Assembly: GCA_017965425.1 (NCBI GenBank)
Contig: JAGCPY010000065.1
Location: forward strand, 1-64,000
Reading direction: 5' to 3'
DNA length: 64,000 nucleotides
DNA from: Bacteroidaceae bacterium
Lineage (GTDB): Bacteria; Bacteroidota; Bacteroidia; Bacteroidales; Bacteroidaceae
Position numbers and translations under genes: made by a program. The notes beneath the pieces were generated by a model, which saw nothing but the letters and a program-made list of their open reading frames with translations, was not told the origin of the DNA and did no database searches. Shown here in pieces: positions 1-64,000 of the stretch (its first letter is position 1; every line of letters starts with the position of its first letter).

Positions 1-298
1 AATTGTTCTCTCACATGAAATATTCCTCCAAAAGGAGTGATTTTCTCAGATTTTATGTTTACCTTTGCCATGTCATTGATGTCTTTGCTTGCCTTGAAAC
101 GCAGCACTAAGGTAAGTGAAAATCCTGAGGTGACAAAATCCTGGGCAATATTTTGTTGCCCAGGAACTTAAAAAGAGTGTAAAACTAATGTGCTGCGGAT
201 TTTAGGTTTATCAAGAATTTGAAACTCCGTGATAACGAAACCTCGTGATAACGAGATAACATCATAACGCGACAACGCCATCATTATAATAGTCGTTC
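1..298 (+). other. Leader/upstream region of the polysaccharide operon
   Basis: No gene is seen here. TACCTTTG at 60-67 matches the Bacteroidetes -7 box, but no good TTTG lies 19-20 bases upstream, so a promoter is only tentative. A 9-bp perfect hairpin (140-148 with 156-164, arms CCTGGGCAA/TTGCCCAGG) would sit in the leader; it lacks a following T-run and so is not an obvious terminator. From about 227 to 279 there are several degenerate copies of GATAACG, a spacer repeat seen again near 3.3 kb and 25.7 kb. Confidence 0.35.
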
Positions 299-871
299 AT
301 GAAAAGAACCTTTGATATCATTTTAGCCATCATTTCAGTCATCATCTTTGCCCTTCCCATGTTGCTCATCTACTTGAGCATTCGCTTGAGCGGAGGTGGC
401 AATGTCATCTATTGTCAGGAACGCATCGGCTACAAGGGTAAGACCTTCACCCTCTACAAGTTCAGATCCATGAAAACCAATGCCGAGATGGACGGACACC
501 CCATGCTCTACCTCGACAACGACCCGCGCCTGACACGCATCGGACGTTTCCTGCGCGCACATCACCTCGACGAGTTCCCGCAACTGTGGAACATTCTACG
601 CGGCGAGATGTCGTTCGTCGGACCGCGACCCGAGCGCAAGTTCTACATCGACCAGATCCTCCAACGCCGACCCGACTACGTGCGGCTCTACGAACTGCGA
701 CCCGGCATCTTCTCCCAGGCTACGCTCTACAACGGCTACACGGACACCATCGACAAGATGATCAAGCGCTTGGATATGGACCTCGCCTACCTCGAGGAAC
801 ACACTCTCTGGCTCGATGTCAAAATTATCGGACTCACCGCCACCGCCATCATCACAGGCAAGAAATTCTGA
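299..871 (+). CDS. Membrane sugar-phosphate transferase (undecaprenyl-phosphate glycosyl-1-phosphate transferase, small type)
   Basis: The 190-residue protein belongs to the bacterial sugar transferase family (PF02397), which moves a sugar-1-phosphate from a nucleotide sugar to the polyprenyl phosphate carrier and so starts repeat-unit synthesis. It has one N-terminal membrane segment (about residues 5-30) followed by the cytosolic catalytic core. The family motifs are clear: KFRSM near residue 54, DEFPQLWNILRGEMSFVGPRPE in the middle, and the RPGI motif after it. It is the minimal form without the N-terminal multi-pass region of WcaJ. Its stop overlaps the next start by one base (TGATG at 869-873), so it heads the operon and is probably translationally coupled. 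The sugar specificity cannot be read from the sequence. Confidence 0.93.
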   Translation: MKRTFDIILAIISVIIFALPMLLIYLSIRLSGGGNVIYCQERIGYKGKTFTLYKFRSMKTNAEMDGHPMLYLDNDPRLTRIGRFLRAHHLDEFPQLWNILRGEMSFVGPRPERKFYIDQILQRRPDYVRLYELRPGIFSQATLYNGYTDTIDKMIKRLDMDLAYLEEHTLWLDVKIIGLTATAIITGKKF

Positions 872-1137
872 TGCGACTCAAGACCGACCTCCTTCACCTC
901 AACGTAGGCAAAGATCACTTTGTCATCGATGCCGATACTGGCACCATTGACATGACAGATCTATATGTCATGAACGAGGCCGCCGCCTACCTCTGGGAAC
1001 AGTTCACGGGGCGCAACTTCACGCCCGAAGAGATGGCGGCGCAACTCGCTGAGGCATACGACGTAACTCCCACACAAGCTCTGGCCGACGTCCGCCAACT
1101 TCTGAGCACATGGGACGAGTACGGACTCATCGCATGA
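871..1137 (+). CDS. PqqD-like (RRE-fold) small protein
   Basis: This 88-residue protein has the typical PqqD-family pattern: an N-terminal beta hairpin with FVIDADTGTIDMTD, then a helix with MNEAAAYLWEQF, then a winged-helix-like helical part (TPEEMAAQLAEAYDV...ALADVRQLLSTWDEYGLI). PqqD domains (PF05402) bind leader peptides of modified peptides in RiPP systems, but they also occur in exopolysaccharide loci next to nucleotidyltransferase-like proteins, where their job is unknown. The start at 871 is chosen because it overlaps the previous stop and yields exactly the domain; an upstream start in the same frame at 586 would add about 95 residues that shadow the preceding gene. The stop overlaps the next start (ATGA at 1134-1137). 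Confidence 0.85.
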   Translation: MRLKTDLLHLNVGKDHFVIDADTGTIDMTDLYVMNEAAAYLWEQFTGRNFTPEEMAAQLAEAYDVTPTQALADVRQLLSTWDEYGLIA

Positions 1138-2234
1138 CACGCATCCGACAAGCCTTCTTCGAGCTTCTGCGCAGCGGACTTTGGGGCACGACACCCGCTT
1201 CCGTCTGCTTCCCACTCTCGCCAGATGAATGGCAACAACTCCACGGCGAAGCCTGTCGCCAGACCGTGCAGGGAATTGTTTACGACGCCCTGAGGCTTCT
1301 GCCCGAACACCTCGTACCGCCAACGGCACTCACCTTTCAGTGGACATCTGACGTCACACATATCATCACTGCATACGAACGTACGCAGCATGTCGTCGCA
1401 GCCACCTACAACCTCCTCTGCCAAGCAGGCACTGAGCCCGTTCTGCTCAAAGGACTCGCCTCCGCCCACTGCTACCCCAAACCGCAACTACGCGTCAACG
1501 GCGACATCGACTGGTACCTGCCACCCACGGCCTTTTCCTCCATCTCGGCCTTCCTCGAACAACAAGGCATCCACGCCCGACAACATGCCGATGGCAGTCT
1601 CTGTTTCTACTACGACAGCATCGAGGTCGAGCTACATCCACGTCTGGCCGACATCCTCTGGCCAAGCCACCAAAAAGCACTTTCCGACATCGTCGCGTGC
1701 GAAGGCTATGACACCCTACCCGTTGGCAACACTGGACAACCCTCCATCAACGTGCCGATGGCAGGTCCAACAGCCACCCTGCTCATCCATGCTTCGCATA
1801 TCTTCAAACATACGGCATCCGTGGGCATTGGGCTCAGACAGTTCTGCGATTTAGCACTCGCCTGCTACCACCTGCGAGAGCATTACGACGAAGACTTACT
1901 CACTGGGGCTTTCCAACAAACTGGCCTCCTGCGCTGGTCAAGATTGCTGGAACTATTCCTCTGCCGCAATCTTGGTCTGGATACACCCCTGCACCACACT
2001 GACGCATTGGCATCTGAGGCTGATTGTGACCGCCTCCTCCACCTGACACTCAACGGCGGCAACTTCGGACAGCACACCATCCAGTGGCAACAAGCCCACG
2101 CCAACGGAAGAAACCGACTCCACACACTGCGAAGCTATTGCCAACACGCACCCTTCGCTCTCCGATACGCACCCAAAGAAGCCCTCTGCCTCCTCTTCTC
2201 GCTGGCAAAGGGACAACAGAATATTCAAATTTAA
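1134..2234 (+). CDS. Nucleotidyltransferase-like protein of an exopolysaccharide locus (PF14907 type)
   Basis: The 366-residue protein resembles the uncharacterised nucleotidyltransferase family (NTP_transf_5, PF14907). The signature part is VLLKGLASAHCYP followed by RVNGDIDWYLP, giving a D-x-D pair typical of pol-beta-fold nucleotidyltransferases, and then VELHPRLADILW with a further acidic residue. The start at 1134 is taken because it overlaps the PqqD-like stop as ATGA; a start at 1110 would add eight residues inside the previous gene. The PqqD/nucleotidyltransferase pair is a recurrent companion in polysaccharide and exosortase loci. Its substrate is unknown; it could modify a peptide, a protein or a sugar. 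Confidence 0.8.
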   Translation: MTRIRQAFFELLRSGLWGTTPASVCFPLSPDEWQQLHGEACRQTVQGIVYDALRLLPEHLVPPTALTFQWTSDVTHIITAYERTQHVVAATYNLLCQAGTEPVLLKGLASAHCYPKPQLRVNGDIDWYLPPTAFSSISAFLEQQGIHARQHADGSLCFYYDSIEVELHPRLADILWPSHQKALSDIVACEGYDTLPVGNTGQPSINVPMAGPTATLLIHASHIFKHTASVGIGLRQFCDLALACYHLREHYDEDLLTGAFQQTGLLRWSRLLELFLCRNLGLDTPLHHTDALASEADCDRLLHLTLNGGNFGQHTIQWQQAHANGRNRLHTLRSYCQHAPFALRYAPKEALCLLFSLAKGQQNIQI

Positions 2235-2246
2235 ATTCATTATATA

Positions 2247-2435
2247 ATGAAAAAGAAAATCTATTTAAGACAGACGTCACTGCGCGTCAAAGTCATAGGT
2301 CAACCCATCATGGCAGAATCCAACAGCAAGCTCTAAGTGAAGGCTCAAACGACAACGAACGAGTCCGGCACTACAGAGTGGGTGGAAGGCAACAACGCAA
2401 GCAAACGCTCTGCCAACATCAGCTTAGGACTCTGA
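2247..2435 (+). pseudogene. Small peptide gene interrupted by an in-frame TAA, or a short peptide plus remnant
   Basis: ATG at 2247 opens a 29-codon frame (MKKKIYLRQTSLRVKVIGQP at the start) that stops at TAA 2334-2336. The same frame then runs on for 32 more codons from GTG 2337 to TGA 2433-2435. The first part looks like the abundant short Bacteroidales proteins that begin MKK-x-Y-x-x-P/T-x-L-R-V and run to a polar Gly/Ser/Asn-rich tail; the part after the TAA looks like such a tail. It lies directly behind the PqqD-like and nucleotidyltransferase genes. It may be a real 29-residue peptide, a gene broken by one stop, or chance. No function is assigned. Confidence 0.4.
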
Positions 2436-2483
2436 TCAGGAAGCCCTCCTTTTCTGTTACATTAAAAACACAATCTCTCCATT

Positions 2484-3281
2484 ATGAATCACTTTCCTCA
2501 TCTGGACAGGATGTCCGCTGGCTTCCTGTTCAGCATGTCCGTTCTGTTGCTGAGCTCCTGCAAAACCAGTAAATACATCTACTTGGAGGACATGCCCACC
2601 GACCAGTTCGTGCCCATCTCGAACAAGATGGAGACGCGCATCAAGCCAGGTGACCGCCTTGACATCGTCGTCAAGTGCAAGAATCAGGAATTGGCCGTGC
2701 CGTTCAATGCCTACTCCTACGAGGTGAAACAATCGGGCGAGACGGTCTCCTCTGGACGAGATGCCACATCAGGCTATCTCGTGGACGAGGGTGGCAACAT
2801 CGACTTCCCCATCCTTGGACGTTTGCAGCTGGGAGGACTCACCATGCCACAAGCCTCGGAATACATCCGCGGCCTCCTCACCGAAGGCAAGCACATCCCG
2901 GATGCCGTCGTCGAGACACGCATCACCAACTTCACCATCTACAGCCTCGGAGCGTTGACGCCTACCAAGTTGGTCGTACCCGATGGCCATATCAACATCC
3001 TGCAAGCCCTCGCACAGCTCGGCGACTTACAAGGCCGGGCCAAATACCAAAAGGTGCGTGTCATCCGAGAAGACGACGGACAGCGTATGGAATTCGACAT
3101 CGACGTCACCACCAAAGACCTTTACGAATCACCCGCCTTCCATCTCCAGCAGAACGACATCGTCTATGCAGAGCCAAGAAAGCGGTCCAACCAAGCTTTC
3201 AGCACCACTTCCACCATCATCTCACTCGTGGCAGTGCTCGCATCCCTCGCTTACAGCATCACCTACATGATCAGGAGATAG
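2484..3281 (+). CDS. Polysaccharide export outer-membrane lipoprotein (Wza type)
   Basis: This 265-residue lipoprotein should form the outer-membrane/periplasmic export channel for the polymer. It begins with a signal peptide ending in a lipobox (LLLSSC, Cys about residue 26). Residues about 45-150 fit the Poly_export domain (PF02563), with IKPGDRLDIVVK and the GYLVDEGGNIDFPILGRLQLGGLT motif typical of Wza-like proteins. An SLBB-type segment follows (about 155-230). A C-terminal hydrophobic helix (about 240-262), ending in Arg-Arg, could span the outer membrane as in Wza. A start at 2511 would also leave a full signal peptide. The Wzc-type kinase follows, its usual partner. Confidence 0.9.
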   Translation: MNHFPHLDRMSAGFLFSMSVLLLSSCKTSKYIYLEDMPTDQFVPISNKMETRIKPGDRLDIVVKCKNQELAVPFNAYSYEVKQSGETVSSGRDATSGYLVDEGGNIDFPILGRLQLGGLTMPQASEYIRGLLTEGKHIPDAVVETRITNFTIYSLGALTPTKLVVPDGHINILQALAQLGDLQGRAKYQKVRVIREDDGQRMEFDIDVTTKDLYESPAFHLQQNDIVYAEPRKRSNQAFSTTSTIISLVAVLASLAYSITYMIRR

Positions 3282-3284
3282 TTC

Positions 3285-3345
3285 ATTTCGTTATTCTGTG
3301 ACTTCGTTATCACGTTATCTCGTTATCACTTAATCACGCCATACC
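3285..3345 (+). repeat. CGTTATC spacer repeat upstream of the tyrosine kinase gene
   Basis: The spacer carries at least four degenerate copies of a unit of about 8-9 bases reading (T/A)CGTTATC. The same motif appears in the leader at 227-279 (reverse orientation) and in front of the DUF5107 gene at 25686-25745. Its recurrence only in spacers suggests a shared expression-related or replication-slippage origin. Confidence 0.55.
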
Positions 3346-3360
3346 CCCATTCATAACATC

Positions 3361-5787
3361 GTGGAAAATCAAAAACAGCACCAGACGACATCGTCATCCT
3401 ACGACTTCAACGTCATGGACGTCCTCCGATACCTGCTCTCATTCTGGAAGTGGTATGTCCTCTCACTCGCCATCTGCATCGCCCTGGCCTACAACCGCTA
3501 CATACACACGCCACGCACCTACTTCAGCTCCATCGACGTCCTCATCAACGACCCAAACAATGGAGAGGGCGTCGTCGGACTTGGCAAGTACAGCAGCGTC
3601 TTCAACGCAGTCAACATTGCCAACGAGCTACACATGCTACGCTCCAAGGAACTCATCGAGAAGATGGTACGTAACACACACGCCGACATGCTCTACACCA
3701 TCCGCATCCAGCTCTATCAGGGCGACATGTACGGACACGAGCCAGTCAACATCGTCTTCCTCGACAGTGCCGATGTACAAAGCGCACGCTTCACCATGCA
3801 CATCAAGGACACCACCCACGCCGTCCTCTCAGAGTTCTATGAGGGTAGCCCCGAAATTAACGTACCCTTTGGCCAAATCGTCAAGACACCTGCTGGACGC
3901 ATCATGATGACGCTCTCCGACAAGTTTGACAACAGCTGGATAGACCTCGAGACACACGTTACCAAATACCCCATCGAGAGCATCGTACAACTCTACCACA
4001 ACGCCATCAGCATACGACAAGACGATGAGGAAGCATCCATCATCACACTGGCTATGCAAGAATCCTCCTACAAACGCGCGCAAGCGATTCTACGCGGACT
4101 CATCGAGGTCTATAACGCCGATGCACGAACCATCAAACAGCAGGTGGCAACAAAGACGGCAGAGTTCGTCAACGAACGCATCCAAGTCATCTCACATGAA
4201 CTCGGAGAAGTCGCCGACAAGATGGCCGATTTCAAACGAGAAAACAAGTTCGTCAGCCCCGAACTCACCACACAACGCTACATCGACGAGTCCTATACCA
4301 CCGACAATGCCCTCTTCGAGAAAGAGGTGCAACTGCGCATGACACAGTCGTTGAAAGAATACCTCGATAGTCCAGAGAACAAGGACGGACTGATTCCAGA
4401 AAGTATCGGCATCGAAGGAGGAGGAGTCGAAGAACAGGTCATCAAAATCAACAACCTCATCCTCGACTACAACCGCCTCAAGGGAGAGAACAACGAGAAC
4501 AACCCCATCATGGTGGAAATGAAAAGCAACATCGCCCGTCAGCGATCCCGACTGAACGTCTTGCTCAACAACCACCTCAACAACCTGCGCACACAACGCA
4601 ACAACCTCGCACAGAGAGGAAAACGCGCCGAGAACCGCATGGGCGACATTCCTGAGAAAGAAAGCGAAGTCATCTCCATCGAACGGCAACAGAGAATCAA
4701 GGATGCCATCTATACCTTCCTCCTCAACAAACGAGAGGAGAACGCCATCTCACAGGCGATGGTGACAGACAACGCACGCATCATCGACAGCTCAGACGGC
4801 GACGAAATCCCCATCAGCCCCAGCCGAACAAAGATTCTCTTCCTCGGACTGCTCGCAGGACTGCTCATCCCGTCTCTCATCTTCCTCGCACGCCTCTTCC
4901 TCGACACGCTCGTCCGCAGCAGAAGAGACTTAGAAGGAGTCCTCACAGTGCCTTTCCTCGGAGAGGTGCCTTTCGACAAAACCATGAACGTCGAAGCCGC
5001 CTTCTCCAGTGACTCCAAGGAGAGCGGGCACAAAATCATCACCGAGGCCATACGTGTCCTGCGCACGAACATCACCTTCATGAACAAAAAGAAGGAGTCG
5101 GCTCAGGTACTTATGCTCACGTCCTTCCATGAGAACTCTGGTAAGACCTTCATCACGGCTTACTTGGCCAAGAGTATGGCGCAGACGGAGAAACGCGTGC
5201 TGGTCATCGACTTGGATATCCGAAAACGTTCACTCTCCCGTCTTCGTGGCATCAGGAATCAAGTAGGTGCATCAGATTTCCTTGCAGGTAATGCCAGTGT
5301 CGATGAGATTATTATCCCTGGTAGCACGGGTATGCCCGACTTTATCCCTGCCGGTCATCATGCGCCGAACCCCTCGGAACTTCTGATGCGTCCACGCCTG
5401 GAGGAACTTATTGCTTCCGTCTCTCCGCATTACGATTATATCCTACTGGACAATGTGCCTATTGGCGGCATTGCCGACGCGAAGATTGTCAACCGTGTAG
5501 CAGACCTCACTATCTTTGTCATCCGTGCTGGCAACATCGACCGTCGTCAGTTGCCCGAGGTAGAGCGTCTCTACCAGGACGGCACCCTCATCAACATGGC
5601 CATCGTCCTCAATGGCTCCAGCCTCAAGCCTGCATACGGCTATGGTTATGGCTACGGTTACGGTTATGGTTATGGCTATGGTTACGGCTATGGTTACGGC
5701 TATACCGATCCCGAAGCAAATAAAAAACATCACAAACATCATCGCCACGGCGGCAACTGGTTCACACGATTGTTCAAGCGTAAATGA
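3361..5787 (+). CDS. Wzc-type polysaccharide co-polymerase with BY-kinase domain and Tyr-Gly repeat tail
   Basis: The 808-residue inner-membrane protein combines a Wzz chain-length domain (first membrane segment about 25-45, second about 495-515, periplasmic coiled-coil-rich loop between) with a cytosolic tyrosine kinase. Kinase elements are Walker A SGKT (K about 595), Walker A' VLVIDLD (D617, D619) and Walker B ILLDN (D697). The Walker A loop reads HENSGKT, where BY-kinases usually have a Pro-Gly before it. The tail holds twelve tyrosines alternating with glycine (residues 759-781) and then a Lys/His-rich end. Such tyrosine clusters are the autophosphorylation site that controls polymer length. 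Translation starts with GTG. Base use changes near 5090, between the loop and kinase halves. No matching phosphatase gene is in the window. Confidence 0.92.
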   Translation: MENQKQHQTTSSSYDFNVMDVLRYLLSFWKWYVLSLAICIALAYNRYIHTPRTYFSSIDVLINDPNNGEGVVGLGKYSSVFNAVNIANELHMLRSKELIEKMVRNTHADMLYTIRIQLYQGDMYGHEPVNIVFLDSADVQSARFTMHIKDTTHAVLSEFYEGSPEINVPFGQIVKTPAGRIMMTLSDKFDNSWIDLETHVTKYPIESIVQLYHNAISIRQDDEEASIITLAMQESSYKRAQAILRGLIEVYNADARTIKQQVATKTAEFVNERIQVISHELGEVADKMADFKRENKFVSPELTTQRYIDESYTTDNALFEKEVQLRMTQSLKEYLDSPENKDGLIPESIGIEGGGVEEQVIKINNLILDYNRLKGENNENNPIMVEMKSNIARQRSRLNVLLNNHLNNLRTQRNNLAQRGKRAENRMGDIPEKESEVISIERQQRIKDAIYTFLLNKREENAISQAMVTDNARIIDSSDGDEIPISPSRTKILFLGLLAGLLIPSLIFLARLFLDTLVRSRRDLEGVLTVPFLGEVPFDKTMNVEAAFSSDSKESGHKIITEAIRVLRTNITFMNKKKESAQVLMLTSFHENSGKTFITAYLAKSMAQTEKRVLVIDLDIRKRSLSRLRGIRNQVGASDFLAGNASVDEIIIPGSTGMPDFIPAGHHAPNPSELLMRPRLEELIASVSPHYDYILLDNVPIGGIADAKIVNRVADLTIFVIRAGNIDRRQLPEVERLYQDGTLINMAIVLNGSSLKPAYGYGYGYGYGYGYGYGYGYGYGYTDPEANKKHHKHHRHGGNWFTRLFKRK
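5635..5703 (+). repeat. In-frame hexanucleotide tandem repeat encoding (Tyr-Gly)11-Tyr
   Basis: Twenty-three codons alternate TAY and GGY, giving a 6-base period with third-position variation (TAC/TAT, GGC/GGT). Because the period is a multiple of three, gain or loss of units changes the number of tyrosines without shifting the frame. Confidence 0.95.
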
Positions 5788-6944
5788 AGCATTTCTATTA
5801 TATATGCTGGTACATCGCCGATGAGGACAAGGACACGTTCCGAGGGAATGTCACGGGCGTCCTGAAGATGAAATATGTCGTGGAGCAGATGCAGGCCAGT
5901 GGCGTATCGCCCGCTATCGTGTCATTGGCCCAGCAGAGAAAGAAAGGTTTCTCTTGTTCTATAAAGAAGGCACTTCATGGTGAGGTGCCGCTCATATATT
6001 TGGCGGGCTTCAATGGTATGGGGGCCTTTGGCAGGGTGCTCAACAACATGATTAAACTAGTTGAACTCTTTTTCTTACTGGTATTCAGAGTCAGGAGTAC
6101 AGATAAAATAGTCCTCTATCACAACTATCCGCAAACCCGTTTCGTAGCATTCATTAAACCCTTACTTCGTGCCGAGGTCATCATTGAGGTAGAAGAACTC
6201 TATGGCTACTCCCCCACAGAAGACAAACCCTGGGTTGAGAAGGAAATCAAGGCCGTCAAACGCATGGATGCTTTTATCTGTGTGAATGAGGGGATGCCTC
6301 GTCAACTCGGATTGCAGGAAGGAAAATATGTGGTTAACTATGGTGCTGGCGTGATACCTGTGAGAACCGCCCCCCGGAAAACCGATGGAAAGATACATGT
6401 CGTTTATGCCGGCACCATAGAGGGTGAAAAGAAGGGTGCCGCCACTGCTGTTGAGGCTGCAAAATACCTGCCGGATAACTACATGATGCATATCATTGGC
6501 TTTGGGGGAGAGGAGCATATCCGACGACTCTGCCAACGTATAGACGAAATCAATAAATCGCTCAACCGACCAGCCGTTATCTATGATGGATGCCTGGGAG
6601 GTAAAGAACTGGACGCCTACCTCTTCAGCTGTCATATCGGTCTCAGTTCCAATGTGATGCGGACCAACTTCGCCAACAATTCGTTCCCCTCAAAGGTCAT
6701 CACCTATATGTGCCACGACCTGTCGGTGGTGTTGGGTTATGCAGAAGCATTCTACGACGTTCCGATGTCGGAAGGGTGGACGTTCTACAATGATTTCACC
6801 CCGAAAATGATTGCTGAAGCCATCATGTTTGCTCGGGTAGTGCCCGAAGGATACTATCACGGAAGGATAGAGAAGATGAATCAAGAGCTACGTCAGTTCT
6901 TTTCAGAGACATACAAGCGATACCATAAAAGACATTGCTCATAG
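5784..6944 (+). CDS. Glycosyltransferase, GT-B fold (GT4-like)
   Basis: A 386-residue protein with the two-lobed layout of GT4-type glycosyltransferases. The N-terminal half contains a hydrophobic segment (about 88-103) and a region ending EVEELYG. The C-terminal half starts at about residue 205 with IHVVYAGTIEGEKKGA, the usual opening of the donor-binding Rossmann lobe, followed by LPDNYMMHIIGFGGEE and a region (NNSFPSKVITYMCHDLSVV) standing where the E-x7-E donor motif normally lies. The Glu pair is not evident, so the donor site is divergent. It overlaps the kinase stop as ATGA (5784-5787). It should add one sugar to the lipid-linked repeat; which sugar is unknown. Confidence 0.75.
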   Translation: MKHFYYICWYIADEDKDTFRGNVTGVLKMKYVVEQMQASGVSPAIVSLAQQRKKGFSCSIKKALHGEVPLIYLAGFNGMGAFGRVLNNMIKLVELFFLLVFRVRSTDKIVLYHNYPQTRFVAFIKPLLRAEVIIEVEELYGYSPTEDKPWVEKEIKAVKRMDAFICVNEGMPRQLGLQEGKYVVNYGAGVIPVRTAPRKTDGKIHVVYAGTIEGEKKGAATAVEAAKYLPDNYMMHIIGFGGEEHIRRLCQRIDEINKSLNRPAVIYDGCLGGKELDAYLFSCHIGLSSNVMRTNFANNSFPSKVITYMCHDLSVVLGYAEAFYDVPMSEGWTFYNDFTPKMIAEAIMFARVVPEGYYHGRIEKMNQELRQFFSETYKRYHKRHCS

Positions 6945-6990
6945 CGCTGACTTTATATAAAAAGTGTTGATAGTTGATAAAAGCATTCTC

Positions 6991-7830
6991 ATGAAACAAG
7001 AATTGATCATCACTCCATATCACAAGCTTTGGAATGTAGATTTCCGAGAACTCTGGCGATATCGTGATTTGATAGAGCTATTCGTCAAGCGTAATATCGT
7101 CGTTCAGTATAAACAGACCGTTCTTGGACCGTTGTGGTATCTTATCCAGCCCGTGTTGACAGTCATCATGAATATGATTGTCTTTGGTGGAATTGCCAAG
7201 ATGAGCACCGACGGTATTCCTCAGCCCTTATTCTACATGGCCGGTAATGTCTGTTGGTTCTACTTTGCCGACTGTCTGAACCAGACCAGCAGCACTTTCA
7301 CTACCAACCAACAGATGTTTGGCAAGGTGTACTTCCCACGTTTGGTAGTGCCCATTGCCACTGTTTTGTCTAATCTGTTACGTTTTGGCATCCAGTTAGC
7401 TCTATTCGTAGTGATGTGGATCTGGTTCTTCGCTAAAGGCGTTGATATCACTCTGAACTGGACCTTGGTGCTGATTCCACTGTTGGTCATTATGTTGGCA
7501 GGTTTGGGGTTAGGCTTTGGTATCTTGATTTCGTCAATGACCACGAAATACCGTGATCTCACGATTCTCTTTACATTTGTTGTGCAACTATGGATGTATG
7601 GCACGCCCATCGTCTATCCGTTGAGCATGGTAACCGACCCGACGCTAAGAGCCTGTATCCTGGCTAATCCCTTAACAGCTGTCATAGAAGCCTTCAAATA
7701 TGCTACGCTCGGTCAAGGCTACTTCTCATGGGGCGCATTAGGCTACAGCTTCGCCTTCATGGCAGTATTGCTCATCCTCGGTGTAGTGGTATTCAATAAA
7801 GTACAACGTTCATTCATGGATACGGTATGA
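6991..7830 (+). CDS. wzm: ABC transporter permease for polysaccharide/O-antigen export (Wzm)
   Basis: The 279-residue protein is an ABC-2 type permease of the polysaccharide exporter family. It has the family opening RELWRYRDLIELFVKRNIVVQYKQTVLGPLWYLIQP and six hydrophobic spans. With Wzt it moves the lipid-linked polymer across the inner membrane. ATG at 6991 is preferred; an in-frame GTG at 6964 would add nine residues that do not look like family sequence. Its stop overlaps the Wzt start as ATGA (7827-7830). Confidence 0.92.
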   Translation: MKQELIITPYHKLWNVDFRELWRYRDLIELFVKRNIVVQYKQTVLGPLWYLIQPVLTVIMNMIVFGGIAKMSTDGIPQPLFYMAGNVCWFYFADCLNQTSSTFTTNQQMFGKVYFPRLVVPIATVLSNLLRFGIQLALFVVMWIWFFAKGVDITLNWTLVLIPLLVIMLAGLGLGFGILISSMTTKYRDLTILFTFVVQLWMYGTPIVYPLSMVTDPTLRACILANPLTAVIEAFKYATLGQGYFSWGALGYSFAFMAVLLILGVVVFNKVQRSFMDTV

Positions 7831-9104
7831 ATGCGATAGAATTTGAAAATATAGGTAAGCAGTACCGATTAGGCCTGGTTTCGTCAGGCACTATCAGCCA
7901 CGACCTGAACCGCTGGTGGACTATGAATGTGCTGCGTAAGGAAGACCCCTATCTGCGCATCGGTGAGACCAACGACCGTGCACATCGAGGCAAGAGCGAT
8001 TATGTCTGGGCATTGAAGGACATTAACTTTAGCGTTGAAGAAGGTGATGTCGTCGGCATTATTGGTAAGAATGGAGCGGGAAAGAGTACCTTGCTGAAGC
8101 TTCTCTCACGTGTCACAGCACCCACAACAGGCACAATTCGTGCCCGTGGCCGTATCGCCTCTTTGTTGGAGGTCGGCACTGGTTTCCACCCCGAGATGAC
8201 AGGTCGCGAGAATATCTACATGAACGGAGCCATCATGGGCATGACCAAGGCCGAGATAACCCGCAAGCTGGATGAGATTGTCGATTTCTCTGGATGTGAA
8301 CGCTATATCGACACCCCTGTTAAGCGCTACTCCTCGGGCATGACCGTCCGTTTGGGTTTCGCCATCGCCGCCCACCTCGAACCCGAGATCCTCGTAGTTG
8401 ATGAAGTCCTCGCTGTGGGCGATGCCGAGTTCCAGAAGAAAGCAATTGGAAAGATGCAAGATGTCTCGCGAGGGGAAGGAAGAACAGTGCTCTTTGTCAG
8501 TCATAATATGGCAGCAGTAAGAAGGTTGTGCAAAAAAGGCGTAGTCCTGGCAAATGGACAGCTTCATTATCAAGGTGAGATAAACTCTGCGATTGATGAG
8601 TATATGATGCTCTCCTTTGCAATCTCATCGGGCACTTCTGTCGCCAATCTTCCAAGGACGGGTAAATGCTCAGGGAAAATTAAATTTATTGGAATAGAGT
8701 TCCTTGATAGGAATAATATGCCTATTACACCCCATTGTGGCCAATTCCTTAGAATAAGGCTAAAATTAAATGCTGTAGAAAAACTTAATGGATGTAGGAT
8801 ATCTTTGGGTGTGTACGATATGTTTGGGAGTATCTTGACAACATTCCCAACAGACGTTACAATGGATTCTTTTCATATCGAAAAAGGCGAGCACTATGCA
8901 ATACTAGACATAGAGAAACTACCCTTGACCGTAGGTTCTTACAGATTATTATTATGGAGTGACATCTATAAAGAATGTGCGGATTATATTGATCGTATCA
9001 TCATAATGAATGTTGAACAAGATGACTTTTATGGACTCGGAAGAGAAATACCAAGTCATGTCTTTGGTAAGGTCGTATTATGTGAACACAAATGGAGTGT
9101 ATAA
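7827..9104 (+). CDS. wzt: ABC transporter ATPase for polysaccharide export with C-terminal substrate-binding domain (Wzt)
   Basis: The 425-residue protein has an ATPase domain (about 1-245) with Walker A GKNGAGKS (K86), signature YSSGM (about 168), Walker B EILVVDE (about 188-194) and a SHNM switch (about 224). Residues about 275-425 form a beta-rich Wzt C-terminal domain of the kind that recognises the finished polymer. The ATPase part is GC-rich, but from about 8480 the DNA becomes clearly AT-rich and remains so through the glycosyltransferases. This places a composition break close to the domain boundary and suggests that the substrate-reading part came with the downstream cassette. Confidence 0.93.
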   Translation: MNAIEFENIGKQYRLGLVSSGTISHDLNRWWTMNVLRKEDPYLRIGETNDRAHRGKSDYVWALKDINFSVEEGDVVGIIGKNGAGKSTLLKLLSRVTAPTTGTIRARGRIASLLEVGTGFHPEMTGRENIYMNGAIMGMTKAEITRKLDEIVDFSGCERYIDTPVKRYSSGMTVRLGFAIAAHLEPEILVVDEVLAVGDAEFQKKAIGKMQDVSRGEGRTVLFVSHNMAAVRRLCKKGVVLANGQLHYQGEINSAIDEYMMLSFAISSGTSVANLPRTGKCSGKIKFIGIEFLDRNNMPITPHCGQFLRIRLKLNAVEKLNGCRISLGVYDMFGSILTTFPTDVTMDSFHIEKGEHYAILDIEKLPLTVGSYRLLLWSDIYKECADYIDRIIIMNVEQDDFYGLGREIPSHVFGKVVLCEHKWSV

Positions 9105-9116
9105 CAACCATGGTAT

Positions 9117-10163
9117 ATGATAAAAAAAATAATTCGCGGAATCATACTCAGATATAAAGAGTACAAGCCCTTTATTATTAGGCCAAAATGTATGATTTTT
9201 CTCTTTGGCTCACCTGGGCATGGAAACATGGGAGACCAAGCCCAGACATATTGTATTCAAAAATGGCTAGAAAAAAATTATCCTAGATATGGGTTGAAGA
9301 TTTATACTTTATGCCAATCAACAGAAAAGACATTTAGCCTGTTAAGACGGTTTATCCGAAAAAATGACATGCTAATATGTCATAGCGGATATCATATAAC
9401 AGATTTATATGATGAGAGACTTCCTTATATGGAATTGGCCAAGCGCTTTAAAGACCATCGAATAATAGTATTTCCACAAACGGTCTTTTTCAATGACAAA
9501 AGCAAACTTCAGGAAAACGCTGAGGTATTCAATAATCACGGGAATTTATTGCTCATGTGTAGAGATGAGGTGTCATATAAAGCGGCGCAGCAGTATTTCA
9601 CGTCATGCAAACTACTATTAATGCCCGATATTGTAACATCTTTAATAGGAACATACGATTATACAAAGATACGAAAGGGTGTTCTCTTCTGCATTCGTAA
9701 CGACAAAGAGGCCTTTTACCCCAAAAAGGATTTAGATTCATTGAAAGAGCGATTTGAAGCATCTAATATAATGACACATGTGACCGATACCACACTGCAA
9801 TTAGATACTCAATATATCATCCAAAACAGAGAGAAAATACTATTAGAACTATTCGAAGAATACTCCCGATATCAAGTAGTTATTACAGATCGGTATCATG
9901 GAACCATCTTTTCATTAATAGCATGTACCCCTGTTGTCGTTATCGGTTCAACAGATCACAAATTGAGCTCTGGCGTGAAATGGTTCCCAGAGGAATTCTC
10001 AGAATATGTTTCGTTTGCAAACTCTTTAGACGAAGCTTATCTCAAAGCGACGGATGTCATTGCAAGGCAAAAATCCGCTCCCGCACTTCCTCCATACTTT
10101 AAGGTAAAATATTATGATGGACTCAAACAACGGATTGAAGAAGTTTTTTCCTCACCTGTGTGA
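9117..10163 (+). CDS. Polysaccharide pyruvyl transferase family protein
   Basis: A 348-residue protein of the PF04230 family, which transfers pyruvate from phosphoenolpyruvate to a sugar as a ketal, or in some members has other roles. The N-terminal motif FGSPGHGNMGDQAQTYCIQK is the family's glycine-rich start. The C-terminal motif VVITDRYHGTIFSLIACTPVV, with Arg and His, is the conserved active-site region. DNA is AT-rich. Its 3' end overlaps the next gene by 50 bases. Pairing with an FrhB-like Fe-S protein is common in Bacteroidetes and archaeal/clostridial polysaccharide loci. A negatively charged pyruvate decoration on the polymer is the likely result. Confidence 0.85.
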   Translation: MIKKIIRGIILRYKEYKPFIIRPKCMIFLFGSPGHGNMGDQAQTYCIQKWLEKNYPRYGLKIYTLCQSTEKTFSLLRRFIRKNDMLICHSGYHITDLYDERLPYMELAKRFKDHRIIVFPQTVFFNDKSKLQENAEVFNNHGNLLLMCRDEVSYKAAQQYFTSCKLLLMPDIVTSLIGTYDYTKIRKGVLFCIRNDKEAFYPKKDLDSLKERFEASNIMTHVTDTTLQLDTQYIIQNREKILLELFEEYSRYQVVITDRYHGTIFSLIACTPVVVIGSTDHKLSSGVKWFPEEFSEYVSFANSLDEAYLKATDVIARQKSAPALPPYFKVKYYDGLKQRIEEVFSSPV

Positions 10164-11379
10164 TGAAGATAGCTGCACAGGGTGTCTTTCATGCTATAAT
10201 GTATGTCGTCATGATGCCATCTCGCTGAGGACTGACGACGAGGGTTTCATTCATCCAATGGTTCAATCGGATTTATGTGTTGGTTGTAAACAATGTGAGA
10301 ATGCCTGCCCAATACAACGGAACCTACAGAAGCATCCAGTTGCCAACATCTCGTATGCGGCATGGACGAAAGACAAAAGTGTCCTTCGAAACAGCTCTTC
10401 TGGTGGCATATATTCGGTGATTGCTGATTATGTATTAAAAAATAACGGTATTGTATATGGTGCAGCGTTTGATGAAAAATGGAATCTGCGTCATATAGCG
10501 ACAACAGATGAAGATAGTTTCTCCCAAACACGTGGGTCAAAGTATGTAGCAAGTTCAGTAGGAACTACTTTCCGAGAGGTCAAGGAGCATCTTTCTCATG
10601 GGATAATGGTTCTATATTCTGGAACCCCATGTCAGATTGCAGGACTGAAGTCGTATCTTGAGATATGTAAATGTAATACGGACAGCTTATTTACGATTGA
10701 CCTCGTGTGCCATGGGGTACCTTCTCCAATAGTTTTTAAAGCAAATATCACCTTTTTAGAAAACAAATTTAAATCAAAGATAAAAGCATTTTCTTTTCGA
10801 GAAAAGAAATGGAGTTGGTTAAGGTTCAACCAATTTGCATCATTTGAAAATGGTGCTCAATACAGGGGGAAATGGGAGGAAGATTGTTTTTATCGGGGGT
10901 TTCTACGAGAATACTACCTTCGTCCAAGTTGTTATCAATGTCTTTTTGCGACAGAATCACGCTGTGGAGACTTTACTCTCTGTGACTACTGGGGATATTA
11001 TAAAAAGAAAGGTGAAACAGTTAATAAAGACTGGGGGGTATCATTGGTAATACCTAACAGCAAGAAAGCAAAAGAACTTTGGAATATTATTCTACCTCAG
11101 GCCTTTGCATACCAGCGCGACATCCACGAAGCGATGAATAGTAATCAAGCTTTCCACCAATGTTTTAAAGCATCACCGCTTCGAGAAGACTTCTGGAAAG
11201 ATTTCCGAAACAAAGGATTTGAAGGTGTCATAGATAAATATTTGTTCCCAGATGATATCTCACCACAATTCAAAAGGATATACAGATTGGGAAGAAATGT
11301 CAATAGGATGCTTGAAATCATGGCACGGCCCAAACGAAGTATGTTTAATATACTCCGAAAATTAAGACACGAATCCTGA
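10114..11379 (+). CDS. FrhB-like iron-sulfur protein (coenzyme F420 hydrogenase beta-subunit family)
   Basis: The 421-residue protein begins with two ferredoxin-type 4Fe-4S motifs: CTGCLSCYNVC (about 20-30) and CVGCKQCENACP (about 51-62). It continues with the FrhB N and C domains: NSSSGGIYSVIADYVL, then YSGTPCQIAGLKSYL and DLVCHGVPSP, which carry conserved cysteines. FrhB proteins bind flavin and pass electrons, yet in polysaccharide loci without F420 their reaction is not known; they often sit beside pyruvyl transferases, as here. The start at 10114 lies inside the upstream gene and is needed to retain the first cysteine motif. Confidence 0.85.
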   Translation: MMDSNNGLKKFFPHLCDEDSCTGCLSCYNVCRHDAISLRTDDEGFIHPMVQSDLCVGCKQCENACPIQRNLQKHPVANISYAAWTKDKSVLRNSSSGGIYSVIADYVLKNNGIVYGAAFDEKWNLRHIATTDEDSFSQTRGSKYVASSVGTTFREVKEHLSHGIMVLYSGTPCQIAGLKSYLEICKCNTDSLFTIDLVCHGVPSPIVFKANITFLENKFKSKIKAFSFREKKWSWLRFNQFASFENGAQYRGKWEEDCFYRGFLREYYLRPSCYQCLFATESRCGDFTLCDYWGYYKKKGETVNKDWGVSLVIPNSKKAKELWNIILPQAFAYQRDIHEAMNSNQAFHQCFKASPLREDFWKDFRNKGFEGVIDKYLFPDDISPQFKRIYRLGRNVNRMLEIMARPKRSMFNILRKLRHES

Positions 11380-11382
11380 CGT

Positions 11383-12387
11383 ATGAATGTGAAAGTTTCC
11401 ATCATCATCCCCATCTATAAGGTAGAACCATATATTGAACGGTGCATAAAATCCGTGCTACATCAGACCTATCGGAATCTGGAAGTAATTCTTGTAGATG
11501 ACTGTACGCCTGATCGTAGCATGGAACTTGCGAAACAACTTATTAACGATGATGAAAAAAATAACGATTTTCGTTTCATATATCTAAAACATGACCACAA
11601 TCGTGGACTCTCTGCTGCCCGCAATACAGGTATTGATGCCGCAACTGGGGATTACGTTTTTTTTCTGGATAGCGACGATGAGATTACGGAGAATTGTATA
11701 GCCCTATTGGCTCAGCCGTTAATCAAGTTTCCGTATAATTTTGTCATGGGTTATTATGAAGCAAAAGGAAAAACATTCCCAAAGCAAGACGTAAGGGGGG
11801 AATTACTAAACCAAAAAGTTATTGCAAAGTCATATCATAATAATCAATGGCATTGTATGGCATGGAACAAATTATGCAATCTCTCCTATATTAAAAAACA
11901 TGGTTTGTTATTTCAAGAAGGTCTCATTCATGAAGATGAATTATGGAGCGCACTTTTAGCGTCCACCGCTACGTCTATATACTGTGTTGACATTTGTACT
12001 TACATCTATTATATCCGTGAGAATTCCATCACAGAAGAAGAAGGTACTGACATAAAATTGCACCATTATAAGCGTGTCCTCCAAGGTTTTTATGAATTTC
12101 AAGAAGCCAAGAATATAAGTTTTGAAGGGGTGGAAGATGTCGAGAACAGAATTATCGAAATACTGGTATCCTTTATGAAACGGGAAGGTGTTCCTCCCTA
12201 TCAAAGGTATCTTACGCTACGACAATGTGACAAGCGATCAATTGGTACAAGAAAAAAAGTATATTGTTCTTTTAAATCTAAGATATTGAATCTTGACAAG
12301 TTTATGCCTCATTTAATAGGCTATGTTTATAAGAAAGCCCTGTCAATTATTATTCATTTGAAGACCACCATTCAGATCTCCTTTTAA
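11383..12387 (+). CDS. Family 2 glycosyltransferase
   Basis: A 334-residue GT2 (GT-A fold) enzyme. The N-terminus has the nucleotide-binding start VSIIIPIYKVEPYIERCIKS, VLVDDCTPD, then RGLSAARNTGIDAATGDYVFFLDSDDE with the metal-binding DSDD motif near residue 97. A conserved WHCMAWNKL and HEDELW segment follows, the probable catalytic base region of this subfamily. It starts three bases after the preceding stop and ends two bases before the next start. DNA is strongly AT-rich. Confidence 0.88.
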   Translation: MNVKVSIIIPIYKVEPYIERCIKSVLHQTYRNLEVILVDDCTPDRSMELAKQLINDDEKNNDFRFIYLKHDHNRGLSAARNTGIDAATGDYVFFLDSDDEITENCIALLAQPLIKFPYNFVMGYYEAKGKTFPKQDVRGELLNQKVIAKSYHNNQWHCMAWNKLCNLSYIKKHGLLFQEGLIHEDELWSALLASTATSIYCVDICTYIYYIRENSITEEEGTDIKLHHYKRVLQGFYEFQEAKNISFEGVEDVENRIIEILVSFMKREGVPPYQRYLTLRQCDKRSIGTRKKVYCSFKSKILNLDKFMPHLIGYVYKKALSIIIHLKTTIQISF

Positions 12388-12389
12388 CC

Positions 12390-13538
12390 ATGAGAATCCT
12401 CTACGACCATCAAGCTTTCGATATGCAGACCCATGGCGGTGTGTCGCGTAGCTTTGTGGAACTGTATAAGCATTTACCCAAGGACGTGGAAGGGAAATTC
12501 AGTGTACTGGAGACAAATAACGTGTACCTCAAAGAGCTCTTTCCGATGTTACCGCAAAGAGAATATCAGTATCATGAATTCCTGGGTGGTTTAGAGTTCC
12601 GCGGTAAAGGTTACCTCCATCGTTTATATGACAAGCTGACACACGGAGGTTATTATCCAAATTATAACGAGAACTATTCTATTGAGTTATTGAAGGGAGG
12701 AAACTTCGATGTGTTCCATCCCACCTTTTTCGATGACTATTTTCTGCCATATCTGAATGGAAAGCCTTTTGTGCTGACTATTCATGACATGATTCCAGAA
12801 CTATATCCTCAATTCTTTGCAAAGGATGATAGGCAAATTGTCATGAAACGTAAGTTGGCACCATTGGCCAGCGCTATCATTGCTGTCAGCGAAAACACGA
12901 AAAACGATATAATAAGTATATTAAATGTACCAGAGGACAAGGTGCATGTCGTTTATCATGGTTGCTCCTTAACTCCACAGAGTGAGTCCAACGGACCAGA
13001 TACAAAACCTTACATTCTCTATGTTGGAGAACGATGGGGGTACAAGAACTTCTCATCTTTTATACAATATGCTATAGAGATTCTGAAGTGTCGTCCCGAT
13101 TTGCAGATTATATGTACAGGACGTCCATTCAGTGATGAAGAACTGCTGCTCTTTTCATCTCTTGGTATTAGTCAGCGAGTGCATCATCATTGGGTTGATA
13201 ATGATGAAGATTTGTATGCTCTCTATCATCACGCTCTTTGCTTTGTCTATCCAAGTGCATACGAGGGCTTTGGAATTCCCATCTTGGAAGCATATCTAGC
13301 AGGATGTCCAGTTTTACTGAATAATGCAAGTTGCTTTCCTGAGATAGCAGGCAATGCCGCTGTATATTTCACCATGAATGAAAAGGGATCTAATCTTTCG
13401 GAAGTTTTGGAAAAGGTTCTTGCTATGAACGAGACTCAAAGGAAGATACTTATAAACAGACAGTACGAACAACTGAAGAGGTATTCATGGGAAAAGAGTG
13501 CTGAAAAGCTAACAATAATATATGAGTCTGTATTATGA
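12390..13538 (+). CDS. Family 4 glycosyltransferase
   Basis: This 382-residue GT-B enzyme resembles mannosyltransferase-type GT4 proteins. The N-terminal acceptor lobe has a HGGVSRSFVEL glycine loop and LTIHDMIPE. The donor lobe begins near residue 205 (YILYVGERWGYKNFSSFI) and contains the E-x7-E motif in YEGFGIPILEAYLAGCPVL, followed by CFPEIAGNAAVYF. These are hallmarks of retaining nucleotide-sugar enzymes. The stop overlaps the next start as ATGA (13535-13538). Confidence 0.9.
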   Translation: MRILYDHQAFDMQTHGGVSRSFVELYKHLPKDVEGKFSVLETNNVYLKELFPMLPQREYQYHEFLGGLEFRGKGYLHRLYDKLTHGGYYPNYNENYSIELLKGGNFDVFHPTFFDDYFLPYLNGKPFVLTIHDMIPELYPQFFAKDDRQIVMKRKLAPLASAIIAVSENTKNDIISILNVPEDKVHVVYHGCSLTPQSESNGPDTKPYILYVGERWGYKNFSSFIQYAIEILKCRPDLQIICTGRPFSDEELLLFSSLGISQRVHHHWVDNDEDLYALYHHALCFVYPSAYEGFGIPILEAYLAGCPVLLNNASCFPEIAGNAAVYFTMNEKGSNLSEVLEKVLAMNETQRKILINRQYEQLKRYSWEKSAEKLTIIYESVL

Positions 13539-14374
13539 CCCTTTCCATCATTACCATCAACTATAATAATTGTGATTGGCTACAAAAGACCATCGACTCT
13601 GTGCTGGCTCAGACATGGAAGGATTATGAATGGATTGTCATCGACGGCGGTAGCACGGACGGCAGTCGCGAGCTAATAGAACAGTATCAGGAACACTTTG
13701 CCTACTGGTGCTCTGAGCCTGACAAGGGGGTGTATAATGCCATGAACAAGGGTATTGCGAAAGCCAAAGGAGAATACTTGTTGTTTTTGAATTCTGGGGA
13801 TCGTCTATATGACCCGGCAGTCCTGAGCAAGGTCTGGAGCAAGGAGCACTACGCGGATATCATAAGTGGTCAAGTCATTTATGCTAATGGTCATTTGTTG
13901 AGGACTTGTGATCATAGTATAGCGAAACAATTAATCTTGGATACGCTGAACCATCAAGGATCTTTTATAAAAAGAGAGCTCTTTCAATCCTATAAGTATT
14001 CAGAAGATTATAAAATCGTCTCTGATTGGATGGCATGGATACAATGGCTTTTATTTGAAAACAGATCTTTTGAATATGTTTCGACTATCATTGCTATTCA
14101 AGAAGTGGTTGGAATTAGTAGTGAAAGGAGTGAAGTAGAAAGAGAGAGAGAAAGAGCTTTGAAGGAATTTTTCGGCTCTCGAATGGCTGTAGAATTACCT
14201 GTCGTATATGCTAAATTAGAAAAACCGATCATCAAAAGGATTCTCTATTTGGAGACTCATGGAAGACTCTTATTCCAGTTCCTACATTATTTTACGGCCA
14301 TCCTTGTAAAGATCCACGATTTCTTTTGCCATAAAACATCTTTTTCTCGTTACGAAGAGAGTAAAAAGCGATAA
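13535..14374 (+). CDS. Family 2 glycosyltransferase
   Basis: A 279-residue GT2 enzyme with LSIITINYNNCDWLQKTIDS, WIVIDGGSTDGS, then GVYNAMNKGIAKAKGEYLLFLNSGD. This NSGD variant in place of DxD is common in the subfamily that includes WcaA/WcaE-like colanic-acid transferases. A C-terminal hydrophobic stretch (about 247-265) may touch the membrane. It is followed by 109 bases without a gene. Confidence 0.87.
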   Translation: MTLSIITINYNNCDWLQKTIDSVLAQTWKDYEWIVIDGGSTDGSRELIEQYQEHFAYWCSEPDKGVYNAMNKGIAKAKGEYLLFLNSGDRLYDPAVLSKVWSKEHYADIISGQVIYANGHLLRTCDHSIAKQLILDTLNHQGSFIKRELFQSYKYSEDYKIVSDWMAWIQWLLFENRSFEYVSTIIAIQEVVGISSERSEVERERERALKEFFGSRMAVELPVVYAKLEKPIIKRILYLETHGRLLFQFLHYFTAILVKIHDFFCHKTSFSRYEESKKR

Positions 14375-14483
14375 CACATATTTTTTACTTTGGGAGTAAA
14401 GAATTCGCCCGAATATTGGCAACATATTTCCTTTGTGGGCTTTTGGCCTAACTTATTAATTTCACGAAATTACATTTTCATCA

Positions 14484-15485
14484 GTGTCTGAATACCGTTC
14501 ACTTATTTCTATCATCATAGCTGTCTATAATTCTGAGGAATACCTCGGGAGATGTTTTGACAGCATTATTGCCCAGACCTATACGCGTTGGGAAGCTATT
14601 GTCGTAGATGATGGGAGTACGGATCACTCTTTGGAGATCTGCCGCGAATATGCAAAAAAAGATTCAAGGTTTCGAGTCTATCACAAAGATAATGGTGGGG
14701 TGAGTTCTGCTCGACAGTATGGTATTGACAGGCTGAGTGATGGAAGTGTTTACAGCATTCATGTAGATCCCGATGACTGGGTTGACCCTATGATGCTCGA
14801 ATCGCTATACAACAAAGCCATGGAAAGTGAAGCGGACATGGTTATCTGTGATTTCTTTTATAACCTTCCAGTCCGAGAAATCTATATTGACCAGAATCCC
14901 AAGTCAGAACAACCGAAACAAGTGCTCGGGGTATTATTCCAGGGGCTTCATGGGAGTCTCTGTAATAAATTGATAAGATCTGATAGTTACAACAAGTTTG
15001 GCATCCGATTTCCTGTGGGATTAGACTATTGCGAAGATTTATTTGTGAATATAGCCTTGCTGCAAAGAATAGATAACGTGGCTTATTTGCCGCAAGCGTT
15101 CTACCATTATGACCAATATAGTAATCCAAATCCAGCAACGAGGAATGAGTGTAGTTCGCGAATAGATTTTACTCGCACAGAGGTCGTGAAAAGGACGCGG
15201 CTGATTGTAAAGGAAGAATTAAAGAATTGGCAGTATTATCTCTTTGAGGCACACAATGCATTTAGTATTCTCGATGGGGGCAGTATGAGTATGAAGGCTT
15301 TTCGGGAGTTCTTTCATGACATTCCGATGTCAGTGCTTTTACATCGTCATACTGGTTACGTCAGAACATTCTTGACGTGTCTTGTAGTTCATTTGCATTT
15401 TAGTCGAGATTTGGTGATTCGTTCCTACAATAATTATCTCGCCTTCCGGCAGATGGTTATTAACACAAAACAAAGTGTATTGTAA
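14484..15485 (+). CDS. Family 2 glycosyltransferase with GTG start
   Basis: A 333-residue GT2 enzyme: LISIIIAVYNSEEYLGRCFDS, AIVVDDGSTDHS, NGGVSSARQYGIDRL, then HVDPDDW carrying the DxD-like metal site. A LHGSLCNKLIR segment and DYCEDLFVN resemble the catalytic part of capsule GT2 proteins. The only plausible start is GTG 14484, directly before the nucleotide-binding strand. The gene is AT-rich. Confidence 0.85.
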   Translation: MSEYRSLISIIIAVYNSEEYLGRCFDSIIAQTYTRWEAIVVDDGSTDHSLEICREYAKKDSRFRVYHKDNGGVSSARQYGIDRLSDGSVYSIHVDPDDWVDPMMLESLYNKAMESEADMVICDFFYNLPVREIYIDQNPKSEQPKQVLGVLFQGLHGSLCNKLIRSDSYNKFGIRFPVGLDYCEDLFVNIALLQRIDNVAYLPQAFYHYDQYSNPNPATRNECSSRIDFTRTEVVKRTRLIVKEELKNWQYYLFEAHNAFSILDGGSMSMKAFREFFHDIPMSVLLHRHTGYVRTFLTCLVVHLHFSRDLVIRSYNNYLAFRQMVINTKQSVL

Positions 15486-15499
15486 GTAATTCCAGTCCT

Positions 15500-16429
15500 A
15501 TGAACGTTATTCCTATTGTCTTTGCATTTGATAAGAATATGGAAATGCCTGCTGGTGTTTGCATGACATCTTTGTTGGAGAATGCTGATAGTGAAACCTT
15601 CTATGATATATTTGTCCTGCATCATCCTGATTGCGATTTCTCCACCAGTATGCTCAACAAACTTCCCAAGATGTATGGCAATTGCAAATTGGCGTTTAGA
15701 AAAGTGGGGAACGAATTTGTTGGAGCATATCAGATTCGAGGAATCACAGAGGCTGCTTATTATCGACTTATCGCTCCTGAACTGATTCCCGAATATGGCA
15801 AGTTCTTATATTCTGACGTGGACGTGATATTCCGAGAGGATTTAGGGAAATATTATATAATAGATCTGAAAGATAATTTCTTTGGAGCTGTAGAAACCTG
15901 TGCTGCCTTAAGTCCGGATGAACAGAAGTTTATGACGGATGTACTTGGATATGACTATAGGGATGGCTATTATTATGATGGCAATTTGGTGGTTAATGCT
16001 ACCAGACTTCTTGATGAGGGGAAGATGCAGGAATTCAGAGAATTGGGAAAGAATAAGTATAATCAGCAGGAAATGATGGTTATCAATCTGGCCTGTAAGG
16101 GTAGGATTGCTCCCATGACACCAGCTTATTGCTTGACTACAACTCTTTATTCGCTCATTGTTAATAGACGAAAGGAGATGGAAGAGCTGTTTGGTGTTCA
16201 GGAGATTGAACATGCCCTTAAGTCAGGGATTGTACATTATAATGGGGCAAAACCCTGGAATCAGCCATGTCCCAACATGGATGTCTGGTGGTATTATTAT
16301 CGTAAGTCCGTTTTTTACGATGAAAAGTTTACCCATGATTTTTGGATCGGGCAAAGGGATAGTCTTATTAGAATGCCTCTATTAAAACGTATAAAGCAAC
16401 TGCTACGATATCCACTAGACAGAAAGTGA
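15500..16429 (+). CDS. Family 8 glycosyltransferase (LgtC/galactosyl- or glucosyltransferase type)
   Basis: The 309-residue protein fits GT8: IPIVFAFDKNMEMPAGVCMTSLLENA at the start, AAYYRLIAPELIP, then YSDVDVIFREDL with the DxD motif, and near the C-terminus HYNGAKPWNQPC, whose His binds the metal. GT8 enzymes are retaining and commonly transfer galactose or glucose to lipopolysaccharide. It is the last gene of the operon; a hairpin follows 56 bases downstream. Confidence 0.88.
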   Translation: MNVIPIVFAFDKNMEMPAGVCMTSLLENADSETFYDIFVLHHPDCDFSTSMLNKLPKMYGNCKLAFRKVGNEFVGAYQIRGITEAAYYRLIAPELIPEYGKFLYSDVDVIFREDLGKYYIIDLKDNFFGAVETCAALSPDEQKFMTDVLGYDYRDGYYYDGNLVVNATRLLDEGKMQEFRELGKNKYNQQEMMVINLACKGRIAPMTPAYCLTTTLYSLIVNRRKEMEELFGVQEIEHALKSGIVHYNGAKPWNQPCPNMDVWWYYYRKSVFYDEKFTHDFWIGQRDSLIRMPLLKRIKQLLRYPLDRK

Positions 16430-16485
16430 CTTTTTATGATTTGAAGCTTCCAATTCTATAAACCACGCATGACTTCAAATTCCAA

Positions 16486-16517
16486 GAGGGCGGCGGTGCA
16501 TGAGCATCGTCGCCCTC
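16486..16517 (+). terminator. Stem-loop downstream of the polysaccharide operon
   Basis: A 13-bp stem (16486-16498 with 16505-16517) and a 6-base loop. Two positions are G-U wobbles when read as plus-strand RNA, consistent with a plus-strand role. No strong T-run follows, so it may be a terminator or an mRNA 3' end stabiliser. Confidence 0.5.
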
Positions 16518-16739
16518 AATCGTTATAATTGGTGTCTGCAAGATTATAAGACTATCTTCGCACTTACGAGCACTCTTGTTGTTGCCCCAAATACCAATTA
16601 TCTATCACCTTTTAGCATAATAGATTGTAGAATAATGTGATAGGGGGGATAGATGAGGTGATGGATGTGGCGGAGGGTGATGGGAAAGGGCCTGCATAGC
16701 CAGTGCCTGCGGTAGATTGTCTCAAGTGAATTGATTATT

Positions 16740-16805
16740 CCATGATGATGGAATGATTGTTCCATCATCATGGAATGATTGTTCGGTCATGATGGAATGA
16801 TTGGC
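16740..16805. repeat. Three 22-bp tandem repeats with TTCCAn6GGAA palindrome
   Basis: Units at 16740-16761, 16762-16783 and 16784-16805 share ATGGAATGATTG; the first two differ only in the centre (GATGAT versus CATCAT). Each boundary gives an inverted TTCCA...TGGAA. A related 22-bp pair is at 55179-55222. Confidence 0.8.
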
Positions 16806-16862
16806 AAACGTAAGTGAATTGGGTGGGGGGAGATGGCAGAAGTGGCTATCGTAGGCAGACTT

Positions 16863-17150
16863 TCAGCGTAGAATCGCCGACGCAGAGGATGACGGTCTGA
16901 GGCTGGCGGAGGATAGTGGGGAATTATCGGAGGCGGAAAAGCTCACTTGCATGTCGTTCTCGGCGGAGAAACTTGCAGAGAGGAGACTGGCGGGTAAGGC
17001 GGATATGCCTACGAGCAGTTCGCTGTCGAAGGTCTCGATGTCCTTGAAGCCGTTACATGGTTCGGCCTCACTATAAGCCGCGATGGCAGTCTCTGGGACG
17101 TGAAGAGTGGCCAGGTCGATAAAGGAGTTATTGAAGACTATTGGTGTCCG
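16863..17150 (-). pseudogene. Remnant of a BspA-like leucine-rich-repeat surface protein (C-terminal part)
   Basis: Read on the minus strand from about 17150 to a stop at 16863-16865, the frame gives FNNSFIDLATLHVPETAIA, then AYSEAEPCNGFKDIETF. This matches the well-known final repeat of BspA-like LRR proteins (...TLyVPxxAxxxYxxAxxWxxFxxI). There is no start codon or upstream repeat; the sequence upstream is a dispersed repeat. It is therefore a decayed fragment, probably cut by an insertion-type event at about 17140-17235. The assignment rests on this motif alone. Confidence 0.55.
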
Positions 17151-17235
17151 GTAAACTTATAGTTGGTACCTCATCATGCCCGTCTCCATAGGTCTTTTCG
17201 TTGATTCCGCCTTAAGGAGGCTTGGAGGAACGACC
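17139..17235. repeat. Dispersed repeat, copy 1 (TATTGGTGTCCGGTAAA end)
   Basis: About 97 bases strongly similar to 55229-55326, starting with TATTGGTGTCCGGTAAA and including GATTCCGCCTTAAGGAGG. The same 17-base end occurs alone at 27160-27176. It looks like the terminal part of a mobile element. Confidence 0.75.
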
Positions 17236-17430
17236 TGTTTGAGTTACATCAATCCCTCTCTGGGTTGAGCAAGTCAAACCGCTGGGAAACTGGCAGACAA
17301 CCTTCCTTGGGAGAAGAGTCTGCCTCGTACCTGTTTATGACGATCATAGACAATGGCACCTGCCAATAAAATAGCGAACACTACGTTTGAGAACTTATCT
17401 GAGGCTCCGAGAGATACTTTCATGAGGTTT

Positions 17431-18450
17431 CTATCCCCCGATGGTGGCAGAGATGCCGCGGGATGCAAATTGGTCGATGCAGCGTTGGAGTATGTCATCG
17501 GAAGGGGTGGTCATGGGAATCTGGTCGGGGTTGTAGGTCGTTCCGCGGCGAGTGTGTTTGTCGCGTCCCATCTCATGATAGGGCAATAGGTTCACGCCCT
17601 TCATACAAGGGTGTGCAGCATGTTCTACAATGTCATTGATGAAATCGGCTGTGGCATCTATGTTCTCTTGGTCTGCATTAACTCCCTCAATGAGCGGGAT
17701 TCGAATCTGGAAGGAAACACCGATGTTTGCAATTTGTCGTAGATTTTTAAGAATGAGTTCATTGGGAACACCCGTGTAGCGTTTATGCTTTTCTGAGTCC
17801 ATCACTTTCAGGTCAACAAGGAACAAGTCTGTCTCTGAAGCCACTGCACTCACTACTTCCATATCGGCATAGAGAGTAGTATCCACCGCGCGATGGATGC
17901 CGAGACGACCGAGTTCGTGAAGAAGCTGGCTCACGTGGGGTTGCATCAAAGGCTCTCCGCCGCTAACAGTCACGCCACCTCCACTGTCATGCATGATGTC
18001 ACGCTCCTTCTCGATTTCTGTCAACAGTTCTTGAATAGTCCACTCCTTTCCACATTTTTCAAGAGCAAGAGTAGGACAAACTCCCTCTAAATCTCCCATT
18101 ATTGGGAGATTGTCGTTATGGTTTGACATCTCAGTACCATTCTCTCTCCTCCATAATGGAAGAAGTTGAGGATGGTGCTGTTGTTTTTGTATCCATTCCA
18201 ACTGATGTGGATAGATGCCGCAACTGTTACACCCAATGCACTTCTTTTGCTTGAACAGCCATTCTGGCTTTGCCCGCCACGACTCGGAATTATGACACCA
18301 CACGCAATGCAACGGGCAACCCTTTAAGAAAATGGTGGTCCGGATGCCCGGACCATCATTGATAGCATAGCGTTTGATGTCGAATACACAGACACTTGCA
18401 TCGCTCTCACTCCTAAGGAGAGCGCTATTACTATTCAACCCGCTTGCCAT
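17431..18450 (-). CDS. Glycyl-radical enzyme activating protein (radical SAM)
   Basis: The 339-residue protein should use S-adenosylmethionine and a 4Fe-4S cluster to place the glycyl radical on the enzyme encoded just upstream. The radical-SAM motif is CPLHCVWC (about 44-51), preceded by NDGPGIRTTIFLKG typical of activases. DSGGGVTVSGGEP is the SAM-binding segment. An accessory cluster region has CIGCNSC (about 73-79) and CPTLALEKC, but only one Cys set is present, and about 45 residues separate the two parts where activases usually have a few. That insertion coincides with palindromic DNA (18090-18111). It starts 24 bases after the glycyl radical enzyme's stop, so the two are co-transcribed. 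Confidence 0.92.
   Translation of the reverse strand: MASGLNSNSALLRSESDASVCVFDIKRYAINDGPGIRTTIFLKGCPLHCVWCHNSESWRAKPEWLFKQKKCIGCNSCGIYPHQLEWIQKQQHHPQLLPLWRRENGTEMSNHNDNLPIMGDLEGVCPTLALEKCGKEWTIQELLTEIEKERDIMHDSGGGVTVSGGEPLMQPHVSQLLHELGRLGIHRAVDTTLYADMEVVSAVASETDLFLVDLKVMDSEKHKRYTGVPNELILKNLRQIANIGVSFQIRIPLIEGVNADQENIDATADFINDIVEHAAHPCMKGVNLLPYHEMGRDKHTRRGTTYNPDQIPMTTPSDDILQRCIDQFASRGISATIGG
18090..18111. repeat. Palindrome inside the activase gene
   Basis: Nine-base perfect arms (AATCTCCCA/TGGGAGATT) around TTAT. A second, shorter palindrome centred on CCATAATGG lies about 60 bases further right. Both fall in the inserted loop between accessory cysteine motifs, and the frame stays open. Confidence 0.75.
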
Positions 18451-18473
18451 TCCTGTCTTTGAATTAAGTGGCT

Positions 18474-20873
18474 TTATACCTCTTCGTTCTCCGTGCGGGC
18501 GATGATTTCGTTCTGAAGTTGTTCGGTCATGTCGTTGAAGTAGTCACTGTAACCTGCCACGCGAACAAGAAGGTCGCGGTACTGGTCGGGATGCTTCTGC
18601 GCATCAAGCAAGGTAGCAGTGTCAACGATGTTGAACTGGATATGGTGTCCACCGAACTTGAAATAGGTTCGGATGAGGTGTGCGAGTTTCTTCATGTCTT
18701 CCTCGCGCTTCAGGAGGTTGGGCACGAAGCGAACATTCAGCAGGGTTCCACCACTCTTGGTCTGGTCGAGTTTGCCTAAAGACTTTATCACGGCGGTTGG
18801 TCCGTGGCTGTCACTTCCATGTGCAGGGCTGGTGCCATCACTGATGGCAAAATGAGCAAAGCGCCCGTTGGGCGTAGCTCCGCAGACGCTGCCGAAGTAG
18901 TTGTGACATGTCGTGGAGAGCATATTCAACTGAGTCTTGCCACCACGAGTGTTAGGACGTCCTTCGATGGCTTTCACCAAATCCTCATAGACTCGCACGG
19001 CTATATCGTCGGCATACGGGTCGTCGTTACCGAAGAAGGGAGTGTGGTTTCGGATATACTGGCGCATAGCCTCGCCTTCTGCCCAATTGTTCTTACATGC
19101 TTCGAGGATTTCCTCCATCGTGTAGCGTTTGTCCTCAAAGACATGCTTCTTCAGAGTTGTGAAGCAGTCGGTGATGGTACCAAGGCCAGTACACTGGATG
19201 TAGGTGGTGTTATAACGGGCACCGCCGCTATAGTAATCCTTACCTTTCTCGATACAGTCGTCGATGTAGAGGCTAAGGAAGGTAGCAGGAGCATAGAGCG
19301 AGAACATGCGTTCTATGTAGTTGTTCACTCTGAGCTTCAGGTTCACAAAATACGCCATCTGCTTGTGCCAAGCTTCGTATAAATCCTCAAAGTTATTGAA
19401 GTTACGCGGGTCGCCAGTTTCCAAACCGAGTTTCTTGCCTGTTTCGGGATCGATTCCATTGTGAAGGGTGATTTCCAAAATCTTAGGGGTATTCAGGTAG
19501 CCCGTCAGCAGGTAGGCTTCCTTGCCGAAAGCCCCCACCTCGATACAACCGCTGCAACCTCCCTCGCGGGCATCCTCCAGGGTCTTACCCTCGCGGACAA
19601 GTTCTTTGATATAGGTATCAGGATTGAAGACCGAGGGGTAGCCATGCCCCTGACGAATGACCTTGATGCCTTCGAGCAGGAACTCGTCTGGGGTGTTCTC
19701 TGCAATGTGGATGCTAAGGCCAGGCTGCAATTCATGTAGTTCTTCCTGAATCTCTAATATCATGAAGGAAAGCTCATTGGCAGCACTGTTGCCATTGCGA
19801 TCCACCCCACCGATGTTGATGTTCGTGAAATCATTGTAGGTGCCGCTTTCAAGGGCGGTAACGCCCACCTTCGGCGGTGCAGGCTGGTTGTTGAACTTGA
19901 TCCAAAGGCAGGAGAGCAGTTCCTTAGCCTGGTCGCGAGTCAGGGTGCCTTCTTCCACTCCTTTCTGGTAGAAAGGCCAGAGGTGCTGGTCAATGTGTCC
20001 AGGGTTCATGCTATCCCAGCCGTTGAGCTCTGTCACGGTGCCAAGGTGCACAAACCAATACATCTGAATGGCTTCCCACAGGTCGCGAGGAGCATGGGCA
20101 GGAACCCAACGGCAGACATCGGCAATCTTCTCCAATTCTCTCTTTCTCTGAGGGTCATTGGTTTGAGATGCCATCTTCTCTGCCAGTTCTGCATGACGTT
20201 CTGCAAAAAGGATAGCGGCATCACAGGAAATAGCCATCGCCTCCAGTTCCTGTTGCTTGTCAGTTGCTTCAGGGTCGTAAATATAGTCGAGGCTCTTGAT
20301 CTTGGCCTCTATGCGGGCTTTTACGTCAAGCAATCCTTCGTGGTACATTTTACCGTCCATAGCTGTATGACCGGCAGCACGCTGTTCCATGAATTCAGTG
20401 AAGACACCGGCATGGTAAGCCTCTTCCCATTCTTTAGAGACGTGGTTGAAGATGCGTTCGCGCTGCGTCTTGCCAGCCCAATAGGGGATGACTTCGCGCT
20501 CGTAGGTGTCGATGTCCTCCTGAGAAATCGTGTAGCGTTGCAACTCTCGTGAGTTCAATGTATGGAGGTCCTCAACACTATGGCAGGTCAATTCCGGGAA
20601 AGTAGGCACAGCTTTGGGAAGTGGGCCACGCTCACCCACAATCAGCTCATCCTTGCCAATATAGATTGTCTTCTTCTTGCAGATCTCATAGAAGTTCTTG
20701 GCCCGCAGCACTGGTGTAGGCATTGTTCCATAATTCTTCTTATAGAACTCTGTTTCTATCAGCGCACGCTCGATGCTGAGCGTAGTGGGTGTATCGAAAT
20801 TTTCTTGGCGCAAGCGCTTGATGCGCTCGTTCATACCGCCCTCATTCTCTGGATGTTTGATACTGAAGTTCAT
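18474..20873 (-). CDS. Glycyl radical enzyme resembling trans-4-hydroxy-L-proline dehydratase
   Basis: The 799-residue enzyme has the catalytic Cys in GCSGCIE (C443, with E445) and the glycyl radical loop RVAGYSDYF (G774, 25 residues from the end). From memory of the family, EQRAAGHTA, WDSMNPGHIDQHL, FNNQPAPPKVGVT, YNDFTNINIGG, TGDPRNF and KGKDYYSGGARYN align closely with HypD, and its catalytic His, Asp and Glu positions appear kept. One difference is an extra Cys (C440) where the HypD I recall has Thr. Substrate assignment is an inference; glycerol- or propanediol-dehydratase relatives are less similar. ATG 20873 is chosen because a start at 20906 would fall within the promoter. Oxygen sensitivity implies anaerobic use. 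Confidence 0.88.
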   Translation of the reverse strand: MNFSIKHPENEGGMNERIKRLRQENFDTPTTLSIERALIETEFYKKNYGTMPTPVLRAKNFYEICKKKTIYIGKDELIVGERGPLPKAVPTFPELTCHSVEDLHTLNSRELQRYTISQEDIDTYEREVIPYWAGKTQRERIFNHVSKEWEEAYHAGVFTEFMEQRAAGHTAMDGKMYHEGLLDVKARIEAKIKSLDYIYDPEATDKQQELEAMAISCDAAILFAERHAELAEKMASQTNDPQRKRELEKIADVCRWVPAHAPRDLWEAIQMYWFVHLGTVTELNGWDSMNPGHIDQHLWPFYQKGVEEGTLTRDQAKELLSCLWIKFNNQPAPPKVGVTALESGTYNDFTNINIGGVDRNGNSAANELSFMILEIQEELHELQPGLSIHIAENTPDEFLLEGIKVIRQGHGYPSVFNPDTYIKELVREGKTLEDAREGGCSGCIEVGAFGKEAYLLTGYLNTPKILEITLHNGIDPETGKKLGLETGDPRNFNNFEDLYEAWHKQMAYFVNLKLRVNNYIERMFSLYAPATFLSLYIDDCIEKGKDYYSGGARYNTTYIQCTGLGTITDCFTTLKKHVFEDKRYTMEEILEACKNNWAEGEAMRQYIRNHTPFFGNDDPYADDIAVRVYEDLVKAIEGRPNTRGGKTQLNMLSTTCHNYFGSVCGATPNGRFAHFAISDGTSPAHGSDSHGPTAVIKSLGKLDQTKSGGTLLNVRFVPNLLKREEDMKKLAHLIRTYFKFGGHHIQFNIVDTATLLDAQKHPDQYRDLLVRVAGYSDYFNDMTEQLQNEIIARTENEEV

Positions 20874-20895
20874 GTCATTTTCTTGTTTTGCGCCG

Positions 20896-20926
20896 CAAAG
20901 GTACATGAAAAAGCGTAGGTGACAAA
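20896..20926 (-). promoter_or_regulatory. Bacteroidetes-type promoter for the glycyl radical enzyme unit
   Basis: On the minus strand, TTTG (20926-20923) is followed after 19 bases by TACCTTTG (20903-20896), an excellent match to the primary sigma-factor consensus of Bacteroidetes. Transcription would begin a few bases upstream of ATG 20873, giving a very short leader. Confidence 0.82.
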
Positions 20927-20948
20927 ACTTTTACATGTTTTTCTGTCA

Positions 20949-22346
20949 TCAGCCTTCTTTGGCGGCATACACTTCTTCAATTGACATCGGCTTCTTGATC
21001 GTGCCCAGCAGACGCACTTGTCCATCGGGCATGACAGCATAGTTCAATTCGTTGCGCAGACCAGTGAAGTCGCGCCAAGGTTGAAGTTTGTCATAGCAGA
21101 TGAAGTCGGTAAATTGGTGTTCTGCCTCCCATTTGTCCATCAACTCGGGTATGAAGTAGATACCAGGTTCTACGGTGAAGACAAAACCAGGTTCAAGAGG
21201 ACGTGCGAAGCGTAAGCTCTTGAAGCCAAACTGCTTGCTTTTTTCTTCTCCTTCAAGGTAGCCGACATATTGTTCTCCAAGGTTCTCCATATCGTGAACG
21301 TCCAAACCCATCATGTGTCCCAGTCCGCATGGAAAGAAGAGGGCGTAGGCTCCAATGCGTGCAGCCTCGGCAGGGTCGCCCTTCATCAGCCCAAGCGCTT
21401 TCATTCCTTCGCAAATCTTCGTGGCAGCTGCGATATGGGCATCGAGGAAAGGAACACCGACCTTGAGGGTATCCACGGCGGCATAAAAGCTCTGTAGATG
21501 AATCTCATAGATAGTTTTCTGCCGCTCTGTGAAGCGGTCACCCACAGGCATTGACGACGAGAGATCGCCAGCATAGTGGGACTTTGTCTCAGCGCCCGCA
21601 TCGAGCAAGAAGATGTCACCCTGTTGGCAGTGGTGGATGAAGCCGTGGTTGTGGAGCACCTGTCCCTGCACGGTAGCGATGGTGGGGAAGGCAAGCACAT
21701 TACCATGACGACAAGCCACCTCCTCTACAGCGGCAGCGACTTGTGACTCATGAATGCCTGGACGCACTGTTCGGTAGGCGGCCAAGTGCATCTCGGTGCT
21801 CAGATCCACGCTTTCCTCGATGAGTGCTATTTCCTCCAAATCCTTGTGGTTACGCTGTGCTACAATGGCTTTGACAAAAGGTATGCTTGCTCGTGAGGCC
21901 TGTGCTGCGGGTTCCACACCCAGCAGCTCCCACAGCCACACACGGTGGTCACCACGGTAAGGGGGCAGGAAATGGATGGGATGACCTTTGCTACGTGCTT
22001 TGTCCAGGTAAGCCTTCAACTCGCTCATCGGTCGCGTATCTGTAATGCCAAAGGCACTGGCACGTTCCTTCAGCGTCGGCATCGTACCTGTCCACACAAT
22101 GTCATCGATGGTCAGTTCGTTGCCGAAGACAATCTCCTTGTTCTCATCAACATCAATAATGGCTGCGAGGTCCGGGTTGTCCATACCAAAGAAATAGAGG
22201 AAGGTGCTGTCCTGGCGGAAACGGTAAGTGTTGTCGGCATAGTTCATGCCCACTTCGGCATTGCCGAGGAAGAGAAGAAGGCCGTTGCCCATCTCTTTTT
22301 TCAGGCAGGCACGACGGCGAAGGTAACTTTCTAAACAAACAATCAT
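20949..22346 (-). CDS. Xaa-Pro aminopeptidase (M24B metallopeptidase)
   Basis: The 465-residue enzyme removes an N-terminal residue that precedes proline (or possibly hydroxyproline). An N-terminal creatinase-like domain (about 1-175) precedes the pita-bread catalytic domain. Metal ligands are visible: D249 and D261 (LLDAGAETKSHYAGD), H344 (GLGHMMGLDVHD), Glu of FTVEPGIYF (about 393) and Glu of GLRNELNY (about 431). The start at 22346 gives the normal N-terminus (MIVCLESYLRRRACL); the frame is open 100 codons further upstream but that overlaps the DUF5107 gene. No signal peptide, so it is cytosolic. It is the last gene of its unit, just upstream of the hydroxyproline-dehydratase-like gene. 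Confidence 0.92.
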   Translation of the reverse strand: MIVCLESYLRRRACLKKEMGNGLLLFLGNAEVGMNYADNTYRFRQDSTFLYFFGMDNPDLAAIIDVDENKEIVFGNELTIDDIVWTGTMPTLKERASAFGITDTRPMSELKAYLDKARSKGHPIHFLPPYRGDHRVWLWELLGVEPAAQASRASIPFVKAIVAQRNHKDLEEIALIEESVDLSTEMHLAAYRTVRPGIHESQVAAAVEEVACRHGNVLAFPTIATVQGQVLHNHGFIHHCQQGDIFLLDAGAETKSHYAGDLSSSMPVGDRFTERQKTIYEIHLQSFYAAVDTLKVGVPFLDAHIAAATKICEGMKALGLMKGDPAEAARIGAYALFFPCGLGHMMGLDVHDMENLGEQYVGYLEGEEKSKQFGFKSLRFARPLEPGFVFTVEPGIYFIPELMDKWEAEHQFTDFICYDKLQPWRDFTGLRNELNYAVMPDGQVRLLGTIKKPMSIEEVYAAKEG

Positions 22347-22369
22347 GGGATAAAGTTTAATGTTTAAGT

Positions 22370-25300
22370 TTAAAGCGGAATGTTTAAGAGGGGAAGAAGC
22401 GTGCGTAGGGCGGGAGGAACAGGGTGATTGATGTCGAGACATTCCACCTTTTCGAGGAACCTCAATCCACGTTTCGTGTCTCCAAGTCCAAGGTATCCGA
22501 GTGCCATCATTAGGTTGCAGTGAATCCTGTTCTTCTCGTTCAGGTCCCCATCCCAAATGAGCAGGTCGGGTAAGGAAACGGCGAAGTAGTCCATGTGCAC
22601 TTGGTCGAAGATGTGCTGGCGGCCATAGTTGAGGAGTCTGTAGCAAAGGCTGTTGGCCTTATCATTATCGCCCAATCGACGATAAGCAAGGGCAGCATAG
22701 AAGATCTTGTCGGGTTTGGCATCATTATAATACATAGCGGCAGCAGGCTCAGTGGGACCTACAGTGGCGTGTTCATAACATGCACGCGCCTCTTCTTTGT
22801 GGCCTCGTTTCTCATGAACGAGCCCGAGTAGGAAATAGAAGTCATTCTCTTGAGCACCGTAGAGCTTGCCTTCGCCAAGACAAATCGGATATTCCAGACA
22901 CTGCTTGAGCAGACGTAAGGCTCTTTCCAGCTCTTGCTCATCTTCTGTTGAAATGGCATCCTTGGCCATTTCAACCCGACAAATCTGATATTGTGCCGGC
23001 ACCTTGCCTTCGCCACCTTCCCAAGGATGAAAGAGCATGCGATCTTCGATGTTTTGATGAGCTTCTTCATAACGTCCCGTCTGGTTTTGCAGTGTTATCA
23101 TTTCAAGGAAAAGATCATCACGCTGCAAAACCTGTTCGAGATGTTGTTCAAGGAACGCCAGCCGTTGTTCGTGTGGCCGTTGCATGACCTTATAGAGCTG
23201 ATCCAGCTCCATCAGCACACGGGCATCGGTCTCATCTAAAAAGAAAGCACGCTCCATCAGTTCCACGGCCTCTTCCTGACGATGTTGCTTGTTGAAGCGG
23301 GCAAGGGCAAGATTGCGCCAGACTGTCGGGAAGTGCGGATCGAGTTCTGCGGAAAGTTCCCAAAGCCGGACAGCCTCGTCATACTGCCGCTTGTCGTAGT
23401 ACAGGCAACCCAACAAATAAGGTGCCTGTGCATCTTTCTTGTCGAGCGCCATCACACGGTTGAGAGCGAGAATGTCTTCCAGACGATTGGGGAAACAGAT
23501 GGGCAAGGGGCCGTCTGGCAAAGGACAGACTTCTGCATTGATCCAAGTCTTGTAATAGAAGGTCATGGCGTTCACGGCTCCCACCTTGATGGCGAGGTCG
23601 AGAACGGCATTGGCACGCATCCATAACCCGGCTTGAGCGTAGTCAAGGGCGAGCTCGTGGTAGTTCTGTGGATTGCCGTGCATGAGGGCGACAAGCCGGT
23701 CTGTCTCGCTTGCTTCAAAGAGGATTCCATAGTTAAAACGGTCTCGCTGCAAACTTTCTTCCATGAAATCTACAAGACCTTCCTCACGTCCCATATTGGC
23801 TAACGTCGCCACTTTCAGAACGCGGGCTTTCTGGTTGTGATACCCCGCCACGAGAGCACGCTCCACTTGGTAGAGGGCTTCTTCCCAACGGCCCTGTCTG
23901 GAGGAGATCTGAGCACAGGCGAAATAGGCCGCACCCTGCCAACCTCCATTCCACGTGGCTTTGTAGAACCAATCGTAAGCCTCATCCAGCTTGTACTGGT
24001 ATTTCAGGCATAATCCGAGATTGTATAAAGGCTCACCCCAATAGGGGTTGGGGTTGCGTTTCATGAGCACCTTGACGGCGGTGCGCAAATAGGGCTCAGC
24101 TTTCTCAAAGCGCCCCCGACGTAGATACCACAAGCCGAGTTGGTTGTTGCAACGCACATCAAGCGGATCACGACGAAGCGCTTCTTCGTAATAGTCGAGG
24201 GGCGACCATGTGGCGTGGCGATATTGCTCGAGATGGAGTCCCGTGAGATAAAGCTGTTCCACTGTCTTGCAGTCTGCAGCAGGAAGGGCGGCTTCGGCAG
24301 AATCGGGAATCGGACGCACCTCATCGGGTTCGACATGCCACGACAACGGTCTCACATAGCGTTCGTTCTGATATACCGTCAGCGTCAGTTCATCGAAGGG
24401 CGTGCCTTGGGTATCAACGACTTCAACAAACACCTCCTCAGGCGACAACGTACACTCCTTGTTGTATATGAGAGAGCCGCCATCTGCCATCATCTCCATA
24501 CGGACGGCCTGCTTCGAGGTGACAAGAACCTTGATGCTAACAAGACCCGGCTGTTTGCCTTCCACCTCTTCAATGTTGAAAATCACATCCTTTGATGCCT
24601 GCTTCACCACTCCCAACTCGCGATAGGGCATGAAATATTGTGTGAACTCTTTTTCCTCGTAGGGCATCAACCACGAGAAATCCGGTTGGTTCTCGGTATA
24701 GACGCCCGCCATGAGCTCGATATAAGGGCGATAGGAAGAAGGGTAATCCTGGGATGGATATGGGTCCGTCAGATTCCTGTCCCACGCTCTTCCAAAGTCT
24801 CCATTGCCCCATGTCCACTGTTTCTTGCCAGGTGAGACGTGGTGATTGGCCACATGAAGCATACCGCCTTGCGTGTCGTTCTCGTAGCCACCCTCGAAAT
24901 CGTATTGGGAATTGACGGCCATGTAGGAGGTCGGCACCTTGATATTCTTATAGTTGGAGATGTCCACGCCTGCAGAGTAGTCCATCTTGTAGTACGTTCC
25001 CGTGGCAATGGGGAAGCTGCTGACGGCACGCTTGCCGTGGTCAAAAACGGCGTTGACATCGGGCGGGAACACGCTCTGATAGGCATCGTTCACCTCCACA
25101 GCAGGATTCGCCCACCAGAGGAATGTCTGGGGTAGTTCAGAGCGGTTGTAGAGACGAACCGTGATTTCCAGATAGGCACATCCCGGACGCAGGCGGAAAC
25201 CGACGGTACTCTTCTGGTGGAACATCCGTTCCATCTCAGAGCACCACACGACAACACTGCCATCTGCCTCTTCCTCAATGTCGCAATCTACCGGCAGATA

Positions 25301-25678
25301 AGTACTTGGACGATGGTGCTGAGGCCAGTTGAACTCGATGCCGCCACTGATCCAAGGTCCTGTCAGCCCCACCAGTGCTGGTTTGATGACGTGGTTGTAA
25401 TAGACGAAGTGGCGCTGTTTGACTTTGTCGTAGGCCATCTGGATGCGTCCACCAAGCTCTGGCATCACCATCACCTTGATGTACTCGTTCTCCAGCCACA
25501 CCACATGCCACTCATGCGGCGTCGCCTCATTAGCAATAGACTCGATGACGGGGTAAGGATACACTACCCCACTCGACCCTTGATATACTCGGTTCTCCAA
25601 GAAGATAGGATTCTTCTCAGCATCACCCACTTCGTACGTAGGAATCGTGACCGTTTCACGCCAAGCTTTTGCTTTCAT
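22370..25678 (-). CDS. DUF5107 domain and tetratricopeptide-repeat protein
   Basis: A 1102-residue protein. Residues about 1-420 match DUF5107, a beta-sandwich related in fold to aldose-epimerase/galactose-mutarotase-like domains: VMVMPELGGRIQMAYDK, ISGGIEFNWPQHHRP and TFLWWANPAVEVND are typical. The remainder holds many TPR units (for example NNQLGLWYLRRGRFEKAEPY, APYLLGCLYYDKRQYDEAV). No signal peptide is present. The family commonly sits beside sugar transporters and carbohydrate genes and is thought to act on or sense carbohydrates; the reaction is not established. It lies 49 bases after the transporter and 23 bases before the aminopeptidase, so a three-gene unit is likely. Confidence 0.88.
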   Translation of the reverse strand: MKAKAWRETVTIPTYEVGDAEKNPIFLENRVYQGSSGVVYPYPVIESIANEATPHEWHVVWLENEYIKVMVMPELGGRIQMAYDKVKQRHFVYYNHVIKPALVGLTGPWISGGIEFNWPQHHRPSTYLPVDCDIEEEADGSVVVWCSEMERMFHQKSTVGFRLRPGCAYLEITVRLYNRSELPQTFLWWANPAVEVNDAYQSVFPPDVNAVFDHGKRAVSSFPIATGTYYKMDYSAGVDISNYKNIKVPTSYMAVNSQYDFEGGYENDTQGGMLHVANHHVSPGKKQWTWGNGDFGRAWDRNLTDPYPSQDYPSSYRPYIELMAGVYTENQPDFSWLMPYEEKEFTQYFMPYRELGVVKQASKDVIFNIEEVEGKQPGLVSIKVLVTSKQAVRMEMMADGGSLIYNKECTLSPEEVFVEVVDTQGTPFDELTLTVYQNERYVRPLSWHVEPDEVRPIPDSAEAALPAADCKTVEQLYLTGLHLEQYRHATWSPLDYYEEALRRDPLDVRCNNQLGLWYLRRGRFEKAEPYLRTAVKVLMKRNPNPYWGEPLYNLGLCLKYQYKLDEAYDWFYKATWNGGWQGAAYFACAQISSRQGRWEEALYQVERALVAGYHNQKARVLKVATLANMGREEGLVDFMEESLQRDRFNYGILFEASETDRLVALMHGNPQNYHELALDYAQAGLWMRANAVLDLAIKVGAVNAMTFYYKTWINAEVCPLPDGPLPICFPNRLEDILALNRVMALDKKDAQAPYLLGCLYYDKRQYDEAVRLWELSAELDPHFPTVWRNLALARFNKQHRQEEAVELMERAFFLDETDARVLMELDQLYKVMQRPHEQRLAFLEQHLEQVLQRDDLFLEMITLQNQTGRYEEAHQNIEDRMLFHPWEGGEGKVPAQYQICRVEMAKDAISTEDEQELERALRLLKQCLEYPICLGEGKLYGAQENDFYFLLGLVHEKRGHKEEARACYEHATVGPTEPAAAMYYNDAKPDKIFYAALAYRRLGDNDKANSLCYRLLNYGRQHIFDQVHMDYFAVSLPDLLIWDGDLNEKNRIHCNLMMALGYLGLGDTKRGLRFLEKVECLDINHPVPPALRTLLPLLNIPL

Positions 25679-25685
25679 GATTCTT

Positions 25686-25745
25686 AAAGTCGTTATACCG
25701 TTATCTCGTTATTACGTTATTACGTTATCATGTTATTTCGTTATG
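25686..25745. repeat. CGTTAT spacer repeat before the DUF5107 gene
   Basis: At least six copies of CGTTAT at 6-9 base spacing, interleaved with TAC/CTC. It runs into the 3' end of the transporter gene. Same family as 227-279 and 3285-3345. Confidence 0.6.
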
Positions 25746-27077
25746 ATGGAATGACGCCAGCTCACTTTCCAGTTCCTCCAACGTCTTGCCCTTTGTCTCA
25801 GGACAGTTCTTACAAAGGAACACAAAGGCGCAAGCGCAGATAGTGGCATAGACCCAGAAGGTGCCGCTGCTGCCGAGAGCCGCATTCATTGAGGGAAAAG
25901 AGAAGGTCAGCGTACAGCAGCCCACCCATAAGGCGAAGGTACACGTGGCCATTGCGACACCGCGCACACGGTTGGGGAATATTTCAGCCAGTAACGTCCA
26001 CGTCACAGGCCCCAATGTCATGGCATAAACGGATATGGCCGCCACGACCAGCGCCACCATCACGAAGCCTGTCATCTGCTGGAAATAGCAGTAGCCGAGG
26101 ACGGCGTAAATCAAGCCCAAACCGCCCGCGCCTATGAGCATCAGCGTCCGGCGTCCCCAACGTTCGATGGTATAAAGGGCCACAAAGGTGAACAACACAT
26201 TAGCCACACCCGTGATGACGATGTTGATGAACATGCCGTCCACGTCGAAACCTGCACCCACGAAAATCTCCTGAGCGTAGTTGAAGATGACATTCGTGCC
26301 ACACCATTGCTGGAAGATGGCAATAAAGAGGCCGAGGAGGAGAACCTTGCGGTATTGTTTTGTGAAAATTGAAAGAGTGAAAAGTGAAAAATAAGATTTT
26401 CCATCACAGCTGTCAGGTAACTTGTATTTTTCACTTTTCATTCTTTCATTTTTCATTCTCATAAACACAGGGCTCTCTGGGATGAAGAAACTCAAGACGA
26501 GGAACAACGCCGCTGGCAGTGTCTCTGCCCAGAACATCCAGCGCCATCCCCATGCAATATTCCATGCTTGATTCTCAGCCAACGACGTATCACGAGCCAG
26601 CAACAGGTTCACCACCTGAGCAGCCAAGATGCCCAACACAATGGTCATCTGGTTCAGGCTCACCAAACGTCCGCGAATGGCTGCAGGACTCACCTCGGCA
26701 ATATACATCGGTGAAAGAGCCGAGGCAACGCCGATGCCCACACCGCCCACAAAGCGGGCAAGGTTAAACAAAAGGAAATCATCGAACAGTCCTGTGCCAA
26801 TAGCAGAAACGGTGAACAGCACAGCTGCAGTCGTCAACAGCGGTTTACGCCCATAACGGTCAGCTGCTACTCCGGCCACCATGGCTCCCACCAGACAACC
26901 CACAAGAGCCGTCGTCATCGCAACGCCCTGCATTACAGGCGAATCTGATATACCGAAGAACAATTCATAGAAAGGCTTGGCACCGCCTATGACAACCCAG
27001 TCATAACCGAAGAGCAGACCGCCCAACGCCGAAACCATACAGATGAAATAGATGAAACCTTGGCTTTTGCTACGCAT
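25728..27077 (-). CDS. MFS sugar transporter (sugar porter family, XylE-like)
   Basis: The 449-residue, twelve-span inner-membrane protein is a proton-linked sugar importer. Motifs are GGLLFGYDWVVIGGAKPFYE in the first span, DRYGRKPLL after span 2, PESPVF after span 6, FQQWCGTNVIFNYAQ in span 7, ERWGRRTL, and the terminal PETKGKTLEELE. The loop between spans 6 and 7 contains residues encoded by an imperfect palindrome (26364-26454), replacing the usual longer loop. The substrate (xylose, glucose, galactose or another) is not determined by these motifs. Confidence 0.92.
   Translation of the reverse strand: MRSKSQGFIYFICMVSALGGLLFGYDWVVIGGAKPFYELFFGISDSPVMQGVAMTTALVGCLVGAMVAGVAADRYGRKPLLTTAAVLFTVSAIGTGLFDDFLLFNLARFVGGVGIGVASALSPMYIAEVSPAAIRGRLVSLNQMTIVLGILAAQVVNLLLARDTSLAENQAWNIAWGWRWMFWAETLPAALFLVLSFFIPESPVFMRMKNERMKSEKYKLPDSCDGKSYFSLFTLSIFTKQYRKVLLLGLFIAIFQQWCGTNVIFNYAQEIFVGAGFDVDGMFINIVITGVANVLFTFVALYTIERWGRRTLMLIGAGGLGLIYAVLGYCYFQQMTGFVMVALVVAAISVYAMTLGPVTWTLLAEIFPNRVRGVAMATCTFALWVGCCTLTFSFPSMNAALGSSGTFWVYATICACAFVFLCKNCPETKGKTLEELESELASFHHNEIT
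26364..26454. repeat. Imperfect 30-bp inverted repeat inside the transporter gene
   Basis: Arms 26364-26393 and 26425-26454 are complementary at 28 of 30 positions, separated by 31 bases. The sequence (GAAAAGTGAAAAATA type) is the A/G-rich kind common in Bacteroidales intergenic spacers, yet here it is translated in frame. Confidence 0.85.
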
Positions 27078-27105
27078 AAGATACGCTTTTGTGGCTTTAC
27101 GGCGA

Positions 27106-27139
27106 CAAAGTTAAGAAAAAGATAGCAAGTAACAGCAAC
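27106..27139 (-). promoter_or_regulatory. Possible promoter of the transporter unit
   Basis: TAACTTTG on the minus strand (27113-27106) matches the -7 box, 29 bases before ATG 27077. A clear TTTG at the proper distance is missing, so the -33 element is weak. Confidence 0.5.
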
Positions 27140-27159
27140 AATCAACGATGAATTTTTAT

Positions 27160-27176
27160 TATTGGTGTCCGGTAAA
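27160..27176. repeat. Solo TATTGGTGTCCGGTAAA terminal sequence
   Basis: Identical over 17 bases to the end of the repeat at 17139 and close to both ends of the element at 55229-55523. Nothing else of the element is visible here. Confidence 0.6.
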
Positions 27177-27178
27177 AA

Positions 27179-27216
27179 CCAACAGTGCCTATGGTTCGAA
27201 CCGTAGGCACTGTTGG
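27179..27216 (-). terminator. Intrinsic terminator of the secreted-protein cluster
   Basis: A 19-bp stem with a single G-U position (27216-27198 with 27197-27179) is followed on the minus strand by TTTTTACC. It lies 37 bases after the stop of the last cluster gene and is the strongest terminator in the window. The stem has essentially no loop beyond the centre. Confidence 0.85.
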
Positions 27217-27252
27217 TATATGTGAGGAATCCTGTCACCTAAACAACCTCTG

Positions 27253-27807
27253 CTACTTCAGTTCTACGCGGAACGTGGTCGCATTCATCGAAATGACGTA
27301 CTTGCCACGAGGCAGTTCCGTCAGCACCAGCGCGTAGGTGTTGCCCTCGATGTCTTTGTCCTGCCATTGCAGGCCAGATTCCGTCATGATGTTGAGATGG
27401 CTGCCCTTGGGCAGTCCGAAGAAGAGGATCTGCTCATTCATGCTACCTGCTGCCGTGGCAGATGCAGGCAAGCCAGCGGTGGAGGTGCCGGCGAGAAGCG
27501 CTTTGCCAGGCTGCTGACGCACGACATCATAGCCATCGTAGGTGATGGTGGTCAGCGGCGTTGACACCACTGTCTGCTTCGGATCCTGCTTCACCGTGGG
27601 ATGAACCCGGAAACAGGCGAGTTGCTGCGTGGCGTCTCTCATGCGCAGGGTGACACACATGCCATTATTGGGCAGGGAGTCACGAGCGGCGACGGAAGTG
27701 ATACCCGACGCCGACGCGGAAGAACCGCCAGCGGACAACGTGGACTTGGAGCAGGCTGTCAAAGACAGGATGCCAAGTAATAGGACCGTAAAGAGAATAT
27801 GCTTCAT
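27253..27807 (-). CDS. Small lipoprotein, last gene of the secreted-protein cluster
   Basis: A 184-residue protein with signal peptide MKHILFTVLLLGILSLTAC, a clear lipobox, and a Ser/Ala/Gly-rich linker after the Cys. The rest is predicted to be beta-rich (CVTLRMRDATQQLACFRVHP, TTITYDGYDVVRQQPGKAL, GNTYALVLTELPRGKYVISM). No domain is recognised. The start at 27807 (or the adjacent ATG 27810) is chosen for the signal peptide; an in-frame start at 27909 overlaps the upstream gene. The missing retention-type acidic +2 signal suggests outer-membrane or surface placement, but this is uncertain. Confidence 0.75.
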   Translation of the reverse strand: MKHILFTVLLLGILSLTACSKSTLSAGGSSASASGITSVAARDSLPNNGMCVTLRMRDATQQLACFRVHPTVKQDPKQTVVSTPLTTITYDGYDVVRQQPGKALLAGTSTAGLPASATAAGSMNEQILFFGLPKGSHLNIMTESGLQWQDKDIEGNTYALVLTELPRGKYVISMNATTFRVELK

Positions 27808-27857
27808 CATATAAATTATTAATCGTAAATTATGAATTGTCCAATTCTGAATTCTCC

Positions 27858-30800
27858 TTAAGGGTTTTTCTTTTCCCTCACGGGACGTATCGAGCGTCCG
27901 TAGAAGCATCGTCCGGCCTCATTGTGCGGTTCCTTTCCTTCGTCCTCCACGTTGTTGAAGTGGAGTCGCCAAGCATTGGTCTTCTCTTCGGGCGTGAGTT
28001 CCTTATGGTCGCCTTCGCCGATGCCTTCTTCGCCTTCTTCTTCCCCAATCTCTATCTCATTGGATACAGCGCTTTCCACTTCCTCCATTTCGGGTGCCTG
28101 GTCGCCGGTCCAGTAGCAGCCTCCGATGCCGTTGCTGTAGACCTTTTTTCCATACTTGTTTCCCGCAGCGGGCAGGAACATGCTGACACCAGTAATCCTG
28201 CTGGTAAACTTCATACCCTGCACTTTTTTGATGGTAGTCCATTCCACGTCGCAGTTGTCTATCAGCTCCTGAAATTCTGCTTGGGTAGGCATTCGCCAGA
28301 CGTTTCCTGCCTTCTTGTCCGCCTTGCCCTCACTCCATTCCATGGCCACGTCATACTCCTTGTCGCCCGCAATGTTCTTCTTGGAGGGCAGCTTATAGTT
28401 GGCTGCGGTATATTCTTTCTTTGTTGTCTTCTCGCCCCAGGCATAGTAGTTGCCGAATTGATATTCAAGGGATGCTCCGACGTTGTAACATGCCCAGTCC
28501 ACACTAAGCCCCATATCTTTCACGCATCGCTCTTCTGCTTCTTCGTCCACCTGGGTGGTCAGCTTCTTGATGTCGCCATAGATGTATTTCTTGGTATCCC
28601 CGACCCAATAGGATGCCCAAGCGCGGTAAATATATTCGGTGGCTGGTGTGAGGAGGTCAGCCCTTATTTCTTTGAAGTAGAGTTTGTCTTCTTCGCCCTT
28701 ATCATCTAACTGGGGGTTCTGTTTGTTTCTAGTATTGGTTTTATCTGTTTTATCGACTACCACGAGGTCGGAATCATCTAGGGTGAGTGAAGAATTGCTG
28801 GATCCATCTTTGTTTTCGGCCTTTTTGATGATAAATCCCAGCTCTATATCCTTTCCCGTTGCTTCGCCGTAAGACTGCAGGCCGAGTGCATAGCCGTTCA
28901 TAAAACAATGGTGCTTGGCGACTCCAGTGGCTTCCTCCGTGAATACTGATGGCGGTATGACGATTTCTGTCTCTGGTGTGGCACGCATGGGGCTGAAAAA
29001 GGCGGCATCAAATAATGGTGCAACTTTATAAACACCTCGCTTTATTTTCGAGAATTCCGTAGTGTAGGTTCCTTCATCACTATTGAACCATCCCTTCTCT
29101 TTCTTGGGCGTAAAAGAGGTGGCCACTTCCGTCTGTGTGCCGTCAAAATTCACTCTGTAAATTCCTAAACCGAGATCCGCACTGAGGAAAGTGTTGGTGA
29201 GCTTGTCGAATTTAGGATCTCCCTTGTCAGGATTCTTGTAAGGGGTGGTGAATGAAAGGACACCCCGCTGATTGAAGCTCTGTTCCCAGTTGGATGTGAG
29301 TTTCGGAACTCCGAAACCGGGAAAGACGCCAAAACGATTCACCTTAAAATCAAAGCCCTTTCCATCGCCGATGTTCCAATCCGCCAACTGATCCCTCAGA
29401 CTGAACTTCTGTTCTGCCTTGGTTCCCTCGGCAAAGATGACCTTGAAGTCAGTTTCCAAGTGTAGCTTCGTCATCAGGTGGGAAGGAGCCCACGTCTGAT
29501 AGAAGCGTGCATATTCATTAGTCGGTTCTCCCTTTGCCTTCTCAAAATTAAGCTCAACCCACGGACCGACCTTGAGTTCAACTTTCGCCGTGAGCACCCT
29601 CTCATTGATGAGCGAGAGACCAACAGTGGGCTTCCATGCAAACCAGAAATAAAGTTTACCTATATGGTCAACATCGTCGCCTAAATCAGATTCTCCGAAC
29701 TTGAAACCATTACTATATAGTCCTGACTTGTCAACATAACCACCATTTGCTTTTTTAGTCATATCGGTGGCATGTGTCCCAGAACTATTGAGTTCCAACT
29801 CCACATCAAATATTTTCTTAGCAGTGAAGGAATAAGAGACGTCCATCTCTCCGCCAAGCTTCACGTAGAACTGAGTAACGTGGATATTCACTTCACCGAT
29901 TCGAATAGGCGGTGACACTGGAGTCGGAGGAATCCATATCCCAATGGCTGGAACGTCTGGGATAACCTTCTTTATTTCATGATCCCATTCAGCATTGACT
30001 TTCAGCTGTGCTGTGCCAGTAATGGACGGAAGCAGAGTAGGCCGCCAATATAAATAAAGCGAAGGAATAATCCAGTCGTCTTCATCTTTGAAAAAATCAA
30101 TAAGGAACTTTTGTCTGTAGGCTATATCGAATGTCATCCCCGCGTTGATGGCGTATGAACCATGGTTCATCCATGCCGGCTTTTCTTCCACGAAGTCTAA
30201 CAAGTTCTTTTCGTAAGGCCCTAATGTCTGCTTGGTGCCGCTAATATATTTATCGGTATAATAGATATCCTTCTTTTCCTTCTCATCATAATATTTCTCT
30301 GTCTTCGGCTCCCATTTGAAATCATTGCTGAAGGGATCGAATTTCTTTTCTCTGTTACCCGAATGTGGTACGTCCCAGTTCTCGTTATTCTTGTCGGCCA
30401 ATGGCGGAGAGGTAAACATTACAGCGGTGAACCGGCGGAAAATGTCGCCGAGCTGTATGTCTGGGGTACATATGACAAGCACGCCATCAGCCGTGTGCTG
30501 GGTGCGCAGTACACGACCGGCAAATTGAATGCTCTGCTGGGTGCCTGAAGGCATGGCGAGAATTACTTCCCCACGTTCAGGCAGCAAGTCACGTGGAATG
30601 TCGCTGCGGAAAAGGATGCTGGTACTGTCGGCACGCACCACAAAGGCACGTTGTTCGTCTGAGAGCATCACCACATCGTCCTGCAACTCTATCTTGGGTT
30701 GTTCTGTCACGACGCTATCAATCACGGCCAATGGAATGCGGTAAATACTGTCCGGGGTATATACGACTTGCGTCACAAAGTCGGTGTGCTCCACACCATC

Positions 30801-31004
30801 GGCATCGATGCGCGAGAATTTGATGCTGTCCACCTCGCTGTCGGCAAACGCGTTGAAATGGTCGTCGTTACGATAGGTGTACGACACATTCTTCACCAAG
30901 GTGGGCTGTTCCAGATTCTGGTCCTGAGCTTGCTCTTGGTTCTGGGCGTATGACGCCTGCCATGCCAGGGTGAGCAGCACGAGAATATTCAGTAGGCGTT
31001 TCAT
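27858..31004 (-). CDS. Large secreted protein with C-terminal Fib_succ_major-like domain
   Basis: A 1048-residue protein with a type I signal peptide (MKRLLNILVLLTLAWQASYA, cleavage before QNQE). The main body is beta-rich and not recognised; it includes an FN3-like stretch (about 655-850: AYRAWASYWVGDTKKYIYGD). From about residue 860 a Fibrobacter-succinogenes-major-paralogous-like domain is clear: LSVDWACYNVGA, NYYAWGEKT, WRMPTQAEFQELIDNC, MFLPAAGNKYGK, GCYWTG and GRSIRPVRE. It carries an acidic Glu/Gly insertion (about 1000-1020). No standard sorting tail follows. The start overlaps the upstream stop as ATGA (31001-31004). Confidence 0.82.
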   Translation of the reverse strand: MKRLLNILVLLTLAWQASYAQNQEQAQDQNLEQPTLVKNVSYTYRNDDHFNAFADSEVDSIKFSRIDADGVEHTDFVTQVVYTPDSIYRIPLAVIDSVVTEQPKIELQDDVVMLSDEQRAFVVRADSTSILFRSDIPRDLLPERGEVILAMPSGTQQSIQFAGRVLRTQHTADGVLVICTPDIQLGDIFRRFTAVMFTSPPLADKNNENWDVPHSGNREKKFDPFSNDFKWEPKTEKYYDEKEKKDIYYTDKYISGTKQTLGPYEKNLLDFVEEKPAWMNHGSYAINAGMTFDIAYRQKFLIDFFKDEDDWIIPSLYLYWRPTLLPSITGTAQLKVNAEWDHEIKKVIPDVPAIGIWIPPTPVSPPIRIGEVNIHVTQFYVKLGGEMDVSYSFTAKKIFDVELELNSSGTHATDMTKKANGGYVDKSGLYSNGFKFGESDLGDDVDHIGKLYFWFAWKPTVGLSLINERVLTAKVELKVGPWVELNFEKAKGEPTNEYARFYQTWAPSHLMTKLHLETDFKVIFAEGTKAEQKFSLRDQLADWNIGDGKGFDFKVNRFGVFPGFGVPKLTSNWEQSFNQRGVLSFTTPYKNPDKGDPKFDKLTNTFLSADLGLGIYRVNFDGTQTEVATSFTPKKEKGWFNSDEGTYTTEFSKIKRGVYKVAPLFDAAFFSPMRATPETEIVIPPSVFTEEATGVAKHHCFMNGYALGLQSYGEATGKDIELGFIIKKAENKDGSSNSSLTLDDSDLVVVDKTDKTNTRNKQNPQLDDKGEEDKLYFKEIRADLLTPATEYIYRAWASYWVGDTKKYIYGDIKKLTTQVDEEAEERCVKDMGLSVDWACYNVGASLEYQFGNYYAWGEKTTKKEYTAANYKLPSKKNIAGDKEYDVAMEWSEGKADKKAGNVWRMPTQAEFQELIDNCDVEWTTIKKVQGMKFTSRITGVSMFLPAAGNKYGKKVYSNGIGGCYWTGDQAPEMEEVESAVSNEIEIGEEEGEEGIGEGDHKELTPEEKTNAWRLHFNNVEDEGKEPHNEAGRCFYGRSIRPVREKKNP

Positions 31005-31486
31005 GATAGTACGATTTTATTGAACTGACCATTGACCTCAAACAGATAGACTCCAGAAGCGAGACGGTTCAGATTGATAGCGCAGTGGCCAGAGCGGTGG
31101 GTGGTCATGATGTGTTGTCCGTTGATGGTATAGAGACTGATGGTGCTCTCTCTTGGTAACTTGCTGAGCCGCAGTTGGCGATCAACAAGTTTCCATTCCA
31201 CCTGTTGAGCGTTACTGTTGGACGCGTTCTCTATACCGGTGCCGTCTTCCATCCTGAACGTATAGCCTTTCACCTTGTTACGAGGCCAAGTCTTGGTAGA
31301 AAGGGTGGTGGTGACGACGAAGAGGCTGTCCTGATAAGTGATGCGGGGCTCGGTGAACAGCGGCACTTCTTCTATGGTTCCATCGGTGAGCGTAATCACC
31401 ATCGTATTGAAATGTAGTTTCTCAACACGTTGCGCAGACAGCCCCAATGGGATAATAGCAAGGATAAAAAGGAGAAAATGTCTCAT
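31001..31486 (-). CDS. Short secreted protein with type IX-like sorting tail
   Basis: A 161-residue protein with a signal peptide (MRHFLLFILAIIPLGLSA) and a C-terminal part built like a type IX secretion sorting domain: LRLSKLPRESTISLYTINGQ, then INLNRLASGVYLFEVNGQFNKIVL. The middle holds two or three beta strands only. Such a small passenger is unusual; it may be an anchor or adaptor for the larger partners. Both ends overlap neighbours by four bases. Confidence 0.78.
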   Translation of the reverse strand: MRHFLLFILAIIPLGLSAQRVEKLHFNTMVITLTDGTIEEVPLFTEPRITYQDSLFVVTTTLSTKTWPRNKVKGYTFRMEDGTGIENASNSNAQQVEWKLVDRQLRLSKLPRESTISLYTINGQHIMTTHRSGHCAINLNRLASGVYLFEVNGQFNKIVLS

Positions 31487-32175
31487 TGTGTAATGGGTAT
31501 TAATTGTTTCAACCGCCCGTGGACGGCTCCATCAAAAGTCATGTTGAATTTCAGTTCTCCCGTGGAGAACTCGTAGGGCAGGTAATAGCGGAAACTGATT
31601 TGGCCGCTGCTGGGACGGTCGTGCCAGATGCGGAACAGTGTGTAGGTGACGCCTCGGTCGGTACGCACCTCTCCGTAGCCCCGTAGCTCGTCGTTGATGA
31701 AGGCGGCGACGCGCAGTCCCTTGGCATCATTATGATAGCCCTTCACATTGACATCGGCATAGACCAACATGTCGTAAGGATAAGTCTCGTACAGCTCACG
31801 CCAATCCTCGATGACCACCACGTGGCAGGTGTCTTCAAGACGTTCATTGACCGCCACCACCCGAACATCAGCCTCGCCGGTCTGGGTGCCAAACACCGCC
31901 CCGTTTTGCAGCACATTGATGACACCCGTCGTGTCTATAATATCCCAGAAGGAGGTGATTTTGGTCACAGTGTCGGGCTTGACGAGCATATTTAAGCGGA
32001 TGGTGTCGCCGAGCATCAACACTACGCTGTCACGATCCAATGCCATGATCAGAGCTGCAAGGGGTTCATCCACGGTGATTTCGCAGGACGTGAGCGCCGT
32101 CAACCCCAGGCAGAAGCTGAACGCCACGGGTGCCAGCTTTCGTGACACAAGTTGATGAAATCTGTTCTTGATCAT
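31483..32175 (-). CDS. Lipoprotein with Ig-like (BIG2-type) domain and AFINDELRG module
   Basis: The 230-residue protein has a lipoprotein signal (about 1-29, LTALTSC). Residues about 40-115 look like a bacterial Ig-like domain: DRDSVVLMLGDTIRLNMLVK...GAVFGTQTGEADVRVVAVN. Residues about 140-225 hold RVAAFINDELRGYGEV followed by YTLFRIWHD. This is the same module as in the two large proteins at the head of the cluster. ATG 32175 is preferred over the in-frame 32277 because only the former begins a signal peptide and avoids the upstream gene. Confidence 0.78.
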   Translation of the reverse strand: MIKNRFHQLVSRKLAPVAFSFCLGLTALTSCEITVDEPLAALIMALDRDSVVLMLGDTIRLNMLVKPDTVTKITSFWDIIDTTGVINVLQNGAVFGTQTGEADVRVVAVNERLEDTCHVVVIEDWRELYETYPYDMLVYADVNVKGYHNDAKGLRVAAFINDELRGYGEVRTDRGVTYTLFRIWHDRPSSGQISFRYYLPYEFSTGELKFNMTFDGAVHGRLKQLIPITQ

Positions 32176-32204
32176 ATCATCTGTTGAATATGGAAGATTT
32201 GATA

Positions 32205-34622
32205 TTATTGCTGCTGTTCTTCTGTGACGTTGACGTTCACCGCATTGCTCCATGGACTGTATCGGTCGTCGAACCAACGTAACTGTGCGCGCACGTTGAC
32301 AGCCATGCCCGGACTTACCCCTTTGAGTCGTCCGATGCGGGCGTGCTTCTCTGTGTGCTCGTAGCTGGCCAACGGCTCAAACTGTCCGTTGCCACGGTCT
32401 ATCTCCACATAGCACCAATAGCCTTCGGGTGCTTCTGGGGTGGTTTCCCAATCCAGTGTCAGCTGGCGTGCCTTGCTGTCGTAGGTTGCAGAGAGTGTCA
32501 CGGGCACGTTGATGATGTCGGGGCCATTGTGACGCACACCCACGGGATGGCTCAGGTCGCTGACGATGTGAGCTGTGCTCACAGCCTCAATAGCATAGAA
32601 GTAGCGGTTCTTGCGGTCAATGGGCGGCATGTCCTCGGTGTGGACGATGTTGCCCTTCACGTGGTTGGCATCCACCACCTGGACGATGACCCAAGGTGAA
32701 TTGTCGCCCTTCTGCCGACGGTACATGCGATAGGCAATCACATTGTGCTCTGCCTGCGTGCGCCAGTCGATGAACACGGTGCTGTCGTTCTGCCACACCG
32801 AGTCAACAACACAAGTAAAGGGCTTGTCATAGCTGAGACGCTGCACCTGAAGTATCTCGCTGAACTCCGACGAGTTGCCCGAATAATCCACAGCCTTCAA
32901 CCGGTAGTAAATATAGCGTTGGTTCAGTCCCGTCACCACTGTGGTGTCGTAAGTCACAGTATCTTGAATGACACCCAATCCCTTCACCTGCAGAAAAGCG
33001 TGTGTGGTATCGTTGGCTGCATAGAGCTGGTAACCGCGCACGTCACGTTCCTGATTGGGTGCCCAGCGCAGTTCCACGACACCATTGGGAAGCATGGTGT
33101 AGCTCAGGTCAGTGGGTGCGTCAGGCGGTACGACATCGTCTAACACAATGGGTTTTGGCATGGACGAACCCATATTGCCCGCGTGGTCTACGCTGGCAAT
33201 GATAATCATACCAGACGTCAGGCCGTTAATCTGCACACGCTTCACAGTTTCACCTGGCGGGATAAGGTCATCGTGCAGGGGAATCCAGTCATTGGAAGTC
33301 ACTTCATTGTAATAGAAAATTTTGTAGCCTGCGAGGTCTGCTTCGAGCGAGTCCTTGAAGAAGTGTACATCCACAAACACGTCCACTTTGTCGCTGCGGT
33401 CCACATTCATAAAGGTAATGGTAGGCGGCATTGGTGCGATGATGTCACCGTGGTAGGTGCTGTGTACAGGACTCCAAGGTCCTTTCTCTGCAAAACTGTC
33501 ATAACCTCTGATTCTGTATTCGTATGTTCCCAACTCCTTCACCTTGTCTGTATACTGGTTCTGATAAACAGGGCGTTCATCGCTGCTGTAGGTGATGAAG
33601 GGGCGGTGATTCAGCTGTGTCCATTCTCCTCCTGGTGTGCGACGTTCGATGTCGTAGGCCGTGTAACCTCCGGCATTCAGCGGCCAGTAGAGAATGACAT
33701 CGTTTCCAGAGCTGACACTGTCGGTGATCACGGGCTCAAAGGGCGGATGAACGTATGGAGTGTTATCCAGTTCCACCACATCGCCGTCCGCAATCAATTC
33801 ATCAGCAGGAATGAGCGGTTCGACAGAATAGATATAATGATGCCCTGGTTTCACGTTGCGGTCAGTGAAACGCATACACATGGCCTCTGCCAAGTCGGCA
33901 CGGAACTCGGCAATCAGCAGAGCATAGGCGTAGCGGGTCTGTTGCTCGTCATAGATTTCCATGATAGCCGACATACCATTTCCTTGTCCAGTAGACTTGG
34001 CATGCGTCATAGCATCTTCCAGGGTGCTGCCTGTTTTCCACATCACCTGTGCTGCCATACCTGCCATGGAATCTGTGGGCAGGAAGCGTTGCTGCATTTG
34101 CTCCAACGAGAGGGGCAGGAAGTGCTGTTCCAGCGTGTCAACGTCAGTACCTTCTTCTGCTGACATCCGGGTGATACGGTAGCCGTACTGTAGGCCAAGC
34201 CGCCACGGTGCAAACTCCTTGAATGCCCAGCGCAGTACGATGCTGTCGCCATAGGCACGCGCCGTAATCATAACAGGAAAACTCTCAATGCGCGGACGTG
34301 TCACAGTGTCAAGCAACGCCAAGCTGTCCTCGGGGATAATGGTGCTGTCGGAACGGAACACGTAAGGATTCATCCTAGAGCCGTAGGGGTCTTTCTCCAC
34401 TTCCTTTTTGTCCCGCACCACGCTATCCACCTTGACCTCGACCTTGCCAGGATCTTGGGGGACAGGGTCATGAGGCACTGGAATGGTGTCGTTCAGAGGC
34501 GACATCACGTGTGCGTAGCCGGACAACGTTAGCGGCTGCTCTATGGAGGTGAGGGCTGCCCCCACTCCCAAAGGAATTAGCAGGAGTGGCAGGATGAACA
34601 TCTTATTTCTTCGTGTATGCAT
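32205..34622 (-). CDS. Secreted multi-fibronectin-type-III protein
   Basis: An 805-residue exported protein. The signal segment is MFILPLLLIPLGVGAA (starting at Met 8, or at Met 1 with a basic n-region). A Pro/Asp-rich linker follows. Four to five FN3-like domains fill residues about 290-800, for example APTDLSYTMLPNGVVELRWA with YYRLKAVDYSGNSSEFSE, and VIAYRMYRRQKGDNSPWVIV. FN3 arrays on Bacteroidetes surface proteins act as spacers or adhesive modules. No sorting tail is seen, so it may be periplasmic or need a partner. It lies 61 bases after the giant gene. Confidence 0.8.
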   Translation of the reverse strand: MHTRRNKMFILPLLLIPLGVGAALTSIEQPLTLSGYAHVMSPLNDTIPVPHDPVPQDPGKVEVKVDSVVRDKKEVEKDPYGSRMNPYVFRSDSTIIPEDSLALLDTVTRPRIESFPVMITARAYGDSIVLRWAFKEFAPWRLGLQYGYRITRMSAEEGTDVDTLEQHFLPLSLEQMQQRFLPTDSMAGMAAQVMWKTGSTLEDAMTHAKSTGQGNGMSAIMEIYDEQQTRYAYALLIAEFRADLAEAMCMRFTDRNVKPGHHYIYSVEPLIPADELIADGDVVELDNTPYVHPPFEPVITDSVSSGNDVILYWPLNAGGYTAYDIERRTPGGEWTQLNHRPFITYSSDERPVYQNQYTDKVKELGTYEYRIRGYDSFAEKGPWSPVHSTYHGDIIAPMPPTITFMNVDRSDKVDVFVDVHFFKDSLEADLAGYKIFYYNEVTSNDWIPLHDDLIPPGETVKRVQINGLTSGMIIIASVDHAGNMGSSMPKPIVLDDVVPPDAPTDLSYTMLPNGVVELRWAPNQERDVRGYQLYAANDTTHAFLQVKGLGVIQDTVTYDTTVVTGLNQRYIYYRLKAVDYSGNSSEFSEILQVQRLSYDKPFTCVVDSVWQNDSTVFIDWRTQAEHNVIAYRMYRRQKGDNSPWVIVQVVDANHVKGNIVHTEDMPPIDRKNRYFYAIEAVSTAHIVSDLSHPVGVRHNGPDIINVPVTLSATYDSKARQLTLDWETTPEAPEGYWCYVEIDRGNGQFEPLASYEHTEKHARIGRLKGVSPGMAVNVRAQLRWFDDRYSPWSNAVNVNVTEEQQQ

Positions 34623-34682
34623 ATATTTTTCGTTTTATTCCTATGTTAACTACTATCAGTTCGCCGCATTGGAGTGGTCTAG

Positions 34683-37600
34683 CTACTTTGATCGCCTTAT
34701 GGAAACCTTGATATCGCTATTCTCGGCGGCATAGTTGCGTCGACGTCCGGCCACCATAGTTCCATTCCATACTGAATTCTCCTTTTCGGAGAGTAAGAGG
34801 CTTATGGGTGCGTTGTTACCACCGGTTAATTGGGGTGAGTCAATCAGACGGCAGAATTGGTATAGGCCAATGCGTCCTGAATACTGATCCTTAGTCACTG
34901 TGATGATCTTCGTTTGGGAATCTTTAAAGTCCAATTGCAATGCCACAGTCGGTCTGTTATTGAAGTATGGATCAATGTCTCTGAACCATGACTTCAGGTA
35001 TTCATCATCCTGACAGACTACTCTCACTCTCATGTTACTGAAAGAGGGTGTCGTATAGCCATTCGGGTAGGTGATGACAAACTGACCAGGGGTGAGACGC
35101 CGACAGAATAGGAGCAGGTTGATGGCTCCTTGGTAGGAGGCCTTCGTCACAGCTATAGTCTGCTCTCTTCCGTTGATAAACTTCAGGCGCGAAAGTACAG
35201 TTGCATTGGTACCTATGTATTCGTCGCAAGTCTCGAACCACGTCCTCAGCAGGAGAGCATCATCACATGTCAGCTGTACTTTCATGGAATTAATTGTGGG
35301 TTGTGTCGTCTTGACATTCGGGTAGGTAATGACAAACTGGGTGGAGCTGACAGAACGACTGAACTTGATGAGGTTGATTCCTCCTTTGTAGTAGTCTTTC
35401 ATCACACCCACCGTCTGCGTTTTCCTATCTGAGAACATCAAGCGCGCAAGTACAGCGGCACGGCCACCTATGTAATCATGGCAGGTTTCGTACCACTTCT
35501 TCATCTGCTCCTCAGTATAACATGTCAGCTGTACAGTTATGTTAGAAACTCTGAGCGATGACAAGAACTTCGGACTGGTGATGACGAACTGATCTGAAAA
35601 GATGAGCTTACAGAACTTGAGCAGGTTAATGCCACCTTCGTAGTCGTCCTTCGTCACGAGAATCGTATTCGTCTTACCGTCTTTATAACGCAAATTCACC
35701 TTCACAATGGCGCCTTCACCGAAAAATTCATCGCATGTTTCGTACCATTTCCTCACTTGTTCCTCTGTGTCACAAATCAGCGTGACTTTGTCATTAACGA
35801 TACTAAGCTGTGACGACGAGGTGAGTGTCGATGCCATCGCAGCAATGTTCTTGCCCTCTTGCAATGATTTGACGCGGAAGTATTTAACTACTCCACCCAC
35901 ACTTACGATCAGCTTGACTTGTACGCTATCATTGCCTTGATTGTAGCCGTTGGTATACCAGTTGGTCAATTGCGTTGAGTTCATGTACAGCGTCAGATCC
36001 TTACCTTCAACTGTGACTCTGGCACTCGGCAAGTTGTTTTTGCAGAAGTTGGCCAGATTCCCAGCACCTTCCGCAGAGGTGACGGGTACCCAAATATTCT
36101 CATTGTCGGAGCATGTTATCCGATAGACGGGTGAAACGTGGTCGTTCAGGGGGTTGCCGGCGCAGTTGTTGAACCACTTTTGGACGATGGGACTGTACCA
36201 CAGTCTCACTTCGACATCAGTATTGAGTCCGCCACAGGTGGCTAAGAATTTTGGTGTTCCGTATGCCATTTGAACGGTCTTCAGTTTTGGACAATATCCC
36301 ACCTTGGCCGTATCTATCTTGGCAGAGTACAATAACACTTGTCCGACGTTGGTGTGTTGAAGGTCAATGTAGGTCAACGACGGCATTTTTTCTATTCTTA
36401 TCGTTCCATTGATTGACTCCACACCGCTGGCAACCAATCTCTTGCAGCGACCTAACATATCTACCACAGTAGCCCTTGGCAGTTTAGTGTCGCTTACATC
36501 GATGATGTCGAATACGACAGAACTACTATTGTCGGGCATCGTCAGACTGGTGAGATTCTCGTTGCGGTTCATCTTCAGAGACTTCAGGTTCAACAGCTTT
36601 TTGAAGTTGGCCTTCTTGATAAGGTTGTGGCTACAATCGAGCTTTTCCAGATTAGGCATCCAAAGGACGATGCTGTCGATGTCGGTGATGTTAAGCCCAG
36701 AGCAGTCGAGTTCCTTTACCTGACTGGACACCGTGGATGTGTGCAGCCAGCGTGAATTGGGCTCATACTTCTTTTTCAGCCGTTCGTAGAGCGTCTCACC
36801 GAGGTTGCGCTGCATCTTCTTGTCGTTCTCGGTCAGACCCTCCATCTTCATCTCAGAGCTATAGCTGGAGGCCCAAGTCTGGCCATTACCTTGATGGGCA
36901 TAGACATACTTGTTACGCTGGTAATACTTCCATGTCTTTTCCCACTTGGCCGAAATACGGCTGTCCATTTGTAGTTCAACCTTGGTGCCAGAGGTGCGAT
37001 TAGGAGCTCCAACATAAAGATAATTTGGAATATATGTATCAGATCCTGACTTCACATAGACCTTTTCCAGTTTGGTGTCCGACACATCAAGGGTCTTAAT
37101 ATTCTTCCAGTCTGCCTTCGTCATATCGACCGTAAACTTAAGGCCCCAGCCTCCATCACCCTTGAAATTAGTGTTAGAGAGGTCAAGGTACGTCAGTTTC
37201 TTCGTGTCGCTCCTCAGCTCTGTGATGCCTGTACTATGCAAGTCGAGGTGCTCCAGCTTGGTACATTCCGTTGTCACAATATAAGACTGAAGACCTTTAA
37301 TAGCCGGATTCTCGCTCATGTCAAGCCACTTCAGGTTGGGCAGATGTAGCGTCAAGGCATAGTTTCCGATATTGGTATAAACACCGCGCAGAATGAGTGT
37401 CTCTATGCTCTTCGGCAGATACACCGCCGCAATAATGGCTCCACCAAAGGTACTCACATCAGTCATATTGTAGTTGTAGGAACAGTCCACTTTGAGGAGT
37501 CCAGTGCATTTGCTCACGTCAAGACTCTTGAGCTGATTGTTCTGACACTCCAGATATTTTAGCTTCGTACAGTTGGAAAGTACAATCTCATTAAGCGCGT

Positions 37601-40600
37601 TTTTATTGCAATAGAGACTTTCCAAGTTCTTCGATTTGCTCACGTCGAGGGTGGTCAAGGCGTTCTCCGAGCAGTTGATAGTGGTGAGTTTTTCTCCGCA
37701 TTCCAAACTAACAATGCGATTACCGGAACAATACAAGTACGTGAGGTTCGGGAAACCTTTCAAATCAAGTTCTTCAAGCTTGTTGTCATTGCAGTACAGA
37801 TAGTACAAATTAGGCATGACCTTGTCAAGTCCCTCCAACGTTTTAATTCCCTTTCCATTGACATTAAGGGTGGTAGCCTTTATGATTTGATCCTCCTTGA
37901 GTGTGAAACGGTACAGGTAGCTGTTGGCAATGTAGAAGTCAGACTGCCCCGGGAAACCTTTGGCAAATTCGTCGAGCGTTTCATTGTTTTTGAACGTGCT
38001 ACTCGACTTGTATGTCTGTGCAATGTATGTGATGAGATTGCGGTCGGGCAACTTTGCAATGAATGTTTTCACATCGTTCCACTTAGTCACTTGCACGTGA
38101 TAGTTCCAATTGCTCTTGTAGGTGCTGCCATTGTTAGACCCCACCTTTGCTCCTGTACTTGAAAGTGAACTTTCGCGGACGTATGCCGCGTTCACCGTTA
38201 GCTTAACCCACTTTTCGCCCGTGGAATATAGTCTATAGATATCTGAACTTTTTTTATACTGCTGTCCCACATAAATATAGGGACGGGTGAGCATGGCAGC
38301 ATCAATACTTTCCAGCTGGTTTTTACGCAGGTCGAGATACTCCAGACGGGTGAGCTCTCCCAGACCAGTAACACCACTCAACCGGTTACCGCTGAGATCG
38401 AGATACTTCAGGTGCTTCAGTGAACTCAAATTAATGGTACCTGATAACCCACCGAATTGTGTAGATTTTAGACTTTCCGATGGATCAGCCCAGGAATGGT
38501 GGTTAATAATAAGCGTATCAAGTTCAGGAAGGTTGGATACATTGGGCATGACAGAGACTCCATTAGAAGTACTAATGCCCGTCCAGTTAAAGGTAAACTT
38601 TATTTTTCTAAGTTTCCTATTGTTGCTTAGATTGAAATCTGACAATGAACTAAACGTAACACGATCCATGGAAAGGCTCTCGAGATTAGTCAGGGCCTCG
38701 ATACCATGCAGGTTGTAAATTGTACATGCATTTCCACTGGATGAGCCTCTTTCACGGCCATTGTAATCGATATACTTAATATTCAGTGCTTCCTCTTTCG
38801 ACAGACGTCCATTGCCGTTGCGATCAAATTTGGCAATAATATACTTCTCGAAGTTTTCATCATCGAAATGCACATCATTATCCTCTGTCATCGTAGGATC
38901 ACCATTATATTGTTTTGACAGATAAGAGCCCTTGTCCGTCAGTTTCACTTTCTGTGCCATATCCACAGTGTTGCCGAAGCGCGTGCTTGGCCGTAGCAGG
39001 TATTTACCGCTAGAAGCATCGTAACCAGTGGGGCGACGTATCTCAAAGGTAAGTTCCTGAATTGTATTCAGATAGTCGGTCATGCTGAAAGAATAGCCCT
39101 TCGAGTCGGGAGCAGTCTCGCCGGCAATCCAGTAGATAGCATCGGTAGGAGCACGCAAAGTGACCCCATTACGTTGATGATTCGTCGTATGAAAATAATA
39201 ATTCGTATAGCCGTATGTTTTATAAGTAAGCCACAAGGGTTCAAATTTGGCTTTATCATAAACATCACAGGTGAAAATGCAGAGCAACTGTTTATGGGGG
39301 AATTTCCAATAAGTATCATTCCAACCAAACGCTCTGGCATAACCGTACGTGTTACCATACCATTGTTCTTTATTGTAATTACGAAGTTTTTCTATTTCCG
39401 ATGCCTCATACCATAGGTACTCAGCTTCCCATGTGGAATATTTCCATTCCACCTTCTTGTCACGGATGGTATTAACACCGTTAGTTTTGTTACTGCCTAA
39501 TGATTTCACCTCAAACAAGTTCCACGTTGGGCGGAGTGTCGAAGGTAGATCGGCTGCCAATCTGCCGTCGGCATAGAGCACGGCACACACACTATCTACC
39601 ATATTACGGCACAATTGCTTGCCTGTGACAATGGAGCCATTGCTTTGCCTCCGCCATTCTGTGGCATAGAAAGGTGATACCACTGTCTCAAAAGAATGGT
39701 GGCTAGAATATCTCACAGAAGGCGGTTGGGGATTGCCGTGCCACGGTTTCGCGAAGTAATAGGTGATAAGGTCAGCAGTACTCATTTCGTATACTGCATC
39801 CCTACCGTTTTTACTTGTGAAGCGGTAGGGAGGTATCATGGATACACAAGCTGTACTGGCCCACCAGTTGAGCATATAGTAGGGATTACTGTCTATGCTA
39901 CCAGATAGCTGGTCGTTCCCCGCTTTTATACGCGCACTGATGACACCGCCATAGCGTGTCACTGTATTCTTCTGGAACTTCAAGGACTGCGTAGAGTAGA
40001 TATAGTCCGAACTGTTCAGCTTCTCGGCAAAGGTGTTGCAGGAACCGGTCTTGAACACGCGTTGGAATTCAAGCGAGGTGTAGCGCAAGTCACTGAGCTT
40101 GTCCTTCTCAAAGTCGTTGATGACCTGCTCCACTTTATCAGAACTATTTGAGAACTGTTTGCCGGCAGCAGTCTGCTCGTTGTACCATGCCATCATCTCC
40201 TTGCCCAAGTCGGTCATCTTGCCGTCCTCATCGTAAGCCATGAGGGTGAGTGCCTGTATCACATCCGCTTGTCCCGAAACAACGGACTTGTGTGCCTCCT
40301 TAATCTTACTGAGGTCATCATTCATCTGCTTCTTATCCACGCTATAGAGTGAAAAACGGTACTGCTTGTTCTTTTCTATGGTAGCGGTAGTTCCCGGCGG
40401 GGTAACAAGTCCCACGGTGTAGAACTTGGCGTCGCCATCGTACTCAGTGGTCAGTTGGATGCCGATGTGCTCCCATTTGGACTGCTCACTGGTGAGACGG
40501 TTGTTGTTGGCATCATATCTCAGGTCGGGATAGCGCCATTTGGGGTTTGAATCAGTACCTTCGTTCACTTCCATGTTGACATACCACTCCTTATCGGGCG

Positions 40601-43600
40601 AGTTGAACATGTCCTGACGGTCATTGGCAATGCAAAAATAGGGATTCTTGGCATCTTCAAGGATGACGCCAGTTTCATCGAACGGCATGAAGAGCTGCAC
40701 TTCCTGTGATAGATCGTCGCTCCACTTGTCGGTGCGGAAATAGAGGTCGAGGTTCTGTCCCCATGGCTTCTGTTCGTCCTTGTGGGTCTGAAGGTTACGA
40801 ATAATAGGATCCTGCTCATAGCCATCAATGATTTGCTTGACATAGCCGCGGACATGTAGCATGTAGTTTTTCTTCTGATCGAACGAGCCGGTGTTGACAG
40901 TGAACGCAGTGCGGCTATTCTGTGAAGGTGTCATGTCGCAATATTTCGGTTCGCCCTGTTTGACGCCATTGTTTGAATAGGGCTGCAAAGTGGCGTTGCG
41001 TTCAAGGTGGAACACAAAGCACTTGGTGGAGGAGGCTTCAGCCGCACGGGCATCGCCGTCCAAACCCGCCTTGGTATTCATTTCGTTCTCATCCACAAGG
41101 CGCAACTGGCTGTCCATATCCATGTTGGTGGTGAACGACGGCATCTTATACGGGTCGTGCAGTTCGGCTCCCTCGCCGTTGCCCTTTTTGCCCCAGCCTG
41201 CATCCTTGTCCTCTTCGCCCACAGTATAGGAGCTGAAGATGTCTATATTGTCGAGCGGAGAACCCACTTCGGGCACACACACCTTACCCATGCGAAGCTC
41301 CATCGCCTTGTTGAAGGAGATGAGCCCGCCGAGGACACTACCCTTCACACGCATCTTGCCATAGACCCATGTAGGGTTGGGGAAACCACCCTTGAGCACA
41401 GCTCCGAAAGCTACGTCTACCAACGGGAAGTCGCCACGCCAGAAGCCGAAGTCGAGGCTCACACCGGCAGAGCCCCACAGGGCTGCATAAATCTGTGCCA
41501 TGGCATAGAAACCGTTCTTACCGCCGAGCTTCGATCCATCGCTACAAGCGCAGTCGCCGTACTGTTTCAGGATGGCATCGAATCCTATAAGTGCACCTAC
41601 ATTGACATAGCCGATAGGTATCTGGACACCAAATTCTGCTCCAAGTTCAGCACCAAACTGGATACCACCCTTAATGTCAGCACCAGAGGGGCCGTTCTGA
41701 ATCTGTTTGGCACGTTCTGCCTGAAGGGCGGATGTACTACCGACGTTGGTTTCCACGCTCTCATTTTTCTGTCCATCTTCCAGAATCTCAATCAGCTTAT
41801 CTGGAAGTTTAGGCAATCCGCCCGACACACCATTCTCGTCCGCAGGCAATTCGTTACCGAGACAGATATAGGCATTGGCATACGCCTTGGCCCATACTTT
41901 GAGAAGTTTGGCATCGAACTTGAAATCAATGAAGACAACCTCACATCGTTTTCCACGTGTGGGTTCACCGAGATAGACGTGCCACTTCGTCTCTTTCTTG
42001 TCTTTATAATGACGCAACTGGAACTCGAAACTGAAGGAAGCTCCCGCTGATACGGTGAGATTATCCTTGGCATCATCCTTTCCACTGGTCTTTCCATCAC
42101 CCTTGTTGTCATCATCGGCTGCGTCAGCACTGAATTCAGACATTCCGCTCTCTTTCACCTTTTTGGCAGCCTCAGTGAGTGTCCGTTCCAAGGTGGCCGA
42201 GATGTCCGTTCCAAGGAACTGCGAGACGGCTTGCTTCGTGTCGGCCTTGAAATCGACGGTTGCACTGAGCGTGAAGCTCTGACAGCGTTCCACGGCTTTC
42301 GCGCCCTGGACTCCGGCATCTACCTGCGCCTTCGCAGCCTTAGATTCGGCAACATTGTCCACGTAGTCTATCTTCACGCGTGCATTGAGCAGACCCTTAT
42401 CGGCATCCGGTCCCTTCAAGGCATCCATGTCGCCAAGCAGTGTGAGGCGCGAAAGGGCATCGTTCTTGAGATCGTAGGCCATAAAGCCGTTGAATTCACC
42501 ACTGCACAGCGTTTTGTTGGCAAACTCCATCCCCAATCCAAAGGTGAGTCCGAAGCTTCTTTCACAGGGATTTCCGCCACTCATCATCGCTTGTCGGAAC
42601 TTCTCCTTGTCATCCAAATTGGCATCGGCGGGCAAGCAGCGGTTCCAGAAGAAGCCACAAGAGAGACCGTTGATGTTGACGGGACCGCAAGGAATAGTAA
42701 TGTCGCTCAACTTGGCATAGAAGAAGCCGTTCTTGTAGTTCTCTTTCTTTGTCTCCCAGATACCACCGGCCACATCGACGGAGAATAGCTCCGAGATCCA
42801 CAAGCTGAGACCGCCCTGAAAGCCTTTCTTCTCATCGTTGTCCTCCCACTCCAGTTCACCCGCTATAGTACACTTTCCACCGCCGAAGGAGCCGTCGAAA
42901 GTGAGCTTGTGGAACTCGAATCTGTCGTAGCTCAACGATGCGTTGGCCAAATCATCGAGGCCATTGAATTCATAATTGGCCCATATTGTCATACCGGCTT
43001 CGGCAGAGAGATTCCAACTAGTGTCCTCGCCGTCGCCGTTATCCTTCAGATTGTTTTCACCGCCTAAGAGTCCCAAAGTACCTGTGAACTTCAGTCCAAT
43101 CTTCTTATTCTCGGTGTCGGTATCTACGCCGATATCCTTCAAGCCTAACGGGAAGCCCCACATCTTCTTCTCCTCTGAAGCCAAGCTCCAGCGACCAATG
43201 TTGAAGTAGAAGGGATTCTCCTTGCTACCGCCTTCGAAATCAGCCTCGGTAAGTTCTTTAGTCAAACCTACCTGGAAGGCGCCTTTGTCCCATTTGCTGT
43301 TATTATTATAGGTTCCGCTGGCCAGCTTCTCAGCGTAGGTCGCTGCGAAATCATCACTGATGTCATATTTATAATTGGCCATTCGCAGACCGGCAAAGCG
43401 TATTCCGGGGATGTCGAAAGGTAAATCTCCCACCTTGCCGCCGGTCTTGTTCTCGTTGGCCTCACCTACGGTGACCGTACCACTGGCCATGAATTCCACC
43501 TGCGTGTTGCCGTCCAAATAGTCTATGTTGAACCATGATCCATCCTTGTCCAAATTGATAGAGCCCAACCAGAAGTCCAACTTCATCTCATCGTGCTGCT

Positions 43601-46600
43601 GCGTTTTGAAGGTGAGATGGAGTTTCTTCTCATCGGTCTTGTATTCTGTGACGTTGTGCTGTTTGTAAAGTTGTCCCAGCTCCTCCTGCGACACATAGTT
43701 CATCTTGCATTCATAGTCGAAGGTGCCCTCAAGCAGCGGCACCTCGAACATGCCGTTGAAGTGACAGTCGCTGAACTGACTCTGAAGTACATTCACCGCC
43801 ACCTCATCAAGGCTCAGTGCCCATCCGCCCAAGCGTCCCGTCTCTAATTTCACCACGGGATTCTCCTTCGAACCCACGAAGGCCGTCAGACTCACGCCGG
43901 AGTTGTCCCAAAGGAGATTGCGCAGTCCCAGTTTCAAAGACTTGCTCTCCGTGTCTGCTTTGTCGGTGATGTTAAGCCCCTTGGGGAAGGTCATGGAGAT
44001 TTCATCAACATAGAGACCCATCCAGTTCATAGGATCCTTGCCTTCGGGTACGCCTTGGAATCCAAGTTTCGGGTGTGCCCAGTTGTAGCCCTTCAACCCA
44101 CTGTCGTCACCACGGCGGACGTCCTTGAAGATGGAGCTGATGGTGATAGGCGATCCGCTTTCATCCTTCAGGTCTGGATTCTTCACTCGAGAGTGATCCA
44201 GACGGATACCGTTGGCACCAGTCACATTGAACACGTAGCCTTCGAGGTCTTCAACCTGGAAGGCATCCATCTGAATCCAAGCCATCCAGTCCTTCCAGTC
44301 GTCAATACGGGCACCGATGCGCAGCTGGGCCGTTTGTGTACGATCCTCATTAAGCAGACCCGGAATGGTCATCTTGGCATCGAGCACCATCATGTTCACC
44401 TTAGTCTCGCCCTTCACCTGTTCCCAGTGGATAGCACATCCATCGTTAAGCTTGGTGTAGTCGGTGGGAGCAAGGAATGTGAAGGTGTAGCCCGTGCTCA
44501 TATCCTTGATACTGAAGTCGTAGAGCAGTCCGAATTCACCCTCCTTGGCCCATATCTCCGTCGGTTTGACGCATAGACGCGGCGCCACAAAGGCCAAAAC
44601 GGTGCTCAGTTTGACGCCGTCTTTCTCCTCTGCGCCGGCCTTGTCAATACGCACAGCATCGGGCAAGTAGAAGAAGGCAGCCACGCCTACTGATGCTCTA
44701 GTGGGTGAAAGGTCGAATTTCATCACCTGGATGTCTATGTCGAGACTGTCGGGAAGGAAACTCTGCGGCAGACCCAAGGGCAGGTAGGTAGGTTTGGCAT
44801 CTACGTCAACCTCGTCGTATGAGCCGGAGTTGATCCAGTTCAATAGCGTGTTCGTGTAGTTGGTGCCCGGCATGATATACTTAGTCCAATAGTCGCCACA
44901 GGCTTTGGCCACCTCATCGGGGTCACGCCATTTGGTAACATGGGCATCATACAGCTCTTGCACCTTGTTTTGGGCGGCTTGCTGCGCCTCGTTGAGCTTT
45001 TGCTCGGCTCCGGCACCCGTCTTTGAGTCAACCCACTCTGCACCTCGTTGGAAAGCTTCGCCCACTGAGGCAGCAGCATCGGATACGGCCTGATATGCTT
45101 CCGTACTCTTCACCCAGTTGCCGGCCTTGGCAGCGGCATAGTCGATGAGGTCATAGGGGATGACGTCGGCGTTCTCCATCTTGCGTGCCGTTGCCGTGCC
45201 CGCAATCACCTCCATATTCTTATTAAGACGTATACCTGTGAAGGACATAGCAATATAGGTGCCCATGTTGAGAGGCTGCCACTTGACATAGCCCGTACCT
45301 GAATAGGTGGTTTTCTCCTTATCCGTGGCCTTCAGTTCAGTGAACACCACGTGGAAGCCGTTCATCTCGCCACGCTTCTTCGTGATGGTCTCTCCGTGGC
45401 TCACAATGTCCTTGTCCTGGTAATCGACGATGGCACCGCAGTCTTCATAGACGATGTCCTCGGTGAGGAACATGGTGTATGTGCAACAGTTCTGTCCGCG
45501 TGCACAGAACAGAAGCTGACCTTCTTTTGCCTTCGGTACGGGATTGGCCGTCACCTCTATGAAGTAGTGTCCGCCAAGGGTGATGCTGTCCACATCTTCC
45601 ATCAGCTTTTTCCAAGGGACGGTATGCTTCAGGTCATCGCCTTCTTTGAACTCAAGGTTGGTGGCGGTGTAGAGCGGCTTGTTGTTCTTGGTGATAATAT
45701 CCTCGAACGTAGCGGCCTCAGCCGGTGCCTTATAGATATTGATGTCGTACGTATAGTTGAATTTCTCCGCAAAAGCGCGGTCACCCTCTACGAATTCCGG
45801 CTTTTCCCATTTGGCCTCGTAGTCCTTGTTGGCCTCCAGATGGACGGCGCCGAAGCAGTTGCCCATGTTGTCGGGGAAGGTGAGCTTGGGATGAGTGACT
45901 ATGGCTTTCCAAGTATCGGTCTGTTCTACCTCAACTGCGACCTCAGGTTCACCGGGTGTGGGGTCAGGAATATTCTCACTATACCTCACTACGATTGGTT
46001 TGCTGTAACCATCGTTTTCATACATCCTATAGGAAGCGAGTTTAGCGTTCTGCGTGGCAGCTGTGCCTCCAACAGGTTTGGCATGAACGCGCACGGCATA
46101 ATACTCACCCTCCTGGAAATAAGACTTGGGGTTGGGCACAAAGAAGGTGGCCGACTGTACGTTTCTAAGCTGTGGGCCAAGTATACCGGGATAGACCAAC
46201 ACGCGGTCATTGCCATCCTTGATAGCGTTCTCAGGACTTGTGGCATAGCCCTTGGAGGCATTTTTCATGTTATAGAACTCCAACTCATAGTTCATGTTGG
46301 GCAACTGCCCGCACACCTCCATGAGATGCAACCACGTCCAAGTATTGTTTTTTCCAAAGTCTATTTCGGGAATATCATAGTCCACTCCTGCAAACGTTGG
46401 TGCCGGTTCCTCTTCTACTTCTGCCTGTGGTTCCTTTGGCACATTCATTGGCACTTTCAGTTCCGGTGCCTTGACGCTGTAACAGATTTTGAAGTGTGTG
46501 GTTGAAAGCTGGGGATCACTGATGGCTTCCTTGGTCTTTTCGACGATGACCTCTTCGGGATTGTATTCATAGGCTGTCAGCGTGGCCATATAATCTCCTT

Positions 46601-47075
46601 CAGGCAGCAGGCCGAAGTTGTCGTTCATCACATTCCCAAGTGAACCGGTGATATAGAAATCTCCCAGCACTAGATGACGGAAATGGTTGTGCAGTTGAGA
46701 GGATGTGAGCGTTATGGAAGTAGATGCCGGCAAAGTAATGGCATTCATAGGACTCTGCGGCCTAGCCGTTACCTTCTGCTCCATAATGAACTTTTCGCCC
46801 GTCATCTTCTCTATCTTCATCGTCATATAGATGGTGAGGGTATGATCCTGCGGGTTGTTGATATTCACAACAAAGTATTTCTCCGGCGTTTCCTTATAGA
46901 CACTGGCCTCTGGCGGCATGATATCATAGAGGGCACTTAAACTCACCATCACCTCGTTGGAGGCATGGACGAAACTACCCGTTCCAAAGAGTGCGGTGCA
47001 CAACAGGGTGATGACCAGCCACGTATGGCAGAGCTGCTTGTAAAGGGAATGTATTGCTGACATGGTGTATCTCAT
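34683..47075 (-). CDS. 4130-residue giant secreted protein with EF-hand, leucine-rich repeats and six C-terminal repeats
   Basis: One unbroken frame of 12.4 kb. A signal peptide covers about 1-39. The N-terminal 200 residues (VYKETPEKYFVVNINNPQDH, LLPEGDYMATLTAYEYNPEE) resemble TANFOR-type domains of Bacteroidetes. An Ala/Gln-rich helical segment lies at about 645-735. Residues about 740-2000 are a long beta-rich stretch with repeated amphipathic strands and internal similarity. An EF-hand-like loop DRNGNGRLSKEE sits at about 2750. Leucine-rich repeats in several blocks run from about 2780 to 3600 (NLTYLYCSGNRIVSLECGEK, TLDVSKSKNLESLYCNKNAL). Six units of about 72-85 residues with a W(Y/F)xxC core follow (3630-4090). 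No recognised sorting tail. It is probably a surface adhesin or structural fibre. Confidence 0.85.
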   Translation of the reverse strand: MRYTMSAIHSLYKQLCHTWLVITLLCTALFGTGSFVHASNEVMVSLSALYDIMPPEASVYKETPEKYFVVNINNPQDHTLTIYMTMKIEKMTGEKFIMEQKVTARPQSPMNAITLPASTSITLTSSQLHNHFRHLVLGDFYITGSLGNVMNDNFGLLPEGDYMATLTAYEYNPEEVIVEKTKEAISDPQLSTTHFKICYSVKAPELKVPMNVPKEPQAEVEEEPAPTFAGVDYDIPEIDFGKNNTWTWLHLMEVCGQLPNMNYELEFYNMKNASKGYATSPENAIKDGNDRVLVYPGILGPQLRNVQSATFFVPNPKSYFQEGEYYAVRVHAKPVGGTAATQNAKLASYRMYENDGYSKPIVVRYSENIPDPTPGEPEVAVEVEQTDTWKAIVTHPKLTFPDNMGNCFGAVHLEANKDYEAKWEKPEFVEGDRAFAEKFNYTYDINIYKAPAEAATFEDIITKNNKPLYTATNLEFKEGDDLKHTVPWKKLMEDVDSITLGGHYFIEVTANPVPKAKEGQLLFCARGQNCCTYTMFLTEDIVYEDCGAIVDYQDKDIVSHGETITKKRGEMNGFHVVFTELKATDKEKTTYSGTGYVKWQPLNMGTYIAMSFTGIRLNKNMEVIAGTATARKMENADVIPYDLIDYAAAKAGNWVKSTEAYQAVSDAAASVGEAFQRGAEWVDSKTGAGAEQKLNEAQQAAQNKVQELYDAHVTKWRDPDEVAKACGDYWTKYIMPGTNYTNTLLNWINSGSYDEVDVDAKPTYLPLGLPQSFLPDSLDIDIQVMKFDLSPTRASVGVAAFFYLPDAVRIDKAGAEEKDGVKLSTVLAFVAPRLCVKPTEIWAKEGEFGLLYDFSIKDMSTGYTFTFLAPTDYTKLNDGCAIHWEQVKGETKVNMMVLDAKMTIPGLLNEDRTQTAQLRIGARIDDWKDWMAWIQMDAFQVEDLEGYVFNVTGANGIRLDHSRVKNPDLKDESGSPITISSIFKDVRRGDDSGLKGYNWAHPKLGFQGVPEGKDPMNWMGLYVDEISMTFPKGLNITDKADTESKSLKLGLRNLLWDNSGVSLTAFVGSKENPVVKLETGRLGGWALSLDEVAVNVLQSQFSDCHFNGMFEVPLLEGTFDYECKMNYVSQEELGQLYKQHNVTEYKTDEKKLHLTFKTQQHDEMKLDFWLGSINLDKDGSWFNIDYLDGNTQVEFMASGTVTVGEANENKTGGKVGDLPFDIPGIRFAGLRMANYKYDISDDFAATYAEKLASGTYNNNSKWDKGAFQVGLTKELTEADFEGGSKENPFYFNIGRWSLASEEKKMWGFPLGLKDIGVDTDTENKKIGLKFTGTLGLLGGENNLKDNGDGEDTSWNLSAEAGMTIWANYEFNGLDDLANASLSYDRFEFHKLTFDGSFGGGKCTIAGELEWEDNDEKKGFQGGLSLWISELFSVDVAGGIWETKKENYKNGFFYAKLSDITIPCGPVNINGLSCGFFWNRCLPADANLDDKEKFRQAMMSGGNPCERSFGLTFGLGMEFANKTLCSGEFNGFMAYDLKNDALSRLTLLGDMDALKGPDADKGLLNARVKIDYVDNVAESKAAKAQVDAGVQGAKAVERCQSFTLSATVDFKADTKQAVSQFLGTDISATLERTLTEAAKKVKESGMSEFSADAADDDNKGDGKTSGKDDAKDNLTVSAGASFSFEFQLRHYKDKKETKWHVYLGEPTRGKRCEVVFIDFKFDAKLLKVWAKAYANAYICLGNELPADENGVSGGLPKLPDKLIEILEDGQKNESVETNVGSTSALQAERAKQIQNGPSGADIKGGIQFGAELGAEFGVQIPIGYVNVGALIGFDAILKQYGDCACSDGSKLGGKNGFYAMAQIYAALWGSAGVSLDFGFWRGDFPLVDVAFGAVLKGGFPNPTWVYGKMRVKGSVLGGLISFNKAMELRMGKVCVPEVGSPLDNIDIFSSYTVGEEDKDAGWGKKGNGEGAELHDPYKMPSFTTNMDMDSQLRLVDENEMNTKAGLDGDARAAEASSTKCFVFHLERNATLQPYSNNGVKQGEPKYCDMTPSQNSRTAFTVNTGSFDQKKNYMLHVRGYVKQIIDGYEQDPIIRNLQTHKDEQKPWGQNLDLYFRTDKWSDDLSQEVQLFMPFDETGVILEDAKNPYFCIANDRQDMFNSPDKEWYVNMEVNEGTDSNPKWRYPDLRYDANNNRLTSEQSKWEHIGIQLTTEYDGDAKFYTVGLVTPPGTTATIEKNKQYRFSLYSVDKKQMNDDLSKIKEAHKSVVSGQADVIQALTLMAYDEDGKMTDLGKEMMAWYNEQTAAGKQFSNSSDKVEQVINDFEKDKLSDLRYTSLEFQRVFKTGSCNTFAEKLNSSDYIYSTQSLKFQKNTVTRYGGVISARIKAGNDQLSGSIDSNPYYMLNWWASTACVSMIPPYRFTSKNGRDAVYEMSTADLITYYFAKPWHGNPQPPSVRYSSHHSFETVVSPFYATEWRRQSNGSIVTGKQLCRNMVDSVCAVLYADGRLAADLPSTLRPTWNLFEVKSLGSNKTNGVNTIRDKKVEWKYSTWEAEYLWYEASEIEKLRNYNKEQWYGNTYGYARAFGWNDTYWKFPHKQLLCIFTCDVYDKAKFEPLWLTYKTYGYTNYYFHTTNHQRNGVTLRAPTDAIYWIAGETAPDSKGYSFSMTDYLNTIQELTFEIRRPTGYDASSGKYLLRPSTRFGNTVDMAQKVKLTDKGSYLSKQYNGDPTMTEDNDVHFDDENFEKYIIAKFDRNGNGRLSKEEALNIKYIDYNGRERGSSSGNACTIYNLHGIEALTNLESLSMDRVTFSSLSDFNLSNNRKLRKIKFTFNWTGISTSNGVSVMPNVSNLPELDTLIINHHSWADPSESLKSTQFGGLSGTINLSSLKHLKYLDLSGNRLSGVTGLGELTRLEYLDLRKNQLESIDAAMLTRPYIYVGQQYKKSSDIYRLYSTGEKWVKLTVNAAYVRESSLSSTGAKVGSNNGSTYKSNWNYHVQVTKWNDVKTFIAKLPDRNLITYIAQTYKSSSTFKNNETLDEFAKGFPGQSDFYIANSYLYRFTLKEDQIIKATTLNVNGKGIKTLEGLDKVMPNLYYLYCNDNKLEELDLKGFPNLTYLYCSGNRIVSLECGEKLTTINCSENALTTLDVSKSKNLESLYCNKNALNEIVLSNCTKLKYLECQNNQLKSLDVSKCTGLLKVDCSYNYNMTDVSTFGGAIIAAVYLPKSIETLILRGVYTNIGNYALTLHLPNLKWLDMSENPAIKGLQSYIVTTECTKLEHLDLHSTGITELRSDTKKLTYLDLSNTNFKGDGGWGLKFTVDMTKADWKNIKTLDVSDTKLEKVYVKSGSDTYIPNYLYVGAPNRTSGTKVELQMDSRISAKWEKTWKYYQRNKYVYAHQGNGQTWASSYSSEMKMEGLTENDKKMQRNLGETLYERLKKKYEPNSRWLHTSTVSSQVKELDCSGLNITDIDSIVLWMPNLEKLDCSHNLIKKANFKKLLNLKSLKMNRNENLTSLTMPDNSSSVVFDIIDVSDTKLPRATVVDMLGRCKRLVASGVESINGTIRIEKMPSLTYIDLQHTNVGQVLLYSAKIDTAKVGYCPKLKTVQMAYGTPKFLATCGGLNTDVEVRLWYSPIVQKWFNNCAGNPLNDHVSPVYRITCSDNENIWVPVTSAEGAGNLANFCKNNLPSARVTVEGKDLTLYMNSTQLTNWYTNGYNQGNDSVQVKLIVSVGGVVKYFRVKSLQEGKNIAAMASTLTSSSQLSIVNDKVTLICDTEEQVRKWYETCDEFFGEGAIVKVNLRYKDGKTNTILVTKDDYEGGINLLKFCKLIFSDQFVITSPKFLSSLRVSNITVQLTCYTEEQMKKWYETCHDYIGGRAAVLARLMFSDRKTQTVGVMKDYYKGGINLIKFSRSVSSTQFVITYPNVKTTQPTINSMKVQLTCDDALLLRTWFETCDEYIGTNATVLSRLKFINGREQTIAVTKASYQGAINLLLFCRRLTPGQFVITYPNGYTTPSFSNMRVRVVCQDDEYLKSWFRDIDPYFNNRPTVALQLDFKDSQTKIITVTKDQYSGRIGLYQFCRLIDSPQLTGGNNAPISLLLSEKENSVWNGTMVAGRRRNYAAENSDIKVSIRRSK

Positions 47076-47086
47076 TTTATCGGATT

Positions 47087-48862
47087 CTACTTCTCTTTGA
47101 CTTTCCGCTTGATTTCCAAGAGAGTGAAGGTATAGCTATAGTTGAAACTTACGTTGACGTCCCAGTTCTTTGTAGTGGCGGAGTTCTCTGCATAGGTGAA
47201 TGTCTGCTTGTAGTTGTTATAGCCCGCAGAGAGACCGAACTGGTGAACTTCCTTGATAGAATAGCTTGAAGAGAGGAAGCCGCCAAAGGTATTGGTCTTC
47301 GTACCTTGAGCTTCGTTGATAGCATAGCTCAGGCTGGCATCCAGATGCAGATCTTTGTTTTTCAGGAATGCACGTCCCGTTCCGAACGACCACATATTGG
47401 TGGTAAAGTTGCCGCTCGAATTTTTCGACCTCTGGTGGTTATAAGCCACATTGAATGCCATTTCCCAAGGATCCACGTTGAGGGAGTAGTTGGTACCGAT
47501 AGCATGGGTCGTCACATCGCCTGCACCTCTGGTGAGGATGTTGCGATCCAGATTCTTTGAGAAGTTGTAGCTTACGCCGATGCCATGTAGAAGCTCATCT
47601 GTCTGGAAGTTATAGTTGGCAGATGAGGTGAGACTATGCATCAGGCGATCCACTTTAGAACTGTCGGTCACCTGTGCCAAACCGTCGGTCTGTAGCTGCC
47701 GGTAGCCGTTGTATGCGGCATTGAGGTTGAGGGAGTTGCTCACACGCCAGTTCAAGGCCCCATTATACACAAGTCCCTTGGTGGTATAGAGCTGATCGCC
47801 GCTAAGGTTGTCCTGCTGGTGGCTGAAGTTACCGTTCACGGTTACCCGTCCTCTGAAGAGACTGAGATTAGTTCCCAACCCGAAGCTGCTGTAGTTGTTG
47901 CTCACGTAGCCAGTTCCAAGTGTGGCATATTGGGGCTGCACGTATTTATATTGAAGGGAGAGATTGAAGTTACGCATACTATAGTTCAAAGCAGCATCAC
48001 CAGCAAAACGTGAATTACTGGTGTACTTGGCATCGAAGAGCTTGCCCCATTTGCCAATAATGCTGTCGGGTACGCCTGCGGCTCGGGTGTCGTAGGTAAA
48101 GAGCGAAGTGGCTGCATTGGCCGTCAAAGAGAAATGCTTAAAGAGGCTGACACGTCCCTTTACGCCTATGGCCAGATTCTCTTGGGGAACGATGCTGTTC
48201 TGCCAGTACTCGTCTATACTGCCGAAGCGGTCTTTGGCCTTGAACACGAAGAGGTCTATATAGTTTTTACCCGTGCCATAGCCAACCTTGAAACCCCAGC
48301 CAAAACGAGCGTACTGAGGTGAGCGAGCAGCAGGATCTGTGGGATCATCGCTGATGGCACGCTTCAATCTGCCATAGAAGGCGCCAAAACGGATGTTGTG
48401 TCCGCCATATTCCAAACCCACACCATAGAAAGGCGAGTTATACACGTAATTGGAGAACGACATGGAGCGTTCGCCAAGATGAAGTGTCCAGTCATGCCAC
48501 GACGGGCTCATGCTCAGAGAAAACTGGGGATAGCTCCAGGAGGTAGTACCGTTGCTCAGGTAGAAGGAGAATGGCATGTTGATGCCGTAGAACGAAATGT
48601 TCAGATTGGCATACAGCGTGTTGGACAGCTTCGCACGTCCATCATTGCCCATCGACGAGTGGTAAAAGGTATTCTGCGTGCCTATGGCACCTGTGATGAT
48701 GAGCGGGTCACTCTTGGCGATCTGGTCGATGCTCTGGGCAAAGGCCCCTCCCAATCCACACAAGGGAGGGATGTGGAGTGCCAGCGCGAGGACTGTCAGC
48801 CTGAGCATCGTCCTGACAGAAGAACCTCGGTATTTCGCACCTTCGTGTGTATGCCTGATCAT
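47087..48862 (-). CDS. Predicted outer-membrane beta-barrel protein
   Basis: A 591-residue exported protein. After the signal peptide (ending near GGAFA-QS) it is almost entirely alternating amphipathic strands rich in Tyr, Asn and aromatic ends, such as LYANLNISFYGINMPFSFYL, FGWGFKVGYGTG, FNLSLQYKYVQP and WDVNVSFNYSYTFTLLEIKR. Twenty or more strands can be counted by eye. No plug or TonB box is seen, so it is not a standard TonB-dependent receptor. An alternative start at 48808 gives a shorter signal peptide. It stands 12 bases before the giant gene, which makes it a candidate outer-membrane partner or exporter for it. Confidence 0.8.
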   Translation of the reverse strand: MIRHTHEGAKYRGSSVRTMLRLTVLALALHIPPLCGLGGAFAQSIDQIAKSDPLIITGAIGTQNTFYHSSMGNDGRAKLSNTLYANLNISFYGINMPFSFYLSNGTTSWSYPQFSLSMSPSWHDWTLHLGERSMSFSNYVYNSPFYGVGLEYGGHNIRFGAFYGRLKRAISDDPTDPAARSPQYARFGWGFKVGYGTGKNYIDLFVFKAKDRFGSIDEYWQNSIVPQENLAIGVKGRVSLFKHFSLTANAATSLFTYDTRAAGVPDSIIGKWGKLFDAKYTSNSRFAGDAALNYSMRNFNLSLQYKYVQPQYATLGTGYVSNNYSSFGLGTNLSLFRGRVTVNGNFSHQQDNLSGDQLYTTKGLVYNGALNWRVSNSLNLNAAYNGYRQLQTDGLAQVTDSSKVDRLMHSLTSSANYNFQTDELLHGIGVSYNFSKNLDRNILTRGAGDVTTHAIGTNYSLNVDPWEMAFNVAYNHQRSKNSSGNFTTNMWSFGTGRAFLKNKDLHLDASLSYAINEAQGTKTNTFGGFLSSSYSIKEVHQFGLSAGYNNYKQTFTYAENSATTKNWDVNVSFNYSYTFTLLEIKRKVKEK

Positions 48863-48900
48863 ATCGTTGGTCTTTTTGGGGGTAGTCGGTATGTGGATGA

Positions 48901-51306
48901 TTATCTCACGGCCACTTTACGCCCCTTGTGAATGTAAATGCCTTTCCGGGGAGCCTGACGCAGCCGGATGCCCTGTAATGTATAATAGCAGTCTTCCTGG
49001 GCAGCTCCATTGATGTCCAGCACCAGCGTGTTATTATCGTTATGGATGAGAAGCGGTTGTCTCATGGAACCCACAAGGGGTTGCAGTTCTGTCGTTCCCT
49101 TTATATCGTAATAGGCGTCGGAATCTTCATCATAGAGTCGCATACGAACCATCTCGCCGGCATCACCGTGAACCGTAAGGAAGAATATGCCTCCTTTACT
49201 GTAAGCCGTTCCACGGCAATCACTGCCCACGAAAGCCCCTATCTGGCAGTTATCCATCGAAGAAAAGCCGTTGCCGAGGGTAGCTATCATGCACATATTG
49301 TCCATGAAACGTCGGCTGTCACAGGGACTGAATGCGCTGTGTCTGTGACGAGAGGATTCTTTCTTCATGTGAGAGGGAGCGAGGTTGTCTTCTTCTTCCT
49401 CAGACTCGTCTTCCTCCTCATAGTCCTCTTCGTTTTCTTCATCGTTAGGAACATCACTGACATAGCCTTCCGCCTCAAGTTTCAACGACGTATAGCCTTG
49501 TTCAGAATAATACATGTAAGCCTCGCCATAGCGCAACGCTTCCAGTGAACCGTTCCACTCTCCATCATAGAATACAGCGAAGGCATCCAGGGCCACGATC
49601 ATGTCGTCTTCATGGGCATTACTCACATAGTTTGCAATGGGATGGCTACAATAATAGGGGTTGCCGAACCAAGTCCATTGCTTTTCAATATTGATAGTGC
49701 CTCCAGCGTATGGTGCCATGATGCCTTCTGGTTGTTCAAACACATGGGAGGCATCTGCGGCCATGTGAATCTTGTAACATTCGTTTTGGCGAAGGCCGCT
49801 ATCATAAAGCGAACCTATATAGCCATAATCGGGGTCGTTGAAAAGATTTTGGCTCTGAGAACGAACCTCATTGAGACTGGAACCAAAGGCAGCCTCAAGA
49901 GTTTTGCCACTGATGGCAGTTGGCTGATAGCAAGTCACCCATTGCCAACCTTCGGACAGTTGCAGGGGCACCACCACGTTAATTCCACCGATGGTCTTGG
50001 CAACGTCTTCAGGATGAATAGCGTTGAGGATAGATGTAGTTCCTGGGAAGAGTCCTTCAATGGGTATCTCAATGAAGGTGGCACCATCCTCCACCTTATA
50101 ATTGCCCAATTGGGCAATGAGTGTATCGGCAATGGAAAGGTTGATGTTTTCTGAAGTGAGGACTGCACCTTCAGGCTGTGCTTTCAGCATGAGCATGGCC
50201 ACGCTGTCACGACACACCTGCATAGACGTGACACTCATGGAGACGCCTGTGAGGGGAAGCGCTACATAAACCGTGATGTCCAGGGTAATGGTAGTATCAG
50301 CCTCGGTGTAGCAATTAAGATAAGTGAGGGAGGTGGTGATGACAGACGAACCCGTCTTGTGTGCCAGGAATATCTGCTGGCTGCTTGCCTCGTCATGGCG
50401 AGTGGAAACCACAGAAGGGTCACTGGACGAATAGCTCACGTTGATGCTGCTATAGTCGCTGGGACCTATGTAGATGAGACCGTTCACGTCATCAGTCACA
50501 TCAAGGGTTTCCTGCCCGTTCATATATACGATAAGGCTGTTATCACCAGTAGTTATCAGTGTACGTGCGGGATTGATCACGCTGACAGTCACGCCCGTAC
50601 TACGTATAGCGGGGTCTGCATCGGCTACTGCCACCACAGTGGCTACACCCTCGCTGATGGCATTTATATTGCCCGATTCATCGTTGAAAGTGAGCATGTC
50701 AGGCACCGTCGCCTGCTCCAGCTCCCAATGGAAGGTCTGTTTGCTTTCGACAGGCAGTCTGGTGATGAGTGCGTCGAGGCGCTCACGGATATCGATTTCC
50801 GACCGATAGACAATGATATGGTCTTTTGTGACCTTGAGCTCTTCTATGGGGATGCCTTGTCCCAGATAGAAGCGGAATGCTACGGGAGCACTCGGCATAC
50901 CATAGGTGTAGTCGCCACGGAAAGTAATGGTCTCTTCCGGAGTGATATCATAGTCTTTACCAGAAACGCGGTCATGCATGATGAAGTTGACCGTCTGTCC
51001 TGTTTCATCAATGCCGCCCATGCCTACATCGCCCCAAATGCGGAACACAAGAACCTTGGTGTCGTCGGACAGGGTCAACGTTTTGCCCACGGCACGACAT
51101 TCATCGCCTATGAAGGCACTTACTTCATAGTCCGTGTTCGCCGTCACGTCGGTCATGTCGCTAAGCAGTCGTGCATAGACCACGGTGCTGTAGCCGCCTG
51201 CCGCTGGGAGTGCTGCCGGAATGGAATGCCCCGCCCGCACCGTCATGGGGAGAGTGGCGAGCAGCATCATCACTAAGATGAGCTTTAATATGCCTTTCTT
51301 TTTCAT
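48901..51306 (-). CDS. Large secreted surface protein with two CRG modules and sorting tail
   Basis: The 801-residue protein has a signal peptide (MKKKGILKLILVMMLLATLP...VRAG). Residues about 45-130 hold EVSAFIGDECRAVGKTLTL with VLVFRIWGDVG; the same module recurs at about 680-750 (IGAFVGSDCRGTAYSKGG). An Ig-like BIG2 stretch is near 170-260. A Trp-rich module (WQWVTCYQP, NEVRSQSQNLFNDPDYGYIG) covers about 455-620, followed by a Glu-rich run (about 620-645). The C-terminus CYYTLQGIRLRQAPRKGIYI plus a basic end fits Prevotella-type type IX sorting tails. It is paralogous to the next protein upstream. Start 51306 begins the signal peptide; 51333 is an upstream alternative. Confidence 0.83.
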   Translation of the reverse strand: MKKKGILKLILVMMLLATLPMTVRAGHSIPAALPAAGGYSTVVYARLLSDMTDVTANTDYEVSAFIGDECRAVGKTLTLSDDTKVLVFRIWGDVGMGGIDETGQTVNFIMHDRVSGKDYDITPEETITFRGDYTYGMPSAPVAFRFYLGQGIPIEELKVTKDHIIVYRSEIDIRERLDALITRLPVESKQTFHWELEQATVPDMLTFNDESGNINAISEGVATVVAVADADPAIRSTGVTVSVINPARTLITTGDNSLIVYMNGQETLDVTDDVNGLIYIGPSDYSSINVSYSSSDPSVVSTRHDEASSQQIFLAHKTGSSVITTSLTYLNCYTEADTTITLDITVYVALPLTGVSMSVTSMQVCRDSVAMLMLKAQPEGAVLTSENINLSIADTLIAQLGNYKVEDGATFIEIPIEGLFPGTTSILNAIHPEDVAKTIGGINVVVPLQLSEGWQWVTCYQPTAISGKTLEAAFGSSLNEVRSQSQNLFNDPDYGYIGSLYDSGLRQNECYKIHMAADASHVFEQPEGIMAPYAGGTINIEKQWTWFGNPYYCSHPIANYVSNAHEDDMIVALDAFAVFYDGEWNGSLEALRYGEAYMYYSEQGYTSLKLEAEGYVSDVPNDEENEEDYEEEDESEEEEDNLAPSHMKKESSRHRHSAFSPCDSRRFMDNMCMIATLGNGFSSMDNCQIGAFVGSDCRGTAYSKGGIFFLTVHGDAGEMVRMRLYDEDSDAYYDIKGTTELQPLVGSMRQPLLIHNDNNTLVLDINGAAQEDCYYTLQGIRLRQAPRKGIYIHKGRKVAVR

Positions 51307-51390
51307 TGCTGTCAGTCTTTTCCGCGGGGGCACGCCCGCATCATCAATGCACTTCGCGCGTGTGCGCGTTATATAATAAAAGGTAAATCT

Positions 51391-51424
51391 GCACGGCCGC
51401 CGAACGCAGAGCCGACGGCCGCGC
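51391..51424 (-). terminator. GC-rich hairpin between the first two cluster genes
   Basis: Arms 51391-51403 and 51412-51424 form a 13-bp stem as minus-strand RNA only if two or three G-U wobbles are allowed; the plus-strand version has mismatches at those places. ATTTACCTTTTATTAT follows. It may be an attenuator or partial terminator that lowers transcription of the rest of the cluster. Confidence 0.5.
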
Positions 51425-51442
51425 AGAAGGAGAGAAAAGGGA

Positions 51443-54124
51443 TTATTTCTTCACGATCTTACGGAAGCTTCCGTCTGCCATCCGTTCGATGCTGATGCCA
51501 CGCTGGCTGCCGTTGATGCGGCGACCGCTCAGGTCATAGGCTTCTGAAGACTGCCGTGCAGCATCCACCTTGTTAATGCCAGTGGCAGCGCCAACGTTCA
51601 GTTTCACTGGAGCACGAAGAGAACCCTTGACCAGACTGAAGGAAACGGTGCCGTCTACAGGCATCATCTCGCCAGTATTGTTGTTCACCAACTTGAAGGT
51701 TACGGATTCGCCACTGGTGCCTACAGCACTGACGAACATCTTGCCATCCACTACCACACGGCCACGGCCACGGCACTCGTCATTGACGAAAGCACCCAGA
51801 GTGTAGTCTTCGGGGTTGTCGAGACCCTGAATCTCTGCGACCATAGACATGTTGTCTGCAAAGGCGTGAACGTCATATTGGAACATGTCGGCTACTGCAC
51901 GGCGGGCAATTTGCCGTCCGGCTGCATCACCGTTGGTTTCACCCTCTGCGTCATTGACCACAGGTTCCAGATAAGGACTGAAGTTGAGAATTGTCTCTTC
52001 CACGCCGTTGCTGAAGTAGAGCAGGCCCTTGCCTTCTTTCAGAGCGAAGGTTTCGTCAGCCTTCCAGTCTCTCCCGTCGAAGGTGGCAAAGCTTTCCTGC
52101 GTTTTGATGAGGTCACCCTCAGCAAATTGGAAGTCTGGTCCAAACATGTCGCGAATGCGGTCAACGGTAATATCAAACTCATACGGATAGTTCACCCAGT
52201 TGTAGCCTGGATAGATGGTCTTGCTGGAGCCTTGCGTTGGCTTATTCGGCGACATCACGGCATCGCCACTCCACTTCACCGTAATGGCCTTGTTGGTCTT
52301 GACTTTGTACATGCCCTCGTCAGAATTCAGGGCTTTGATCTTGCCAACGTATCCATAGACGGGATCATTCCAGAGCAGTTCCTGCTGCGAACGGATTTCC
52401 ACGATGTCGCTCTGTGTAAAGAGATCGTTCACTGCGCCTCCAGGAGTGACCAGAGACAGCCATGTCCATCCTGCGCTGAGAGCTTCTTCCTTGGAAATCG
52501 TGATCTGACCGCCGCAAAGTTCCTGGCCTTGATAGGTCACCATGAAGCTGGGAGTTCCGATATAGAGGGGCAGGATATGGAATACATATACCTTCTGTCC
52601 ACTCGTAGCTGAACCTTCAGCATTCTCCTGTACGACTTCGATTTGTTTAGCATAGGGTAAAGCCTCAAAGCGGTTTTCAAACGCAATCTGCAGGTCGGCA
52701 GGATCGAAGGGCTCGTTGGCCGGGTTCGTTACATACACGTAAGCAGGTGTGTCTGAGCTTTGAATGCCTTTCTTGAAGTCTGTGATGCCAGAAGCCTTGG
52801 CTGTCACGCTCAGTGCACTGACGATGTTCACCGACACCGTGTAGCTGCTTTGGCCTTGCATAGCTGCGGAAGGAGTGATGCCATCCTTGAGGGCAACAGT
52901 CACGCGTACGCTGCCAATCTTAATGGCCTTGCCGTCTGCATCCACATACCCAGTTTCACCAAAGTCATAGGTTACCTCGCTCTTGCCGTATGCGCCCGGA
53001 TCTGTTCGCGTAGGCCATTGCAGCGTCTGGTTCGCTGCGATAGCTTCATAGACATTGCTTCCGTAGTTCACCTCGATAGTCTGGTTTGTAGGCGCGATGG
53101 TCAAGGGACGTACATAGACGGTCACTTCTATCGAAGCAGGTTCGCCCTCATAGGACTTATCTGCCGGCACAATGTTCACAGTATATTTTCCACCTTCCGT
53201 AAACCTGCCATTGGTCAGCACATCTCCTTCGCATTCTAAACTATATCCCTTATTGCTGGCATCCTCTGGCAAGATGGTGATGTGGTCTGCCATGAATGAT
53301 GCGAAGTCATCGAAGGCATAGAAATCCGTTTTGTCGAGGTCACAGGTGATGCTCGTCACCGTCACAGCCGTGATGGTCACACTAATGGTAGTCGAAATGG
53401 GGACGAATTGCCTGTTGACGCCTTTGGGATCACCATAGGTCACATAGAGAATCACACCATAATTGGCTTCTTCAGCGGGTGTGACGGTCAATTTGGTGCC
53501 ATTGAACGACAGCTCATTCGTATAGTTTACATTCCACTCGTAATTGACCGGGCTGATGATAAAGCTCTCGCCAAGCGGCTCGTAAGCCCTGTCAGGCGTG
53601 CTGTAGGACAGCGTGATATACTGCGCCAGATCCTCTGTGTAGGGGAAAGCAGATGCAGCCTGGTTGATGGTGATAGTCTCAGGCAGCGTCACGTCCATCA
53701 CAGCGTCCAGGTTCAGCGTAAGTTGCTGGGCTTCACCCGTGAAAGTCGCTTTCGTCTTGAACTCATACTCGATGTTGTCGTAGAAGGCACGGATCGTGAT
53801 TTCTTTACCCACTTCACTTTCTTTGCCGTTCGTACCATCGTCACCCCATACACGCAGGACGAAGTATTCCGTTCCTATTGTACCTTCTGCAACGACAACC
53901 GGTTCGGTGGTATTGACAGATACACGGCATTCTTCACCGATGAACGCAGCCAGCTCCAGGCCACTGTTGGCTGTAGCAAGCTCACCATTGATGTTCACCT
54001 GGACATTAAGAGGCGTTGAGGTCGGATAGAGACGCTCTGGGTTCGACGGACCCTGCCAGTGTTGCGCCATTGCTGCCAACGGGAGCAAAAGCGCCATTGC
54101 TGTTAAAAGATTTTTAATGTTCAT
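51443..54124 (-). CDS. Large secreted surface protein, paralogue of the next cluster gene
   Basis: An 893-residue protein with signal peptide MNIKNLLTAMALLLPLAAMA. The module ELAAFIGEECRVSVNTTE...FVLRVWGDDG is at about 55-130 and again near 775-850 (LGAFVNDECRGRGRVVVDGK). Between them are MBG/Ig-like strands (about 265-420: SVTITAVTVTSITCDLDKTD, TIEVNYGSNVYEA). A Trp-rich module (WTWLSLVTPGG, VEIRSQQELLWNDPVYGYVG) lies near 570-720. The tail AYDLSGRRINGSQRGISIER plus a basic end is a Prevotella-type sorting domain. It is the first gene of the cluster, preceded by a promoter. Confidence 0.85.
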   Translation of the reverse strand: MNIKNLLTAMALLLPLAAMAQHWQGPSNPERLYPTSTPLNVQVNINGELATANSGLELAAFIGEECRVSVNTTEPVVVAEGTIGTEYFVLRVWGDDGTNGKESEVGKEITIRAFYDNIEYEFKTKATFTGEAQQLTLNLDAVMDVTLPETITINQAASAFPYTEDLAQYITLSYSTPDRAYEPLGESFIISPVNYEWNVNYTNELSFNGTKLTVTPAEEANYGVILYVTYGDPKGVNRQFVPISTTISVTITAVTVTSITCDLDKTDFYAFDDFASFMADHITILPEDASNKGYSLECEGDVLTNGRFTEGGKYTVNIVPADKSYEGEPASIEVTVYVRPLTIAPTNQTIEVNYGSNVYEAIAANQTLQWPTRTDPGAYGKSEVTYDFGETGYVDADGKAIKIGSVRVTVALKDGITPSAAMQGQSSYTVSVNIVSALSVTAKASGITDFKKGIQSSDTPAYVYVTNPANEPFDPADLQIAFENRFEALPYAKQIEVVQENAEGSATSGQKVYVFHILPLYIGTPSFMVTYQGQELCGGQITISKEEALSAGWTWLSLVTPGGAVNDLFTQSDIVEIRSQQELLWNDPVYGYVGKIKALNSDEGMYKVKTNKAITVKWSGDAVMSPNKPTQGSSKTIYPGYNWVNYPYEFDITVDRIRDMFGPDFQFAEGDLIKTQESFATFDGRDWKADETFALKEGKGLLYFSNGVEETILNFSPYLEPVVNDAEGETNGDAAGRQIARRAVADMFQYDVHAFADNMSMVAEIQGLDNPEDYTLGAFVNDECRGRGRVVVDGKMFVSAVGTSGESVTFKLVNNNTGEMMPVDGTVSFSLVKGSLRAPVKLNVGAATGINKVDAARQSSEAYDLSGRRINGSQRGISIERMADGSFRKIVKK

Positions 54125-54221
54125 AAGGAAATACTTTAAAAGTGAGTAAAATACGTTATTTCAATAAGTTATGTTGTGGTTAGTGTGATAAAAAACAGCT
54201 TTCAGGTACATTTTAATGGCA

Positions 54222-54252
54222 CAAAGTTAAACTTATTTTAAATATCAACCAA
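54222..54252 (-). promoter_or_regulatory. Promoter of the secreted-protein cluster
   Basis: On the minus strand TTGG (54252-54249) stands 19 bases before TAACTTTG (54229-54222). The -7 box is perfect and the -33 box has one mismatch. The leader to ATG 54124 would be about 90 bases. Confidence 0.65.
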
Positions 54253-54538
54253 GTTTTTTTGAAATAATCTACGTTTTTATTAAAAAAAAGTATGACACTC
54301 ATATCCTGCACGCATGAAAAGGAAGCCTTCACCAACCATGAAAAAGGCTCAGAAAGATGTCCTACTCAGGAATTTTCAAAAACGCCCATCACATCCATCA
54401 CTCCTTCCATCAGCAATCATAATATCAAGTATTCATGAGTGATGGCTGGTAGTGATAGACGAGGGACAGAAGTGATGGATATTTTCCGTTTATCGCACTT
54501 CTTTATAATAATAATGTCAAATGCCGCTAGCATAATAT

Positions 54539-54668
54539 GAGTCCACTTGAAAAAGTACTGAAAGGACTGTAGCACTCAGCCCAAGGCAGCGCCCTAAGTC
54601 ATAATCAAACAGTTACATTACGCCCTGCAAAGGCGGAAGCATTTATTATGACTTTTTCAAGTGGACTC
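54539..54668. mobile_element. 130-bp MITE-like element with perfect 18-bp inverted ends
   Basis: GAGTCCACTTGAAAAAGT at 54539-54556 is perfectly inverted at 54651-54668. The flanks read TAATAT and TAATAC, close to a short target duplication. Inside are an AGCCCAAGGCAGCGCCCT palindrome and CGCCCTGCAAAGGCGG. No transposase is present, so it would depend on one supplied elsewhere. Confidence 0.7.
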
Positions 54669-54881
54669 TAATACCAAGAAAACCCAAAGTGCTAATCTGA
54701 TGACAAACTACCCCCTCTGGCCAAATATGCGCCCCCAAAATGTGGCAATAATGAGGACATTCATGTCAATCCACCTCTACCGGAGTCTTAACGGTCAGAT
54801 GAAAGAGCGTTTTCCGTTCTCTCGCTCAATGAGCTCCCGCCGCCTCCCGCATCCCCTCCTCCTGCTTTTAGTGTCAAATCC

Positions 54882-55112
54882 CTCAATTCCTCACCTTTCA
54901 CCTCAATCAGTTATTATACAGACGCTTATGGGTGAGGGATAGGTGAGGAATAGGTGAGGGATGGTGAGGGATTGACGAAAATGAAGATAGAAACACGCAG
55001 AAAATAGCCCCGATGCTACGGATTCCTCACCATCCCTCACCTATCCCTCACCGAAGTCTCACCCGTAAACATCTGTATGATAGCCGATTGATGTGAAAGG
55101 TGAGGAATTGAG
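54882..55112. repeat. Very long hairpin (arms about 95 bp)
   Basis: The outer 20 bases (54882-54901 and 55093-55112) are perfectly complementary. The next 35 (54902-54936 with 55058-55092) pair with scattered, mostly transition-type differences, and inner GGTGAGGGATGG-rich segments pair out of strict register. The loop is about 45 bases. A T6 run at 55115-55120 follows on the plus strand. Confidence 0.8.
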
Positions 55113-55178
55113 ACTTTTTTGAGAAAAACACATAGTATCAGGAGCGAAGAAGCTGTTCATGCCGCTGGAAGGTGTATG

Positions 55179-55222
55179 CCTTCCATGCGGAACGTGTACA
55201 CCTTCCAGGTGGAACGTCTAAA
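55179..55222. repeat. Two 22-bp tandem repeats (CCTTCCAnnnGGAACGT)
   Basis: Units 55179-55200 and 55201-55222 share CCTTCCA, GGAACGT and an A-rich end; a degenerate half unit precedes and CTTTCC follows. Period and TTCCA/GGAA palindrome match the 16740 repeats. Confidence 0.7.
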
Positions 55223-55228
55223 CTTTCC

Positions 55229-55523
55229 TATTGCTGTCCGGTAAACTTATAGTCGGTACCTCATCATGCCCTTCTATATAGGTTTTTATCATTGATTCCG
55301 CCTTAAGGAGGCTTGGAAGAATGGCCTAAAAGGCCAACAGCATATAGCCCAGGGCAGCGCTCTGGGTAGAAGGAGGTGAACGGAAGCACCCCGAAGGGGC
55401 AAAAAAATGATAATCAACGCTTTTTACCTTTCATGGCGACTTTACTCTATGCCCCATCCCCGGGGCGCTGCCCTGGGCTATGGGGTCATTGGCCTTTTAG
55501 GCCGTTTTTACCGGACTCCAATA
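55229..55523. mobile_element. 295-bp element with 17-bp terminal inverted repeats
   Basis: The left end TATTGCTGTCCGGTAAA (55229-55245) is inverted at 55507-55523 with two mismatches. The first 98 bases are strongly similar to 17139-17235. Inside are two REP-like palindromes (around 55345 and 55472, AGCCCAGGGCAGCG type) and complementary GGCCTAAAAGGCC/GGCCTTTTAGGCC segments. It encodes no transposase and looks like a non-autonomous or decayed insertion element. Confidence 0.65.
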
Positions 55524-55570
55524 ATTTTCATATTTCATCCCCCCAATCCCCACATTTTCTCCCTTTTCTT

Positions 55571-55601
55571 TTTTCCCTTCCCCAACTTTTCGCTATCTTT
55601 G
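55571..55601 (+). promoter_or_regulatory. Possible promoter of the defence module
   Basis: TATCTTTG at 55594-55601 matches the -7 consensus. The -33 region (about 55570-55574) is TTTT instead of TTTG within a T-rich tract. Transcription would start near 55608 and give a leader of about 330 bases. Confidence 0.5.
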
Positions 55602-55615
55602 TCGCGCTTTCGGAC

Positions 55616-55684
55616 ATGAAGCGTCCTCCTCGCAGGCCGCAGAAACTCAGCGAAGGTGTCCGGATCAAATCTTATTGGAATTAG
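55616..55684 (+). CDS. Possible 22-residue leader peptide
   Basis: ATG 55616 to TAG 55684 encodes a basic peptide (MKRPPRRPQKLSEGVRIKSY, then Trp-Asn), starting a few bases after the predicted transcription start. Short upstream peptides with many Arg/Pro codons can control downstream expression by ribosome pausing. It may equally be the tail of a lost gene, since the frame is open upstream to 55376. No family is recognised. Confidence 0.3.
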   Translation: MKRPPRRPQKLSEGVRIKSYWN

Positions 55685-55710
55685 TAACTTACAGCATTAA
55701 TGTTGTTGGT

Positions 55711-55876
55711 ATATATCTGGGAACGTGAGAAATTCAAAGATATACATACTACCTAAACGACAAGTTAATGCCTATGCGATAGCGTAGGCACAACTTATCA
55801 GGTAGTATAGGCAATTCTCACGGCCTCCAGATATGGATAAGTAGCGTGACCTACGCTATTTCCATGTCCGGAGGCC
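55711..55876 (+). ncRNA. Structured leader RNA with two competing folds
   Basis: Fold 1 nests four helices: 55713-55720/55827-55834, 55725-55734/55813-55821 (one bulge), 55746-55754/55800-55808 (9 bp perfect), and an apical arm 55762-55766/55792-55796 continuing as 55769-55777/55782-55790. A separate hairpin is 55842-55847/55853-55858. Fold 2 pairs 55822-55837 with 55861-55876 (16 positions, one mismatch and one G-U) and excludes the first helix of fold 1. The U-G pair at 55775/55784 is allowed only in plus-strand RNA. It ends about 65 bases before the helicase start. I do not recognise an Rfam family. Confidence 0.6.
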
Positions 55877-55941
55877 TGCCGTTGGAAAAGCCTATAAACT
55901 TACCGATAACGTGTGTGCTGATTAAAAACGTTATCGCAACT

Positions 55942-58900
55942 ATGTCCAGAATTTACGACAACATAGAGTCGAAATTCACACAGGGCTTGCAGAACATCAT
56001 CACGAATGTGGGCGTGAAGCGTGTGGATTTCTGTGTCGGTTATTTCAATCTTCGAGGTTGGAACCTCGTGGTAAATCAGATTGATGATTTGCCTGGCGAC
56101 TATGTCTATGAGGGCAATCAGCAGCAACTGCGCTATTGCCGTTTGCTCATTGGGATGCACCAGCCTGATCAGGAGCTGGTCCGTCGATTATACTCAGCAC
56201 AGCATCTGCCCGACAGCAATTACGCAAGCCAATGCAAGATGGAGATTGCCCGTGATTTCAAACGTCAGCTCCTGCTTGGCCTTCCGACCAAGCAGGATGA
56301 GTGGACTCTCCGTCGCCTTTCTGCACAGCTTAAAGAAGATAAAGTATGCGTAAAACTCTATGTGGCTGAACCGCTCCATGCAAAGCTCTATCTTGCCCAC
56401 CGACCCGATGACAACTTCAATAAGATTCAAGCCATCATGGGAAGCAGCAACCTCACCTACTCAGGTTTGACTAAGCAGGGTGAGTTGAATGCAGAATTTG
56501 GCGACAGCGATGATGCGCAGCGATTCTCTGATTGGTTTGAAGACCGTTGGAACGACCGCTTCTGCATTGACATCACCAAGGAACTCATCGAGGCGATTGA
56601 CAACAGCTGGGCAGGCGAGGAAATCATACCACCTTATTATATTTATCTGAAGACAGCCTTTCACCTCAGCGCAGATGCTCGTTCGGGAATAAAGGAATTC
56701 ACGCTACCTCCTGAATTCCAACGTGAACTCTTCGACTTCCAGCAAACCGCCGTCAAGATAGCAGCCCGCCACCTGAACAGCGAGAAACGTGGTGGGGCCA
56801 TGATAGGTGATGTCGTAGGATTGGGTAAGACCATCACAGCCTGTGCCATCGCTAAGATCTATGAGATGACCTTCGCCAGCAGTACCCTTATCATCTGCCC
56901 TGCTAACCTTCAGGATATGTGGGATAAGTATCGTCGCCGTTACGACCTCAAGGCTGACATCTGGTCCATGGCCAAACCCATCGATGTGGACAATGCTCGC
57001 TACTACCGCTTGATTATCGTGGACGAAAGCCATAACCTGCGCAATGCTTCGGGCAAACGCTATCAGAACATAAAACAGCTCATAGAACATCAGGATTGCA
57101 AGGTCCTGCTTCTCACCGCCACCCCCTATAATAAGGATTTCTCGGATCTGGCAGCCCAACTAAAGTTGTTCATCAGCGAGGACGATGACCTTGGTATCCG
57201 TCCCGAAGAGTATATTCGTGAGTTGGGTGGCGACCGAGCCTTCCTGCAGCAACATTCTGAAGTCTTCATCCGCAGCATTAAAGCTTTCGAGAAGAGTCCT
57301 TATGCCGACGACTGGATGGAACTGATGAAGCTGTTCCTCGTGCGTCGAACACGTACTTTCATCAAAGAAAACTATGCCAAGACCGACCCGAAGAACGGTC
57401 GAAAATACTTGGAATTCAATGATGGGCGGCGCAACTATTTCCCTGACCGAGTTCCCAAGGCCATCAAGTTCAAGACGGTGAGCGGCGACCAATACAGCCG
57501 CCTCTATAGTGAGGAGATGATCAGCATGATGGAAGAATTGCGCCTGCCACGATATGGGCTCTCCGGTTACGAGGATATGGTCAAGATAACGACAGCCCCA
57601 GAGCGTGACAAGCGTCTGTTGGAAAACCTGTCCCGTGCCGGACAGCGGATGATGGGATTCTGTAAGAGCACCTTCTTCAAACGCATTGACAGTAGTGGTT
57701 TCTCCTTCCTGCTGACACTCTATCGCCACATTCTTCGAAATGCAGTCTTCATGTATGCCATCGAGAACAAGTTGCCATTGCCCATCGGCGACGAGAATGA
57801 ACTACCCGAGACGTTCATCGAAGACGAGGATATTAATGATATCTTTGACCACGACAATGATGAGGAAGACCGCATGGGCGGCGACGGGTTGATAGAGATT
57901 CCGACCGACATGAAAATCTATATGGCGAAAGCCCGAGAATACTACAATATACTTAGTGGCAAGAACAATGTGGATTGGCTGGATTCCACGTATTTCAGAC
58001 GTTCGCTGAAGACACATCTCAAGCAAGACTGCGAACGACTGATAAAGATGATAGAGCTCTGTGGCAAGTGGAACCCCTCTACCGACCAGAAACTCAATGA
58101 ACTACAGGAATTGCTCACGAAACTGCATGGCAAGGAGAAAGTCCTCGTGTTCACGCAATATTCCGACACGGCCAACTACATCTATCGCCAGTTGCGGAGG
58201 CGTGGCTTCCAGCAAATCGGCAGAGCTACAGGCGCCAGTTCCAATCCGACCTCCATCGTCGAGCATTTCTCGCCATTGTCCAACAAAGCAGAGATCTCGG
58301 CAGCCAACGAACTGCGCATCCTGGTCGCCACCGATGTGCTGTCCGAAGGTCAGAACCTGCAGGACAGCCACGTCATCGTCAACTATGACCTTCCATGGGC
58401 CATCATCAGATTAATCCAACGTGCCGGCCGTGTGGACCGTATCGGTCAGGAAGCCGAACAGATCTTCTGCTACTCATTCTTCCCCGCTGACCAGGTGGAG
58501 AACATCATACGACTGCGTCAACGGCTCAACGACCGCATCAACGAGAATGCCAGCATCGTCGGCAGCGATGAGGTGTTCTTTGAAGGCAACGCTCAGAATC
58601 TTACAGATATGTATAATGAGAAAAGTGGGGTGCTTGATGACGATGAGGATGACAGCGATGTCGATTTGGCTTCCTACGCCTACCAGATTTGGAAGAACGC
58701 AACAGATGCCAACCCTCGCCTGAAACAGATTATTCCCGAACTCTCCGACGTCATCTATTCCACAAAGAAAGCTTCCGATGCGCTGCATGACGGCGTTATC
58801 ACATACATCAAGACGCACAACGACTACGATGTACTCTCCTGGTACAACTCCAAAGGCGAAATCATCAGTCAGTCGCAGAAGAAAATCCTTCAAGCACTGG

Positions 58901-59322
58901 CCTGCGCAGCCAATGAACCTGCAGTGGAGCCCCTTGATAATCACTTTGACCTCGTGGAGAAAGCGGTAGAGAATACGAAGAACGAGAACACCAACGTCAG
59001 CGGCATCCTCGGTAATCGCTTCAGCACACGCTATCGGATTATTGACTTGCTGCAGAACTACTACGAACGCCCCCTAGACCTCTTCTTCTCTGAAGAGAAA
59101 CGGCAGCTGCTCAAATTGGCCATCGACGACATCTACAATTTCCAGTTCGTAGAAAGCACCAAGGTCATATTGGGACGTCTGCTACGGGTCAGCACCAACG
59201 ATGACATCGTAGATACGGTGCTGGAGATGTACAAGAACGGTACCCTCTGCCGCATTGACCATGACCATGCGGAGCACAAAGACCCCACCATTATCTGTTC
59301 GATGGGACTGAATTTTAACTAA
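55942..59322 (+). CDS. PLD-like and SNF2-type helicase protein
   Basis: The 1126-residue protein begins with a phospholipase-D-like (HKD-type) nuclease domain: LHAKLYL (H146, K148) and GSSNLTYSGL (about 167-176). A SNF2/superfamily 2 helicase follows: GDVVGLGKT (Walker A, K296), DESHN (D361), TATPYN, and the second lobe with LVATDVLSEGQNLQ (about 793) and QRAGRVDRIGQ (about 826-836). Such proteins are found in restriction and DISARM-like defence loci and are expected to move on DNA powered by ATP. ATG 55942 begins the conserved domain; an in-frame start at 55846 lies within the structured RNA. The methyltransferase follows after 34 bases. Confidence 0.87.
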   Translation: MSRIYDNIESKFTQGLQNIITNVGVKRVDFCVGYFNLRGWNLVVNQIDDLPGDYVYEGNQQQLRYCRLLIGMHQPDQELVRRLYSAQHLPDSNYASQCKMEIARDFKRQLLLGLPTKQDEWTLRRLSAQLKEDKVCVKLYVAEPLHAKLYLAHRPDDNFNKIQAIMGSSNLTYSGLTKQGELNAEFGDSDDAQRFSDWFEDRWNDRFCIDITKELIEAIDNSWAGEEIIPPYYIYLKTAFHLSADARSGIKEFTLPPEFQRELFDFQQTAVKIAARHLNSEKRGGAMIGDVVGLGKTITACAIAKIYEMTFASSTLIICPANLQDMWDKYRRRYDLKADIWSMAKPIDVDNARYYRLIIVDESHNLRNASGKRYQNIKQLIEHQDCKVLLLTATPYNKDFSDLAAQLKLFISEDDDLGIRPEEYIRELGGDRAFLQQHSEVFIRSIKAFEKSPYADDWMELMKLFLVRRTRTFIKENYAKTDPKNGRKYLEFNDGRRNYFPDRVPKAIKFKTVSGDQYSRLYSEEMISMMEELRLPRYGLSGYEDMVKITTAPERDKRLLENLSRAGQRMMGFCKSTFFKRIDSSGFSFLLTLYRHILRNAVFMYAIENKLPLPIGDENELPETFIEDEDINDIFDHDNDEEDRMGGDGLIEIPTDMKIYMAKAREYYNILSGKNNVDWLDSTYFRRSLKTHLKQDCERLIKMIELCGKWNPSTDQKLNELQELLTKLHGKEKVLVFTQYSDTANYIYRQLRRRGFQQIGRATGASSNPTSIVEHFSPLSNKAEISAANELRILVATDVLSEGQNLQDSHVIVNYDLPWAIIRLIQRAGRVDRIGQEAEQIFCYSFFPADQVENIIRLRQRLNDRINENASIVGSDEVFFEGNAQNLTDMYNEKSGVLDDDEDDSDVDLASYAYQIWKNATDANPRLKQIIPELSDVIYSTKKASDALHDGVITYIKTHNDYDVLSWYNSKGEIISQSQKKILQALACAANEPAVEPLDNHFDLVEKAVENTKNENTNVSGILGNRFSTRYRIIDLLQNYYERPLDLFFSEEKRQLLKLAIDDIYNFQFVESTKVILGRLLRVSTNDDIVDTVLEMYKNGTLCRIDHDHAEHKDPTIICSMGLNFN

Positions 59323-59324
59323 TA

Positions 59325-59353
59325 ACTTGTCAACTCATCAACTCGTCAACTAA
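59325..59353 (+). repeat. TCAACT(C/T) spacer repeat
   Basis: The 34-base spacer before the methyltransferase consists of four near-copies of (G/C/A)TCAACT, at 8-9 base period. It is analogous to the CGTTAT spacers elsewhere but of different sequence. Confidence 0.6.
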
Positions 59354-59356
59354 CTC

Positions 59357-62300
59357 ATGAACAAGCGTACCTTCACTGAGTATATTTCTGAATCCAACTT
59401 CCGCGAACTCTTCATTCGCGAAATGGGATGGAACAATCCTCGCGGGCAGCAGTCCTTTGACCTTGCCATCGAAGGAGAGAACTATTCCTTCCAGCTTATT
59501 GCTGAGCGCAATGGTTTCCAAGTCATGACGTGCCAAGTGGCAGAAATCCCCTCGTCCCCGATGTGCAAGAAGATAGACACCCGTTTGCGCCGTCAGGCAA
59601 ACGATTACATCTGCATCTATCATCTCCTACACTCGCAGCATCATCTTTGGGTGGTGCCCGTGAAGAAGGTGGAGAAGCGTGACCTCGTGTTGGTGGAGTA
59701 TGAGACGGCAGAGCGTGCAGGTTTCCTCTTCGAGAAAGTTGACGATCTCACCTTCGGCCTCGATGAGCGTACCACCATCATGGATGTGAAAGAGCGTGTG
59801 CAGGCTGGTTTTATCATCAACTCGGAGAAGATTACAAAAGACTTCTACACGGGCTTCCGCAAGGAGCACACCAACTTTGCCAAATATATCACGGGCATCG
59901 ATGATGAGATAACCGACCTGAAGAAGAACCGCAACAAACAATGGTACACTTCCGTGATGCTCAACCGCTTGATGTTCTGCTACTTCATCCAGAAGAAAGG
60001 CTTCCTTGACGGAAACGTGAACTATCTGCGAGATAAGTTGGCTTGGGTGAAGGGGAAAAAAGGCGAAAACCGCTTCTACGGAACCTTTTATCAGGGATTC
60101 CTCTTGAGCTTATTCCACGACGGACTGAACTCGCCTCGCCATCAGCAGGACTTCGTGCAGAAGTACGGTCGAATACCTTATCTGAATGGAGGGATGTTCA
60201 GCATCCACGAACTGGAAGAGCAATATCCGAAACTCGATATTGCCGATGAGGCTTTTGAGAGTCTCTTCGCCTTCTTCGACCAATGGCACTGGCATCTCGA
60301 CGACCGTCTCACGGCCAGCGGCAAGGACATCAACCCGGATGTACTCGGCTATATCTTCGAGCAGTATATCAACGACCGTGCCCAGATGGGTGCTTATTAC
60401 ACCAAAGAGGATATCACAGAGTACATTGGTCGCAACACCATCCTGCCGTTCCTGATGGATGACACGAAGAAAGCCGATGAGCGTCCGTTCAAGGCAAATG
60501 GCACTGTCTGGCAATTTCTGCGCGAGAGTGGTGACCGCTACATCTTCGATGCTGTAAAGAAAGGACATGACATCCCTATTCCAGAACATATTGCCGTGGG
60601 CATTGACACCTCGAAGCCCAACCTGCTGGAGCGCCGCAGCCGCTGGAACGAACGCACACCCGAGGATTGGGCGCTGCCCACGGAGATATGGCGAGAGACG
60701 ATAGAACGCTTGCAACGATACAACAGCATCAAAGCGAAGATTGAGAAGGGCGAAATCACAGAGATCAACGACTTCATCACCTACAACCTCGACATCCGTC
60801 AGTTTGTGCAGGACTTCCTGGCTCAGACCGATGACCACAAGTTCGTGCTCCATTTCTACCACGCCCTCCAACGAGTCACCATCCTCGACCCCACCTGCGG
60901 CTCGGGTGCTTTCCTCTTTGCAGCCCTCAACATTCTGGAACCGCTCTATGAGGCTTGCATTGACCGTATGCAGGCTTGGGCATCGCAGAACCCCAACTTG
61001 TTCAAGGAGGATTTGCAGGAACTGAATGTCATATATCGCAGCAATATCCGCTATTTCATCTACAAGAGCATCATCCTGCGCAACCTCTATGGCGTGGATA
61101 TCATGGTGGAAGCGACGGAGATTGCCAAACTCCGCTTGTTCCTGAAGATGGTAGCTGTGGTTGATGTCAATCCTCGTGATCCGAACCTCGGTTTGGAGCC
61201 GTTGCCCGACGTTGACTTCAACATCCGTTGTGGGAATACGCTGGTTGGCTATGCCACAGAGAAAGAGATGCAAGAAGGGGTGCAGTACATGGATTTGTTC
61301 GCTCAACAGGAGTTCGAGCAGAAAGTGAACGATGAGATGACTGCTGTTTCCAAAGCCTACGACACATTCAAGCATGTACAACTTGGGCAAGAAACGAACC
61401 TCCAGGTTTATAAGGAAGCGAAGACCGAACTGAAGAAACGATTGGCAAAACTCAACGAAATTCTTAACCAAACACTTCACACCGCCACTGCTCCAGGAAT
61501 GGATTATGAGAAATGGAAGCAATCTCATCAACCATTCCATTGGCTTGCTGAATACTATGATATTATCAAGGGGAATGGGGGATTTGATGTGGTGATTGGG
61601 AATCCGCCATACATAGAATATAACGAAAGATCTTTCCAATATAAGATACTTAAATATAAAACCATTGATTGTGGCAATCTTTATGCGTTCGTATTGGAAA
61701 GAGAAAAACGTATAATCAATAATCATGGAAGAATGGGCAACATTGTACCAGTATCAATAATGTCAACTCCAGGATATTTGTCATTGAGAACTCTTTTATA
61801 TGATACAGGAGATAATTATTATGCATCATTCAATATTCACCCATGTTGTTTATTTGATGGAGCCCATCCTAGGTTGTCAATAATCATAAATGACAATTCA
61901 AAGAGTAAAAATGTTTATGTTACACGATATCATAAATGGACAACAGATGAGAGGAAAAATCTATTCAATAAATGCTTCTATTATATGTTAGATAAAAGAA
62001 TTGTAGATAATAGGATTAGTTCCACACTGCCCAAAATATCTTCATCTCTTGCATTAAAGATGCTTGATAAGATGTTGAAAAGTAAAGCCAGGATGGGAAA
62101 CTATCTTGTTTCAAGAAGAGTATCAGGAACTGAATTCTATTATAGAAGAGCATTTGGAGCATTTATGCTTTTCTATGATAAAAAACCAATAATGTATGAT
62201 GAAAACATGAATCTTATGGATCCGACAGAAATGAAAGTCCTAAGATTTGACAAACAATATGAAGGATTAATTCTTTCTCTTTATCATTCCAATCTATTTT

Positions 62301-62647
62301 ATTGGTTTACATATACATTTAGTGACTGTCGAAATATTAATAAGCCAGAAGTTGAAGACTTTATAATAGATCTCCAGAAAATCCATTGCGATTCAGGCTC
62401 AGTGATATCATCTCTGTCGAAGAAACTCTCAACGGATTTACAGAAGAATTCCAAATATTTGGAATATAATTATTCTTCAGGATGGAGGAGGTTTCAAGCT
62501 TTTTATCCCCGCCTTTCTAAGCCCATCATTGACGAAATCGACAAAGTCCTTGCCAAGCACTACGGCTTCACAGAAGAAGAACTTGATTTCATCATTAACT
62601 ACGACATCAAATATCGTATGGGCGATGAACTGAATGAGGAAGAGTAA
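59357..62647 (+). CDS. Eco57I-type DNA adenine methyltransferase (type IIG / PglX-like)
   Basis: The 1096-residue protein has N6-adenine methyltransferase motif I DPTCGSGAF (about 511-519) and motif IV NPPY (749-752), with the QMGAYYTKEDITEYI segment (about 350) common to PglX, DISARM and type IIG enzymes. The first 200 residues may include a degraded or divergent nuclease domain, but no PD-(D/E)xK set is certain. The last 330 residues form the presumed target-recognition domain. From about 61560 to 62495 the DNA is much more AT-rich than the rest of the gene, suggesting exchange of specificity. The final 50 codons return to the ordinary composition. It should protect host DNA; with the upstream helicase it may form a defence unit. 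Confidence 0.88.
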   Translation: MNKRTFTEYISESNFRELFIREMGWNNPRGQQSFDLAIEGENYSFQLIAERNGFQVMTCQVAEIPSSPMCKKIDTRLRRQANDYICIYHLLHSQHHLWVVPVKKVEKRDLVLVEYETAERAGFLFEKVDDLTFGLDERTTIMDVKERVQAGFIINSEKITKDFYTGFRKEHTNFAKYITGIDDEITDLKKNRNKQWYTSVMLNRLMFCYFIQKKGFLDGNVNYLRDKLAWVKGKKGENRFYGTFYQGFLLSLFHDGLNSPRHQQDFVQKYGRIPYLNGGMFSIHELEEQYPKLDIADEAFESLFAFFDQWHWHLDDRLTASGKDINPDVLGYIFEQYINDRAQMGAYYTKEDITEYIGRNTILPFLMDDTKKADERPFKANGTVWQFLRESGDRYIFDAVKKGHDIPIPEHIAVGIDTSKPNLLERRSRWNERTPEDWALPTEIWRETIERLQRYNSIKAKIEKGEITEINDFITYNLDIRQFVQDFLAQTDDHKFVLHFYHALQRVTILDPTCGSGAFLFAALNILEPLYEACIDRMQAWASQNPNLFKEDLQELNVIYRSNIRYFIYKSIILRNLYGVDIMVEATEIAKLRLFLKMVAVVDVNPRDPNLGLEPLPDVDFNIRCGNTLVGYATEKEMQEGVQYMDLFAQQEFEQKVNDEMTAVSKAYDTFKHVQLGQETNLQVYKEAKTELKKRLAKLNEILNQTLHTATAPGMDYEKWKQSHQPFHWLAEYYDIIKGNGGFDVVIGNPPYIEYNERSFQYKILKYKTIDCGNLYAFVLEREKRIINNHGRMGNIVPVSIMSTPGYLSLRTLLYDTGDNYYASFNIHPCCLFDGAHPRLSIIINDNSKSKNVYVTRYHKWTTDERKNLFNKCFYYMLDKRIVDNRISSTLPKISSSLALKMLDKMLKSKARMGNYLVSRRVSGTEFYYRRAFGAFMLFYDKKPIMYDENMNLMDPTEMKVLRFDKQYEGLILSLYHSNLFYWFTYTFSDCRNINKPEVEDFIIDLQKIHCDSGSVISSLSKKLSTDLQKNSKYLEYNYSSGWRRFQAFYPRLSKPIIDEIDKVLAKHYGFTEEELDFIINYDIKYRMGDELNEEE

Positions 62648-62718
62648 GGGATTCAGGCCTAAAAGTAATAAAAAAACAAAAAAAATGGCAGCCAAATAGA
62701 GAAATAATTGCTAAAAGA

Positions 62719-62750
62719 TTTGGGAGACGATGAAAAAGTGTATATCTTTG
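62719..62750 (+). promoter_or_regulatory. Strong Bacteroidetes promoter for a small RNA
   Basis: TTTG at 62719-62722 and TATCTTTG at 62743-62750 with 20 bases between them, an almost ideal match. The start would be near 62757. Confidence 0.8.
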
Positions 62751-62756
62751 CAGCAG

Positions 62757-62874
62757 AAATCCCCCCTTGTATGCAAAATACTTGGGTCAGTTGTGAAAGA
62801 GCAACTTAGAAAAACCAATCCCGCTCGGGTGAGATATACCGAAGCTTAAGCCCCCGAAAGGGGGCTTTATTTTT
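62757..62874 (+). ncRNA. Candidate small RNA of about 118 nt
   Basis: The span lies between a near-perfect promoter and an intrinsic terminator and encodes no credible protein (only a 12-codon ATG frame at 62771). It could be a free small RNA or the attenuated leader of the NYN gene, which begins 9 bases after the terminator's T-run. I do not recognise it as 6S, SRP or tmRNA. Confidence 0.6.
62848..62874 (+). terminator. Intrinsic terminator
   Basis: Eight-base perfect stem AAGCCCCC/GGGGGCTT around a GAAA tetraloop, followed by TATTTTT. It sits directly upstream of ATG 62883, so it must either end a small RNA or control read-through into the NYN gene. Confidence 0.88.
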
Positions 62875-62882
62875 AAAAGATT

Positions 62883-63512
62883 ATGGACAAGAAAAGAGTA
62901 ATTGTATATGTTGATGGCTATAACTTCTACTATGGCCTTAAACATGGTGGAAGTACGTGGAAGCGTCTCTATTGGCTGGATATCGTTAAGTTCTTTGAAC
63001 GAATGATGCTCCCTGATCAAGAACTTGTAGAAGTAAATTATTACTCTGCTTGTCCCCTTGATGACCAACAGGCTGCAGATAATCAAGATGTCTTGTTTAG
63101 TGCCAATAAATTAAATCCAAAATTCAAATTGCACCTCGGACGCTACAAGAAAAAGAAGTTCAAGTGTCAGAACTGCGGCTATAAGATAAAGACTTATGAA
63201 GAGAAGGAATCAGATGTGAGAGTTGCTACAGGTATGCTTGTTGATATGTTTTCCCAGCGATGCGACATTACTATTGTAGTCTCTGCTGATAGTGATATGA
63301 TTCCATCTGTAGAGATTATTAAGTCTTTCAATCCTACTCACCCTGTACATGCTTTTATTCCACCAAACCAGAAGTCATTTGCACTTGTTAGCAAGTGCGA
63401 CACCATTGTCTGGTTGAGTCGCTATAAGGCTCGTTTTGTACAGAGTATGCTGCCGGATGAAGTTCTTCTTGAAAATGGCTACGTCCTTCGAAGACCTGAA
63501 AATTGGAGGTAG
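62883..63512 (+). CDS. NYN-domain (PIN-like) nuclease protein
   Basis: The 209-residue protein belongs to the NYN family (PF01936), related to PIN ribonucleases. Acidic residues expected to bind metal are in VYVDGYNFYYGL (Asp about 11), EKESDVRVATGMLVDM (Asp about 112) and VVSADSDMIP (two Asp, about 138-140). A CxxC pair in FKCQNCGYK (about 96-99) may help bind zinc. NYN proteins often lie near defence and RNA-processing genes. The downstream gene begins immediately after its TAG, so the two are co-transcribed. Confidence 0.88.
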   Translation: MDKKRVIVYVDGYNFYYGLKHGGSTWKRLYWLDIVKFFERMMLPDQELVEVNYYSACPLDDQQAADNQDVLFSANKLNPKFKLHLGRYKKKKFKCQNCGYKIKTYEEKESDVRVATGMLVDMFSQRCDITIVVSADSDMIPSVEIIKSFNPTHPVHAFIPPNQKSFALVSKCDTIVWLSRYKARFVQSMLPDEVLLENGYVLRRPENWR

Positions 63513-63983
63513 ATGGAAATCCAGTATCTCGGCAACAAGGAACTGCTGAAGCTACCCAAGACAGCTTTCTTGGCATCAAGTACCATCCCTGTGGACATGG
63601 TGCTGAAGTGCTATGACTGGGCGGTGAAGATGAGGGATGAAGGACGGTGTGTCATCAGCGGTTTCAGCAGCCGATTGGAGAAGGATGTCTGGGATTTCCT
63701 CGTCAAGGGAAAGCAACCCATCATCCTTGTGTTGGCACGAGCCATGTACAAGACCATTCCCGCAAACCTGCAACCCCTCCTCAACAGCGGTCGCCTGCTC
63801 ATCATATCCACCAGCAGCGCCACGCGCCAGTCGAAAACAACAGCCCTTGCCCGTAACCGCTATATCTGTGAACAGGCTGACACCATCCTCTTCGTCGGCG
63901 TGACAGAGAACAGTAGCCTATATCCATTACAACAAGAATTCAATCCGAAATCAACTTCCTTGTCTGTCACCTCCACGACCTGA
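63513..63983 (+). CDS. DprA/Smf-like Rossmann-fold protein, possibly frameshifted
   Basis: A 156-residue product with the DprA-like core: FLASSTIPVDMVLKCYDWAV, VISGFSSRLEKDVWDFLVKG, ILVLARAMYKTIP, and ADTILFVGV. It lacks the SAM and winged-helix parts of true DprA, so a competence role is not implied; it may bind nucleotides or single-stranded DNA. After about residue 138 the frame gives a low-quality tail and stops at 63983. In another frame (codons from 63947) the DNA reads EINFLVCHLHDLTYDEVL to the window edge, which looks coding. A frameshift near 63920-63945 or a sequencing error is possible. Confidence 0.7.
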   Translation: MEIQYLGNKELLKLPKTAFLASSTIPVDMVLKCYDWAVKMRDEGRCVISGFSSRLEKDVWDFLVKGKQPIILVLARAMYKTIPANLQPLLNSGRLLIISTSSATRQSKTTALARNRYICEQADTILFVGVTENSSLYPLQQEFNPKSTSLSVTSTT

Positions 63984-64000
63984 CCTACGATGAAGTCCTC

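What the first reader, a model, noticed from the sequence alone, without database searches (positions are those of the whole stretch)
27253..54252. Nine-gene, ~27-kb cluster of exported proteins built around a 4130-residue giant
Nine genes on one strand, with gaps of 11-136 bases or ATGA overlaps, lie between a consensus promoter and a strong terminator. Every product has an export signal. The order is two paralogous surface proteins, a non-TonB barrel, a giant LRR protein, an FN3 protein, an Ig-like lipoprotein, a short sorting-tail protein, a Fib_succ_major-like protein and a lipoprotein. The barrel adjacent to the giant suggests a dedicated outer-membrane partner. I infer a surface assembly (fibre or adhesin complex) that I cannot match to a named system.
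Basis: partly seen in the sequence, partly recalled or inferred. Interest (0 to 1): 0.78.

Follow-up and report, generated by a model that had tools for sequence, protein, structure and literature searches.

The report
Barrel-partnered giant surface protein cluster
A gut bacterium carries a nine-gene set that probably builds something on its surface: a very large exported protein with its own outer-membrane partner, distantly related to a family described as toxin carriers, and a similar barrel-plus-giant pair turns up in many other members of its phylum.

Summary
The nine genes are real, in the stated order, between a Bacteroidetes-type promoter and a strong hairpin. All nine recur in order in two related genomes, and the core (surface protein, barrel, giant, FN3 protein, lipoprotein) has two more copies in the same genome. 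A barrel profile hits 74 of 395 sampled Bacteroidota genomes.

The giant's N-terminus is homologous to the TANFOR domain, and a Tannerella forsythia protein with four TANFOR repeats sits directly behind the same kind of barrel. The leucine-rich repeats are a lineage-specific tip on a ~2,000-residue shared trunk. I found no toxin domain or T9SS sorting tail on the giant.

Across 25 dereplicated loci the barrel's divergence tracks the giant's first ~970 residues (rho 0.89) but not the rest (partial -0.02). I read this as a dedicated barrel docking the N-terminal third of a modular surface adhesin. Linkage or recombination blocks could give the same pattern: FN3 tracks the C-terminal part.

The parts
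54222..54252 (-). Promoter: TTG (-33), 20-bp spacer, TAACTTTG (-7), Bacteroidetes consensus
   Evidence: the consensus itself is recalled, not from a call
51443..54124 (-). Gene 1, surface protein 1 (893 aa), signal peptide, sorting-tail-like C-terminus by eye only
   Evidence: tail not detected by NCBIfam
48901..51333 (-). Gene 2, surface protein 2 (810 aa as listed; likely ATG at about 51306), paralogue of gene 1
   Evidence: E 4e-22
47087..48862 (-). Gene 3, outer-membrane barrel (591 aa), the conserved partner
   Evidence: (OMP_b-brl in 7 of 58 homologues)
34683..47075 (-). Gene 4, giant (4130 aa)
46461..46970 (-). Giant residues 36-205: divergent TANFOR-homologous domain
   Evidence: profile hits the four T. 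forsythia repeats that one search identifies as TANFOR
44166..46970 (-). Giant residues 36-970: block that co-varies with the barrel
40536..43178 (-). Giant residues 1300-2180: later part of the shared trunk, co-varies with the FN3 protein instead; contains a sub-threshold DUF6603 stretch
36546..38843 (-). Giant residues ~2745-3510: sub-threshold EF-hand-like motif plus leucine-rich repeats, lineage-specific tip
34806..35888 (-). Giant residues ~3730-4090: about four tandem ~75-residue repeats of unknown family
   Evidence: read from the translation; no repeat tool run
32205..34622 (-). Gene 5, FN3-type protein (805 aa), conserved third member of the core
31483..32277 (-). Gene 6, lipoprotein (264 aa as listed; likely start about 32175, LTSC lipobox by eye), shares a module with surface proteins
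31001..31486 (-). Gene 7, short protein with T9SS type A tail (161 aa)
   Evidence: (TIGR04183, 26.1 bits, cut-off 23)
27858..31004 (-). Gene 8 (1048 aa), remote counterpart of the last gene of the other clusters, with a sub-threshold FISUMP-like end
   Evidence: weak; bridged by L143
27253..27909 (-). Gene 9, lipoprotein (218 aa as listed; likely start about 27807)
27174..27217 (-). Terminator hairpin with short U run

Best explanation
The cluster encodes a surface assembly whose core is a two-partner module: an outer-membrane barrel and a giant exported protein related to the TANFOR family. Shown by sequence: the barrel gene usually directly precedes a giant gene across the phylum; in the Bacteroidales set the barrel and the giant's first ~970 residues diverge together; the giant has a shared trunk of about 2,000 residues and a replaceable C-terminal tip. 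Inferred: all products pass the inner membrane by Sec; the giant's N-terminal third docks on or threads through its cognate barrel, which holds it at the outer membrane, while the rest of the trunk plus the FN3 protein form a stalk that displays the tip (here LRRs and ~75-residue repeats) for binding a target such as host, plant fibre or another microbe; lipoproteins and surface proteins complete the coat. How the giant crosses the outer membrane, through its barrel or by T9SS, is open.
For: Full nine-gene order in L057+L140 and L059+L142; in L058+L141 one surface gene and genes 3-8. Three paralogous clusters in the own genome. Directly behind the barrel, a same-strand ORF of 1000 aa or more: 64 of 69 named loci with room (in 4 of the 5 misses a giant follows after a small, probably spurious ORF; in the fifth, L126, it is split), 15 of 20 phylum-wide loci, 3 of 3 own; control 8 of 206 other same-strand neighbours. 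TANFOR hits occur in 9 of 395 genomes, all 9 among the 74 barrel genomes; 4 of 10 TANFOR places directly follow a barrel and 9 of 10 lie within 12 kb of one. Barrel against giant residues 36-970: rho 0.89, against 1300-2180: 0.52 (partial -0.02), against the neighbouring surface gene: 0.38, in 25 dereplicated loci; step near residue 970. Up to about residue 2000 the window giant is matched by 54-68 of 86 other giants, beyond 2220 by 4. Orthologue identity: 80% in the first 2050 residues (L057), 54-60% in the C-terminal part.
Against: Co-variation can come from recombination blocks: FN3 tracks the giant's C-terminal part, its physical neighbour (rho 0.78; with the barrel 0.52; 18 loci). Phylum-wide, the order breaks in 5 of 20 loci, only 4 of the 15 giants there match the window-type N-terminal profile, and none of 19 upstream ORFs matches the surface-protein profile; a broader profile of residues 36-1000 reaches 12 of 24 distant giants. 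The barrel assignment rests on a Pfam barrel model matching 7 of 58 members (an irrelevant model, Met_gamma_lyase, also matches 7), amphipathic periodicity and a C-terminal Phe.
Confidence: 0.55

Rival explanations
1. The giant is a polymorphic toxin carrier like the published TANFOR proteins, and the variable C-terminus is a toxin delivered to competitors.
For: N-terminal homology to TANFOR; variable C-terminal part; PMC7073777 reports toxin C-termini and DNase activity for one member.
Against: No toxin family in the whole window giant or in the C-terminal parts of 20 other giants (Pfam: only LRR/DUF285, fn3, CarboxypepD_reg and related models, in 3 of 20); no immunity-like gene was seen next to it, the next gene is the FN3 gene. 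Unknown toxin folds are not excluded: most C-terminal parts have no family at all.
Confidence: 0.1
2. The giant is an ordinary T9SS substrate and the barrel is a PorP/SprF-like anchor, as for SprB and SprF.
For: SprA (T9SS) is in the own genome and, by my reading of the two listings, in all 74 barrel genomes; type B cargo binding PorP-like barrels is published (PMC9143113, abstract); gene 7 has a T9SS tail.
Against: No type A or type B tail on the window giant, on 20 C-terminal parts by Pfam or on 8 by NCBIfam; no PorP/SprF model among the NCBIfam hits of 58 barrels at E<=0.01. SprA is in 303 of 395 genomes, so the overlap says little.
Confidence: 0.2
3. The cluster is a nutrient-capture system, for instance for polysaccharide or glycoprotein, controlled by an adjacent hybrid two-component regulator, with the barrel as uptake channel.
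For: 12 of 38 named loci with room have a divergent regulator-like ORF directly upstream; the one beside the own C85 cluster is a TPR / histidine kinase / receiver / AraC protein; many loci come from ruminants; lipoproteins are present.
Against: No enzyme, SusC/D or TonB-dependent receptor family among the nine; no such regulator among the neighbours of the window cluster that were scanned; an uptake channel would not need to co-vary with the giant's N-terminal third.
Confidence: 0.12
4. Adjacency and co-variation only reflect gene linkage: neighbouring exported proteins inherited together and recombined between paralogous clusters, without a physical complex.
For: FN3 tracks the part of the giant next to it; several clusters per genome allow gene conversion; supported tree conflicts between blocks.
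Against: Correlation is a plateau (0.77-0.85) over ~950 residues and then steps down rather than decaying; the surface gene directly upstream of the barrel is low (0.38) although adjacent, with the caveat that it is multi-copy; barrel-giant adjacency recurs in distant genomes.
Confidence: 0.25

Closest known systems
TANFOR proteins (TIGR02542; PMC7073777)
   Same: Large exported protein with a homologous N-terminal domain; FN3 and T9SS-tailed neighbours; a T. forsythia protein with four TANFOR repeats sits directly behind the same barrel family (L129).
   Different: Window giant is below the reach of the TIGR02542 model; no toxin found on trunk or tip; the word barrel does not occur in the main text of that paper.
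SprB/SprF and PG1035/PorP (T9SS type B cargo with PorP-like barrel; PMC9143113)
   Same: Cargo plus an outer-membrane barrel that is proposed to anchor it at the surface (abstract).
   Different: No type B tail found on the giant; the barrel is not matched by such a model; the co-varying part is N-terminal. That SprF is smaller is recalled.
Two-partner secretion (TpsA/TpsB), recalled
   Same: Giant next to a dedicated barrel, recognition expected at the giant's N-terminus.
   Different: No POTRA or Omp85 family hit and no TPS domain.
BspA-type LRR surface proteins
   Same: LRR or DUF285 repeats at the tip.
   Different: Repeats are an add-on to the trunk and no T9SS tail was found after them.

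Membership tests
TANFOR family (TIGR02542) | Match to the TIGR02542 model | tested here: not met
   No hit at E<=1 with the full giant, at E<=10 with its first 400 residues, or in the own genome at E<=1
TANFOR family (TIGR02542) | Homology of the N-terminal domain to the eponymous T. forsythia repeats | tested here: met
   Profile of window-type N-domains (residues 36-205) hits all four repeats of L129 (whole-protein E 7e-10, single repeats 2e-4 to 0.02, in a set of 24 distant giants of which 9 were hit); these repeats are TIGR02542 at 2.9e-252
TANFOR family (TIGR02542) | Signal peptide and large size with the domain at the N-terminus | tested here: met
   signal peptide by reading only
TANFOR polymorphic toxins | C-terminal or adjacent toxin domain with immunity gene | tested here: not met
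   No known toxin family; unknown toxin folds cannot be excluded
T9SS type B cargo with PorP/SprF partner | T9SS sorting tail at the giant's C-terminus | tested here: not met
T9SS type B cargo with PorP/SprF partner | Barrel of the PorP/SprF family | tested here: not met
   Only TIGR04565 and TIGR02001 (one member each) match among 58 barrels at E<=0.01; structural relation not testable
T9SS type B cargo with PorP/SprF partner | T9SS present in the genome | tested here: met
   SprA at G000:C25; 13 places with a type A tail match
Two-partner secretion | Omp85 barrel with POTRA domains | tested here: not met
   No such family
Outer-membrane beta-barrel proteins (general) | Barrel topology with C-terminal beta-signal | tested here: inconclusive
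   OMP_b-brl in 7 of 58 (best 3.8e-6); at threshold 3.3, 21 amphipathic peaks against a shuffle mean of 8.0, maximum 18, but no clear excess at a low threshold; 15 of 18 distant homologues in A2 end in Phe, the three own-genome barrels do not; no structure

The most novel reading that the evidence does not exclude
An undescribed, phylum-wide outer-membrane route: a dedicated large barrel recognises the N-terminal third of a TANFOR-type giant and exports and/or anchors it without a T9SS sorting tail, a two-partner-like system unrelated to TpsB and PorP/SprF, which would also be the missing delivery partner of the published TANFOR toxins.
Probability: 0.3. Interest if true: 0.82.

Novelty: new variant of a known kind. 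Interest (0 to 1): 0.6.

Why it matters
How TANFOR giants leave the cell is open in the one paper found on them; it only hypothesised T9SS. A barrel often encoded directly in front of them names a concrete partner and a candidate docking region (residues ~36-970), both testable by one deletion and one pull-down. It also shows that relatives of the family include giants without any recognised toxin, with LRR or DUF285 tips, in gut bacteria.

Tried and rejected
LRR protein as the core: rejected, the LRR part is confined to orthologues. Zero coverage beyond residue 3361 is an artefact of locus ends; orthologues continue to about 3918-4129. T9SS co-occurrence as support: all 74 barrel genomes have SprA by my reading of the listings, but SprA is in 303 of 395 genomes and 14 of the 20 listed negatives (of 92) belong to one family, so it is uninformative. 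Gene 8 against the last gene of the C4 and C85 clusters: weak directly (E 0.018; hhalign 7% probability), bridged by L143 (5e-20 and 1e-4). Head-domain profile of residues 2190-2790 found none of 24 distant giants. The FN3 test meant to separate docking from linkage came out on the linkage side (many FN3 sequences were partial). Barrel and trunk profiles against the PDB: nothing. Counting amphipathic strands did not discriminate at a low threshold (36 against a shuffle mean of 32), only at higher ones. Literature. Of PMC7073777 I read parts 1-3 of 6 and six passages; of PMC9143113 the abstract and outline; of all others only listings. None of these listings or passages was seen to describe this barrel; no supplements were read.
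Full report
Observation. The nine ORFs, their order and their spacing are as described. The promoter is of the Bacteroidetes type at 54222-54252, and a strong hairpin with a short U run follows the last gene at about 27174-27217. Family searches give little: LRRs in the giant (LRR_4 3.7e-34), a T9SS type A tail in the 161-aa protein (TIGR04183, 26.1 bits, cut-off 23), and sub-threshold DUF6603 and FISUMP matches. Flanking genes look unrelated: a sugar transporter and a TPR/DUF5107 protein on one side, a helicase and an Eco57I-type methylase on the other.

Copies in the same genome. The barrel has two paralogues in the own genome (46% and 44% identity). Reading those contigs shows two further clusters with the order surface protein, barrel, giant, FN3 protein, lipoprotein, last protein (C4: giant 2401 aa; C85: giant 4504 aa). 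Window genes 7, 8 and 9 had no BLAST match among the cluster proteins compared there.

Orthologues. A genome scan gave 77 named loci, mostly uncultured Prevotellaceae, Prevotella and Bacteroidaceae, many from ruminants, plus Segatella baroniae DSM 16972, Tannerella forsythia ATCC 43037, Petrimonas and Proteiniphilum. Three (L057-L059, barrel 82-85% identical) are orthologues of the window cluster. With their downstream stretches, L057+L140 and L059+L142 hold all nine genes in order; L058+L141 holds one surface gene, although upstream sequence was available, and genes 3 to 8 before the contig ends. L060+L143 shows counterparts of genes 1 to 8 at lower identity, and its 782-aa protein bridges window gene 8 (5e-20) to the last gene of the C85 cluster (1e-4).

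Phylum. A profile of the three own barrels hits 74 of 395 sampled Bacteroidota genomes, own included, 45 of 171 genera, but only 17 of 201 of the own family at a stricter threshold: widespread and patchy. I fetched neighbourhoods for 20 of the other 73 barrel genomes, taken from the better-scoring ones. A same-strand ORF of 1000 aa or more directly follows the barrel in 15 of 20; in the named set in 64 of 69 with room, and in 4 of the 5 misses a giant follows a small, probably spurious ORF; own genome 3 of 3; control 8 of 206. The window-type N-terminal giant profile matches 58 of the 64 but only 4 of the 15; a broader profile of residues 36-1000 matches 12 of 24 distant giants. So for part of the distant giants the link is position and size only. 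Where the giant was complete and a next ORF seen, the FN3 profile matched that ORF in 10 of 15, 26 of 32 and 3 of 3; at least one of the named misses, L120, does have the FN3 gene there, hidden in the count by an antisense ORF. The upstream surface protein is seen in 63 of 74 named loci but in 0 of 19 phylum-wide ones, so it belongs to the Bacteroidales version only.

What the giant is. The N-terminal domain (residues 36-205) was made into a profile from Bacteroidales cluster giants only. Searched against 24 distant giants it hits 9, including the four tandem repeats of the T. forsythia giant (L129; whole protein 7e-10, single repeats 2e-4 to 0.02). Those repeats are the TANFOR family TIGR02542 (2.9e-252). 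The window giant itself is not reached by TIGR02542. TIGR02542 occurs, below its cut-off, in 9 of 395 genomes, all among the 74 barrel genomes; of 10 places, 4 lie directly behind a barrel, 9 within 12 kb of one, and 1 (G208) about 276 kb away. Thus the barrel is a regular companion of TANFOR proteins. The paper that described them (PMC7073777; parts 1-3 of 6 and passages read) examined neighbourhoods by known domains and does not use the word barrel in its main text.

Architecture. Of 86 other giants, 54-68 match the window giant at residues about 61-2000; coverage falls to 39 at 2041, 15 at 2161 and 4 at 2221 (some giants are cut by locus ends). In the first 2050 residues of 22 giants no trunk-wide Pfam family appears: DUF6603 matches 3 below its cut-off, CarboxypepD_reg 3; no PDB relative. 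Beyond the trunk the window has LRRs and ~75-residue repeats, and C85 has DUF285/LRR_5 repeats. Pfam found no family in the C-terminal parts of 9 further giants and, among 10 more distant ones, fn3-type and CarboxypepD_reg-type domains in two. No toxin family was found.

Co-variation. For 53 loci with an adjacent surface gene, barrel and giant above 2100 aa, pairwise protein distances of the barrel were compared with those along the giant. In 150-residue windows the rank correlation is 0.77-0.85 up to residue 986, then 0.25-0.61 (pairs with barrel distance above 0.3). In 300 half-samples the N-part always exceeded the C-part and the surface gene. Mean distances of N segments (0.58-0.68) and trunk C segments (0.60-0.73) overlap, so saturation is an unlikely cause of the step. 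After dereplication to 25 loci: barrel-N 0.89, barrel-C 0.52, barrel-surface gene 0.38; partial barrel-N 0.84, barrel-C -0.02, barrel-surface 0.16; 0 of 1000 label permutations reached the first partial value. Trees agree: of 33 supported barrel splits, 24 are shared with the N-part and 6 contradicted, against 16 and 14 for the C-part and 18 and 13 for the surface gene. The counter-test: the FN3 protein, encoded behind the giant, tracks the giant's C-part (0.78) more than the N-part (0.59) or the barrel (0.52) in 18 loci. So there are two blocks, barrel plus N-third and C-part plus FN3. This fits two physical sub-complexes, and also fits recombination between paralogous clusters with a breakpoint near residue 970.

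Other parts. The lipoprotein profile also matches three of the four surface proteins compared (E 6e-9 to 2e-6 in a 22-protein set). A divergent regulator-like ORF adjoins 12 of 38 named loci with room; the one beside the C85 cluster has TPR, histidine kinase, receiver and AraC domains. None was seen at the window cluster.

Mechanism and verdict. Most likely a barrel-docked giant surface adhesin with a modular tip. Adjacency, co-variation and tip replacement are shown by sequence; docking, export route and adhesion are inferred. It works like SprB/SprF or two-partner secretion but fails membership tests of both; by homology it is a divergent branch of the TANFOR family with no recognised toxin. 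I rate it a new variant of a known kind, with the barrel family and the two-block structure as the new points.

Noticed in passing
55846-62647: PLD-nuclease/helicase gene followed by an Eco57I-type methylase gene, with NYN and DprA-like genes after them: looks like a restriction or defence island directly beside the cluster.
   Followed up: no
8001-16000: A stretch of 39-41% GC in a window otherwise mostly 44-53% GC, with many same-strand ORFs of 279-425 aa: possibly a horizontally acquired surface-polysaccharide cluster (inference, no family search done).
   Followed up: no
L005:11779-14724 and 12 of 38 named loci: A regulator-like ORF (TPR / histidine kinase / receiver / AraC in L005) is encoded divergently next to many sister clusters, but was not seen at the window cluster.
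   Followed up: partly
L045:3895-6351 and other barrels with open frames of about 820 aa in group f6: L045's barrel carries a C-terminal extension of over 200 residues, charged and helical-looking, perhaps a periplasmic anchor.
   Followed up: no
18474-20906 and 17431-18450: Pyruvate-formate-lyase-like glycyl radical enzyme with a radical-SAM protein that looks like its activase.
   Followed up: no
L006:5800-13374: The C85 giant ends in eleven DUF285 stretches plus BspA-type LRRs, a different tip on the same trunk.
   Followed up: partly
27253-27909 and 31001-31486: Genes 9 and 7 may be distant relatives: the L140 orthologue of gene 9 also hits gene 7 (27%, 3.6e-6).
   Followed up: no
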